Shown here piece by piece: positions 1-64,000 of a DNA stretch of 64,000 nt; the stretch's first letter is position 1, and each line of letters starts with the position of its first letter. A model generated the notes under the pieces. It was not told where the DNA came from, searched no databases, and was given only the letters and a program-made list of their open reading frames with translations. This DNA comes from Halichondria panicea (Eukaryota; Porifera; Demospongiae; Suberitida; Halichondriidae). The position numbers and the translations under genes are program-made. Location of the stretch: contig NC_087378.1 of the NCBI RefSeq assembly GCF_963675165.1, positions 7,741,273 through 7,805,272 of the forward strand, written 5' to 3'.

Positions 1-1651
1 CTGCCCTGAGTATTTTTGGGATGGCCAAAGATGCCTTTTACGTTGAAGGTTCCAATGCTTATTTTATGGAAAGAAGTGCCCTCTCGTGTATGCCATATGG
101 TATTGATGAGGCCACTGCACACAGCAAGCAGTTGGATGTTGTCAAGCTCATTGTCGACCTTCATGGAGCGGCTAAAACAGCCAATTTGCGTCGTGGTGCG
201 TTTCTTCCACTGTCTGTACCTGTCATAGCAACCAATGACAAATTGAAGGATGATCCAAGGTGTGTACATAATTAGAATGTTATACACCACAATTTTCATA
301 TAATTATATACAGCTATTTATACCTGCACTTTAAACTTTAATCACAGAGTGAAGAGCAGATGTGTGGAAATTTCCTTCCGAAGGCCAAAAGTTGGTCCCT
401 CTACCGTTGAGGAAAGAAAGTCGAGACGTGACTTAGAGAGTTCAATCATTAACGGAACGCCTTCTGGCATTCTTCACTGGGTGATTTCTCTAAGACAAGA
501 CCTCGAAAAAGATGGAGAGGCAGAGGTGGAGAGGATTTTGCAGCAGATCCTTCAGCTGCCTCAGTTTAGTGAACAACCCAGACTAGCGCAAAGCTGGGCT
601 CTTATTCTTTACTTTACATTCAAGGTAAGTTTATTAATTAGTGCGCATTTGTTGATTGTTATTGAACCATACATGAAATCAAGATGGTACGCGCCTGTGG
701 GAAGGATGAGCTGGAGAATGAAATAATGGCGTGTGTAACTCTAAATAGCACTGCAACTGAGGAAGGTACTGACAAAACTAGTTCTCTTGAAAGTGTTGTG
801 ACTGACACAGTCAGGGAAGTGCTTGAGTACTGCAATGGAAAAGTCATAAGACAGGTAATAATACTGTTAGTAATTGAGTGTGCTGTGGTGATACCTAATT
901 CTGGTTTCTGTTTACTTAATTAAAGGTGTTTCTAACCACTCATATTGGTGCTCTGAATGGCTTGCACTCTTACATAATAATATGCATACACTGTAACATA
1001 CATATATATATACAGGTACTCACCTTTGTCAGAACAAGGTTGATGGTAAGCAACCAAGAAGTTGTGGCAATCCATCTTTCTCACAACGGGCTGAAATTTA
1101 CTCATTCCCTTGATGAAATTAGAAATGCTGTCGACCAACTTGAGTGGGGGAAAGGCACGGACAGCAAAGATTTCCTGAATCCTACCAAACATAGTGGGAC
1201 GTTAATAAATAGGAAAACAAGTGATCGCGTAAGAGCTGCCAACATCTTTCTTAACAAACTTCCTAAAAATCTTCACGATGTACTTAGAAGGGGTAAGTTT
1301 GTCTTTACCTATTTTGTTTATAGTATCAGTGTCACAGAATAAACATTGTGTACACACGCAGTGACCGACCCTGAGACTCCATTGGCTGAAGTAATTAAGT
1401 GTGGGCTGGAAGTGGCTGAAAAAACTCCATGCAGTGAGGAAGAGGAAAACAGTGGGCCAGGCTTAACTACTGAAACAGAAGCTGTCGATGGGGACAAGAA
1501 ACATGCTACTGTAACAACATCACTGACTGAAACAGACGGTACATCTACTGATGGATCTGTCGATGATGGGGACAAGAAACGTGCTACAAGATCCTCGACT
1601 ATTGTGCCTCCTTTTTCCAAAAGACTTTGCAAGGGGAACAATATTTACTAA
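1..1651 (+). CDS. 3' part of an unrelated multi-exon gene with ATPase-like motifs (partial at left edge)
   Basis: Five exons join in frame: 1-259, 348-624, 684-854, 1016-1292 and 1362-1651 (TAA). Each junction has GT/AG ends and matching phase. The first exon carries a hydrophobic-acidic stretch PYGIDEAT, like a Walker B motif, and about 50 residues later VPVIATN, like a sensor-1 strand. The next exon begins KSRCVEISFRRP. This order suggests the C-terminal half of a P-loop ATPase/helicase domain; the P-loop would lie left of the window. The middle exons are helical. The last exon is acidic and Ser/Thr-rich and ends with a basic patch (DKKRATRSS, FSKRLCKG) that could be a nuclear-localisation signal. 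The protein family is not recognised; the ATPase reading is an inference from two motifs only. No CARD, ankyrin or 2A sequence links it to the array downstream. Confidence 0.6.
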
Positions 1652-1778
1652 CAATACTGGTTGAATATTATTCAGTGCGCTAAATTATATATAAGTGCAC
1701 GAAATGTGTTGTTTTGTTATAATCAATCTGTTGTCGTTACGTTCTACCATGCATGCATTGAATTGACAAATTTAATTA

Positions 1779-2925
1779 TAAGACTAACTCGACTCAGCAG
1801 ACTCGCTAGACTCTCCAGACTCTCCGGACTCTCCGGACTCTCCAGACTCTCCGGACTCTCCAGACTCTCCAGACTCTCAGGACTCTCCAGACTCTCCGGA
1901 CTCACTAGACTCTCCAGACTCTCAGGACTCTCGGGACTCTCGGGACTCTCAGGACTCGCTAGACTCTCCGGACTATAGCTAGACTCGCAGGACTCTCCAG
2001 ACTCTCCAGACTCGCAGGACTCTCCAGACTCTCTAGACTCGCAGGACTCTCAGGACACTCAGGGCTCTCCGGACTCTCAGGACTCCCAGACTCTCAGGAC
2101 TCTCAGGACTTGCCAGACTCTCAGGACTCTCCAGACTCGCAGGACTCTCAGGACTCGCCAGACTCTCCAGACTCCCAGGGCTCTCCAGACTCGCCAGACT
2201 CTCAGGACTTGCCAGACTCGCAGGACTCTCCAGACTCTCAGGACTCTCAGGGCTCTCCAGACTCTCCGGACTCTCCGGACTCGCCAGACTCTTCAGACTC
2301 CCAGGGCTCTCCAGACTCTCAGGACTCTCAAGACTCTCCAGACTCTCAGGACTCGCTAGACTCTCCAGACTCTCGGGACTCTCAGGACTCTCAGGACTCG
2401 CTAGACTCTCCGGACTATAGCTAGACTCGCAGGACTCTCCAGACTCGCAGGACTCTCAGGACACTCAGGGCTCTCCGGACTCTCAGGACTCCCAGACTCT
2501 CAGGACTCTCAGGACTTGCCAGACTCTCAGGACTCTCCAGACTCGCAGGACTCTAAGGACTCGCCAGACTCTCCAGACTCCCAGGGCTCTCCAGACTCGC
2601 CAGACTCTCAGGACTTGCCAGACTCGCAGGACTCTCCAGACTCTCAGGACTCTCAGGGCTCTCCAGACTCTCCGGACTCGCCAGACTCTCCAGACTCCCA
2701 GGGCTCTCCAGACTCTCAGGAATCTCCAGACTCTCCAGACTCTCAGGACTCGCTAGACTCTCCAGACTCTCAGGACTCGCCAGACTCTCAGGACTCTCCG
2801 GACTCTCCAGACTCCCAGGACTCTCAGGGCTCTCCGGACTCTCCAGATTCTCCAGACTCGCAGGACTCGCAGGACTCTCCAGACTCCCAGGACTCCTCAG
2901 GGCTCCTCAGGGCCAGGACTCGCTG
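1779..2925. repeat. 9-bp-period minisatellite with higher-order structure
   Basis: About 1.15 kb of near-continuous GACTCTCCA, GACTCTCAG and GACTCTCCG units. Because the period is a multiple of three, long open frames result: one frame reads PDS/QDS triplets (for example 2516-2977) and another reads LSR/LSG triplets. A larger repeat is superimposed: the rare variant GGACTATAGCTAGACTCGCA occurs near 1970 and again near 2412, about 442 bp apart. There is no splice context or start that supports a protein, so I treat it as satellite DNA rather than a gene. It separates the left-edge gene from the 2A gene array. Confidence 0.9.
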
Positions 2926-3513
2926 GACTGCGCGACACAGCGTATTCGTGATAATATTATTATTAGCCGCCCCCTAGGCTAGCTACGGTGCAATTATAAT
3001 GAGATTCACGGTCATTTTAACCCTTTCTACACAGGCTAACGTACTGCATTTAGCCACTTGTGTACTGATAAACCCTCTCATGTATCGAGTGTACCAGATA
3101 CTAGTAACCATTGGCTACATCCTCTGTCCTATTGGAACCAGTGGGTCCTTTTCAGCCTCCGCATGTAAGTTACGAATCGATGCAAAGGTTATTATTAGTT
3201 CTGTGTTTCACACCCAGATGCATCTAACTTTGTGATATGTCCGGTGCCAGTGGTGGATTTGAGCTGGACTGGATTGTTTCCGTGTGATCTGGGGTGGAGG
3301 GGAAGTGCCCTGGTCGTAGCTATTGTATCCGTGGTGTTTCTGGTGTCCTACTTGTTCATCAGAGCTTGCTTGACTCGCTGGAATCCACGGAGGATCATCA
3401 AACAGATAGTAAATTGCACAGTTAAAGGTCAGTTGATTATAAATTATGTGTTTACTAGATCAGTAGCGAGGATTCTTACGTTAATAATTAATTTTGTATC
3501 CTTCCTGTTTTAG

Positions 3514-3660
3514 AAAACGAGCGCAAAAGAGAAAGAGACAAGTTTAATGTCTCTCTTATAACATCTGTTTTGACTCCTGCTCTGAGTTTTTCTCTGGTGG
3601 TGTTTTTACACCATTTGCTGCTTCAGTGCGGAGATGTGGAATCTAATCCAGGACCTGGAA
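3514..3660 (+). other. 2A-like ribosome-skipping exon, unit 1 (DVESNPGP)
   Basis: Phase-1 exon of 147 nt. It has a charged start (ENERKRERDKF), a hydrophobic stretch, then LLLQCGDVESNPGPG. This matches the D-x-E-x-N-P-G-P core at which eukaryotic ribosomes fail to form the Gly-Pro bond and then continue. The intron starts four bases after the final Pro codon. The hydrophobic run just before the core would lie in the ribosome tunnel. Confidence 0.85.
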
Positions 3661-4122
3661 GTAAGTCACAGCTTGTCACTAGTCGACTAATAATTCTTGT
3701 TTGCAGACATTGGATATGAGAGAATGGTTTCTTGTGCTGAGAGGATTATTGAGCGCCTTTCCAGGGACCTCAAAAGAATAGCTACCTCACTGTTGTCTAA
3801 GAGACTGATATCTCACACTTGTATGAGGAGAGCAACAATAAAATTGGGGGAAACTGAAGTGGACAAAGCTAGAAGACTCTACACAACTGTTTTAGATGTT
3901 GTAAAAAATTATCCAGAGAGGTACGATGATTTCGTAGCGATACTTCGAGAGCGTGGAGGAATGTACACGGATCTATTGGAGATGCTTGAAATCAAAGGTA
4001 TATGATCACTGCTCCTCTTATTTATTAATACACTATCTTTTTTATTAGAGAGAAGTGAAGTAACAACTGAAAGTGAACCCATTCGCACTAGGGAGGAAGT
4101 TGTAGCAAAACATCGAAATGCT

Positions 4123-5416
4123 GTAAGTGCATGTGCCAATTAGTCAGTATGTTTGTTATGCCTCGAGGCGCAGCCGCACGAGGCATAACAAACGGTAAAG
4201 CTGACTGTGTGTGTGTGTGTGTGTGTGTCTATTCCAGTTTTAACTACCCAACGGTTACAATGCAACGACAAATAACAACTTCTATATAATTATAGGCTTC
4301 TATAGCCACGTTATCTTGGATTTTTTTCGTGGATTTGCAAACTAAAGCTTCTTCCTCAAGTTATGGCTAGAGTAAAGGCTGTGGCTCTTGCAGTCTCTTC
4401 AAAATCTTTTGTATCTTGTGAGTTAGCCTTGCACTAAAGCGCTAGCTATTTGTTAGCTACAAGAGTCAGAAAAGAACTGCAAAGCTACATGCATGTACAC
4501 TGCCAGAATTATCCCTTGTAAACTAAACTTTGACCTATTTGCAGATTTACCCCTTTTTTTAATTGTTCGTTGACAGGAAATGCATTAAAACTTATACTAC
4601 GTGCTTCTATCCTTCATTGTCACAATTGCAACAAACATTATATACAAATCTCTACTTCTTCTTGAGTGCAGCCATAGATTGAAGAGTTAGAGGGATAGGA
4701 AACGGTTGGTATCTCGAGTATAACATCCGCGCTACGCTGCGGTTTAATCGAGGCCATCACAACAATATCTATTTCTATACTCAGTGCATAATAAACTACA
4801 AGTAACTGTGCTTAGTCCGTGCAACTCACTTATATTTCAAGGTCTATACCTATTGTAGTAGTCATAACCAGCACGCTTACACGTTACATGTTCCAATAGC
4901 TCTAAAACAACATATAACTTTATTGGAAAGTCTCTTTTTACTGGGTGTGGTCAGTCATTACCAAGTACTACACGTGGCTCATGGACTAGGCGTGTTATAA
5001 GTTGCTGAAAGAGATGATGTCTCGAGGAAACACAGCTTTAGGAGTTACCCGGCAAAAATGTGCTTAATAGCCTCGTAACGCGGATAATTTTCGAGGCTCC
5101 ACTGCAGATTCAATGTAAAATCATCACGTGCACCACTCCGTTTCCTATCCCTCTAACTCTTCATCATATCCTGCTATATATGTCATACATTAGTGCTTTG
5201 TAATCTATGCTACCAAAGTGGTGCCAATCTTACAGTTAAGCCTGCATGCAGTGGTTTTATCAATTAATTGGGATACTACTGTACGTATGAGACGAAACGT
5301 GCATTGGACGTTAACACAAGACTTGGATGATTGATGTAGTGACTAACATATCAATGTCTTAGACCTCAGGCCAAACCATTTTATAAATGTTATCTGCTAC
5401 TGTCCCCCCCACACAG
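4123..5416 (+). other. Intron of unit 1 holding repeats
   Basis: This is the long intron between the short acidic exon and the Death exon. It holds a palindromic element around 4155-4190 (TTATGCCTCG ... CGAGGCATAA) followed by a GT run, and the 482-bp inverted-repeat element at 4681-5162. I see no coding exon in it. Confidence 0.6.
4681..5162. mobile_element. MITE-like element with 24-bp terminal inverted repeats
   Basis: The left end GAAGAGTTAGAGGGATAGGA (with AACG following) at 4681-4704 is the exact reverse complement of the right end at 5139-5162. The interior has no open frame. Size (482 bp) and structure fit a non-autonomous DNA transposon. The flanking duplication is unclear (possibly AT). 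Confidence 0.75.
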
Positions 5417-5537
5417 ATGAATCAAAATATACATCAGAGTGATTTGGGACAGGTTTATGAGCATTTGCTTCCTGCTAGGACCGAATGGTACAACTTAGGA
5501 CAGCAAGAAAGATATCACGGCTGGATATATCCCGATT

Positions 5538-6342
5538 GTAATAATAATAATTATTATACTCTTGCTAACATCACACTACTAACAATGTCCTCTATTCTAC
5601 AGCCACTCCCACCCCAGTGCCAAGGAGTTCTGATTGTAATAATAATATACTCTTGCTAACATCACACCACGTACTAACAATGTGCTCTATTCTACAGCCA
5701 CTCCCACCCCGGTGCCATGGAGTTTTACCGATTCTGATGGTAATAATATTATACTCTTGCTAACATCACACCATTAACAATGTGCTCTATTCTACAGCGG
5801 CCACTCCCACTCCCACCCAAGTGCCAAGGAGTTCTGATTGTAATAATATTATACTCTTGCTAACATCACACCACTAACAATGTGCTCTATTCTACAGCCA
5901 CTCCCACCCCAGTGCCAAGGAGTTTTACCGATTCTGATTGTAATAATATTATACTCTTGCTAACATCACACTACTAACAATGTGCTCTATTCTACAGCCA
6001 CTCCCACCCCAGTGCCAAGGAGTTTTACCGATTCTGATTGTAATAATATTATACTCTTGCTAACATCACACTACTAACAATGTGCTCTATTCTACAGCCA
6101 CTCCCACCCCAGTGCCATGGAATTTTTCCGATCTTGATTGTAATAATATTATACTCTTGTTAACATCACACCATTAACAATGTGCTCTATTCTACAGCGG
6201 CCACTCCCACTCCCACCCAAGTGCCAAGGAGTTCTGATTGTAATAATAATATACTCTTGCTAACACCACACCACTAACAATGTGCTCTAGTCTACAGCCA
6301 CTCCCACCTCAGTGCCAAGGAATTTTTTCGATCGCCAACTAT
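5538..6342 (+). repeat. Tandem array of eight in-frame mini-exons
   Basis: A unit of about 100 bp repeats eight times. Each holds an acceptor (TTCTACAG), a short exon and a donor (GTAATAAT). Exons: 5603-5635, 5698-5739, 5798-5839, 5898-5939, 5998-6039, 6098-6139, 6198-6239, 6298-6342. Lengths are 33, 42 or 45 nt, all multiples of three, and all are phase 1 on both sides, so any number can be included or skipped without a frameshift. Each encodes a Pro/Thr-rich segment such as STPTPVPRSFTDSD. The first donor sits inside the Death exon of this unit, which is thereby cut to 40 residues. Confidence 0.8.
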
Positions 6343-7186
6343 GTAGGTGTTATTGTGATACTGTGTTTGTGTCAATTGCTACATACTTAGCCACTCCCAT
6401 TGTGTACGAGGGGCAGACCAATATTCCCCTAATGCATATGAAGTACCATATCACATTACATGTCAATAGCTAACATATTTCCATTCCATACAGTCCCTTC
6501 AGCTCAGCTTCCAGAACCAGTCTACTCCCCATATGCCCCACATTATCAAGGTATGCATATCAACACATTCCCAATGCTACAGATAGTTCAATGGAGTTGC
6601 TCTTTTCCAGAGTCCTCTCCAGAATACAAGACAATGCTGTCCTGCACACCACAGCTCAATAACATCATAGCTCAAGACCCACAGAGAACCTGTAATGAGA
6701 TGATTGCAGCTGGTCTCATTCAGTCAGTTCACGTACGAGAATTTATCCGCCACCCCATACATACTGACCGTGCTAAGGCAACCAAGTTGGTGGACTTCAT
6801 GACGGATCGAGTCAAAACCTCTCCCTCTGACTTTGACAAGTTTATGGATATCATGAAAAGATTGTCCTGGACTGAAGACATTGTAGGCATCCTCCAGGGA
6901 AAACTGGTGAATTACGTGTAGCTTAAATGTAATAGCTGCATGCATTAATTAGTTTTTACTTAATTTTAATTAGTTACTAATTAGTAATTGTCTAATAGAG
7001 AGGGTGGACTCCTCTGATGTGGGCTTCCCGGGATCCCAGCATGCAGACTATCTCGGAGAAGTTGCTGGCAGAATGTTGCAGTAAGAAAGCTGACATTGAA
7101 GTGGTGAGAGGCTACCTGGAGCAAGAAGACTGTGACGTCAATATCAGGGATGATTATTGGGTATGTAATATGGTGTATGGCTATAC

Positions 7187-7250
7187 TTGTTATGCCTCGG
7201 TGCACATGCGCAAGCGAGGTATACGGTAGTGTGTTTGTGTGTGTGTGCTA
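7187..7250. repeat. Short palindromic GAGGTA/TACCTC element with GT tail
   Basis: ATGCCTCGGTGCACATGCGC then AAGCGAGGTATACGG and a GT run form an imperfect hairpin. Copies sit in the same ankyrin intron of gene 2 (about 14463), gene 3 (about 24119) and unit 4 (about 33606). Separate copies lie near 4157, 11265 and 49614. The shared position means the insertion predates the gene duplications. Confidence 0.7.
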
Positions 7251-8400
7251 TAATAGCTAGTAGTAGCTTTATGTTATGTAGCTTTGACACCTCCACCGAT
7301 GCATTAGCACCAGCGGTGCTTTCATTTGTATAATGGCCCTTGTACTGTAGCTCCAGTGGAGTCCATTGATGTGGGCTCTTGAGAACAAACACCTCCTGAA
7401 GTACAAGCCTCAAGTTCATATTCAGGACATGGTATTCCTCTACTAATGGCAGTGTACAATGTATAACATTGTGTGTGTGTACAGAAAGGGGTCTCCATTG
7501 GTGCTGGCCAGTAGAGCAGGAGACCTGGAGATATAGTGCAGGGAATAGTGGCACTGGGAGCAGAGATTGACCTGGCCACAAATGTGAGTGAGACAATACC
7601 TGCATTGTGTGTTATGGTATTAACTGTCTAACGGACTCCTCTGATGTGGGCTGCTCACGAGGGTCATGCTGAGGTGGCTACATTTCTACTGGAGAAGGGA
7701 GCATTTGTGGATTTTCCAATGCAAATCTATACTGCCACCTGTAGCATATTGTCTCTGCCGGCCTTGCAGCTGTATAGCTGTTCCTATTCAGCTAACAGTT
7801 CTATCGATATATTATATAGGACAACGCAGTTTAATTAAACTTTCGTATTAAGCTTTGTTGTTTAGCCCTTACAACGAGTATTGTCGGTAACAGACAACTT
7901 CTCAATCTGCTCTCTATACGAGATAATTGATGGCCCCGAATATTGATGCTGCTCTATAATAGCACAACAAGAACTCATTTGCATTATTATAGTCTCGCAA
8001 ACTTAATTGTGCGTAAAACGACTATAATGAGTAGGAAGAGTATGCAACTCCCACTAACCGTAGTAAGCATTCTGTCTAACCTACATCACAACCACAGTCA
8101 TGCTGTCGTAAGTTCTTAAAATTAATCTGCGATGAACGAATGGATGAATAAACGTTAGTGATGATTACTACTAATTGCTTTTTCTTATCAGCATTGTTAT
8201 TGTTATTGTTGTATCTCAAGTGGCTGTGGTTACATGCAATAGTGAGTTTGCCTCCTGTGTACAGTCTATTGGAGGTAGCGTACTCTTCCTCTTGGTCTTA
8301 TCTGTGTTATATGACTCTTTCTGTAGCTACAATTCTTTGCTTTTGGCTCATGTACTTTTTTATGCACTCGGCATTTGTCATGGATCACAGCAAAGGCTTT

Positions 8401-8820
8401 TCTTATTTCGCCCCATAATAATTATAAGTTTCATTGCAATGCTGTGAATAACCCCACCTCCTATCAACAGACTAGTGAATGCTATCAGTGGAGAGGGGGG
8501 TGGAACAACCTTACTTTGTTCATGCTATGAATGGATGAATAAACGTTAGTGATGTCTTATTTCGCCCCTAAGTTTCATTGCAATGCTGTGAATAACCCCA
8601 CCTCCTGTCAACAGACTAGTGAATGCTATCAGTGGAAAGGGGGGTGGAACAACCTTACTTTGTTCATGCTATGAATGGATGAATAAACGTTAGTGATGTC
8701 TTATTTCGCCCCTAAGTTTCATTGCAATGCTGTGAATAACCCCACCTCCTGTCAACAGACTAGTGAATGCTATCAGTGGAAAGGGGGGTGGAACAACCTT
8801 ACTTTGTTCATGCTATGACT
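8401..8820. repeat. 144-bp tandem repeat, three copies
   Basis: The unit beginning TCTTATTTCGCCCC and containing GGGTGGAACAACCTTAC recurs at 8401, 8555 and 8699. The second-to-third spacing is exactly 144 bp. The first copy carries a roughly 10-bp AT insertion and the third diverges after 8818. No coding potential. Confidence 0.85.
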
Positions 8821-9022
8821 GATGTTATGTACCTAATCTATACGCACTTTAATTATTCTTATACTTGGTTATATAATTCTACTGGCTTTATGTCATATTT
8901 TTCTACTTTACGCATGCAGGTGATGCTGAGAAGTCAAAGGCAGTATCTTACAATTGCATTGTTTAATACAATTTTAATACTGTATTGATGTATTGTTGTT
9001 ATTCTTTCTAATGTTTGAAATT

Positions 9023-9167
9023 GATTTAGCACAATACAATCAGCACAACTGTTTCAGCACATTAGAATTCAGCACATGTGCCGGTTTAGCACATCAGGTT
9101 GTTTAGCACATGTGCAAACGTGCTAAAACTGAATACATTCGTTTAGCACGGTTTTCTGTGCTAAATC
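9023..9167. mobile_element. Small AGCACA-rich inverted-repeat element
   Basis: The ends GATTTAGCACA (9023-9033) and TGTGCTAAATC (9157-9167) are exact reverse complements. Inside, TTTAGCACA and related words recur in both orientations. The length of 145 bp fits a very small MITE. Confidence 0.6.
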
Positions 9168-9238
9168 AGCATGTTTTTTTTCTCTGTGTATAGATTATTG
9201 GTTCAGTGATTGATCATATACCCTGACTTTTGTTATTG

Positions 9239-9800
9239 TAGATCGAGGCACATTATGGGATTCCTTTAGGCCGCAAGAAGTCAAAGAAGACAGAGGTAAA
9301 AAATTGTCTTTGCGCTAAGTCATGGTTTGTTTGATTGATAATTGATAATTATGCATTATTTTCTTGTAGGAATCGACTGAAGATCATAGTGATGTTCTGT
9401 CTGTTAAGAAGTCCAACCACGTTCAGAAGAAGCTTGCTGCCAGGAAATCCACCTCCAAGATTGACCCACACGTAGAGGAGCAGTTCCTCACTGGAAGACT
9501 TCTAGGTGAGTGGTGTACATGTCTGGAACCCTGTCATTTAGGATGTGTGTTGTCGTTGTACAATTTGGGAGGGGGCTGAGTCTTCTTTGTAACTTTTTTA
9601 AGAATAGGCTGGCTGTGTAAGTTAAAATATAGTTTAGTATGCAACTAATCCATTATATCATAGATTATGTATGTGTCCACTGTCTGCAGCGTGCGGTGTC
9701 ATCTCAACCAGGGCAGAGTGGCCGGTGTGATGGGTACATTTTAGAGGGCAAGGAGCTCGAGTTCTATCAGAGAAAACTCAAGTCCAAGAAGGGAAAATAA
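9239..9800 (+). pseudogene. RPS8: Ribosomal protein S8 (eS8) 3' fragment, copy 1
   Basis: Three exon-like blocks: 9242-9295 (EAHYGIPLGRKKSKKTE), 9371-9505 (ending KIDPHVEEQFLTGRLL) and about 9691-9800 ([19 protein letters not shown] to KSKKGK, TAA). This matches the C-terminal half of eukaryotic eS8. Introns are retained, so it came from DNA duplication, not from a processed mRNA. It is broken: one base is missing at the start of the first block and one extra G follows CGTGCG in the last block. The stop codon overlaps an AATAAA. The 5' exons are missing. Confidence 0.85.
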
Positions 9801-9923
9801 ACTCTATCATGAAACTGTTTTCATTATGTCATCTTGTAATTTTCCTGGTGTTTGATGTCTTGTGTTATGATGTTTTTGATGGATTCTCACAAGTTTATTC
9901 ATGTATGAATAAACATTTAATAA

Positions 9924-9970
9924 GGGTGTGACAACACCACCCATGTAACATGGGTGGTATTGTCACACCC
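9924..9970. promoter_or_regulatory. Palindromic site upstream of gene 2
   Basis: GGGTGTGACAACACCACCCA at 9924 is mirrored by TGGGTGGTATTGTCACACCC ending at 9970, giving roughly 22-bp arms around a one-base centre. It lies about 60-110 bp before the ATG of gene 2. Only the right half is kept before genes 3 and 4 (about 21930 and 31434). It may be a cis-regulatory palindrome or a relic insertion; the conserved position favours the promoter region, but no factor is known. Confidence 0.4.
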
Positions 9971-10031
9971 AGTATTTAAATGGCTACTGATTTTGAATTT
10001 TGAAGGCCATTAGCTGAGCTGGAAAGAAAGC

Positions 10032-13000
10032 ATGAGATCCTCAGGAAACAAGTCAGCTGTCACTATTGGTACCCTTGGTGATGATGAACCTCTACCAGAG
10101 CTATCAAAGATATTTCCCAGGCCAAGCTGGCAGCTACAAGCTTGTGTAGTGTCAGTACTGATAAACCCTCTCATGTATCGAGTGTACCAGATACTAGTAA
10201 CCATTGGCTACATCCTCTGTCCTATTGGAACCAGTGGGTCCTTTTCAGCCTCTGCATGTAAGTTACGAATTGATGCAAAGGGTTACTATATTAATTCTGT
10301 GTTTCACACCCAGATGCATCTAACTTTGTGATATGTCCGGTGCCAGTGGTGGATTTGAGCTGGACTGGATTGTTTCCGTGTGATCTGGGGTGGAGGGGAA
10401 GTGCCCTGGTCGTAGCTATTGTATCCGTGGTGTTTCTGGTGTCTTACTTGTTCATCAGAGCTTGTTTGACTCGCTGGAATCCACGGAGGATCATCAAACA
10501 GATAGTAAATTGCACAGTCAAAGGTCAGTTGATTGTTACGTGTTTAGCGAGGCAGCTCTTGTTGCGTTAATGATTTTGTATCGTTTCTATTATAGAAAAC
10601 GAGCGTAAAAGAGAAAGAGACAAGTTTAATCTCTCTCTTGTAACATTTTTTTTGACTCCTGTTCTGAGTTTTTCTCTGGTGGTGTTTTCACATCATTTGC
10701 TGCTTCAGTGCGGAGATGTGGAGTCTAATCCAGGACCTGGAAGTAAGTCACAGCTTGTCACTAGTCGACTAATAATACAATATTCTTGTTTGCAGACATT
10801 GGTTATGAGAGAATGGTTTTTTGTGCTGAGAAGATTGTTGAGGGTCTTTCCAGAGACCCCAGGGGACTGGCTACCTTACTGTTGTCTAGGGGACTGATAT
10901 CTGATGCTGTTGTGAGGGAGACAATAGAATTGAATGAAACTAAAGTGAACAAAGCTAAAAGACTCTTTACAGCTGTTTTAAATGTTGTAAAGCATTATCC
11001 AGAGAGGTACGATAATTTCCTAGCAGTATTTCGAGGGCACGGAGAAGTGTACACGGATCTATTGGAAATGCTTGAAATCAAAGGTATGATCCTTGCTCTT
11101 TCTTAATACAACACTATCAGAATTTATTTTATATTAGAGAGAAGTGAAGCAACAACTGAAAGTGAACCCGTTCGTACTGAGGAGGAAATTGTAGCAAGAC
11201 ATCAACATCATAATGCTGTAAGTGCATGTGCCTGTCAGCTAATTAATTATGTTTGTTATGCCTTGAGGCATAGCCGCATAAGGGATACGGTAAAGTTGAC
11301 TGTGTGTGTGTCTGTCTATTCCAATTGTAACTGCCAATGGTTCAATGCAACGACAAATAACAGGCTTCAAGCTACGTTATCTTGGTTTGTGGATTTGCTA
11401 ACTAAAGCTTCTTTCTCGAGTGAAGGCTGTTGCAGTCTCTTTAGTATAGCATCATCTGTTCGCACAAACTTTCTATTCAACTTATGAGTTAGCCTTGCAC
11501 TAAAGTGCTAGCTGTTTGTTAGCTACAAATAAAGCTGCATGCATGTACACTGCCAGAAGCATCCCTTGTGAACGTTGACCTCTTTGCAGATCTAGGAAAT
11601 ACAATATTAAAACTTCTACATGCTTCTATCCTTGAAGATAGCCATTAGATAGAGTTCTGTTTCCATTTAGCCTCCTTCGCAGGCCTTCAAGAGAGAAAGA
11701 AGGCCTGCTACTGACTGCTTGCGCATGCGCAAAATGATTGGATATTTTTCCCGTAAAATTTACCATAATGAAACTTTACAGAAGATAATATAAATACACA
11801 GACAAAGCTAGAATACAAATTAAAAGTTATACACAGAGCTATAATTATAGCTATAGCTAGCTAGAGACAAAGCTGTAGGTTTGTTGCACAGTCTATATAA
11901 TTATAATTATGTAAATATGTAGACTTTCACCAAGGTTAATATTAGATGGGCGTGGCCTGTCCATATAGGCTAGTAGTGTCAGCTTTCACTCCGTTTAGAC
12001 GATTGTCATCCACACTGTTGCAGGCTGTGAGTCTTTTGTTAACATAGCAGCGTAGCTATCAGAATGCTATCAGATGGGCTAGAAACCTTCAATCGAACAT
12101 TCTATATGCTTCACTTCCGTTCGTTGTAACGTCATTGTTTTACTGACTATAAACGTTGTTATCTGTAGCCGCCAGATACCGGCGGATGGTTAGCGCATGC
12201 GCAAGCAGTCGATACCAGGCCCACTTCCCTGATGATAGTGCGGCCTGGGATCGAGGCTAGTTTCCTCTTCTGTAATGACTGTGGAATCTCAATTTGTTCA
12301 TTGTCAACAATTTAAACAACAAACATTATACAAAGTAAACTAATTATACCTCCTCTCTATAACACTCTAATACTTGAGCGAAGCGAAGCAAAATGCCAAG
12401 AGGCATTAGCACAGCGCAGCTTGAAACTACTTCATTCACTATAGTCTGTAATTACATGATTTAGTGCTTTGTAGTCATATGCGGTGCCAATCTTACAGTT
12501 AAAGCCTGCCTACTGGTTTTATCAATAAAGGGAGTGCTATACTGTACGTATCATGTATATGCATGGTAATATTGGTAATTGATGTAATGACTAAACATGT
12601 CAATGTCCTAGGCCTCAGGCCAAATCATTTCATGAATTTCATCTGCTACTTCCCCCCTTTCAGATGAATGAAAAGATACATCCGAGTGATTTGGAACAAG
12701 TTTATGAGCTATTGTTTCCTGCTAGGTCCAACTGGTACGACTTAGGACGTGCTCTTAAAATAAATACGGACACACTGGATGACATTGAGAAAAACAATCC
12801 AAATAACGTCGAAATTTGCCTCAGGAAAATGCTTAAAATCTGCCTTGATACTAACACGAGTCTCACGTGGTCTGATTTAGAGAACACAAAACTGCACCTG
12901 TTAAAGCCCCCCCCTCAGTTTCTTGTGAGATCAGGTGTGAAGGGGCAGAGCAATATCTTTCTTACATGTTACTTAATATAGGCCATCTAACCAATGTACT

Positions 13001-16000
13001 CCCCACATAGCCGACATAATCAAGGTACATGTACGTATGTAACTGCTTAATTATTCTCTCAGCATGATTAGACAAGGTAACAGCATGCCCAGAGAGTCCT
13101 TCCAGATGGATATCACCAGCTATATACATTGTAGCTACTGTGCACTGTACAAGCTAGCTAGCTCATACCGTACGGGTAGAAAATTTCGAGGTGTTTTTAA
13201 TTTCGCGTTTTTCGTGGGTGGCTGCAGAACACGAAAATTAAAACCTGCGAAAGGCTTTGTTTACGCATGCGAGATAGTGACACACCCTAAATCCACGAAA
13301 TTTACTACCCGCGAAATTTTCCAAATAAGGCAGAATATTGAATTGCACGAACATTTACACCCTCGAAATTTTCTACCCGTACGGTAGATAAACGAAATTA
13401 GCTGAATCGATTCCAATATCCTTCGCGTAATTGGAAAAGTGCTTTAATTTGAGTACAAAAAACCTGCAGTTGAGCATGCGGTTATAATAAGATGCACTTA
13501 CTCAGAGGTAATAAGCCAGTTTCTACGGCAGTAATAAGTGTACTATGTTTCCAGAGTCTACCCCGCAATACAAGACGATGCTGTCCTGCATGTCAGCGCT
13601 CATTACCACCATCGCTCAAGCCCCCCAGCAATTTTACGATGAGGTGATTGCAGCTGGTTTCCTCGTTAACCAAATACGAGAATTTATCCGCCACCCCGTG
13701 CACACCAACCGTGCCAAGGCAACCAAGTTGGTAAACTTCATGACAGATCGAGTCAAAACCTCTCCCTCTGACTTTGAAAGGTTTATGGCCATCCTGAAAA
13801 GATTGCCCTGGACTAAACAGATTGTAGGGATTCTCCAGAGCAGCTATCAACAGCAGGAGTTTTTTGTTGAAAAAAAACAGGTGAATTAGCTTATATAAAT
13901 GTACTGCCCTGCCCATCTACAAATGTCTAATAGAAAGCTTTAATGGCCTCCCCCAGCATTTCCCTATCTCAGAGAAGTTACTGGCAGAATGTCGCAGTGA
14001 TACAGCTGACATTGAAGTGGTGAGAGGCTACCTGGAGCAAGGAGACTGTGACGTCAATATCAGAGATGATGATTGGGTATGTATAATCAAGGGCGTATAC
14101 AGAGAAGAGGGCATGCAACTCACTATGTACCCTACGTACTCATCCGACTTCGTATCAGAGACCGGATATGCTAAAAATAGAATCCAGTATACGGACGTGA
14201 ACAATGTTGGATGGTTTGCCTTTGACACTGCTAGTACGAGCCATACTGCTGCTGAGAACTAGTTTTACTACGCTGCAATCGAGCTAGCACAGATATAAAA
14301 AAGACTTTGATTTACCTTGTGCGGTCAAAGATTACGCGTGGGAGTTTTGTGGGCAGTTCTAAAAATAGCTCAATACGAAGTCGGATGATTCTGAGAATTG
14401 GGCGAGTTGCATGCCCTCTTCTCTGTATACGCCCTTGGTATAATGGTGTATGGCTATACTTGTTATGCCTCGGTGCACATGCACAAGCGAGGTGTACGGT
14501 AGTGTGTGTGTGTGTGTGTGCTATAATAGCTAGTAGTAGCTTTATGTTATGTAGCTTTGACACCTCCACCGATGCATCAGCACCAGCGGTGCTTTCATTT
14601 GTATAATGGCCCTTGTACTGTAGCTCCAGTGGAGTCCATTGATGTGGGCTCTTGAGAACAAACACTTTGATATTGCTAAACTGCTCCTGCAATACAAGCC
14701 TCAAGTTAATATTCAGGACACGGTAATCCTCTTACTATAATGGCAGTGTACAATGTAACATTGTGTGTGTACAGAGAGGGTGGTCTCCGTTGGTGCTGGC
14801 CAGTGTAGCAGGAGACCTGGAGATAGTGCAGGGAATAGTGGCACTGGGAGCAGAGATTGACTTGCCCACAAATGTGAGTGAGACAATACCTGCATTGTGT
14901 GTTACGGTAGTAACTGTCTAACAGACAAAATGGACTCCTCTGATGTGGGCTGCTCAAGAGGGTCATGCCAAGGTGGTTACATTTCTACTGGAGAAGGGGG
15001 CATTTGTGGATTTCCCTGATGAGGTATGAACAACTCTTTTACTATATACGGTAGTGTGTGTGTCTGTGTGTGTGTGTATAGACTGCTACAGCTGCATGCT
15101 CAAGGATCAATGAAGTGCAAGTAATAGTTTCTATATAGGCTTCTAGTCATGTTTTCTTGGATTTTAATTCGTAATAATGATTCGTTCTCCAAATTTTGCT
15201 TACTTGGAATCCCATTACAGCCTTTTCAGAAGAGTGCGTAGTAAAACTTGTTTTTGGAGTGTTGCTACTCTACTTAGTAGTTAGCTCTGCGCTAGAACGC
15301 TAGCAGTGAGAAGAGAGTTGCAAGGCTCTACTGTACTGATGCAGCAGGCATTAATTTTTGACTTTGTACTTTGTCATCCTTTCTAACAATCATGATTGAT
15401 CATTTCCCACTCTTGTTTCCCCTGATACAAACATCCACCGAGGCATCAGCACCCGCATTGCTTTTTATAGATACATTCTACCGTATAGCGCGAAATTTTC
15501 GCTGATTTCGTGGGTTAGCAATCCTACACGAAAACTTAAGTCCACGAAAATGTTATCTGCTATAACGTGTAAAAGATTAAAGGCGTGGCTTCCGGTAAGT
15601 AGTCGTTCCACGAACATTGTGCAACAAAACGGCTATTCCACGAAATATATGTGCCTCGAAAATTTCGCGCTATATGGTATACAACGAAGTGTAACTGATG
15701 TAGATCTATGTAGAACAATGTTAAGTTCAGTTTAGCGGAAATTGGCCTTTGTGGCAGCTACATAGGTCCCCAATATGACTACCGTATAGCGGTTATTTCT
15801 AGGGGGCAAAATAATTATTCGTAGAGGCCAAGTAATATTTAGCCAGTTTGTGGATATTATTTTCGTGGTTGCTGCTTGCACTGTAGGAAAAGTAGGAAGG
15901 TCGCTTCATTTGTGGGTATAATATTCGAGATTCAACCACAAAACCCTCAAATATTTTAATTGCCCCCTCCCCGAAAATTACCTGCTATATCAAACACCAC

Positions 16001-19000
16001 TATCCCACTTCTAGCTATTTTTTTGTCTACCACACAGGATGGGTGGACTCCACTCATGCGAGCCGCTGAGCAAAGTGAGGAAGATCATGTGGATGTGGTG
16101 AATGTCTTAGTAAAGTATGGTGCAAATGTTGATCATAGAAACAATGTAAGGAGACTTTAATAATTCAGAATGACTTGTGTATCATCTCAGACTTCTATGA
16201 ATTGCAGGATGGGAAGACTGCTCTATATCTAGCTGAGATGGAAAATAACAGCTTGAGGGATATAGTGAAGCTTCTTGAAAGTGCCATGGTCCATGACGAG
16301 CGAGTACAAGTATGCGTTTGTTCCAATATTAATTTTACCTGAGTGGGAGGGAGTGGGGCAGGGTTTTATGGATTTTTAGCTGGGAGGGGGGTCTAGGGGT
16401 CTTTCCCCGGAAAGTTTTTATCTGAATAGTTATCTGAGGTGCAATTTGGGTTTTTTGTGCTTCAAACCATAGTCTAGTTCGAGATTGTAGACATTTTTGA
16501 AAAGTTATACATTTTTATTATGACATCATTAATTTTCAGATTTCTAGGGGGGGGGGAAATTTTGTCTGGGGGTGGGAAATCCCAGCCCCCCCCCCCACCT
16601 GTATGAAACCCTGTGGGGTCTTACATTTCCTACATGTGTATGAGCACAATGATTTATGTATATCTGTATGATGTAATGATGTAATGTTGTACTAATTGCA
16701 TGCAGGATATTGCAAACACCAATGTTGATGAAAGCCATTCCGACGACAGTGGTGATGAAAACTCAGAACAAGGTAATCACATTTCAATAGTAATTTTGAA
16801 AATCAGCTGAGTTTCAATACTGTTTTCTAATGCAGACAAATATCTTCAAAGATTCAACGAGCTTATGGAAGACACAGAACAAATTGATATGCAATATTTG
16901 AAACTGTACTTCATTGGACTCCCGGGTGTTGGGAAAACGACTTTTCGAAAGCGTTTAACTCGATCCCTTGTCAATATATCATCTTTGCCTCTGAAGGACA
17001 GACAACATTATAGCACTCATTTAGCAGAATGCATACAAACACTTTGCATACTTCAAGACGAAGAAAAATTTGACTTGGAGATTTCTGAAAACTTGGATGA
17101 TGAATTGAAAGCATTTTTCAAATACTTACTTGGAATGACAGAAAGGAAGGAACCTGCTCCCACTGACTCTGACTCCACTCAGGCAGTTCACTCTGAAAGT
17201 CCTCTTGATTCAAATACCAGTCAGAAACTTGCAAGTACTAAAGGATCATCAACTCAGCTCGATTCCAGTCCAGTTGGTGAATCTAACGAAACAACAGAAC
17301 CAACTGAAACAGACGAAACTAAATCAAAACTTTCCCGTGTGTTGGCAGAGATCAGAGGAGTTGTTACTTCTGGAAACTATGCAGAGTTTATTTCAATGCA
17401 CAAGATTCTGCTCAATATTATTGATATCGGTGGACAGCCTGGATTTTTGGAGATGCTTCCCTTCATATGTGGTGGTCCTGGAATATTTTTTGTTTTTTTC
17501 CCTTTAGACAAAGAATTTGATAAACGATACGAAATACGCTATCAGCGTGATGAGGATAGAATAACACCGTACGAAGCAAACTATTCGATTCGAGAGACTA
17601 TTGCCCAAATATTGTCTGGAATTAGCTACCACACATCTGAAATATTGCCCGTAAACGACAAGTACAAACAATTTACAAGTGTTAAACCAACTATCACACT
17701 CATTGGTACTTTTAAAGATGAGCTTGAGCGTCAAATGGAAAAAGAGGTCAGAGACACCATACAACAGCAAGTAAGCGGTTCTGAAGTGGTACAGCAACAA
17801 AACACAGTTTCTGAGCAAGTGGCAACAAAAACAAGACAAAGATTAGAAGAGCTCCACAAATCGGTGAAGGAAACTACTTCAAAATCATATTTTAGTGATT
17901 TCGTAGTCCCAGCAAATGCACGTGAGAATAAAATATTCTTTGAAGTTGACAACTATGAAGGTGATGATAAGGATCTTGAACCAATTAGAGCTCATATTCG
18001 CAGCTGTCTTCGAGACAATAAGGGATCCATGAAAGTTCCCATTCGACCTGTTCAGCTATTGTTCAGTATCATTCTTAGAAAAGAGTACCAGATTGTGAAA
18101 CTGGAAGATTGTATGAAGATTGGCAACGAGTTGAATATGGACGAGGATACTGTGGATTTTACTCTTTGGTATTTCAACCAGTTAGGAACTATTATTTATC
18201 GACCAGAGATCGGTGGATGGTTTAAGAAAAATGTCATATGTAGCCCACAAGTCATCTTCAACAGTATTAGTACATTGATAACCAAGCCTCTACTGAAGCT
18301 TCACAGATATGAAGAATGTTGTGCGGGAAAACATTATGACAATTGGATAGAAAAAGGACAGTTTTCACTCGAAACAATTCAACAATCCCTACCCTCTTCT
18401 GGTGATGACCAAAAGGTTATTCCTTTGGAAAACCTCGTCATATTTCTGGAACATGTACATCTGATTTCACCTATCAAAGCAAAGGAGGTGTCTATACACG
18501 GTGAAACTTCGGTAGTTCGATATTTCATGCCTGCTATTCTAGATTGTGCTACTCAAGAGGAATTGTTGACTGCACCCGTTCCAAATAATGATACTCCAGT
18601 TTCACTGCTCTTGTTCTTCAAGTATGGTACTAGTGAAAGTTTTGCAGATTCTGTACCAATTGGCCTTTTCTGTGCTATGATTGCTAAGTTAGTTTCGGAT
18701 GGAGACGATGGTATTTTTGGAGCCAAATGGAAACTTGCGGATGCACGTGTTAAACGAAACATTGTTTCCTTTTATGTTGACGTTTATGATCACGTCGTTA
18801 CATTGGTCTCCCATGCTGGTTGCTATGAGATACGCGTTACAAGATCAGTTAATTCATCAATCGATCTGTACGACCTTTGTACGTATGTCTACACAACAAT
18901 AATGGCTGGGCTGAAAGATCTGAACCATTTTGTTTGTCCCACCATTGGTTTTATTTGCCCTTGTGGTCAGCACCAAGATACAAGACTCAGAGTACTCGAC

Positions 19001-20124
19001 AACAGCTGTGTGATTGTAGTCCCAATTAGGAGAGAATCGGCCTTTTTCAAATGCTTAAAAACCAATAAAAAAGTCAGTCTTGTCGATAAACAGTATTATC
19101 ATCCCTGGATAACAAAGGTATTTGTAAATTGTTCAGAGTTTGGTAAATACTGTCTATTTTTATTTCTGTAGGAAACTAACGGCAACAGAGACGTTGTACT
19201 AAAAGCATTTCCATTTGAAGAGCCAGATGGTTTCTCATTCTCGTGGTCTGGAAAGGGATCACTAAAGCAACTCTCTACTACCACCAACGAGCTGTGCATC
19301 CAAGCAGCTGAATCAGGCGATTATTACAAGTGCTGTGTAAGCAAACAAACATCAAAAGGGGAGACAGCCAGTTTCACTGTACACCACTTCATCAAAACAG
19401 GTATATACACATTTTGTACTGCTAACTTAATTGTATAACAGTTGCTGGTGCAAATGTTTCAGGAAGACAAACCACTTTCTGAATTAAAGAAGGAGAAAGC
19501 ATGCATCTCCTTCCTTAATGACCTTTAACTTTAACTTAGTATGCTTTCTATTCAGATTGCCATGGATCAAGAAAGCACCAAATGTCTAGTACGATATCTG
19601 ATGTCTCAGAATCAACTGCTGATGGACCTTCCAGAGCAAAGAAACAAAAGCTGATGCCTGCTACTGGAACTGAAAATAAGCTCAGTCCTACTGGGGAAGA
19701 AGTCGTACAATATCCTGTAAGTTACCAAGTCAGTCTTATTCTGCGACCATTACATCTCCTTCGCTGTGTTGCTGTTGCATGCCATTATAGTTGGTCTCTA
19801 AGTCTCATCCATTAATTACCTTTTCACTCTCAGATGAATCAATGGATATTTTCAAATTATGGAAAAGCTCATGATCTATTGTGGCCTGCAAGGAAAGAAT
19901 GGTACAACTTGGGAATTGCTCTGGAAGTAGACCCAAACACACTGGAAGGCATCAGGATCACCAACCAAAATAACTGTAATGTCTGCTTCAATGCTATGCT
20001 TAAGAGCTGCTCAGAGACAAACCGCAGTCTCACTTGGTCTGGTGTGTGTAAAGCCCTTAAGAAACCATCAGTGGCTCGTAATGATGTGGCAGAAAGTATT
20101 GAAGCATTTGTACGAAACGAATAA
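10032..20124 (+). CDS. Gene 2: membrane peptide-2A-CARD-Death-CARD-ankyrin-Roc/COR-Ig-Death protein
   Basis: Eighteen exons join with matching phase and no internal stop: 10032-10257, 10314-10523, 10596-10742, 10796-11083, 11138-11217, 12664-12934, 13555-13880, 13957-14076, 14624-14722, 14775-14873, 14925-15023, 16038-16145, 16208-16309, 16706-16772, 16836-19117, 19172-19400, 19556-19716, 19834-20124; 1734 aa. Residues 1-192 (hydrophobic at about 36-66, 105-127 and 160-180) end at the Gly of the 2A core DVESNPGP. Then follow a CARD, a Death domain shortened at its last helix, a second CARD, ankyrin repeats (one exon each, mostly 99 nt), the Roc-like GTPase (P-loop GLPGVGKTT) with COR, an Ig-like exon, a linker with RAKKQKL, and a Death domain. 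Known families suggest an innate-immune or cell-death signalling sensor; the ligand is unknown. The most complete member of the array. Confidence 0.85.
10596..10742 (+). other. 2A-like ribosome-skipping exon, gene 2 (DVESNPGP)
   Basis: 147-nt phase-1 exon. A hydrophobic stretch (LSFSLVVFSHHLLLQCG) runs straight into DVESNPGP. The Gly-Pro junction falls at residues 192/193 of the predicted protein, between the membrane region and the CARD. It is the strongest case, because both flanking reading frames are fully open. Confidence 0.88.
10796..11083 (+). other. CARD-like exon of gene 2
   Basis: About 96 residues of amphipathic helices: GYERMVFCAEKIVEGL, LATLLLSRGLISDAV, then KAKRLFTAVLNVV and a YDNFLAVFRGHG-type helix. 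The helix order (including a surface RG-L-I turn and a final FL..L pattern) fits the CARD fold. CARDs recruit partners by homotypic contact. Paralogous exons are at 3707, 22786, 32250, 47702 and 57203. Confidence 0.7.
11218..12663 (+). other. Long intron of gene 2 with transposon insertion
   Basis: Contains a GAGGCATA-type palindrome near 11265, a roughly 590-bp inverted-repeat element (11668-12259) and AT-rich sequence. No exon is needed here: the flanking exons join in phase 0. Confidence 0.6.
11668..12259. mobile_element. Foldback/MITE element beginning TAGCCTC and ending GAGGCTA
   Basis: The ends TAGCCTC and GAGGCTA are complementary. An inner pair, GACTGCTTGCGCATGCGC near 11718 and its reverse complement near 12194, continues the fold. 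Flanks GTTTCCATT (11659-11667) and GTTTCCTCT (12260-12268) look like a decayed 9-bp target duplication. The ends match the 56700-56929 element, suggesting one family, perhaps Mutator-like. Confidence 0.6.
13166..13386. mobile_element. 221-bp MITE with TA-ended inverted repeats
   Basis: The left end TACCGTACGGGTAGAAAATT and the right end AATTTTCTACCCGTACGGTA are complementary over about 27 bp. It starts and ends with TA, as expected for a Tc1/mariner-type target duplication. It lies in the gene 2 intron between the Death and second CARD exons (12935-13554). Confidence 0.8.
13555..13880 (+). other. Second CARD exon of gene 2
   Basis: Encodes SALITTIAQAPQQFYDEVI, AAGFLVNQIREFI, RAKATKLVNFMTDRVKTSPS and FERFMAILKRLPWT: a six-helix CARD-like pattern. 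The start is phase 1 and the end phase 0, matching the Death exon before and the ankyrin exon after. Its only other copy is in unit 1 (6611-6906); genes 3, 4, 6 and 7 lack it, so it is an optional module. Confidence 0.7.
14088..14437. mobile_element. 350-bp MITE with 33-bp inverted repeats and 7-bp target duplication
   Basis: CAAGGGCGTATACAGAGAAG (14088 on) is the reverse complement of the right end (14405-14437). Both sides are flanked by GTATAAT. The paralogous introns of unit 1, gene 3 and unit 4 have an empty site here. It therefore entered after gene 2 separated from its copies. A related element lies at about 46017-46195. Confidence 0.85.
15024..16037 (+). other. Large ankyrin intron of gene 2 carrying two MITEs
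   Basis: This intron holds a TA-flanked element (15479-15679; ends TACCGTATAGCGCGAAATTT and its complement) and a second one with weaker ends (about 15780-15990; GGTTATTTCTAGGGGGCA against CCCCGAAAATTACCTGCTAT). The same pair sits in the matching intron of gene 3 (25188-25396 and about 25480-25690), gene 4 (34677-34878 and about 34980-35190) and gene 6 (50096-50309 and about 50390-50595). No exon is present. Confidence 0.7.
16359..16613. mobile_element. MITE-like element with poly-G/poly-C arms
   Basis: CAGGGTTTTATG at the left and its near complement ATGAAACCCTG at the right enclose long G runs and a C run that can pair. Paralogous copies: 26042-26306, 35544-35800 and 50950-51175, always in the intron before the short acidic exon that precedes the GTPase exon. 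Confidence 0.65.
16836..19117 (+). other. Roc-like GTPase plus COR exon of gene 2
   Basis: One 2282-nt exon. P-loop GLPGVGKTT lies near residue 30 of the exon; the switch/G3 motif is NIIDIGGQPGF; a G4-like segment is LIGTFKDEL. An acidic Ser/Thr-rich insert lies between P-loop and G3. Downstream, FTLWYFNQLGTIIYRP and VICSPQVIFNSIS resemble the COR region, followed by YFMPAILDCA and PIGLFCAMIAKLV blocks. Roc-COR proteins are nucleotide-controlled, often dimeric switches. Homologous exons: 26528-28806, 36019-38288, 51396-53677; a P-loop-less remnant is at 42468-43151. Confidence 0.8.
19172..19400 (+). other. Ig-like exon of gene 2
   Basis: About 76 residues with FSFSWSGKG (C-strand Trp), NELCIQAAESGDYYKCCV (the D-Y-x-C pattern of an Ig F strand) and a closing ASFTVHHF strand. 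The usual first Cys of the disulphide is missing. Homologues: 28860-29076, 38341-38569, 43204-43432 and 53730-53958; the gene 3 copy is four codons shorter. Confidence 0.6.
19834..20124 (+). other. C-terminal Death-domain exon of gene 2
   Basis: Encodes WYNLGIALEVDPNTLEGI, CFNAMLKSCSETN, SLTWSGVCKALKKPSVARND and VAESIEAF, then a stop. This is the typical W-LG-L...L-I...ML...TW..L..AL....VA..I pattern of Death domains. Copies: 29445-29735, 39049-39345, 43909-44199 (ATG changed to ACG) and 54428-54718. Confidence 0.85.
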
Positions 20125-20488
20125 TACCAAGCCTTCTTAGCGATAAACTGAAAGTTTATAGAGGAACCTTTATGGTAGAGACAGCTGTTTAAAATACGGC
20201 TCAACACAAGAACTTTATGCTAGGATTTTTACGTTAGCTAGCTGACATGATGTATATAGCTATAATAATTTTGTGTATGGCATGCAATGAATCTCATTAA
20301 AATAATATTAAATGAGGAAGTGGTTTAATTCTGAGCTAATTACCAGCTAGTTCTGTGTTAGCCTCGAATCCAGGCAGATTAACTCTGCTCCAGGTTCTGA
20401 TCTAGCCTCGATCCCAGGCCGCTTTCACTTTCAAAGGCCGGTAGGAGGCTATGCTGGTTCTGGCATTCTGTTTGGGGCGTAGAGTAGA
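20125..20488 (+). other. 3' flank of gene 2 and insertion
   Basis: Contains the 3' untranslated region with CATTAAAATAATATTAAATG, conserved after every Death exon and probably holding the polyadenylation signal. TAGCCTCGA-type foldback pieces follow at about 20358-20450. A partial copy of the next exon (TGCTGGTTCTGGCATTCTG near 20453) is also present. No gene seen. Confidence 0.5.
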
Positions 20489-20576
20489 ATGTCTCCTCTC
20501 AATGTCTCTCTGCTGGTTCTGGCATTCTGTGTCCTGCTTCAGTGTGGAGATGTCAAGCCCAATCCAGGACCAACAA
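20489..20576 (+). other. Signal-peptide/2A exon, variant core DVKPNPGP
   Basis: Starts at its own ATG and is 29 codons long. A hydrophobic stretch (LLVLAFCVLL) leads directly to CGDVKPNPGP. The usual Glu of the D-x-E-x-N-P-G-P core is Lys, so skipping strength is uncertain; the NPGP end is intact. Confidence 0.7.
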
Positions 20577-20865
20577 GTAAGATATAAGTTGTGCATACAG
20601 TATGAGACTCTCTGTTTCCATTGATATGATAGATCCTGGATATAAAGTAATGCTTTCTTGTGGAGAAGAGATCTTGATTGTGGAAGGTCTCTCCAGAAAT
20701 CTGAAAGCTATAGCTCTACCATTGCTTGCTAAAGACTGGATGTATATGAGGAGACAATCGAGCTAAACGAAACTAATACAGATAAAGCGTGAAGACTCCA
20801 CCTAAAAGTGTTGAAACTAGTTGCCGCAATCTCCAAAAATAGTGTTAAAGTATTCCAAAAACCAA
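20489..20865 (+). pseudogene. Remnant of signal-2A-CARD gene after gene 2
   Basis: The exon at 20489-20576 is intact: MSPLNVSLLVLAFCVLLQCG followed by DVKPNPGPT, with a normal donor. The following CARD block (from about 20633, DPGYK, then VEGLSRNLKAIALPLL) has stops and frameshifts and gives way to eS8-derived sequence near 20870. The first exon could still be transcribed, but no functional protein follows. Confidence 0.65.
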
Positions 20866-21829
20866 TTAGCATGATGGAAATTCGAAGCATCGAGCAATGC
20901 GTTTGTACAATGGCAACTACTCCAGGGGCTCTGAAGGTACTTAGTATTTATGTATAGTCTACCACATTGAGTTGATCTTCTGCTTTTACTTGCTCAGCTA
21001 TATCGAGAAAATGTCGTGTCCTGGATGTTGTCTACAATGCCAGCAACAACGAGCCAAGACTCTAGTCAAGAACTGTATAGTGTTGATCGACTGCACTCCA
21101 TTCAAGAAATGGTGAGCTCCTTTATACGAGAATCTATTGAACTGAGCAAACCAACTAATATTTGCTTTTTAAACTCTTGGTTCAGTGATTGATCGTATAC
21201 CCTGACTTCTGTTGCGTAGATTCGAGGCACATTATGGGATTCCTCTAGGCCGCAAGAAGTCAAAGAAGACAGAGGTAAGAAAATTGTCGTGCACTAGTCA
21301 TTAATTTGATTGATATTATACCATTATTTTATGTGTTACAGTAAAAATTGTTTTGTAGGAATCGACTGAAGATGATGTTCTATCTGTTAAGAAGTCCAAC
21401 CACGTTCAGAAGAGCTTGCTGCCAGGAAATCCACCTCCAAGATTGACCCACACGTAGAGGAGCAGTTCCTCACTGGAAGACTTCTAGGTGAGTAGTGTAT
21501 GTTGCCTCCCTTGAGTGTAAACACTGTGTATCTGTGTTGTCAATTAATTTTTACCACAATTTAGGGAAAGGGGATGAGCTTTTGTTGAATGGTTCTTTAA
21601 AACTGTTGTCCTTTTCTAGCTGTGACAACATGTTACGTACGTTAGAAAGTACAGAGTAGTAGTGTATCCAACCAACTATCCCGGCATTATCATAGATTAT
21701 GTATGTGTCCACTGTCTGCAGCGTGCGTGTCATCTCGACCAGGGCAGAGTGGCCGGTGTGATGGGTACATTCTAGAGGGCAAGGAGCTCGAGTTCTATCA
21801 GAGAAACTCAAGTCCAAGAAGGGAAAATA
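20866..21829 (+). pseudogene. RPS8: Ribosomal protein S8 (eS8) fragment, copy 2
   Basis: Blocks match eS8 in order: about 20874-20937, 21020-21112 ([13 protein letters not shown], then [19 protein letters not shown] with a 10-nt gap), 21222-21273, 21359-21487 and 21721-21829. Splice sites are recognisable. Defects: a stop where the third and fourth blocks join (TGA in place of Trp), a lost base at CAGAAGAGCTTG and a lost A near the end (CAGAGAAACTC). It is an intron-bearing, non-functional duplicate. Confidence 0.85.
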
Positions 21830-22011
21830 AAGTCTATCATGAAACTGTTTTCATTATGTCATCTTGTAACTTTCCTGATATTGATGATTTGTTCTTGTGT
21901 TATGATGGATCCTCACAAGTTTATTCATACATGGGTGGTATTGTCACACCCAGTATTAAATGGCTACTGATTTTGAATTTTGAAGGCCATTAGCTGAGCT
22001 GGAAAGAAAGC

Positions 22012-25000
22012 ATGAGGTCCTCAGGAAACAAGTCAGCTGTCACTATTGGTACCCTTGGTATTGATGAACCTCTACCAGAGCTATCAAAGATATTTCCCAG
22101 GCCAAGCTGGCAGCTACAAGCTTGTGTAGTGTCAGTACTGATAAACCCTCTCATGTATCGAGTGTACCAGATACTAGTAACCATTGGCTACATCCTCTGT
22201 CCTATTGGAACCAGTGGGTCCCTTTCAGCCTCCGCATGTAAGTTACGAATCGATGCAAAGGTTATTATTAGTTCTGTGTTTCACACCCAGATGCATCTAA
22301 CTTTGTGATATGTCCGGTGCCAGTGGTGGATTTGAGCTGGACTGGATTGTTTCCGTGTGATCTGGGGTGGAGGGGAAGTGCCCTGGTCGTAGCTATTGTA
22401 TCCGTGGTGTTTCTGGTGTCTTACTTGTTCATCAGAGCTTGCTTGACTCGCTGGAATCCACGAAGGATCATCAAACAGATAGTAAATTGCACAGTCAGAG
22501 GTCAGTTGATTGTATTATGTGTTTACTAGATCAGTAGCGAGGATTCTTACGTTAATAATTAATTTTGTATCCTTCCTGTTTAGAAAACGAGCGTAAAAGA
22601 GAAAGAGACAAGTTTGATGTCTCTCTTGTAACATTTTTTTTGACTCCTGTTCTGAGTTTTTCTCTGGTGGTGTTTTCACACCATTTGCTGCTTCAGTGCG
22701 GAGATGTGGAGTCTAATCCAGGACCTGGAAGTGAGTCACAGCTTGTCACTAGTCGACTAATAATACAATCATGTCTTGTTTGCAGACATTGGTTATGAGA
22801 GAATGGTTTCTTGTGCTGAGAAGATTGTTGAGGGCCTTTCCAGAGACCCCAGGGGACTGGCTACCCCACTGTCGGCTAGGGGACTGATATCTGACACTAT
22901 TATGATGCAGACATTAATATTGAATGAAACTAGAGTGTACAAAGCTAGAAGACTCTTCACAACTGTTTTAGAGGCTGTTAAGCTTAATCCATGGAGGTAC
23001 AATGATTTCTTAGCGATACTTCGAGAGCATGGAGAAGTGTACACAGATCTATTGGAAATGCTTGAAATCAAAGGTATGATCCTTGCTCTTTCTTAATACA
23101 CTATCAGAATTTATATATATTAGAGAAAGGTGAAGCAACAACTGAAAGTGAACCCATTCCTTCTGAGGAGGAAGTTGAAGCAAAACGTCAACATCTTAAT
23201 GCTGTAAGTGTTCCATGTACAGTGCTTATTCTTTTGGTCACCATTGTCCTTAGCTGCATCATACTATGCTATAATAATACATAGTCTGTATCAGACACAT
23301 AATAATAGGTATATGCATGGTTTTGAAAAATGCCCTTATACTAAATGAGGTACCCTAACTGTATGAGACCAAATGTGGACGTTACAAGGCAAGGTAATAA
23401 TGTAGTAACTAACAAGTCAATGTCCTCAGGCCAAACCATTTCATCTGCTACTGTCCCCCCCTTCAGATGAATGAAAAGATACATCAGAGTGATTTGAAAC
23501 AAGTTTATGAGCTAGTGTCTCCTGCTATGACTGTCTGGTTCAACTTAGGAATTGCTCTCGGACTAAGCTCAAGTAAACTGCTTGGCATTGAGGAAAACAA
23601 TGTAATTAGACCCGATAAGTACCTCATGAAGATGCTTGAGATCGTCCTTTATACTAACACCAATCTCACTTGGTCTGGTTTGTGTGAAGCCCTTAGGACA
23701 CCATCAGTGGCTCGTAATTATGTGGCAGAAGATATTGAAGCAATGATTCGTACAAAACGAAAAAGTCCAATCCTTCGTAACGATGGAAATTCTGAGGAAG
23801 GACTGAAAAGTGAGAGTGATGCTTATGGTAAAACCATGTGTTGTAGTCTCTCCTCCCTCTCCCATTGTGTACCGGGGGGCAGATCAACATTACATGTTAA
23901 TGGCTACATTCCATACAGTCCCTCCAGCTCAGCGTTCAGAACCAGGGTCCTCCCCAGAATACAGGACGATGTTGACTATCTCGGATAAGTTGCTTGCAGA
24001 ATGTCGCAGTGATACAGCTGACATTGAAGTGGTGAGAGGCTACCTGGAGCAAGAAGACTGTGACGTCAATATCAGAGATGATTATTGGGTATGTAATATG
24101 GTGTATGGCTATACTTGTTATGCCTCGGTGCCCATGCACAAGCGAGGTATACGGTAGTGTGTGTGTGTGTGTGTGTGTCTGTGTGTGTGTGTGCTATAAT
24201 AGCTAGTAGTAGCTTTATGGTATGTAGCTTTGACACCTCCACCGATGCATCAGCACCCGCGGTGCTTTCATTTGTATAATGGCTCTTGTACTGTAGGAAA
24301 GGAGTCCATTGATGTGGGCTCTTAACAACAAACACTTTGATATTGCTAAACTGCTCCTGCAATACAAGCCTCAAGTTCGTATTCAGGACATGGTAATCCT
24401 CTTACTATAATGGCAGGGTACAATGTAACATTGTGTGTGTACAGAAAGGGATGTCTCCGTTGGTGCTGGCCAGTAGAGCAGGAGACCTGGAGATAGTGCA
24501 GGGAATAGTGGCACTGGGAGCAGAGATTAACCTGCCCACAAATGTGAGTGAGACAATACCTGCATTGTGTATTATGGTAGTAACTGTCTAACAGGGAAGA
24601 ACGACTCCTCTGATGTGGGCTGCTCGAGTGGGTCATGCCGAGGTGGTTACATTTCTATTGGAGAAGGGAGCATTTGTGGATTTCCCTGATCTGGTATGAA
24701 CAACTCTTTTATTATACGGTAGTGTGTGCGTGTACATGTGTGTGCGTGTGTGTGTGCGTGTGCGTGTGTAGACTGCTATACAGCTGCTCAAGGATCAATG
24801 AAATGCAAGTAAGAGTTTCTATATAGGCTTCTAGTCATGTTTTAATTCGTAATAATGCTTCGTTCTCCAAGTTTTGCTTACTTGGAATGCCATTACAGCC
24901 TTTTCAGAAGAGTGCGTACTAAAACTTGTTTTTGGAGTGTTGCTACTCTACTTAGTAGTTAGCTCTGCACTAGAACGCTAGCAGTGAGAAGAGAGCTGCA

Positions 25001-28000
25001 AGGCTCTACTGTACTGATGCAGCAGGCATTAATTTTTGACTTTGCATGTACTTTGTCATCCTTTCTAACAATCATGATTGATCATTTCCCACTCTTATTT
25101 CCCTGTGATTAGCCTGATACAAACATCCACCGAGGCATCAGCACCAGCATTGCTTTTATTTTTCTATAGATACATTCATACTGATAGTACCGTATAGCGC
25201 GAAATTTTCGCTGATTTCATGGTTAGCAGTCCTACACGAAAATAAAATTGTTCATTAATTAGAATTATCTGCTATAACATGCAAAAGATTAAAGGCGTGG
25301 CTTCCGGTAAGCAGTCATTCCACAAACATTGTGCAACAAAAAAGGCTATTCCACGAAATATATATATGTGCCTCGAAAATGTTGCGCTATATGGTACACA
25401 ACGAAGTGTAACTGATGTTAAAGTTCAGTTTAGCGGAAATTGGCCTTTGTGGCAGCTACATAGGTCCCCAATATGACTACCGTATAGAGGTTATTTCTAG
25501 GGGGCAAAATATTCGTGGAGGCCAAGTAATATTTAGCCAGTTTGTGGATATTATTATTTTCGTTGTTGCTGCTTGCACTGCAGGAAAGGTAGGAAGGTCG
25601 CTTCATTCGTGGGTAAAATATTCGAGATTCAACCACAAAAACCACGAATATTTTAATTGTCCCCCCCTCCGAAAATTACCCGCTATATCAAACACCACTG
25701 TCCCATCCCTATAGCTATTTTATTGTCTGTCACACAGAATGGGTGGACTCCAGTCATGGTAGCCAGTCAGGAAGGTCATGTGGATGTGGTGAATATCTTA
25801 CTAAAGTATGATGCAAAGGCTAATCATAAAAGCAATGTAAGGAGACTTATGATTCAGAATGACTTGTATATCATCTCAAACTTGTATGAATTGCAGATTG
25901 GGACGACTGCTCTATCTTTGGGTGCCAAATACAACCACCCCGATGTAGTGAAGGTTCTTGAAAGTGCCATGGTCCGTGACGAGCGAGTACAAGTATGCGT
26001 TTGTTCCAATATTAATTTTACCTGAGTGGGAGGGAGTGGGGCAGGGTTTTATGGATTTTTAGCTGGGAGGGGGGTCTGGGGGTCCTACCCTTGACATTTT
26101 TTGAGGAATGGTTATCTGAGGTGCAATTTGGGTTTTTTGTGCTTCAAACCATACATTTTACTAGTCTAGTTCGAGATTGTAGACATTTTTAAGGAGAGAA
26201 GTCATACATTTTTATTATGACATCATTAATTTTCAGATTTCTAGGGGGGGGAATTTTGGCTGGGGATGGGAAATCCCAGGCCCCCCCCCACCTGTATGAA
26301 ACCCTGTGGGGTCTTGCATTTCCTACATGTATATGAGCACAATAATTTATGTATATCTGTATGATGTAATGATGTAATGTTGTACTAATTGCATGCAGGA
26401 TATTGCAAACACCAATGTTGATGAAAGCCATTCCAACGACAGTGGTGATGAAGACTCAGAACAAGGTAATCACATTTCAATAGTAATTTTGAAAATCAGC
26501 TGAGTTTCAATACTGTTTTCTATGCAGACAAATATCTTCAAAGATTCAACGAGCTTATGGAAGACACAGAACAAATTGATATGCAATATTTGAAACTGTA
26601 CCTCATTGGACTCCCGGGTGTTGGCAAAACTACTTTTCGAAAGCGTTTAACTCGATCCCTTGTCAATATATCATCTTTGCCTCTGAAGGACAGACAACAT
26701 TATAGCACTCATTTAGCAGAATGCATACAAACACTTTGCATACTTCAAGACGAAAAACATTTTGACGTAGAAATTTCTGAAAGCCTGGATGATGAAATGA
26801 AAGCAATTTTCAAATACTTGCTGGGAAATACAGAAATGAAGGAACCTGCTCCCACTGACTCTGACTCCACTCAGGCAATTCACTCTGAAGGTCCTCTTGA
26901 TTCAAATACCAGTCAGGAATATGAAGGATCATCAACTCAGCTCGATTCCAGTCCAGTTGGGGAATCTAACGAAACAACAGAACCAACTGAAAAAGACGAA
27001 ACTAAATCAAAGCTTTCCCGTGTGTTGGCAGAGATCAGAGAAGTTGTTGCTTCTGGAAACTATGCAGACTTTATTTTAAGACACAAGATTCTGCTCAATA
27101 TTATTGATATCGGTGGACAGCCTGGATTTTTGGAGATGCTTCCCTTCATATGTGGTGGTCCTGGAATATTTTTTGTTTTTTTCCCTTTAGACAAAGAATT
27201 TGATGAACAATACCAAATATGCTATCAGCGTGATGAGGATAGAATAACACCGTACGAAGCAAACTATTCGATTCGAGAGACTATTGCCCAAATATTGTCT
27301 GGAATTAGCTACCACACATCTGAAATATTGCCCATAAACGACAAGTACAAACAATTTACAAGTGTTAAACCAACTATCACACTCATTGGTACTTTTAAAG
27401 ATGAGCTTGAGCGTCAAATGGAAAAAGAGGTCAGAGACACCATGCAACAGCAAGTAAGCGGTTCTGAGGTGGTACAGCAGCAAAACACAGTTTCTGAGCA
27501 AGGGGCAACAAAAACAAGACAAAGATTAGAAGAGCTCCACAAATCGGTGAAGGAAACTACTTCAAAATCATATTTTAGTGATTTCGTAGTCCCAGCAAAT
27601 GCACGTGAGAATAAAATATTCTTTGAAGTTGATAACTATGAAGGGGATGATAAGGATCTTGAACCAATTAGAGCTCATATTCGCAGCTGTCTTCGAGACA
27701 ATAAGGGATCCATGAAAGTTCCCATTCGACCTGTTCAGCTATTGTTCAGTATCATTCTTAGAAAAGAGTACCAGATTGTGAAACTGGAAGATTGTATGAA
27801 GATTGGCAACGAGTTGAATATGGACGAGGATACTGTGGATTTTACTCTTTGGTTTTTCAATCAGTTAGGAACTATTATTTATCGACCAGAGATTGGTGGA
27901 TGGTTTAAGGACAATGTCATTTGTAGCCCACAAGTCATCTTCAACAGTATTAGTACGTTGATAATCGAGCCTCTACTGAAGCTTCACAGAAGTGAAGAAC

Positions 28001-29735
28001 GTTTTGTGAAAAAGCATCACGACAATTGGGAAAAAGGACAGTTTTTACTCGAAACAATTAAAAAATCCCTACCCTCTTCTGGTGATGACTTAACAGTTAT
28101 TCCTTTAGAAAACCTCATCATATTTCTGAAACATGTACATCTGATTTCATCCATCGAAGCAAAGGAGGTAAATATACGCGGTGAAACTTCGGTAGTTCGA
28201 TATTTCATGCCTGCTATTCTAGATTGTGCTACTCAAGCTGAATTGTTAACAGCACCCGTTCCAAATAATGATACTCCAGTTTCACTGCTCTTGTTCTTCA
28301 AGTATGGTTCAAGTAAAGAGGTAGCAGATTCTGTACCTATTGGCCTTTTCTGTGCAATGATTGCTAAGTTAGTTTCGGATGGAGATGAGGATATTTTTGG
28401 AGCCGAATGGAAACTTGTGGATTCACGTGTTAAACGAAACATTGTTTCCTTTCATGTTGACGATTATAATCACGTCGTTACATTGGTCTCCCATGCTGGT
28501 TGCTATGAGATACGCGTTACAAGATCAGGATTACAGGATCAGGATGCACCAATTGATCTGCACGACCTTTGTACTTATGTCTACACAACAATAATGGCTG
28601 TGCTGAAAAATTTGAACCATTTCGTTTGTCCCACCATTGGTTTCATTTGCCCTTGTGGTCAGCACCAAGATACAAGTCTCCGAGTACTCGACAACAGCTG
28701 TGTGATTGTAGTCCCAAAGAGAGATTCGGCCTTCTTCCGGTGCTTGAAAGCAAAGAAAAACTTCAGTCTTATCAATCAACAGTATTATCATCCCTGGATA
28801 ACAAAGGTACGTTCATTGTTCAGAGTTTGGTAATTACTCTCTAATTTCTGTTTCTGTAGGAAACTAACGGTAACAGAGAAGTTGTACTAAAAGCATTTCC
28901 ATTTGATGAGCCAGATGGTTTCTCATTCTCGTGGTCTGGAAAGGGATCACTAAAGCAACTCTCCACTACCACTAACGAGCTGTGTATCCAAGCAGCTGAA
29001 TCAGGCGATTATTACAAGTGCTGTGTTAAGAAAGAGGAAACAGCCAGTTTCACTGTACACCACTTCATCAAAACAGGTAAGTATCGTACACAGACTGTAC
29101 TAACTGTACTGTTTACTTGTATGGTAAGTTGCTGGTGCAAGAGTTCAACACTACTGTGGCTTCTCTTTAGATTGAATTTTAATTAGCTAATTAATGTACC
29201 AAGTATGCAGTCTCCCTTTAATGACCTTATGAAGCACCTTCAGATTGCCATGGCTCAACAACTGAAAATAAGCTCAGTCCAACTGTGGAGAAAGTCGTAG
29301 CAAAACCTGATAATCATAGTGCTGTAAGTTGCCAAGTCAGCCTTATTCTGCAACCATTATAATAATGTCCTTCGCTATGTTACTGTTGTATGCCATTATA
29401 GTTGGTCTTTGAGTCTCATCTGTTAATTACCTTTTCACTCTCAGATGAATCAATGGATATTTTCAAGTTATGGAAAAGCTCATGATCTATTGTGGTCTGC
29501 TAGGAAAGATTGGTACAACTTGGGAATTGCTCTGGAAGTAGACCCAAACACACTGGAAGTCATCAAGATCACCAACCAAAATAACTGCAATGTCTGCTTC
29601 AATGCTATGCTTAAGAGTTGCTCAGAGACAAACCATAGTATCACTTGGTCTGGTGTGTGTGAAGCCCTTAAGAAACCATCAGTGGCTCGTAATGATGTGG
29701 CAGAAAGTATTGAAGCATTTGTACAAAACGAATAA
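22012..29735 (+). CDS. Gene 3: membrane peptide-2A-CARD-Death-ankyrin-Roc/COR-Ig-Death protein
   Basis: Seventeen exons in frame: 22012-22237, 22291-22500, 22584-22730, 22786-23073, 23124-23203, 23467-23827, 23919-24088, 24297-24392, 24445-24543, 24595-24693, 25738-25836, 25897-25992, 26399-26465, 26528-28806, 28860-29076, 29244-29323, 29445-29735; 1634 aa. The order matches gene 2, with two differences. The middle Death exon is full length (it keeps GLCEALRTPSVARN and a basic tail), and the second CARD is absent. A Pro-rich bridge (VPPAQRSEPGSSPEY) leads into the ankyrins. The GTPase exon has P-loop GLPGVGKTT and DIGGQPG. The C-terminal linker lacks the MSSTISDVSES part and the basic cluster found in genes 2, 4 and 6. 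All introns have GT/AG ends; function inferred as for gene 2. Confidence 0.85.
22584..22730 (+). other. 2A-like ribosome-skipping exon, gene 3 (DVESNPGP)
   Basis: 147-nt phase-1 exon ending LLLQCGDVESNPGPG, with the intron starting GTGAGT. Nearly identical to the gene 2 copy; the membrane exons before and the CARD after are in frame. Confidence 0.88.
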
Positions 29736-30016
29736 TACTAAGCCTTCTTAGCGATAAACTAAAAGAAAGTTTATAGAGGAACTTTTATGGTAGAGACAGC
29801 TGTTTAAAATACGGCTCAACACAAGAACTTTATGCTAGGATTTTTACGTTAGCTATACATGTACATGTAGCTGACATGATTATAATTTATAGCTATAATA
29901 ATTTTGTGTATGGCATGCAATGAATCTCATTAAAATTAATATTAAATGAGGAAGTGGTTTAATTTTGAGCTAATTACCAGCTAGTCTGTGTGGGCCAAAG
30001 TGATGCGTTGAGTCGA

Positions 30017-30104
30017 ATGTCTCCTCTCAATGTCTTTCTGCTGGTTCTGGCATTCAGTTTGCTGCTTCAGTGTGGAGATGTCAAGCCCAATCCAGGACCA
30101 ACAA
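30017..30104 (+). other. Signal-peptide/2A exon after gene 3 (DVKPNPGP)
   Basis: MSPLNVFLLVLAFSLLLQCG followed by DVKPNPGPT, ending at a GTAAGA donor. It lies about 280 bp after the gene 3 stop. The downstream CARD is degraded. Confidence 0.65.
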
Positions 30105-30364
30105 GTAAGATATAAGTTGTACATACAGTATGAGACTCTCTGTTTCCATTGATAGATCCTGGGTATAGCTTTTTTGTGGAGAAGAGATCTAGATTGTGGA
30201 AGGTCTCTCCTGAAAGCTATAGCTCTACCATTGCTTGCTAAAGACTGGATGTATATGAGGAGACAATTGAGCTAAACGAAACTAAAGATAAAAGCGTGAA
30301 GACTCCACCTAAAAGTGTTGAAACTAGTGCAGCAATCTCCAAAAATCGTGTTAAAGTATTCCAA
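30017..30364 (+). pseudogene. Remnant of signal-2A-CARD gene after gene 3
   Basis: After the intact first exon, the CARD block (DPGYS, then VEGLS near 30200) is shorter than the copy after gene 2 and interrupted by stops. It merges into eS8-like sequence near 30365. Same arrangement as after genes 2 and 6, so the join of CARD to eS8 sequence predates these duplications. Confidence 0.6.
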
Positions 30365-31336
30365 AAACCAATTAGCATGATGGAAATTCAAAGCATCGAG
30401 CAATGCGCTTGGACAATGGCAACTATTCCAGGGGCTCTGAGGGTACTAGTATTTATGTACATGTATAGTCTACCATATTGAGTTGATCTTCTGCTTTTAC
30501 TTGCTCAGCTATATCGAGAAAATGTCGTGTCCTGGATGTTGTCTACAATGCCAGCAACAACGAGCTTGTGCGTACCAAGACTCTAGTCAAGAATTGTATA
30601 GATCTAGTGTTGATCGACTGCACTCCCTTCAAGCAATAGTGAGCTCGTATAAAGAGAATCTATACCTATTAAACTGAGCAAACCAACCAACTATAGCTTT
30701 TTGAATTCCCATAATTATTGGTTCAGTGATAATAATTATACTCTGACTTTTGTTGTGTGTGTAGGTTTGAGGCGCATTATGGAATTCCTCTATAGGATCC
30801 AAGAAGTCAAAGAAGACAGAGGTAAGAACATTTTCCTCACTAGTCATTTGAACGTCCGATTGATAATTCAGTATACAACAGACTTACTTGATAATTATAA
30901 TTTGTTTTGTAGGAATCGACTGAAGATGATGTTCTATCTGTTAAGAAGTTCAGAACTGTCAGGAAATCCACCAGTCCTCCAAGATTGACCCACACGTAGA
31001 GGAGCAGTTCCTCACTGGAAGACTTCTAGACGGTCAGTGAGTAGTGTACGTTGTCTGGAACCCTGTCCTTCAGGATATCTGTGTTGTTGTTGTATATAGT
31101 ATACAATTTGGGAGGAGGGCTGAGTCTTTGTAACTTTTTTAAGAATAGGCTGGCTGTGTAAGTTAGAAGTATAGTAGTATCCAACTAATGATCATAATAT
31201 TATGTATGTGTCCGCTGTCTACAGCGTGCGTGTCATCTCGACCTGGGCAGAGTGGCCGCGGTGTGATGGGTATATTCTAGAGGGCAAGGAGCTTGAGTTC
31301 TATCAGAGAAAACTTAAGTCCAAGAAGGGAAAATAA
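30365..31336 (+). pseudogene. RPS8: Ribosomal protein S8 (eS8) fragment, copy 3
   Basis: Blocks: about 30378-30441 (reads GNSKHRAMRLDNGNYSRGSE in one frame, the eS8 loop), 30525-30635 ([20 protein letters not shown], the only copy keeping ELVRTK), 30766-30822, 30914-31030 and 31226-31336. Defects: inserted TAGATC in the NCIVL block, a stop at the splice join, a truncated KKSNHVQ block and two extra bases in the last block (GGCCGCGGTG). Non-functional. Confidence 0.85.
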
Positions 31337-31473
31337 ACTCTATCATGAAACTGTTTTCATTATGTTATCTTGTAACTTTCCTGATGTTTGATGATTAATT
31401 TGTTACGATGGATCCTCACAAGTTTATTCATACATGGGTGGTATTGTCACACCCAGTATTAAATGGCTACAGC

Positions 31474-34400
31474 ATGAGATCCTCAGGAAACAAGTCAGCT
31501 GTCACTATTGGTACCCTTGGTGATGATGAACCTCTACCAGAGCTATCAAAGATATTTCCCAGGCCAAGCTGGCAGCTACAAGCTTGTGTAGTGTCAGTAC
31601 TGATAAACCCTCTCATGTATCGAGTGTACCAGATACTAGTAACCATTGGCTACATCCTCTGTCCTATTGGAACCAGTGGGTCCTTTTCAGCCTCCGCATG
31701 TAAGTTACGAATCGATGCAAAGGTTATTATTAATTCTGTGTTTCGAACCCAGATGAATCTAACTTTGTGATATGTCCGGTGCCAGTGGTGGATTTGAGCT
31801 GGACTGGATTGTTTCCGTGTGATCTGGGGTGGAGGGGAAGTGCCCTGGTCGTAACTATTGTATCCGTGGTGTTTCTGGTGTCCTACTTGTTCATCAGAGC
31901 TTGTTTGACTCGCTGGAATCCGCGGAGGATCATCAAACAGATAGTACATTGCACAGTCAAAGGTCAGTTGATTATAAATTACGTGTTTACTAGATCAGTA
32001 GCGAGGATTCTTACGTTAATAATTAATTTTGTATCCTTCCTGTTTAGAAAACGAGCGTAAAAGAGAAAGAGACAAGTTTGATGTCTCTCTTATAACATCT
32101 GTTTTGACTCCTGCTCTGAGTTTTTCTCTGGTGGTGTTTTTACACCATTTGCTGCTTCAGTGCGGAGATGTGGAGTCTAATCCAGGACCAGGAAGTGAGT
32201 CACAGCTTGTCACTAGTCCACTAATAATACAATCATGTCTTGTTTGCAGACATTGGTTATGAGAGAATGGTTTCTTGTGCTGAGAAGATTGTTGAGGGTC
32301 TTTCTAGAGATCCCAGGGGACTGGCTACCTCACTGTCGGCTAGGGGACTTATATCTGACACTATTATGAGGGAGATAATAGAAATTAAAGTGGACAAAGC
32401 TAAAAGACTCTACACAACTGTTTTAAATGTTGTAAAGCATTATCCAGAGAAGTACGATGATTTCCTAGCAATACTTAGAGAGCATGGAGAAGTGTACACG
32501 GATCTGTTGGAATTGCTTAAAATCAAAGGTATAATTATTGCTCTTCCATTGCACTAATATATAATAAGCAAGAGCTAAATATGAGCTCAGACATTACATG
32601 ATTTCTTACAATGCTTGTAGCTCCAATGATGGGAGAAATTGTCAACATTTCAGGGCCAAGTACTTCACCAGATATTAGCTCCCCACCCACTTCTCTTGTC
32701 TCTAGGTCAACCGTGCATACAGACCCTCGAGGTGAGCATTTTATTTCTAATAAGCTGTTAATTATCTTGTTTGTTTGTTTCAGTAAATGCTCTTCACCGT
32801 CATAACGTAACCATAATAAAGCGTTATTTTGTGGATTTTGTATCAAATATTCGAAGTGGCTTAAGAACAAATAAAGTCATTGCTGAACACTTTTTGATGG
32901 CAATGAAAGATAACTACGATAGTAATATTCCTAATTTTGACAATACTGACGCAATCCTCACGTACTTAGTGAATAGTTTGGACTATAATAATTGTGAGCT
33001 ACTGTACGAAATTGTTGAAACATATGGTGATAATGACATGAGAAAATCTATGAAGGAGTATAAACAGCACAAGGAATCGTATATGTTTGGTGCTCTACTC
33101 ATAGACGTTGTAGCAATTAACAACATGCTTTCTGATGCTTTTGTTCGAGGCAGATCATCTACTTTATGTAAAAGGCAAAGCAAAGAGTATCGTAATCTTC
33201 TATCGATAGCGTTGAGTACGGACGTCAGCATAAGTAGTCTGAACTATGTAGAAAGTTGGTGGAAACGTTTGTCTTATTTTGGCCTGCCAAAAGTTGGTGT
33301 GATCTTGGACTCCATAGTGGCCGGTGGTGGTATTAGAGTAACACCCGAAGAACAAAGTTATAGTGCGGTAAGTGTATACAGACAAGTCTACTTAGATTCA
33401 TGTATTTCACTACATCATGATAGCCTGTATTTCATAGCCTGTATTTCACTACATCATGATAGTCTGTATCGGAGAAGTTACTGGCAGAATGTCGCAGTGG
33501 GACAGCTGACATTGAAGTGGTGAGAGGCTACCTGGAGCAAGAAGACTGTGACGTCAATATCAGGGAAAATGATGACGTATGTAATATGATGTGTGTTATA
33601 CTTGTTATGCCTCGGTGCGCGTGCGCAAGCGAGGTATAACAAGTATAGCGAGGTATACGGTAGTGTGTTTGTGTGTGTGTCTGGGTTATAATAGCTAGTA
33701 GTAGCTTTATGTTATGTAGCTTTGACACCTCCACCGATGCATCAGCACCCGCGGTGCTTTCATTTGTATAATGGCTCTTGTACTGTAGGACCAGTGGAGT
33801 CCATTGATGTGGGCTCTTGAGAACAAACACTTTGATATTGCTAAACTGCTCCTGCAATACAAGCCTCAAGTTCATATTTGGGACACGGTGGTAATCCTCT
33901 TACTATAATGGCAGGGTACAATGTAACATTGTGTGTGTACAGGGAGGGTTGTCTCCGTTGGTGCTGGCCAGTAGAGCAGGAGACCTGGAGATAGTGCAGG
34001 GAATAGTGGCACTGGGAGCAGAGATTAACCTGCCCACAAATGTGAGTGAGACAATACCTGCATTGTGTATTTGGTAGTAACTGTCCAACAGGGAAGAATG
34101 ACTCCTCTGATGTACGCTGCTCAAAAGGGTCATGCCGAGGTGGTTACATTTCTATTGGAGAAGGGAGCATTTGTGGATTTCCCTAATGTGGTATGAACAA
34201 CTCTTTTATTATACGGTAGTGTGTGCATGTGTGTGTGTGTGTGTGTGCATGTGTAGACTGCTACAGCTGCTCAATGATCAATGAAGTGCAAGTAAGAGTT
34301 TCTATATAGGCTTCTAGTCATGTTTTCTTAGATTTTAATTCATAATAATGCTTCGTTCTCAAAGTTTTGCTTACTTGGAATGCCATTACAGCCTTTTCAG

Positions 34401-37400
34401 AAGAGTGCGTAGTAAAACTTGTTTTTGGAGTGTTGCTACTCTACTTAGCAGTTAGCTCTGCACTAGAACGCTAGCAGTGAGAAGAGAGCTGCAAGGCTCT
34501 ACTGTACTGATGCAGCAGGCATTAATTTTTGACTTTGTACTTTGTCATCCTTTCTAACAATCATGATTGATCATTTCCCACTCTTGTTTCCCTGTGATTA
34601 GCCTGATACAAACATCCACCGAGGCATCAGCACCTGCGGCGCTTTTATTTTTTTATAGATACATTCATACTGATAGTACCATATAGCGCGAAATTTTCGC
34701 TGATTTCGTGGATTAGCAATCCTACACAAAACTTAAGTCCACGAAAATGTTATCTGCTATAACGTGCAAAAGAATAAAGGCGTGGCTTCCGGTAAGCAGT
34801 CATTTCACGAACATTGTGCAACGAAAAGGCTATTCCACGAAATATAATGTACCTCGAAATTTTCGCGCTATTATGGTATACAACGAAGTGTAACTGATGT
34901 AGATCTATGTAGAACGATGTTAAAGTTCAGTTTAGCGTAAATTGGCCTTTGTGGCAGCTACATAGGTCCCTAATATGACTACTGTATAGAGGTTATTTCT
35001 AGGGGGCAAAATATTCGTGGAGGCCAAGTAATATTTAGCCAGTTTGTGGATATTATTTTCGTTGTTGCTGCTTGCACTGCAGGAAAAGGTAGGAAGGTCG
35101 CTTCATTCGTGGGTAAAATATTCGAGATTCAACCACAAAAACCATAAATATTTTAATTGTCCCCCCCTCCGAAAATTACCCGCTATATCAAACACCACTG
35201 TCCCATCCCTATAGCTATTTTATTGTCTGTCACACAGAATGGGTGGACTCCAGTCATGCAAGCCAGTCAGGAAGGTCATGTGGATGTGGTGAATATCTTA
35301 CTAAAGTATGATGCAAAGGCTAATCATAAAAACAATGTAAGGAGACTTTAATAATTCAGAATGACTTGTGTATCATCTCAGACTTGTATGAATTGCAGGA
35401 TGGGATGACTGCTCTATCTTTGGCTACCAGAAACAACCACTCCGATGTAGTGAAGGTTCTTGAAAGTGCCATGGTCCGTGACGAGCGAGTACAAGTATGC
35501 GTTTGTTTCAATATTAATTTTACCTGAGTGGGAGGGAGTGGGGCAGGGTTTTATGGATTTTTAGCTGCGAGGGGGGTCTGGGGGTCCTCCCCTTGACATT
35601 TTTTGAGGAATGGTTATCTGAGGTGCAATTTGGGTTTTTTGTGCTTCAAACCATACATTTTACTAGTCTAGTTCGAGATTGTAGACATTTTTAAGGAGAG
35701 AAGTCATACATTTTTATTATGACATCATTGATTTCTAGGGGGGGAATTTTGGCTGGGGATGGGAAATCCCAGCCCCCCCCACCACCTGTATGAAACCCTG
35801 TGGGGTCTTGCATTTCCTACATGTGTATGAGCACAATAATTTATGTATATCTGTATGATGATGTGATGATGTAATGTTGTACTAATTGCATGCAGGATAT
35901 TGCAAACACCAATGTTGATGAAAGCCATTCCGACGACAGTGGTGAGGAAGACTCAGAACAAGGTAATCACATTTCAATAGTAATTTTGACTGAGTTTCAA
36001 TACTGTTTTCTAATGCAGACAAATATCTTCAAAAATTCAATGAGCTTATGGAAGACACAGAACAAATTGATATGCAATATTTAAAACTGTACCTCATTGG
36101 TCTCCCGGGTGTTGGCAAAACTACTTTTCGAAAGCGTTTAACTCGATCCCTTGTCAATATATCATCTTTGCCTCTGAAGGACAGACAACATTATAGCACT
36201 CATTTAGCAGAATGCATACAAACACTTTGCATACTTCAAGACGAAGAACATTTGGACGTAGAAATTTCTGAAAGCCTGGATGATGAAATGAAAGCAATTT
36301 TCAAATACTTGCTGGGAAATACAGAAATGAAGGAACCTGCTCCCACTGACTCTAACTCCACTAAGGCAATTTCCTCTGAAGGTTCTCTTGATTCAAATAC
36401 CAGTCAGGAATATGAAGGATCATCAACTCAGCTCGATTCCAGTCCAGTTGGTGAATCTAACGAAACAACAAAACCAACTGAAAAAGACGAAACTAAATCA
36501 AAGCTTTCCCGTGTGTTGGCAGAGATCAGAGGAGTTGTTGCTTCTGGAAACTATGCAGACTTTATTTTAAGACACAAGATTCTGCTCAATATTATAGATA
36601 TCGGTGGACAGCCTGGATTTTTGGAGATGCTTCCCTTCATATGTGGTGGTCCAGGAATATTTTTTGTTTTCTTCCCTTTAGACAAAGAATTTGATAAACG
36701 ATACCAAATATGCTATCAGCGTGATGAGGATAGAATAACACCGTACGAAGCAAACTATTCGATTCGAGAGACTATTGCCCAAATATTGTCTGGAATTAGC
36801 TACCACACATCTGAAATATTGCCCATAAACGACAAGTACAAACAATTTACAAGTGTTAAACCAACTATCACACTCATTGGTACTTTTAAAGATGAGCTTG
36901 AGCGTCAAATGGAAAAAGAGGTCAGAGACACCATGCAACAGCAAGTAAGCGGTTCTGAGGTGGTACAGCAGCAAAACACAGTTTCTGAGCAAGGGGCAAC
37001 AAAAACAAGACAAAGATTAGAAGAGCTCCACAAATCGGTGAAGGAAACTACTTCAAAATCATATTTTAGTGATTTCGTAGTCCCAGCAAATGCACGTGAG
37101 AATAAAATATTCTTTGAAGTTGACAACTATGAAGGGGATGATAAGGATCTTGAACCAATTAGAGCTCATATTCGCAGCTGTCTTCGAGACAATAAGGGAT
37201 CCATGAAAGTTCCCATTCGACCTGTTCAGCTATTGTTCAGTATCATTCTTAGAAAAGAGTACCAGATTGTGAAACTGGAAGATTGTATGAAGATTGGCAA
37301 CGAGTTGAATATGGATGAGGATACTGTAGATTTTACTCTTTGGTATTTCAATCAGTTAGGAACTATTATTTATCGACCAGAGATTGGTGGATGGTTTAAG

Positions 37401-39345
37401 GACAATGTCATTTGTAGCCCACAAGTCATTTTCAACAGTATTAGTACGTTGATAATCGAGCCTCTACTGAAGCTTCACAGAAGTGAAGAACGTTTTGTGA
37501 AAAAGCATCACGACAATTGGGAAAAAGGACAGTTTTTACTCGAAACAATTAAAAAATCCCTACCCTCTTCAGGTGATGACTTAACAGTTATTCCTTTGGA
37601 AAACCTCATCATATTTCTGAAACATGTACATCTGATTTCATCCATCGAAGCAAAGGAGGTAAATATACGCGGTGAAACTTCGGTAGTTCGATATTTCATG
37701 CCTGCTATTCTAGATTGTGCTACTCAAGATGAATTGTTAACAGCACCCGTTCCAAATAATGTAACTCCAGTTTCACTGCTCTTGTTCTTCAAGTATGGTT
37801 CAAGTAAAGACGTTGCAGATTCTGTACCAATCGGCCTTTTCTGTGCTATGATTGCTAAGTTAGTTTCGGATGGAGATGAGGATATTTTTGGAGCCGAATG
37901 GAAACTTGTGGATTCACATGTTAAACGAAACATTGTTTCCTTTCATGTTGACGATTATAATCACGTTGTTACATTGGTCTCCCATGCTGGTTGCTATGAG
38001 ATACGCGTTACAAGATCAAAAAATTCACCGATTGATCTGCACGACCTTTGTACTTATGTCTACACAACAATAATGGCTGTGCTGAAAGATCTGAACCATT
38101 TCGTTTGTCCCACCATTGGTTTCATTTGCCCTTGTGGTCAGCACCAAGATTCTACACTTAGAGTTCTCGACAACAGCTGTGTGATTGTAGTCCCAAAGAA
38201 AAAGAAAGAAATGGCCTTCTTCCGGTGCTTGAAAACGGAGGACACCGTCAGTCTTGTCGACCAGCAGTATCATCCCTGGATAACAAAGGTATGTTCATTG
38301 TTCAGAGTTTGGTAATTACTGTCTATTTCTATTTCTGTAGGAAAGTAACGGTAACAGAGAAGTTGTACTAAGAGCATTTCCATTTGAAGAGCCAGATGGT
38401 TTCTCATTCTCATGGTCTGGAAAGGGATCATTAAAGCAGCTCTCCACTACCACCAACGAGCTGTGCATCCAAGCAGCTGAATCAGGCGATTATTACAAGT
38501 GCTGTGTAAGCAAACAAACAAGAAAAGGGGAGACAGCCAGTTTCACTGTACACCACTTCATAAAAACAGGTATGAAATATACTGTTAACTAAATTGTAGA
38601 AGAGTTGCTGGTGCAAATGTTTTTGAGAGACAAACTGTTTTTCTCACACTGCTGTGGCTTTTTTAGTTAATTTGCTAATGTAATTAGTGTGCCTTCTCTT
38701 CCCTTAATGACCTTATGACCTTATGAAGCACCTAACTTAGTATGCTTTCTACTCAGATTGCCATGGATCAAGAAAGCACCAAATGTCTAGTACGATATCT
38801 GATGTCTCAGAGTCAACTGCTGATGGACCTTCCAGACCAAAGAAACAAAAGCTGACTGCTGCTACTGGAACTGAAAAAATGCTCAGTCCAACTGGAGAGG
38901 AAGTCGTAGCAAAACGTGACGATCATAGTCCTGTAAGTTGCCAAGTCAGTCTTATTCTGCGACCATTACACTCCTTCCCTGTGTTGCTGTTGTATACCAT
39001 TATAGTTGGTCTCTGAGTCTCATGCATTAATTACCTTTTCACTCTCAGATGAATCAATGGATATTTTCAACTTCTTATGAAACAGTTCAGGAATTATTGT
39101 GGCCTGCTACGAGCAAATGGTACAACTTGGGAACTGCTCTCAAAGTAGACAGGAACAAACTGGCAAGTATCAAGAAATCCAACCCAAATAACTGCGAGGA
39201 CTGCTTTAATGATATGCTTAAGAGCTGCTCAGAGACGAACACCAGTCTCACTTGGACTGATGTGTGTAAAGCCCTCAGGACATCAACAGTGGCTCGTAAT
39301 GATGTGGCAGAGAAGATTGAGCAATATTTCGTACGAGACGAATAG
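31474..39345 (+). CDS. Gene 4: membrane peptide-2A-CARD-helical domain-ankyrin-Roc/COR-Ig-Death protein
   Basis: Seventeen exons in frame: 31474-31699, 31753-31962, 32048-32194, 32250-32528, 32621-32731, 32784-33367, 33463-33576, 33789-33890, 33943-34041, 34092-34190, 35238-35336, 35399-35494, 35896-35962, 36019-38288, 38341-38569, 38757-38932, 39049-39345; about 1734 aa. The middle Death domain is replaced by a Ser/Pro-rich linker (SSPPTSLVSRST) and a helical domain of about 195 residues, unnamed here (VNALHRHNVTIIKRYFVDF; NCELLYEIVETYGDN). The acceptor before 33463 (CATGATAG) is weak but keeps phase 0. In the last exon the family WSG is WTD. An upstream in-frame ATG (31408) lies in the conserved leader; 31474 matches genes 2 and 3. 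Confidence 0.82.
32048..32194 (+). other. 2A-like ribosome-skipping exon, gene 4 (DVESNPGP)
   Basis: 147-nt phase-1 exon ending LLLQCGDVESNPGPG before GTGAGT. Codon use differs from other copies at GPG (GGACCAGG instead of GGACCTGG) but the peptide is unchanged. Confidence 0.88.
32784..33367 (+). other. Unnamed helical domain exon of gene 4
   Basis: About 195 residues, mainly helical. Recurring features shared with unit 5 (40375 on), unit 5b (45218 on) and, more distantly, gene 7 (57609-58294): an N-terminal NALR/NALH start, AILTYLVNSLDYNNCELLYE, ETYGDND-MRKSMKEYKQH, a KRQSKEYR basic patch and LSYFGLPKVGVILDSI. I do not recognise a named family. It occupies the slot of the Death domain in gene 2. 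Confidence 0.6.
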
Positions 39346-39562
39346 CGATGATAGTGTTTTAAGTATAGAGGAAAGGTAGATAGAAGAAAAAGAATTATGG
39401 CTAAAACAGGAACTTTATGCAAAAACTTGGGCACATTACAGCATATTTAATTGTCACTAATTTTTGTGTATGCATGTGATGAATTTCATTAAAATATTAA
39501 ATGAGGAAGTGGTTTAATTGGCCAGCTAGCTAGAGTCATAGATGTAAAAATAATAACTCTCA

Positions 39563-39656
39563 ATGTCTCCTCTCAATGTCTCTCTGCTGGTTCTGGCATT
39601 CTGTTTGCTGCTTCAGTGTGGAGATGTCAAGCCCAATCCAGGACCAACAAGTACAA
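39563..39656 (+). other. Signal-peptide/2A exon of unit 5 (DVKPNPGP)
   Basis: MSPLNVSLLVLAFCLLLQCG then DVKPNPGPTS. A 6-bp duplication (ACAAGTACAAGTAAG) offers two donors, at 39651 and 39657, both in the same phase. The CARD exon (39771) follows in frame. Confidence 0.7.
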
Positions 39657-39680
39657 GTAAGAACTTTGCTTGCTCTAACC

Positions 39681-39727
39681 ATAGGCACTAGGCATAGGCA
39701 TAGGCATAGGCATAGGCATAGGCATAT
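39681..39727. repeat. GGCATA hexanucleotide tandem repeat
   Basis: About seven consecutive AGGCAT units in the intron between the 2A and CARD exons of unit 5. Not present in the sister copies. Confidence 0.85.
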
Positions 39728-42467
39728 AGATATCTATGTGCTTATTGCATGTTGTCTGTTTGTATGATAGATGCAGGATATGAAGCAATGGTTGACTGTG
39801 CAGAAGAACTTGTGAGCTCCCTATCTACAGATCCAAAAGGATTTGCTATCTCTTTGTTTAGCAAGCGATTGATATCTCCTCACGTACTTGAGCAGACAAA
39901 TGAGCTGAATGAAACTAACACTGAAAAGGCAGGAAGACCGTACACTGAAGTATTGAAAATAGTGCAGCGATGTCTTGAAGAATATAAGACCTTTGTTGGT
40001 AGACTTGAAGACCGAAAACATTGTAATGATATCGTTCAAAAACTTGGCCAAAAATACGCTCTTCACGGTAGGTCGGCCATTAATTCCAGCACAGTTAGTG
40101 TGGTAATCTCATTGTGGTACTCATCTTTCCAGTAGAGGAAGATGCCAGACGGAGAGAAGTTATTCCCCATGAAAGTGAAAATGGTGGTGCTATTGTTAGA
40201 AGTGATTCTCTCGCTACATCAGTCTTTAGCTCCCCACCCACTAGTCCAATGTCCCTCGCTTCTTCACTATCCTCTTCACTAACTGGAACTATATCTATGA
40301 GGTCTAGTGAGGAAAAAGGTAAGGATATTTTTGATATTAAACATTGTATACATGTTGTTAACTCTCATTTTCAGTATTGAATGCTCTTCGCAAGAGTAAC
40401 TTGGTCAGTATGGAGCAATATTTCTCTGACTTCACTGCTAGGATTGCAAAACGTTTTACAGAAGATACTAGTACTCACAATATTGAGAAATAAGAAATGC
40501 TTTGAAATTCCATTATGGAGAAATGCCCCATAAAGATATTTGGGGTATTTTTAAGTATTTGATCGATAAGCAATACTGGGACTGCTTTAATAATTATGAG
40601 CATCTTTTATATCTAATTGATACATATGGCAATGGTGTCATGAAAAAAGAGAAAGAATTAAGGATTTCTAAATAGGAAAGAATCATTTTCGGTTGCAACT
40701 GAACTTCGAGAATATTTATCAGAAAAAAGACATCTACTTTCTTAAAATCTAGAAAATAAAGGACGACCAGCTACTAAACGTCGAAGAAGCAGTAAAGAAT
40801 ATCGTGACAAATTAGGAGTGAAATTAAACATGAACATAAGCGGAAAAACACTAAAATACATTGAGAACCTGTGGTCGAGATTATCATACTTGGGTTTGCC
40901 TAAGATTGGGGTAATTCTGGACAGTATCATTGATGGATCTATTCATATCTTTTGGACCATACTTCTTCCAATCATTGCTCTAAATTTTCGAAAGAAGGCT
41001 ACGCAGCCTGGAGCAGCTGAGTTTTTTAAGAAGAATAGAATTGTTCAAGTAACCCTAAATGATGATTGCATTTATTAAGCTGAAGATTTAACTCCTTCAA
41101 TTACAAATAAGCTGCCAACATCGGAATCTATTGAAGAAGAGCCAGCTGAGCTGAGTGGATCAGAGGACGAGCCGGGTGAAACACAGGATGATGAAACTGT
41201 AATAGTCGAACAATCTCTTGAGGAGGAGGAGTCTACAGTGAATGATGTAGCTGATGAAGTGAAGAGCAAAAAAAAGGATTCTGTAGAAAAAGACATCAGT
41301 GATGAGCCTGTGAAAAGTGAACCACCCGCTAAAGAAAAGAGTACTGGCATTGTGAGTGTCCTGATTATTGTGTATTAATTCCATCAACTTGTCTTTAAAT
41401 TTCCTTTAGCTGTCTACATGGGCTAGAAAATTCAAAGAAAAACGCCTTTTTAAAAAGAAGGTAAGATGTATTTAATTAAGAACTTTTTTGCATCTCATAT
41501 GTATATTGACAGACAATCTCGGATAAGTTACTGGCAGAATGTCGCAGTAAAAAAGCTGACATTGAAGTGGTGAGAGGCTACCTGGAGAGAGAAGACTGTG
41601 ACGTCAATATCAGGGAAAATGATGACGTATGTAATAATATTATGGTGTTTGCCTCTATACTATAATGGCCCTTGACTTTAGTTCAAGTGGAGTCCATTGA
41701 TGTGGGCTTGCAAGAACAAACACTTTGAGATAGGGAGGCTACTCCTGAAGTACCACCCTCAAGTTCATATTCAGGACAAGGTGTGTAGAAAACAAAATAA
41801 CGTAGCTAGGTGGTATTGTGTATGTGTGTACAGAGAGGGTGGTCTCCATTGGTGATGGCCAGTAGAGCAGGAGACCTGGAAATAGTGCAGGGAATAGTGG
41901 CACTGGGAGCAGAGATTGACCTGCCCACAAAATGTGAGTGAGACAATTTTGTGTTGATAACTAATTGATGTGTGTGCAACAGTTAAAATGGACTCCTCTG
42001 ATGTGGGCTGCTTAAGAGGGTCATGCAAAGATGGCTACATTTCTACTGGAGAAGGGAGCCTGATGAGGTATGAATAGTCAAACACCACTGTCTCCCCTAT
42101 AGCTATCTTATTGTCTGTCACACAGAATGGGTGGACTCCAGTCATGCAAGCCAGTCAGGAAGGTCATGTGGACGTGATCAATATCCTGCTGACCACAACG
42201 CTAAAGTCAACCATCAGACTGAAGTAAGACCACCTAATACTAGCTGTAGCTAACTATACACAATTACTTTCAGACAACCTGGTGTGCTCTGATGGCGGCT
42301 GCTAAGAACATGCACAGTGATGCGGTGGACACACTTCTATAAAGAGAGGAGCTCAAGTGGACATACAGAGAGATGTGAGGATCAGAGAAAATTACCTACT
42401 CATAACGTAATTTCTTGTACCCTTTACAGGATGGATCCACCACACTGCATGTTGCAGTTTTCACTGC

Positions 42468-43151
42468 ATATTTCTGGAACATGTACATCTGATTTCATCC
42501 ATCGAAGCAAAGGAGGTATCTATTCGTGGTAAAACTTCAATAGTTTAATATTATTTCATGCCTGCTATTCTAGATTGTGCTACTCAAGATGAATTATTGA
42601 CTACACCCGTTCCAAATAATGATACTCCAGTTTCACTGCTCTTGTTCTTCAAGTATGGTTCAAGTAAAGAGTTTGCAGATTCTGTACCTATTGGCCTTTT
42701 CTGTGCAATGATTGCTAAGTTAGTTTCAGATGGATATGAGAGTACTTTTGGAGCCGAATGGAAGCTTTTCGATTCACTTGTTAAACGAAACATTGTTTCC
42801 TTTCATGTTGGTGTTTGTGATCACATCGTTACATTGGTCTCCCATGCTGGTTGCTATGAGATACGCGTTACAAGATCAGTTAATGCACCGATCGATCTGC
42901 ACGACCTTTGTACGTATGTCTACACAACAATAATGGCTGTGCTGAAAGATCTGAACCATTTCGTTTGTCCCACCATTGGTTTCATTTGCCCTTGTGGTCA
43001 GCACCAAGTTACAAGATTCCGAGTACTCGACAACAGCTGTGTGATTGTAGTCCCAAAGAAAAAGAAAGAAATGGCCTTCTTCCGGTGCTTGAAAACGGAG
43101 GACACCGTCAGTCTTGTTGATCAGCAGTATTATCATCCCTGGATAACAAAG
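42468..43151 (+). other. COR remnant without GTPase domain (unit 5)
   Basis: From TTTCTGGAACATGTACATCT onward the sequence matches the distal third of the Roc/COR exon. The frame from 42558 (MPAILDCATQDELL) to the splice donor at 43152 is open. It shares KKKKEMAFFRCLKTEDTVSL with gene 4 only. The break point lies just after a short ankyrin-like exon near 42430. Confidence 0.7.
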
Positions 43152-44455
43152 GTACGTTCATTGTTCAGAGTTTGGTAATTACTGTCTATTTCTATTTCTG
43201 TAGGAAACTAACGGCAACAGAGAAGTTGTACTAAGAGCATTTCCATTTGATGAGCCAGATGGTTTCTCATTCTCGTGGTCTGGAAAGGGATCATTAAAGC
43301 AGCTCTCCACTACCACCAACGAGCTGCGTATCCAAGCAGCTGAATCAGGCGATTATTACAAGTGCTGTGTAAGCAAACAAACAACAAAAGGGGAGACAGC
43401 CAGTTTCACTGTACACCACTTCATAAGAACAGGTATAAATTGTACCGTTAACTAAATTGTATAAGAAATGCTGGTGCAAATGTTTCAGGAAGACAAAATG
43501 TTTTCTCACATTGCTGTGGCTTCTTTAGATTGAACTTATGCAATTAGTGTGCCTTCTCCTCCCTTAACTTAATGACCTTATAAAGCACCTAACTTAGTAT
43601 GAGTCTTTCTACTCAGATTGCCATAAATCAAGAAAGCACCAAATGTCTAGTACGATATCTGATGTCTCAGAGTCAACTGCTGATGGACCTTCCAAAGCAA
43701 AGAAGCAAAAGCTGACTGCTGCTACTGGAACTGAAAATAAGCTCAGTCCTACTGGGGAGGAAGTCGTAGCAAAACGTGATGGTCATAGTCCTGTAAGTTA
43801 CCAAGTCAGTCTTATTCTGCGACCATTACACTCCTTCCCTGTGTTGCTGTTGCATGCCATTATAGTTGGTCTCTGAATCTCATCCATTAATTTCCTTTTC
43901 ACTCTCAGACGAATCAATGGATATTTTCAAATTATGAGATAGCTCATGAGCTATTGTGGCCTGCTAGGAGCGAATGGTACAACTTTGGAATTGCTCTGGA
44001 AGTAGACAAAAACACACTGAAAAGCATCCAGAAAACCCACCGAAGTAACTGCGATGACTGCTTCAATGATATGCTTAAGAGCTGCTCAGATACGAACCGC
44101 AGTATCACTTGGTCTGGTGTGTGTAAAGCCCTTAGGAGATCAACAGTGGCTCGTAATGATGTGGCAGAAAGTATTGAAGCATTTGTACGAAACGAATAAT
44201 ACCAAGCCTTCTTAGCGATAAACTGAAAAAGTTAGAAACCTTTATGGTAGAGACAGCTATTATAATACGGCTCAACACAAGAACTTTATGCTAGGATTTT
44301 TACGTTAGCTAGCTGACATGATGTAGCTAATTGTGTATGGCATGCAATGAACTCATTAAATATTAAATGAGGAAGTGGTTTAATTCTGAGCTAGTTACCA
44401 GCTAGTTCTGTGTGGGCCACAGCTGCTGTGTGCTGGGCGTAGAGAAGATTATTGA

Positions 44456-44543
44456 ATGTCTCCTCTCAATGTCTCTCTGCTGGTTCTGGCATTCTGTTTG
44501 CTGCTTCAGTGTGGAGATATCAAGCCCAATCCAAGACCAACAA
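44456..44543 (+). other. Signal-peptide/2A exon with NPRP in place of NPGP
   Basis: The exon reads MSPLNVSLLVLAFCLLLQCG then DIKPNPRPT. The codon is AGA instead of GGA, so the Gly whose bond to Pro is skipped has become Arg. By the known 2A mechanism this should abolish skipping, leaving the leader fused to the CARD. Confidence 0.75.
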
Positions 44544-46016
44544 GTAAGAACTATGCTTGCTCTAAGTAATTAAGATTTAGTTGTCTCTGTTTGCATATGC
44601 ATGGTAGATCCAGGTTATGAAGCAATGGTTGACTGTGGACAAGAAATTGTCAGGTCCCTATCTACAGATCCAACAGGATTTACTGTCTCTTTTGTTAGTA
44701 AGCGATTGGTATCTCCTATTATGCTCAGAGAGACAAATGAGCTGAATGAAACGAAAACTAAAAAAGCAAGCAGACTGCACACCGAAGTGTTAGAAAAAGT
44801 GGAGCAATATCCTGAAAAATACAACGAATTTGTTGATACACTCAAAGAGAAGAAAGAATGTGACACTGTTCTAAAACTTGGCCTCAAATACACTCTTCAC
44901 GGTAGGTGGGTCATTGCTAGCATAGTTAGTGTGGTATACGTCATCTCATTGTGGTACTCATCTTTCCAGTAGAGGAAGATGCCAAACGTAGAGAAGTTAT
45001 TACCCAAGAAAGCGAAAATGGTGGTGCTATTGTTAGAAGTGATTCTCTTGCAACATCAGACTTTAGCTCTCCACCCACCAGCCCAATGTCTATGTCATGG
45101 AGTTCTGCTTCTTCACCGTCTTCCTCGCTAACCGGGGGAAGTATGAAGCCTGTTAATGAAGGAGGTAAGGACACTTGTTATTGGCAACATAATGTGTATG
45201 TTGTTGGCTTTCATTTTCAGCATTGAATGCTCTTCGCAGTGCTAACTTAGTTGGTATGAGGCACCGAGGCACCATTTCTCTGTGTTCATCACAAATGTTA
45301 AGAAGGGATTATCTACCAGTGATGTTGAAGGATATAAAAGTACATTGAAAATTTATTATACAAATATGCCTGTGCTTGGAGATATTGAGAGTATTATTAC
45401 TTACTTGGTAAACAAGAACTATTGGAACTATTTGAATTGTGAGCACCTTTTCTTGGTGATTGATACGTATGGAAATGATGCCTTAACAAAAGAGAAAAAA
45501 GAGTTTGAACAGAGGATTAAATCATATGCTGTTGCTACTAAACTTCAAGAGTATTTATCAGGAAGAAGAGATTTACTTTCTTATAAAAAAGAGGCTAGAG
45601 GTCGATCAAGTAACAAACACAGAAGAAGCAGCTCGGAGTATCGTGGCCAGTTATCTATGAAATTGGAGATAGATTAAGTCATTAAACGACATTGAAAAGT
45701 TGTGGTCAAGATTATTAGATGTTGGTTTACCCAAGATTGGAGTAGTTCTGCATGGACAGTATCATTGCTGGGTGTATCCATATCATTTGGACCATATTTC
45801 TTCCAAGCATTGCAATGGATTTTCGAAAAAAGGCTACGCAGCCGAGTTGGAGCAGCCGAGTTTTTAAGAATAATAAAATTGTTCAAGTGATCCTAAATAA
45901 GTATGCCTGACCCTGAGGCAGTGAAGCCTTCACTCTCCACCACTGAGGTTTGTGTGTTGTTGTTATGTGGTGTGGGTGACTCTGTGCTCTTTGAGCACCC
46001 TCACTACACTGTATCA

Positions 46017-46195
46017 AGGGCGAGGGCATGCAACAACTTGCGAGTAACTGAAGATTAATAGAAGATATTACTGTACTTGGCCGGTGGAAAAGTACAGTAA
46101 TAATATCTTATATTAATAAAATTTTATACAGTACATAGTATATCCGGTCTGTGGCATTCGCACGTAGGGTTGATAGTCAGTTGCATTCCCTCTCT
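46017..46195. mobile_element. MITE related to the gene 2 intron insertion
   Basis: AAGGGCGAGGGCATGCAAC at the left pairs with GTTGCATTCCCTCTC ... GCGCCCTTG at the right. The ends resemble those of the 14088-14437 element (GGGCG ... GGGCATGCAAC). It lies between the helical and last exons of unit 5b. Confidence 0.6.
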
Positions 46196-46642
46196 TTTTA
46201 TGCGCCCTTGACTGTATGAGTGGTTGTGTACATCTCACTACACTGTATGAGTGCATGGTCCCTTGCAATTAAAACTATGATTTGTTTATTTTCCTTGTTT
46301 GCTTACCTTTTTATTTTTTCTATTTCAGCAGACGCCTCAAGCAAGCACTGAACAGAAATCAGAGGCCAAGAAATCCCCCAAAGTATCCTATTTTGTTATA
46401 CGTAGCTTCACTTTCATCTTGTTATGCAGGACATTGAAAAAGAAGCAAAGATTATTGAGCTCTTACTGAGGGGATTTGCTAATAGAATGGACAATCCATC
46501 TAGCAATAAATATCGATATGAAGAGACCAACATCGCTGATGTCATTGGAGGGAAAGGAGTGAAATCATCTGAAGAAATTACTCACAAACTAGCAAAAGTG
46601 GCTATACCTGTTATCGAGATAAGAGGGACTTCATTCGTGTAG

Positions 46643-46925
46643 ACCCTGATGACAAACTCTATGTATAGTTTAAATTGTTCTGTGACGAGTTACTAACTCT
46701 ATAATTACTGACTGTATAGTTAGCGTCCTTTTCATATGTAGATCTCAATAGCATTTTAATAGCTGCAGTAATTTAATGTGCCAATAATTTAATTAAAGTA
46801 GATTATTGTTCTTCTTGTGTGATGTTTTTATCTTTATAAGTTTATTCATAATTATAATCTTGTCTTGTGACACAGTATTTACTTGAATGGGCGTTGCAAA
46901 CTAGATCTAGTTACATATTAATTAA
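46643..46925. other. Intergenic spacer before gene 6
   Basis: AT-rich; no eS8 fragment here, unlike the spacers before genes 2, 3, 4 and 7. No gene seen. The usual conserved leader before exon 1 is mostly replaced. Confidence 0.5.
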
Positions 46926-49900
46926 ATGTCTAAAGAAAGTATGCATATGATGTCCTCTGGAAACAAGTCAGCTGTCACTATTGGTACTCTTGGTGATGAT
47001 GAACCTCTACCAGAGCTATCAAAGATATTTCCCAGGCCAAGCTGGCAGCTACAAGCTTGTGTAGTGTCAGTACTGATAAACCCTCTCATGTATCGAGTGT
47101 ACCAGATACTAGTAACCATTGGCTACATCCTCTGTCCTATTGGAACCAGTGGGTCCTTTTCAACCTCTGCATGTAAGTTACGAATTGATGCAAAGGGTTA
47201 CTATTAATTCTGTGTTTCGAACCCAGATGCATCTAACTTTGTGATATGTCCGGTGCCAGTGGTGGATTTGAGCTGGACTGGATTGTTTCCGTGTAATCTG
47301 GGGTGGAGGGGAAGTGCCCTGGTCGTAGCTATTGTATCCGTGGTGTTTCTGGTGTCTTACTTGTTCATCAGAGCTTGCTTGACTCGCTGGAATCCACGGA
47401 GGATCATCAAACAGATAGTAAATTGCACAGTCAAAGGTCAGTTGATTGTTACGTGTTTAGCGAGGCCGCTCTTGTTGTGTTAATGATTTGTATCTTTCCT
47501 GTTATAGAAAACGAGCGTAAAAGAGAAAGAGACAAGTTTGATGTCTCTCTTATAACATCTATTTTGACTCCTGCTCTGAGTTTTTCTCTGGTGGTGTTTT
47601 CACACCATTTGCTGCTTCAGTGCGGAGATGTGGAGTCTAATCCAGGACCTGGAAGTGAGTCACAGCTTGTCACTAGTCGACTAATAATACATTGTTTGCA
47701 GACATTGGATATGAGAGAATGGTTTCTTGCGCTGAGAAGATTGTTGAGGGCCTTTCTAGAGATCCCAGGGGACTGGCTACCTCACTGTCGGCTAGGGGAC
47801 TTATATCTGACACTATTATGATGGAGACATTGATACCTAAAGTGGACAAAGCTAGAAGACTCTTTACAACTGTTTTAGAGGCTGTTAAGCTTCATCCAGG
47901 GAGGTACGATGATTTCTTAGAGATACTTCGAGAGCATGGAGTGTACACGGATCTATTGGAAATGCTTGAAATCAAAGGTGTGATCACTACTCTTTCTTAA
48001 TATTATACCAGAATTTATTTATATTAGAGAAAGGTGAAGCAACAACTGAAAGTGAACCTGTTCCTTCTGAGGAGGAAGTTGTAGCTAGACGTCAACATCT
48101 TAATGCTGTAAGTGTGCCATGTACAGTGCTTATTCTTTTGGTCACCATTGTCCTTAGCTGCATCATACTATGCTATAATAATACATAGTCTGTATCAGAC
48201 ACATAATAATAGGTATATGCATGGTTTTGGAAAATGCCCTTATACTAAATGGGGCACCTAACTGTATGAGACCAAATGTGGACGTTACAAGGCAAGGTAA
48301 TAATGTAGTAACTAACAAGTCAATGTCCTCAGGCCAAACCATTTCATCTGCTACTGTCCCTCCCTTCAGATGAATAAAAAGATACATCAGAGTGATTTGA
48401 AACAAGTTTATGAGCTATTGCTTCCTGCTAGGACCATCTGGTTCAGCTTAGGAATTGCTCTCGGACTAAGCTCAAGCACACTGGCTGGCATTAAGGAAAA
48501 CAATGTATTTAAACCTGATAAGTGCCTCATGAAGATGCTTGAGATCATCCTTGATACTAACACCAGTCTCACTTGGTCTGGTTTGTGTGAAGCCGTTAGG
48601 ACACCATCAGTGGATCATAATGATGTGGCAGAAAGTATTGAAGCAATGATTCGTACAAAACAAAAAAGTCCAATCCTTCGTAACGATGGAAATTCTGAGG
48701 AAGGACTGAAAAGTGAGAGTGATGCTTATGGAAAAAACCATGTGTTGTAGTCTCTCCTCCCTCTCCCATTGTGTACCGAGGGGCATATAAATATCCTCCT
48801 AACACATCACATTACATGTTAATGGCTAACATTTTTCCATTCCATACAGTCCCTCCAGCTCAGCTTCCAGAACCAGAGTCCTCCCCAGAATACAACACGA
48901 TGTTGACTATCTCGGAGAAGTTGCTGGCAGAATGTCGCAGTGAGACAGCTGACATTGAAGTGGTGAGAGGCTACCTGGAGCAAGAAAACTGTGACGTCAA
49001 TATCAGGGATAATCATTGGGTATGTAATATGGTGCATGGCTATACTTGCGAGGTATACGGTAGTGTGTTTGTGTGTGTGTGTGCTATAATAGCTAGTAGT
49101 AGCTTTATGTTATGTAGCTTTGACACCTCCACCGATGCATCAGCACCCGCGGTGCTTTCATTTGTATAATGGCTCTTGTACTGTAGTTCCATGGCCAGTG
49201 GAGTCCATTGATGTGGGCTCTTGAGAACAAACACTTTGGTATTGCTAAACTGCTCCTGCAATACAAGCCTCAAGTTCGTATTCAGGACACGGTAATCCTC
49301 TTACTATAATGGCAGTGTACATGTAACATTGTGTGTGTACAGGTAGGGTGGTCTCCGTTGGTGATGGCCAGTAGAGCAGGAGACCTGGAGATAGTGCAGG
49401 GAATAGTGGCACTGGGAGCAGAGATTAACCTGCCCCAAAATGTGAGTGAGACATTACCTGCATTGTGTGTTATGGTAGTAACTGTCTAACAGAAAAAATG
49501 GACTCCTCTGATGTGGGCTGCTCTAGAGGGTCATGCAGAGGTGGCTAGATTTCTACTGGAGAAGGGAGCATTTGTGGATTTCCCTAATGAGGTATGAACA
49601 ACTCTTTTTATTATACCTCGGTGCGCACGCGCAAGTGAGGTATACGGTAGTGTGTTTGTATGTGTGTGTGTGTGTGTGTGTGCGTATGTAGACTGCTACA
49701 GCTGCTCAATGATCAATGAAGTGTAAAGAGTTATATAGGCTTCCATAGTCATGTGTTCTTGGATTTTAATTCTTCATTCTCCAGTTATGCCTAGTTTTGC
49801 TTACTTGGAATGCCATTGCAGTTTTTTCAGAAGAGTGCGTAGTAAAACTTGTTTTTGGAGTGTTGCTACTCTACTTAGTAGTTAGCTCTGCACTAGAACG

Positions 49901-52900
49901 CTAGCAGTGAGAAGAGAGCTGCAATGCTCTACTGTACTGACGCAGCAGGCATTAATTTTTGACTTTGTACTTTGACAATCATGATTGATCATTTCCCACT
50001 TTTGTTTCCCTGTGATTAGCCTGATACAAACATCCACCGAGGCATCAGCACCTGCGGCGCTTTTATTTTTCCTATAGATACATTCATACTGATAGTACCG
50101 TATAGGGCGAAATTTTCGCTGATTTCATGGTTAGCAATCCTACACGAAAATTAAGTCCACGAAGATTGTTCATTAATTAGAATTATCTGCTATAACGTGC
50201 AAAAGATTAAAGGCGTGGCTTCTGGTAAACAGTCATTCCACGAACATTGTGCAACAAAAAAGGCTTCCACGAAATATATGTGCCTCGAAAATTTTGCGCT
50301 ATTATGGTATACAACGAAGTGTAACTGATGTTAAAGTTCAGTTTAGCGGAAATTGATCTTTGTGGCAGCTACATAGGTCCCCAATATGACTACCGTATAG
50401 AGGTTATTTCTAGGGGGCAAAATATTCGTGGAGGCCAAGTAATATTTAGCCATTTTGTGAATAATTATTATTTTCGTGGTTGCTGCTTGCACTGCAGGAA
50501 AGGTAGGAAGGTCGCTTCATTTGTGGGTAAAATATTCGAGATTCAACCTTAAATATTTTAATTGTCCCCCTCTCCGAAAATTACCCGCTATATCAAACAC
50601 CACTATCCCATCCCTATAGCTATTTTATTGTCTACCACACAGTATGGGTACACTCCAATCATGCAAGCCAGTCAGGAAGGTCATGTGGATGTGGTGAATA
50701 TCTTACTAAAGTATGGTGCAAAGGCTAATCATAAAAGCAATGTAAGGAGACTATAATAATTCAGAATGACTTGTGTATCATCTCAGACTTATGAATTGCA
50801 GCATGGGATGACTGCTCTATCTTTGGCTACCAGAGACAACCACCCCGATGTAGTGAAGGTTCTTGAAAGTCCCATGGTCCGTGACGAGCGAGTACAAGCT
50901 GTATGCGTTTGTTCCAATATTAATTTTACCTGAGTGGGAGGGAGTGGGGCAGGTTTTAAGGGTCCTCCCCCGGAAAGATTTTTGAGGAATAGTTATCTGA
51001 TGTGCAATTTGGGTTTTTTGTGCTTCAAACCATAGTCTAGTTCGAGATTGTAGACATTTTTAAGAAAAATCATATATTTTTATTATGACATCATTAATTT
51101 TCAGATTTCTAGGGGGGGGAATTTTGGCTGGGGATGGGAAATCCCAGGCCCCCCCCCCACCTGTATGAAACCCTGTGGGGTCTTGCATTTCCTACATGTA
51201 CGAGCACAATAATTTATGTATATCTGTATGATGTAATGATGTAATGTTGTACTAATTGCATGCAGGATATTGCAAACACCAATGTTGATGAAAGCCATTC
51301 CAACGACAGTGGTGATGAAGACTCAGAACAAGGTAATCACATTTCAATAGTAATTTTGAAAATCAGCTGAGTTTCAATACTGTTTTCTAATGCAGACAAA
51401 TATCTTCAAAGATTCAACGAGCTTATGGAAGACACAGAACAAATTGATATGCAATATTTGAAACTGTACCTCATTGGTCTCCCGGGTGTTGGCAAAACTA
51501 CTTTTCGAAAGCGTTTAACTAAATCCCTTGTCAACATATCATCTTTACCTCTGGAGGACAGACAAAATTATAGCACTCATTTAGCAGAATGCATACAAAC
51601 ACTTTGCATACTTCAAGACGAAGAACATTTTGATGTAGAAATTTCTAAAAGCCTGGATGATGAAATGAAAGCAATTTTCAAATACTTGCTGGGAAATACA
51701 GAAATGAAGGAACCTGCTCCCACTGACTCTGACTCCACTCAGGCAATTCACTCTGAAGGTCCTCTTGATTCAAATACCAGTCAGGAATATGAAGGATCAT
51801 CAACTCTGCTCGATTCCAGTCCAGTTGGTGAATCTAACAAAACAACAGAACCAACTGAAAAAGACGAAACTAAATCAAATCTTACCAGTGTGTTGGCAGA
51901 GATCAGAGGAGTTGTTGCTTCTGGAAACTATGCAGACTTTATTTTAAGACACAAGATTCTGCTCAATATTATTGATATCGGTGGACAGCCTGGATTTTTG
52001 GAGATGCTTCCCTTCATATGTGGTGGTCCTGGAATATTTTTTGTTTTTTTCCCTTTAGACAAAGAATTTGATGAACGATACCAAATATGCTATCAGCGTG
52101 ATGAGGATAGAATAACACCATACGAAGCAAACTATTCGATTCGAGAGACTATTGCCCAAATATTGTCTGGAATTAGCTACCACACATCTGAAATATTGCC
52201 CATAAACGACAAGTACAAACAATTTACAAGTGTTAAACCAACTATCACACTCATTGGTACTTTTAAAGATGAGCTTGAGCGTCAAATGGAAAAAGAGATC
52301 AAAGACACCATGCAACAGCAAGTAAGCTGTTCTGAGGTGGTACAGCAACAAACCACAGTTTCTGAGCAAGTGGCAACAAAAACAAGACAAAGATTAGAAG
52401 AGCTGCACAAATCGGTGAAGGAAACTACTTCAAAATCATATTTTAGTGATTTCGTAGTCCCAGCAAATGCACGTGAAAATAAAATATTCTTTGAAGTTGA
52501 CAACTATGAAGGGAGTGATAAGGATCTTGAACCAATTAGAGCTCATATTCGCAGCTGTCTTCGAGACAATAAGGGATCCATGAAAGTTCCCATTCGACCT
52601 GTTCAGCTATTGTTCAGTATCATTCTTAGAAAAGAGTACCAGATTGTGAAGCTGGAAGATTGTATGAAGATTGGCAACGAGTTGAATATGGATGAGGATA
52701 CTGTAGATTTTACTCTTTGGTATTTCAACCAGTTAGGAACTATTATTTATCGACCAGAGATTGGTGGATGGTTTAAGGAAAATGTCATTTGTAGCCCACA
52801 AGTCATCTTCAACAGTATTAGTACGTTGATAATCGAGCCTCTACTGAAGCTTCACAGATGTGAAGAATGTTTTGCGGGAAAACATCATGACAATTGGATA

Positions 52901-54718
52901 CAAAAAGGACAGTTTTTACTTAAAGCAATTGAAAAATCCCTACCCTCTTCTGGTGATGACTCAAAAGTTATTCCTTTAGAAAAACTTATCATATTTCTGG
53001 AACATGTACATCTGATTTCGCCTATCAAAGCAAAGGAGGTGTCTATACGCAGTGAAACTTCGGTAGTTCGATATTTCATGCCTGCTATTCTAGATTGTGC
53101 TACTCAAGAGGAATTGTTGACTGCACCCGTTCCAAATAATGATACTCCAGTTTCACTGCTCTTGTTCTTCAAGTATGGTTCAAGTAAAGACGTTGCAGAT
53201 TCTGTACCTATTGGCCTTTTCTGTGCAATGATTGCTAAGTTAGTTTCGGATGGAGATGAGGATATTTTTGGAGCCGAATGGGAACTTGTGGATTCACATG
53301 TTAAACGAAACATTGTTTCCTTTCATGTTGACGATTATAATCACATCGTTACATTGGTCTCCCATGCTAGTTGCTATGAGATACGCGTTACAAGATCAGG
53401 ATTACAGGATCAGGATGCACCGATCGATCTGCACGATCTTTGTACTTATGTCTACACAACAATAATGGCTGTGCTGAAAGATCTGAACCATTTCGTTTGT
53501 CCCACCATTGGTTTTATTTGCCCTTGTGGTCAGCACCAAGATACAAAATTCCGAGTACTCGACAACAGCTGTGTGATTGTAGTCCCAAAGAGAGATTCGC
53601 CCTTCTTCCGGTGCTTGAAAGCAAAGAAAAACTTCAGTCTTGTCAATCAACAGTATTATCATCCCTGGATAACAAAGGTACGTTCATTGTTCAAAGTTTG
53701 GTAATTACTGTCTATTTCTATTTCTGTAGAAAACTAACGGCAACAGAGAAGTTGTACTAAAAGTATTTCCACTTGATGACCCAGATGGTTTCTCATTCTC
53801 GTGGTCTGGAAAGGGATCACTAAAGCAGCTCTTCACTACCACTAACGAGCTGTGTATCCAAGCAACTGAATCAGGCGATTATTACAAGTGCTGTGTAAGC
53901 AAACAAACAACAAAAGGGGAGACAGCCAGTTTCACTGTACACCACTTCATCACAACAGGTATTAACTAAATTGTAGAAGAGTTGCCGGTGCAAATGTTTT
54001 TGAGAGACAAACTGTTTTTCTCACACTGCTGTGGCTTTTTTTAGTTAATTTGCTAATACAATTAGTGTGCCTTAATTCTCTTCCCTTAATGACCTTATGA
54101 CCTTATAAAGCACCTAACTTAGTATGAGTCTTTCTACTCAGATTGCCATGGATCAAGAAAGCACCAAATGTCTAGTACGATATCTGATGTCTCAGAGTCA
54201 ACTGCTGATGGACCTTCCAGACCAAAGAAGCAAAAGCTGACTGCTGCTACTGGAACTGAAAATAAGCTCAGTCCTACTGGGGAGGAAGTCGTAGCAAAAC
54301 GTGATGGTCATAGTCCTGTAAGTTACTAAGTCAGTCTTATTCTGCGACCATTACATCTCCTTCGCTATGTTACTGTTGTATGTCATTGTCTCTGAGTCTC
54401 ATCCATTATTAACCTTTTCACTCTCAGATGAATCAATGGATATTTTCAAATTATGAAATAGCTCATGATCTATTGTGGCCTGCTAGGAGCGAATGGTACA
54501 ACTTGGGAATTGCTCTGGAAGTAGACCCAAACACACTGAAAAGTATCCAGAAAACCCACCGAAGTAACTGCGATGACTGCTTCAATGATATGCTTAAGAG
54601 TTGCTCAGAGACAAACCGCAGTCTCACTTGGTCTGGTGTGTGTAAAGCCCTTAAGAAACCATCAGTGGCTCGTAATGATGTGGCAGAAAGTATTGAAGCA
54701 TTTGTACGAAACGAATAA
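46926..54718 (+). CDS. Gene 6: 2A-CARD-Death-ankyrin-Roc/COR-Ig-Death gene with a lost splice donor
   Basis: Exons: 46926-47172 (MSKESMHMMSSGNKS; ATGs at 46926 and 46947-46952), 47227-47436, 47508-47654 (2A), 47702-47977 (CARD), 48028-48107, 48370-48730 (Death), 48850-49019, 49187-49291, 49343-49441, 49493-49591, 50643-50741, 50802-50900, 51266-51332, 51396-53677 (Roc/COR), 53730-53958 (Ig), 54142-54317, 54428-54718 (Death). All are open and in phase. However, the donor after the Death exon, ATG|GTAAAA in gene 3, is ATGGAAAAA here. Without it translation runs to TAG at 48748-48750, giving a short 2A-CARD-Death protein. No nearby GT restores phase 1. It is either a truncated allele or an assembly/sequence error; the 3' exons show no decay, which hints at recent change. 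Confidence 0.7.
47508..47654 (+). other. 2A-like ribosome-skipping exon, gene 6 (DVESNPGP)
   Basis: 147-nt phase-1 exon ending LLLQCGDVESNPGPG before GTGAGT; in frame with the membrane exons upstream and the CARD downstream. Confidence 0.88.
51396..53677 (+). other. Roc-like GTPase plus COR exon of gene 6
   Basis: Same length (2282 nt) and motifs as gene 2 (GLPGVGKTT, IIDIGGQPGF, LIGTFKDEL). The middle part follows gene 2 (FAGKHHDNWIQKGQF, LEHVHLISPIKAKEV) while the distal part follows gene 3 (GLQDQDAPIDL, RCLKAKKNFSL). It is therefore a mosaic of the two. Confidence 0.8.
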
Positions 54719-54974
54719 TACCGCGATAAACTAAAAGAAACTTTATAGAGGAACTTTTATGGTAGAGACAGCTGTTTAAAATACGGCTCAACACAAGAAC
54801 TTTATGCTAGGATTTTTACGTTAGCTACATGTACATGTAGCTAACATGATTATAATTAATAATTTTGTGTATGGCATGCAATGAATCTCATTAAATATTA
54901 AATGAGGAAGTGGTTTAATTCTGAGCTAATAAACCAGCTAATTCTGTGGGGGCCAAAGTGAGGCGTAGAGTCGA

Positions 54975-55335
54975 ATGTCTCCTCTCAATGTCTCTGCTGG
55001 TTCTGGCATTCTGTTTGCTGCTTCAGTGTGGAGATGTCAAGCCCAATCCAGGACCAACAAGTAAGATATAAGTTGTGCATACAGTATGAGACTCTCTGTT
55101 TCCATTGATAGATCCTGGGTATAAAGTAATGCTTTTTTGTGGAGAAGAGATCTAGATTGTGGAAGGTCTCTCCAGAAATCTGAAAGCTATAGCTCTACCA
55201 TTGCTTGCTAAAGACTGGATGTATATGAGGAGACAATCGAGCTAAACGAAACTAAAGATAAAAGCGTGAAGACTCCACCTAAAAGTGTTGAAACTAGTGC
55301 AGCAATCTCCAAAAATAGTGTTAAAAAACCAATTA
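54975..55335 (+). pseudogene. Remnant of signal-2A-CARD gene after gene 6
   Basis: The first exon lost two bases (GTCTCTGCTGG instead of GTCTCTCTGCTGG). From the usual ATG (54975) the frame is destroyed. A second ATG at 54988 falls into the correct frame and gives MSLLVLAFCLLLQCG then DVKPNPGPT. The CARD block (from 55112) has stops, as after genes 2 and 3. Confidence 0.6.
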
Positions 55336-56304
55336 GCATGATGGAAATTCGAAGCATCGAGCAATGCGTTTGTACAATGGCAACTACTCCAGGGGCTCTG
55401 AAGGTACTTAGTATGTATGTATAGTCTACCACATTGAGTTGATCTTCTGCTTTTACTTGCTCAGCTATATCGAGAAAATGTCGTGTCGTCTACAATGCCA
55501 GCAACAACGAGCAAGACTCTAGTCAAGAACTGTATAGTGTTGATCGACTGCACTCGCTTCAAACAATGGTAAGCTCCTTTATACGAGAATCTATTGAACT
55601 GAGCAAACCAACTAATATTTGCTTTTTGAACTCTTGGTTCAGTGATTGATTGTATACCCTGACTTCTGTTGCGTAGATTTGAGGCACATTATTGGATTCC
55701 TCTAGGCCGCAAGAAGTCAAAGAAGACAGAGGTAAGAAAATTGTCGTGCACTAGTCATTAATTTAAAATGTCTGATTGATATTAGACCATTATTTTATGT
55801 GTTACAGTAAAAATTGTTTTGTAGGAATCGATTGAAGATTATGTGTTATCTGTTAAGAAGTCCAACCACGTTCAGAAGAAGCTTGCTGCCAGGAAATCCA
55901 CCTCCAAGATTGACCCACACGTAGAGGAGCAGTTCCTCACTGGAAGACTTCTAGGTGAGTAGTGTACGTTGCCTCCCTTGAGTGTAAACACTGTCTTTAG
56001 TATGTATCTGTGTTGGCTTTTTACCACAATTTAGAGAAAGGGGGTGAGCTTTTGTTGAATGGTTCTTTAAAACTGTTGTCCTTTTCTAGCTGTGACAACA
56101 TGTTACGTACGTTAGAAATACAGTTTAGTATAGTGTAGTAGTATCCAACCAACTATCCATTATCATAGATTATGTGTGTGTCCACTGTTTGCAGCGTGTG
56201 TGTCATCTCGACCAGGGCAGAGTGGCCGGTGTGATGGGTACATTCTAGAAGGCAAGGAGCTCGAGTTCTATCAGAGAAAACTCAAGTCCAAGAAGGGAAA
56301 ATAA
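55336..56304 (+). pseudogene. RPS8: Ribosomal protein S8 (eS8) fragment, copy 4
   Basis: Blocks: about 55340-55402, 55477-55567, 55678-55731, 55825-55953 and 56195-56304. The last two are well kept ([39 protein letters not shown] to KSKKGK, TAA). The second lost bases around CGTGTCGTC and GAGCAAGAC, and the splice join to the third gives TGA. The 5' part is not recognisable as eS8. Non-functional. Confidence 0.85.
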
Positions 56305-56460
56305 ACTCTATCATGAAACTGTTTTCATTATGTCATCTTGTAATTTTCCTGATGTTGACATATATAAGTTTATTCATGAACGGGTGGTCTTGTGACATTG
56401 AATGGCCGTTGTAAACAATGCTCAGTACAGAGTTATAGATAAGTTGGAAAGAAGCGCAGC

Positions 56461-59018
56461 ATGAGGTCCTCAGGAAAGAAGTCAGCTGTCAATATTGGTA
56501 CCCTTGGTGATGATGAACCTCCACCAGAGCTATCAAAAAGTAATCCACGGAGGATCATCAAACAGATAGTAAATTGCCCCAAAGGTAGGTTGATTGTGTT
56601 TAGCTTATAAGGATTATTTTTTTGCATCAGTGAGTGATTATTTAAACTCAGACAAAGTAGCTATACGGCTATACGTACTTTATGAAGTAGCCCGCCCGTT
56701 AGCCTCGAGACCAGCCGTTTGTTATCTGAAAGAACGCCTGGTCAAGTTCCAATGTAGCACTCGTCCAGCGGTCCAGGAATTTCTTGGACCGGTAATTGCC
56801 TGCTCAAGGTGTATTACCCGTGAATATCATTATTCATGATGCTATAAAACGCTGACTCAGCTGGACGAGTGCTACATTGGAACTTGACCAGGCGTTCTTT
56901 CAGATAACGAACGGCTGGTCTTGAGGCTACCCGCCCGTATGGTGACAACTATTCGTTATAAAGTAATTGCATTACCAATTTTGTATCTTTCCTGTTATAG
57001 AAAATGAGCGTAAAAGAGAAAGAGACAAGTTTGATGTCTCTCTTATAACATTTTTTTTGACTCCTGCTCTGAGTTTTTCTCTGGTGGTGTTTTTACACCA
57101 TTTGCTGCTTCAGTGCGGAGATGTGGAGTCTAATCCAGGACCTGGAAGTGAGTCACAGCTTGTCACTAGCCGACTAATAATACAATCATGTCTTGTTTGC
57201 AGACACTGGATATAAGAGAATGGTTTCTTGTGCTGAGAGGATTGTTGAGGGCCTTTCCAGAGATCCCAACGGAATAGCTATATCACTGTTTTCTGGGAGA
57301 CTTATATCTGATGCTCTTATGAGAGCAACAATGGAATTGAGTCAAACTAAAGTGGACAAAGCTAGAAGACTCTACACAACTGTTTTAGATGTTGTAAAGC
57401 ATTATCCAGAGAGGTACGATAATTTCCTAGCAGTATTTCGAGAGCATGGAGGAATGTACACGGATCTGTTGGAATTGCTTGAAATCGAAGGTATGCTTGT
57501 GAATGTTCTCTCTGATGATTTGTATATCACATATTAATTGTGTAAGTTAGTGTGAATAGTATAATTATGTAATCTATTAATTTTACATCACTCAACTTTC
57601 CCACATAGCTACTGAAAACCGTGTTCCCGAGGATACCATTTTGGACATAGCTACTGAAAACCGTGTTCCCAAGAATACCATTTCTAAGGTGAAACGCATC
57701 AACACTAAACAAATCAAGGATCAATGGGATGAGCTTCTTTGGGTAGTGAACGAAAGGCTAGACTCGAAATTGAAACGTGTTGTGATCACGTTAAAGCGGA
57801 AGCATTCTTACTGTTTTGAGAAACTTTGTCCAGAAATTGGGTCGGTTGAAAAGATTTTCTACAACTTATCAAAGCTTAAATTGTGTCGCTATCGTAAATG
57901 GAATATACTTCAAGACATAATCACAGCTGTAGATAAAGATAGCTGTGAGCTATTGCACACATACGAACTCAAATATCACGGCTTTAAAGCTGTAAACAAG
58001 ATTGCAGACAGACTGTGTTGCGTTGATCTCGAATTTGCGTACTCAGAATCTACCGATGAAGAAATGATGTTAACAAATGAAATTTCTTTCAAACTTGCCA
58101 AAAATCTAAAATTGACTAAACGGATAGATAATCCAACTTCAATTCGTTACATTAAAGAGGTGTGGAGAGAATGTAAAAGAAAATGCTACGTTCCATCTCT
58201 AAGAGTTATGACGGATTTCATACTTCAGTTCAAGACTGCTCCTAATCGTCAAAGCATCACTCTAGTTGCTCAAACCCCACCTGTGACCCTTGAGGTAATG
58301 AGAAGTTACTCTGTATACATAAATCTTTGCATGTGAAGTAAAACATTGTAAGGCCTTAAAAGAGCTTTGTATTGCACTGCATATGATCCTCAATAACATT
58401 GTACTGTGTGTTTCTGTTAGGGAGTCTCCCTGTCTACTATTGGACAAACTGTTACTCAGTCAACTCCCAAGCCGGTGATGTGTCATGAGTCGCCAGTGCC
58501 AGAGGACCAGGAACGGTCAACATGTATCAGATCTACACTGGTAGGCCTAAATCATTATTGCAAAAAATGTAACACTACTATTTCTGCAGCTGTCTTCCTC
58601 TGTTGGCCATACCATAAAGCTCATCAGACTCAAGGTTATTAACAAACATAATAATAATACTTGTAGCCATAATTATAACTTACACATACAGACTATCTCG
58701 GAGAAGTTGCTGGCAGAATGTCGCAGTGAGACAGCTGACATTGAAGTGGTGAGAGGCTACCTGGAGCAAGAAGACTGTGACGTCAATATCAGGGAAAATG
58801 ATGACGTATGTAATATAGTGTATGGCTATACTTGTTTTTAATGGCTCTTGCACTGTAGCTCCAGTGGAGTCCATTGATGTGGGCTCTTGAGCACAAACAC
58901 TTTACAATAGCCAAACTACTTTTGAAGTACAAACCTCAAGTTAATATTCAAGACAAGGTAATTTTAAATTGTACACTGTAGGTGGCAGTGTACAATTTAA
59001 CATTGTGTGTGTGTGTGT

Positions 59019-59072
<54 letters not shown>

Positions 59073-62000
59073 AGAAAGAGTGGTCTCCGTTGATGCTGGC
59101 TTGTAGAGCAGGAGACCTGGAGATAGTGCAGGGAATAGTGGCACTGGGAGCAGAGATTGACCTGCCCACAAACGTGAGTGAAACCTAACGAAACACGAAG
59201 TCCTACCATGGATAAAATACCCCCAAAACCCAGCGCTTTATACATTGATTGTGGTGTAGTGATAGGGTCTGTAGACATGCACCTGTTCATGTATGGTCTA
59301 TCATGGCACACTATATACATGCAATGTTTGGTTATTCCTTACAGAAAGGATGGACTCCTCTGATGTGGGCTGCTTACAAGGGTCATGCAGAGATGGCTAG
59401 ATTTCTACTGGAGAAGGGAGCATTTGTGGATTTCTGTGATATTGTAAGTGTCGATTATGTATACTAAGCCAAATGTTAAAGATCTTCATACTTTATCACT
59501 GCACGTCCTGTTCAGGATGGAGCCACACCTCTCACCATTGCCTCCATGTGTGGTCATGTGGAACTAGTGGAGTTCCTCCTGAGCAATGGGGCTGACTCAA
59601 GCGTTAAACTGGTTTGTCTCATTGTTGTAGCTCTATACATGTACAGTGTATGTCTGTATTTCCACTGTTTTTGAACCATTATATGATAAGTTTTATTTGC
59701 TTACTTGTAGGCCAATGGACAAACGGTGCTGCACCTGGCCGCACTTGAGGACTACCCAGATGTGGTGGAATTACTTCACACACACAACTGTGAGCTAGCT
59801 AGAGAACGTGATCAGGTAAGCCAATAATATATATGTTATACACTCGTATGGTTTCTCTTCTCCTCAACAGAACGACTACTCAGCTTTGATGGAGGCAGCT
59901 GCTCATGACCATGTTGATGTCATTCGTGTACTAGTGTCCCAGCAGGATGATCTAGGAGACACAGAAATCCCTACCTTGGTGAGTAGCTACTACCTTTTAT
60001 ATTGAAAATAAAATCTTATTATCTTCAGAATGAGGCTTTCCATCTTGCTTTGATGAAAGGGCACACTGACTCTGTCGACAGACTCTTACGGAGCAAGTTC
60101 AAGAAGGAGATTATCGACAGTGAAGATGTAAGTTGTACATAACATGTTACTATTGTCTTAATTCAACTGTCTATATATGCTCCCAATAGAGTGATGGAAT
60201 GACTCCTCTTGTGTTGGCTGTCTTGAAGCAGTCCCCAAAGTTGGTAGATATGCTTATGACAGCTGGAGCAGATCCCAACCTAGCAAACAGAGTACGTCCA
60301 CCCACTCCACTTTACACACGCATCATTATACTGTGTGGTGTGTGTAGGATGGCATGACACCGCTGATGCTAGCTGCTGAGGTTGGACAGGTAGACAGTGT
60401 GAAACTACTGGTGGAGAAAGGTGCAGAGGTCACTCTACCACATGAGGTAACCGTATGTACTAGCAAGTCTATTATATGGAACACTCTTGGTTTAGATGAG
60501 TGGTAAAACAGCTCTCCACTTTGCCTCTGAGAATGGTCACACTGACGTGGTGGAGCTCCTGGCTCTGCCAGAGCACCAAGCCTTGGCCATCAAAGACATG
60601 GTGAGAAGAACTAAAATTGTCTCATTTTATTTTCGATACCCTATTATTCTTATAGAACGATAAGACTGCTTTGGTCTTGACCAAGAATAGTGAAGTAGCA
60701 GCTGTCTTGAGAGAGCCACTGTTGAAGGTGGGACATGTGCGATGATACTCCTATTATTATATTACTGTTTCTATATCCAGCAATCGTGGAAAACTGTCAA
60801 ACAGCCGTTTCAATCCCTACGAAAGTTCATCACCCGTGACTTAAAGCTAGTAAGTGAATGATCGCTGTTATATAATATTCGTAACTCACTAACTTGTCCA
60901 TGCACAGATAACTGCTTGCAGGAGAGGAGATATTAAGGGAGTGAAACGTTGCCTTCAAAAGAAAGCTAATGTTGATGCACTGGACATAGTACGTTATCCT
61001 TACTACTTTTGCAAATATGTATTTTATCTTACATTCATACTAAATTATGTACCTTGAACCCATGTGCAGCTGCGTTGGACGGGGCTGATGAGGGCAGCTC
61101 ACAATGGACACGATAAAGTGGTCAAGTTAATGCTCGAGCATGGAGCCAACCCCGACATCAAAACTAGGGTATGTTGTTGTATTATTACTCCATTATATTC
61201 TGACCTTTGTGTTTATTGCTATTTAAACAGACTGGCTGGACTGCTTTGATACTTGCTAGCCGAAAGGGCTACTTTAACGTTGTCCGACATCTAGTGGACC
61301 ATGGTGCAGATGTGTCCATTTCAAACTGGGTGAGACTTTGAAACTAACATGTAAACTGAAATGTAGGTACTCTCCATTGGTACAGGTATTCGGTGTGACA
61401 AGGTGTGCTGCATTCTTTTAAATCATAAACATAACATTGTATACCACAAATATTTTCTGTAACATCTGTTGTCTCGTCCCGTTCCACAGCGAGGGTGGAC
61501 AGCTCTCATGGCGGCCTCACAAGGTCGAAACACGACAGAAGAAGCTCAGCAGAACAAAATCAAGACTGCCGAGATAATTTTGGACAAGGACCCCAGTGTT
61601 GTTGACATAAGAGCTAAGGTATAATAATTACTGTTGCATTTAAGCTGATTATGTGCCATATTGTAAGCACTTCACTTTTCACTAGTTATAATTTTAATTT
61701 GCAGGATCAATGGACACCACTGATGCAAGCCTGTCAGGACGGCAACACTGGTTTGGTTGAACTCCTTGTAGAGAAGGGAGCCAACACAGAGCTCTTCAAT
61801 CCGGTAAGCTTATACGGGTATAATGCATTGTTTGCAAGCATGGAAAACTATACTTATGCTGAAATATAAACTGCAGAAAAACTGGACCCCATTGATGATT
61901 GCTACCACAAAAGACAGAGTAGAGGTGGTGAAAGCCCTTGTTAAAAGTGGAGCTGAAGTGGAACACAAAAATGAGGTGAGATTATCGAAGTGCACAAAGC

Positions 62001-64000
62001 TTTATAGATTGTATTTATGAGGTCTTACTACGTAGTACATGACTTGTATTATCAGGAGTGGATTTGGTCCTGATTAATTTTCATGGCATATATAAACCAA
62101 ATCATTATCCAGGAGGGTCACGGAATGTCTGCTCTCCATGTTGCCTGTGTGAAGGGACGTGATAAGTGTCTGAGAATCATGGTAGAGTCTGCCCCTGGGG
62201 CAAAGTGTCAGGTGGATCTGGAGATCAAGGATAAGGTAATACTTAATGCTGTACCTCACAGTTTAAAACAAAAAAGCGAAAATACTATTTTAATTGATCT
62301 CAAAATAATGAGCATGTGCACACTGTATGTAGACTAGTGGTTGACTGAGTGCATTTCAAGTGAGATGAAGCTGATGTTATGGTGATCGTTAATGACTGAG
62401 ACATATTACCAAGAGTTTATGATAGAGAGAGAGTATCGAACGTAGGCATACTGTACATCAGATGTATGCGGAGAGTAACGTGACTTCCTGTATCTGTCAC
62501 AAGCTTGGAATTTGCACACTGACCAATCCAAGCGTGGGTGATGTAATCTATCAACCCATCCAAGTGTGGGTGATGTAATCTACTTTCTTGATAGATGACA
62601 TCACCCACACTTGGATTGGTCAGTGTGCAAATTCCAAGCTTGTGGCAGATACAGGAAGTCACGTTACTCTCCGCATACATCTGATGTACAGTATGCCTAC
62701 GTTCGATACTCTCTCTCTATCATAAACTCTTGATATTACTAATGGCTTCTAATGGATTTGTGTGGTCAAAAATATATAGTAGAGAGAGTGTATCGGAACG
62801 TAGGCATACTGTTATTACGTTACGCGCACTTGGATTGGTCAGTATGCAAATTACAAGCCCATGAGAGATACAGGAGAAGTCACGTTACTCTCTGCATATA
62901 ATTATTTGATACACTCTCTCTCTTGGTGGGGTTCATTGGTAAACTATAATTAGAATCATACTTAGAGCTCCACATGACTGAATGCTAATTGTATTCATGC
63001 AGTGGGGAATGACTCCATTAATGATGGCTGCTAAAAACGGGAATGAGAAATGTATCGAGATATTGGTGGAAAATGAGGCAGACGTGAACACAAAATCAAA
63101 ACGGATGGCCCATGAGTCATCAATGCCAGATGACCAGGAAAGGTCGGCCCATGAGTCATCAATGCCAGATGACCAGGAAAGGTCTAGTGGATCTAATCTG
63201 GTATGCCTAAAAGCCGATTGTTGCTGATTTATTATGATAGTCCCATTTCTGCAGCTGCCCTCCATTTTGGGTCGGATCATCAAGCCTTTCAGACAGAGGG
63301 TAAATTACCTAATGCTTGTAGTTTGGTGGTTGCAATATAAATATATACATACAGACAATCTCGGAGAAGTTACTGGCAGAATGTCGCAGTGAGACAGCTG
63401 ACATTGAAGTAGTGAGAGGCTACCTGGAGCAAGAAGACTGTGACGTCAATATCAGGGAAAATGATGACGTATGTAATAATATTGTCTCTATACTGTATAA
63501 TGGCCCTTGACTTTAGTTCAAGTGGAGTCCATTGATGTGGGCTTGTGAGAACAAACACTTTGAGATAGGGAGGCTACTCCTGAAGTACCACCCTCAAGTT
63601 CATATTCAAGACAAGGTGTGTAGCCAAACAAAATGACGTAGTTAGTATTGTGTATGTGTGTACAGAGAGGGTGGTCTCCGTTGGTGATGGCCAGTAGAGC
63701 AGGAGACCTGGAGATAGTGCAGGGAATAGCGGCACTGGGAGCAGAGATTGACCTGCCCACAAATGTGAGTGAGACAATTTTGTGTTGATAACTGATTGAT
63801 GTGTGTCCAACAGGTAAAATGGACTCCTCTGATGTGGGCTGCTCAAGAGGGTCATGCAGAGGTGGCTAGATTTCTACTGGAGAAGGGAGCATTTGTGGAT
63901 TTCCCTGACGAGGTATGAATAGTCAAACACCACTGTCCCACCCCTATAACTATCTTATTGTCTGTCACACAGAATGGGTGGACTCCAGTCATGCAAGCCA
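56461..64000 (+). CDS. Gene 7: 2A-CARD-helical-multi-ankyrin gene, continues past the right edge
   Basis: Exons in phase: 56461-56584, 57001-57147 (2A), 57203-57490 (CARD), 57609-58294 (helical), 58421-58540, 58590-58634, then ankyrin-rich exons 58692-58805, 58859-58957, 59075-59173, 59345-59443, 59516-59611, 59711-59815, 59871-59978, 60029-60127, 60190-60291, 60348-60446, 60496-60600, 60656-60727, 60781-60849, 60908-60988, 61070-61168, 61231-61329, 61490-61618, 61705-61803, 61877-61975, 62113-62235, 63003-63200, 63255-63299, 63355-63468, 63517-63615, 63666-63764, 63814-63912 and 63973 on. All lengths from 58421 are multiples of three. Exon 1 fuses MRSSGKKSAVNIGTLGDDEP to the end of exon 2 (NPRRIIKQIVNC), deleting both membrane segments in frame; the 2A follows. 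The peptide released would be about 89 aa. Around 20 ankyrin repeats precede a second copy of the block starting TISEKLLAEC. Any GTPase exon would lie beyond the window. Confidence 0.8.
56700..56929. mobile_element. 230-bp long-arm MITE with 9-bp target duplication
   Basis: TAGCCTCGAGACCAGCCGTT and the following 50 bp are mirrored at 56860-56929 (arms about 70 bp, three or so mismatches). CCCGCCCGT flanks both sides (56691-56699 and 56930-56938). A 9-bp duplication with long inverted repeats is typical of Mutator-like elements. It sits in the intron just before the gene 7 2A exon. Confidence 0.85.
57001..57147 (+). other. 2A-like ribosome-skipping exon, gene 7 (DVESNPGP)
   Basis: 147-nt phase-1 exon, ENERKRERDKF start and LLLQCGDVESNPGPG end. 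The upstream exon is shortened in frame, so the 2A is kept although the membrane segments are gone. Confidence 0.85.
57609..58294 (+). other. Helical-domain exon of gene 7
   Basis: About 228 residues. It begins with a tandem duplication of 14 residues (ATENRVPEDTILDI, then ATENRVPKNTISKV). Then come helices with WNILQDIITAVDKDSCELLH and a basic-aromatic C-terminal half (RYIKEVWRECKRKC). The position and the DxxxCELL motif match the gene 4 helical exon; similarity elsewhere is low. Confidence 0.6.
59003..59070. repeat. (GT)n microsatellite
   Basis: Near-perfect GT dinucleotide run directly before the acceptor of the ankyrin exon at 59075. Confidence 0.95.
62236..63002 (+). other. Intron of gene 7 holding a long hairpin
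   Basis: The whole intron is taken up by the 62411-62731 palindrome and a third, diverged arm at about 62780-62930 (GTATCGGAACGTAGGCATACTG ... CACGTTACTCTCTGCATA). No exon. Confidence 0.7.
62411..62731. mobile_element. Long near-perfect palindrome (foldback element)
   Basis: AAGAGTTTATGATAGAGAGA at 62411 is mirrored by the end at 62731. The arms are about 145 bp and agree almost base for base through GTAGGCATACTGTACATCAG and GCAAATTCCAAGCTTGTGGC, with a loop of roughly 30 bp. The transcript would form a long double-stranded RNA hairpin. Confidence 0.8.

Follow-up and report, generated by a model that had tools for sequence, protein, structure and literature searches.

The window analysed here is a stretch of 64,000 nucleotides from the sponge Halichondria panicea (contig NC_087378.1, positions 7,741,273 to 7,805,272). 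A pattern scan of the window identified six DVESNPGP motifs in frame on the + strand, at positions 3633, 10715, 22703, 32167, 47627, and 57120. Each motif lies within a 147-nt exon that has phase 1 at both ends, a TAG acceptor, and a GGAA/GT(A/G)AGT donor, and the reading frames open into coding sequence on both flanks. All six exons that the original prediction had described as ending in CGDVESNPGP were recovered with the same starts and a length of 147 nt each.

3514..3660, + strand: 2A/StopGo exon, copy 1 (147 nt; phase 1 at both ends; terminates in ...LLLQCGDVESNPGPG)
10596..10742, + strand: 2A/StopGo exon, copy 2
22584..22730, + strand: 2A/StopGo exon, copy 3 (also picked by the exon-chaining model; present in public protein P0121)
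32048..32194, + strand: 2A/StopGo exon, copy 4 (also picked by the exon-chaining model)
47508..47654, + strand: 2A/StopGo exon, copy 5 (same peptide as in public protein P0122)
57001..57147, + strand: 2A/StopGo exon, copy 6 (without its own upstream membrane exon)

StopGo is held to be a viral device that is rare in cellular genes, and the core of the 2A element has been defined as (D/G/C/N)(V/I)ExNPGP (PMC12846837, in the sections available to us). The same sections describe an L-rich context with D at p12 and S at p15, and report that L-rich motif 6 is active. All six window copies carry this core, and in each of them the upstream hexapeptide is LLLQCG, an L-rich context ending in (A/S/C)G. 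Across the genome, the narrower pattern D(V/I)ExNPGP has 116 matches, 110 of them outside the window. A chance origin of the motifs was rejected because the reversed pattern gave zero matches in 131 Mb.

In five of the six window copies, a leader that includes a membrane exon (M2) lies upstream of the 2A exon; copy 6 lacks M2 and has no leader of its own. The leader of public protein P0121 maps to copy 3, where the final base of the first leader exon (M1) completes a codon over the exon junction by manual reading. In P0121 the glycine of the 2A occupies position 192, in agreement with the 192-aa peptide foreseen earlier, and across the nine H. panicea proteins that were measured it falls between residues 105 and 214. 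These leaders of 105 to 214 aa hold one or two hydrophobic segments ahead of the 2A, and another hydrophobic segment, preceded in the window family by the strongly basic sequence NERKRERDK, stops just before the core.

22012..22237, + strand: leader exon M1, copy 3 (initiator Met, MRSSG...; first, weaker hydrophobic segment; P0121 residues 1-75 = 22012-22236 at 100%)
3218..3427, + strand: membrane exon M2, copy 1 (210 nt)
10314..10523, + strand: membrane exon M2, copy 2
22291..22500, + strand: membrane exon M2, copy 3 (68% identity with the M2 query of the C14 receptor family across 50 aa)
31753..31962, + strand: membrane exon M2, copy 4
47227..47436, + strand: membrane exon M2, copy 5

Downstream, an open CARD exon starts 46 to 55 nt past the 2A exon in all six copies. 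The proposed placement of the 2A in frame between an N-terminal region, membrane-type in five copies, and a CARD therefore holds. For copies 1, 2, 4, 5, and 6, the CARD exon ends given below mark the limit of the homologous stretch.

3707..3996, + strand: CARD exon, copy 1
10796..11082, + strand: CARD exon, copy 2
22786..23072, + strand: CARD exon, copy 3 (predicted fold with pLDDT 94.6, matching CARDs, e.g. that of Apaf-1)
32250..32527, + strand: CARD exon, copy 4
47702..47976, + strand: CARD exon, copy 5
57203..57489, + strand: CARD exon, copy 6
26527..28806, + strand: Roc-COR GTPase exon, copy 3 (predicted LRRK2/Roco-like fold)
28860..29076, + strand: Ig-like exon, copy 3 (sequence reading and exon-chaining model; without a Pfam Ig match)
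29445..29735, + strand: C-terminal Death-like exon, copy 3 (exon-chaining model; Pfam Death for its ORF only 0.089)

The predicted structures have the six helices of a CARD and the Roc-COR tandem of Roco proteins, and these two identities are thus supported by fold. From the CARD-ankyrin-Roc/COR-Ig-Death architecture originally proposed, the CARD, ankyrin, Roc-COR, and C-terminal Death parts stand, whereas the Ig part is a sequence reading; a Pfam search for an Ig domain in the window ORFs and public proteins gave no match. Pfam searches with single exons were uninformative for the CARD, the first Death exon, and the leader, as was a PDB sequence search with the Roc-COR. Two C14-family proteins, P0124 and P0128, have NACHT domains by Pfam, and Pfam found none in P0121 of the window family, which has a Roc-COR. 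Our own exon-chaining model omitted M2 in both copies, as well as the CARD exon of copy 4.

Leader, 2A, and sensor are joined in 11 of 11 public H. panicea gene models (nine of nine and a further two from two query sets), a count that establishes the joins rather than their generality because both query sets contained leader and 2A. Not every receptor of the Roc-COR type carries a 2A: P0091 and P0094, two such proteins of H. panicea, are without one.

The window also contains four 2A-like exons in which Lys replaces Glu (DVKPNPGP), with ATG starts at 20489, 30017, 39563, and 54988, one of which is the following.

20489..20576, + strand: Met-initiated degenerate 2A exon (DVKPNPGP)

Eight DVKPNPGP copies occur genome-wide, every one inside the cluster of the window family. 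These exons are probably dead for StopGo, because neither DVKPNPGP nor a Lys form is in the published active 2A set as given in the available sections of PMC12846837. They were also considered as the true first exons of the window genes, which was not supported, given that P0121 and P0122 begin elsewhere.

The 2A-bearing family first described for this window is real, but its scope had been drawn too narrowly: the arrangement extends genome-wide, and includes Death-NACHT and Death-ankyrin receptors. A Death or CARD exon lies downstream of 87 of the 116 2A sites, compared with zero on the opposite strand and zero upstream on the same strand. An L-rich hexapeptide ending in (A/S/C)G precedes the core at 73 of the 77 sites fetched genome-wide. 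When the genome was scanned for copies of individual cores with up to three mismatches, every site kept the motif for three of the cores: the C14 core at 50 sites (with N at p12 in two of them), the window core at 11, and the DVELNPGP core at 17. For the C5 core, 20 sites out of 24 kept it and four were broken. Paralogues count as non-independent tests here. The C14 core can undergo 69 single changes, of which only 24 would preserve the motif. Most core substitutions leave the motif intact.

The leader is similarly widespread. M2 was found 47 times in the genome, and in all 47 cases a 2A follows 165 to 240 nt downstream (NVEANPGP in two of them); conversely, there is no M2 within 400 nt at four of 11 C2 sites and seven of 45 C14-type sites. 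The M2 sequences of the Roc-COR and C14 families are 68% identical despite the different sensors, as one would predict for a leader that constitutes a protein of its own.

We consider it likely, from the sequence features above, that StopGo parts a membrane leader from a cytosolic death-fold sensor, so that each mRNA gives two products. One mRNA per gene would encode a short membrane leader, the StopGo/2A exon, and the sensor, laid out in the window family as CARD, ankyrin, Roc-COR, Ig-like, and Death parts. At the end of ...HHLLLQCGDVESNPG, the leucine-rich segment and the core would prevent formation of the next peptide bond, freeing a leader of about 192 aa with the C-terminus NPG, and the ribosome would resume at Pro to make a separate sensor beginning PGNIGYERM. 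The leader would then go to the membrane while the sensor remains cytosolic, in a roughly fixed ratio, and the same device may serve several receptor families of H. panicea. We infer the skipping, the two separate products, their localisation, and the role of the leader.

Some unskipped, fused product is likely because StopGo signals can be only partly efficient. That such a fraction is membrane-tethered, as had been suggested, is doubtful because the basic NERKRERDK precedes the pre-2A hydrophobic stretch; instead of staying on the cytosolic face, the product might be translocated through the membrane. A tethered sensor would arise more simply by skipping of the symmetric 2A exon.

An alternative that is possible but that we regard as unlikely is dual targeting as in sea-urchin NLRs, wherein the 2A is partly efficient and the pre-2A hydrophobic segment acts as a signal sequence, such that part of the sensor enters the exocytic pathway or reaches the membrane and the rest stays cytosolic. 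In vitro, the sea-urchin SpNLR2A6 has an activity of about 80%, and a mutant of it without activity goes to the Golgi (PMC4981915, in the sections available); in H. panicea too a hydrophobic segment immediately precedes the core. However, the 2A here stands behind a leader of considerable length with one or two earlier hydrophobic segments rather than in a 26-aa N-terminal sequence, and the conservation of the M2 exon argues for a role of the upstream product itself.

Alternative splicing could also act as a switch, with inclusion of the 147-nt exon yielding split products and its skipping yielding a cytosol-facing leader-CARD fusion that lacks the last hydrophobic segment. The phase 1-1 exon would allow this, the skipped junction being open in five of five copies with M2, but zero isoforms without the 2A exon occur among the 11 H. 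panicea proteins listed, which are a minority of the cluster members and came from queries containing the 2A, and we judge such a switch to be rather improbable.

Another reading is that the sensors are membrane-bound receptors, with a 2A that survives as a relic without activity and a leader that serves as a plain anchor, which is how sponge NLRs with transmembrane segments have been interpreted to date. Membrane-bound NLRs have been suggested for D. avara on the basis of such segments, with A. queenslandica cited (PMC12909245, in the sections available), and decayed cores do occur, both as DVKPNPGP and at the broken C5 sites. A relic should lose its NPGP, yet most copies retain the required core residues together with the L-rich context, which makes this reading very improbable.

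We give almost no credence to the possibility that the motifs represent remnants of retrotransposons or falsely called exons outside host genes: by manual reading eight of the 116 sites are in retrotransposon-like sequence, and both of those tested (L034 and L035, at other places in the genome) gave Pfam endonuclease and PHD matches, but the conservation of splice sites and phase, the tandem arrangement of the copies, the public gene models, and the frequent downstream Death or CARD exons largely refute it already for the window family. A retrotransposon body for that family was rejected, as Pfam found no endonuclease or reverse transcriptase match in P0121 and P0122.

One receptor family and two retrotransposon-like proteins have in common a WRARIG leader with a hydrophobic segment and a 2A. 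For these two proteins, Pfam gave a weak PHD match with P0132 and nothing telling with P0133; a PDB sequence search with P0133 was uninformative, and a comparison of P0133 with viral contigs gave five pattern matches and zero relatives.

Returning to the preferred reading of two products per mRNA, its broadest form, for which we consider the case evenly balanced, is that StopGo is a standard building block of innate immunity in this sponge. About 100 receptor genes (CARD-ankyrin-Roc-COR, Death-NACHT, Death-GTPase, and Death-ankyrin) would each be translated as a membrane leader and a cytosolic sensor, and the reported "membrane-bound NLRs" of sponges may largely be split proteins. A minimum of one leader, composed of WRARIG, a membrane segment, and the 2A, would share its origin with retrotransposon leaders, and may therefore have been captured from a mobile element. 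A 2A precedes a Death or CARD exon at no fewer than 87 places in one animal genome, in genes with different sensors. Ribosome skipping would then be a general route to two-part immune receptors, the reading of transmembrane segments in sponge NLRs could change, and it becomes directly testable whether immune genes receive translation signals from mobile elements.

A literature search found no prior report of a 2A with the CARD-ankyrin-Roc/COR-Ig-Death architecture, in agreement with the original prediction that it is undescribed. Relative to Roco proteins (LRRK1/2 and bacterial Roco), with which it has the Roc-COR fold in common, the sponge protein adds CARD, ankyrin, Ig-like, and Death parts and a leader predicted to be split off by the 2A; as a further difference, Pfam found no kinase match in P0121. 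Non-LTR retrotransposons reportedly carry 2A sequences with the same core and L-rich context, as Odon is said to have described in 2013 and as in L1Tc. The receptor 2A is followed by a Death/CARD sensor rather than by PHD/endonuclease or coiled-coil parts. The sponge NLRs of A. queenslandica and D. avara have predicted transmembrane segments in common with the proteins described here and have been read as membrane-bound (PMC12909245); the words "2A peptide," "StopGo," and "NPGP" are absent from the main text of that paper. A precedent for a 2A in immune receptors is in the NLRs of the sea urchin Strongylocentrotus purpuratus (SpNLR2A), for which the available sections of PMC4981915 tabulate 14 2A sequences as 26-aa N-terminal signal-like sequences and, besides these, count some as "within the N-terminal region." There, as in the sponge, a 2A core with a hydrophobic run before it lies ahead of a Death-type sensor in cellular immune receptors. 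In contrast, the sponge 2A follows a long leader that has a conserved exon to itself, and the receptors in which it occurs are of the Roc-COR and ankyrin types besides the NACHT type. A 2A in immune receptors is known from sea urchins but not with the sponge layout.

A motif search of the window recovered, on the plus strand, all six DVESNPGP motifs of the original prediction, and in six of six copies of the tandem CARD-ankyrin-Roc-COR genes the motif ends a 147-nt exon that has a TAG acceptor, phase 1 on either side, and a strong donor (GGAA followed by GTAAGT or GTGAGT). The predicted order from 2A to CARD was likewise borne out, with the CARD exon beginning 46 to 55 nt past the 2A exon in all six copies, as was the membrane-type region expected in five of them: the membrane exon M2 (210 nt in this family) lies upstream in five of six, and copy 6 has other sequence at its place. 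The leader of the database protein P0121 maps to copy 3, and its 2A glycine is residue 192, matching the 192-aa peptide proposed. We consider it probable that ribosome skipping at the 2A (StopGo) splits a membrane leader from a cytosolic sensor, the part after the 2A.

Features of the window
3514, 10596, 22584, 32048, 47508, 57001, plus strand: 2A exons of copies 1 to 6
20489, 30017, 39563, 54988: exons with the 2A-like motif DVKPNPGP, all four beginning with Met
1798–2895: 9-nt tandem repeat upstream of copy 1, unit CAGACTCTC, about 122 copies
5545–6326: tandem repeat of about 100 nt, nearly 8 copies, the unit holding an acceptor-like TTCTACAG (by reading)

The DVKPNPGP motif, with Lys for the core Glu, occurs eight times in the genome, always within the window cluster; the copies outside the window are at G000:C2:7821275, 7835639, 7845357, and 7860244. 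An open CARD-like exon (39776–40021) lies downstream of the exon at 39563, and a partial or stop-containing CARD copy downstream of each of those at 20489 and 54988. Two long open frames, 32762–33523 after copy 4 and 57581–58336 after copy 6, encode other domains and gave no significant Pfam match; the latter is present in the database protein P0122.

Our own exon-chaining models of two window copies (3 and 4) kept the 2A exon in both and omitted M2 in both, as well as the CARD exon of copy 4. The copy-3 model with M2 added, used as a database query and scored on residues 1–420, returned nine predicted proteins (P0121–P0129), all from Halichondria panicea. In nine of nine, the 2A core falls at residues 176–208 and is joined to a membrane leader and a sensor, which is of CARD type in P0121 and P0122 and Death-type in P0123–P0129. 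A C5-family model returned the predicted H. panicea proteins P0130 and P0131, each with leader, 2A, and sensor, and also matched P0132 and P0133, which come from outside this sponge. Because both queries contained leader and 2A, the matches demonstrate the joins and not their frequency. P0091 and P0094, H. panicea proteins obtained with a Roc-COR query, are without a 2A. Public models of the window family appear to splice across tandem copies: P0121 (window 22012–39345) has copy-3 exons yet the C-terminus of our copy-4 model, and P0122 (46900–61975) joins the 2A peptide of copy 5 to the CARD of copy 6. Such splicing may be genuine, or it may be a mapping artefact from near-identical copies.

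Across the 131-Mb genome, a degenerate pattern for D(V/I)ExNPGP, which also allows Met at the V/I position, gave 116 matches (45 + 71 when the listing was split in two), and the reversed pattern gave none. Flanks were read at 77 sites, namely all 75 off contig C14 and 2 of the 41 on it.

Classes of the 116 2A sites, by reading
C14 type: 45
C5 type, WRARIG leader with DVES or DIES: 19
Window family: 11
DVEL or DVEI ahead of a Death exon: 11
LLIIAG or LLILAG with a Death-like start inside the same exon, not detected by the Death/CARD profiles: 9
Retrotransposon-like: 8
C13/C15 group: 4
C7 group: 2
C1 group: 2
Remaining open frames (G000 C6:3064858, C11:4571341, C16:2730885, C16:2740084, C17:4085157), neither Death exon nor retrotransposon features recognised in fetched sequence that is short for most: 5

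At 58 or more of the 116 sites, a C14 Death query found a same-strand match no further than 1.5 kb downstream (median distance 122 nt), a lower bound with 150 of 582 candidates scored; among those 150, none lay upstream of a 2A or on the opposite strand. Death and CARD profiles detected such an exon at 46 of the 77 fetched sites (15 being too short to judge) and none on the opposite strand, a test that is not independent because the Death profile sequences were partly chosen from the same loci. Query and profiles together place a Death/CARD exon downstream of at least 87 of the 116 sites, and none of the eight retrotransposon-like sites is among these. Death-like exons were read at both sites followed in the C13/C15 group, one (locus L075) with a Pfam Death match below the cut-off (E 0.0012) and the other with no Pfam match.

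The core itself is well retained. In scans that tolerate 3 mismatches without requiring the motif, so that more diverged copies would escape and some sites are common to several scans, (D/N)(V/I)ExNPGP was kept at 50/50 C14, 11/11 window, 17/17 DVELNPGP, and 20/24 C5 sites. The four C5 cores with a broken NPGP (G000:C5:2649105, 2702930, 2710034, and 3029295) provide a natural comparison set of decayed copies. Only 24 of the 69 possible single-base changes in the C14 core would preserve the motif. Across eight C2 copies, the 2A exon as a whole carries 8 synonymous (34.3 sites) and 11 non-synonymous (109.7 sites) changes; its last 15 codons carry two and one, the sole non-synonymous change being C to R in locus L010, two residues ahead of the core D. 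Since paralogues are not independent, we attach no probability to this conservation.

The leader travels with the 2A. A 54-aa M2 piece of the C14 family identified 47 places in the genome, and at every one a 2A follows 165 to 240 nt downstream on the same strand, two of these being NVEANPGP and thus outside the 116. The converse is incomplete, M2 lying within 400 nt upstream at 38/45 C14-type and 7/11 C2 sites. Between C14 receptors and the window family, M2 shares 68% identity over 50 aa, whereas their sensors differ (NACHT or GTPase-type versus Roc-COR); this leader therefore accompanies the 2A in receptors with different sensors. Kyte-Doolittle analysis places hydrophobic segments of the P0121 leader at about 105–123 and 158–182, with a weaker stretch near 40–65 that exceeds threshold in C14 relatives and falls below it in P0121. 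The last segment follows the basic NERKRERDK and ends close to the 2A, and with positive charge inside its C-terminus would face away from the cytosol. Because the 2A exon has phase 1 at both ends, its omission preserves the frame, and the M2-to-CARD junction without it is open in five of five copies having M2. Omission would fuse the CARD straight onto the basic tail behind M2, a possible second route for choosing between split and tethered sensor.

A WRARIG pattern gave 35 genomic matches (reversed control, 6). At 29 of them a listed, intact 2A lies no more than 600 nt downstream, at 3 the 2A there is broken, and at 3 there is none. P0132 and P0133 begin MGICIELWRARIGSF and MISLDLWRARIGLF, respectively, run on into hydrophobic segments, and have leaders ending GVESNPGP and DVESNPGP. 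They match the sponge leader of P0130 at E 3e-12 and 8e-11 in pairwise comparison among just seven leaders, and at just 0.02 and 0.13 in the full-database search. P0132 has a weak PHD match, and P0133, without a supporting domain match, we take to resemble LINE ORF1. In the sponge genome, loci L034 and L035 each hold an open frame that combines a 2A with PHD and endonuclease parts. These likenesses point to a shared origin, and the WRARIG leader is likely related by descent to mobile elements, in either direction. The window and C14 families have an SWTG leader, for which no link to mobile elements was found.

The pairing of a 2A with this architecture had been called undescribed, and neither a 2A with CARD-ankyrin-Roc-COR nor a 2A in sponge receptors was found in the open-licence literature; the general kind is known, since sea-urchin NLRs carry 2As. 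The presence of 2As in retrotransposons and some NLRs has been noted (PMC11512398). One study takes the transmembrane segments of sponge NLRs as marking membrane-bound NLRs and reports the H. panicea expansion as the largest relative to genome span (PMC12909245); '2A peptide', 'StopGo', and 'NPGP' are absent from its main text. Published work defines the core as (D/G/C/N)(V/I)ExNPGP, describes L-rich motifs ahead of it that end in (A/S/C)G and accompany D at p12 and S at p15, and reports L-rich motif 6 as active in lysate (PMC12846837). By our own rule, such a context is present at 73 of the 77 fetched sites, the exceptions being LLLSGG (two), LLLQRG (one), and LLLVCR (one). A sea-urchin NLR 2A is about 80% active, and its unskipped product enters the exocytic pathway (PMC4981915). 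By analogy with these published forms, the sponge 2As are likely to be active. Given the charge of the P0121 leader, an unskipped sponge sensor might undergo translocation like its sea-urchin counterpart instead of staying tethered.
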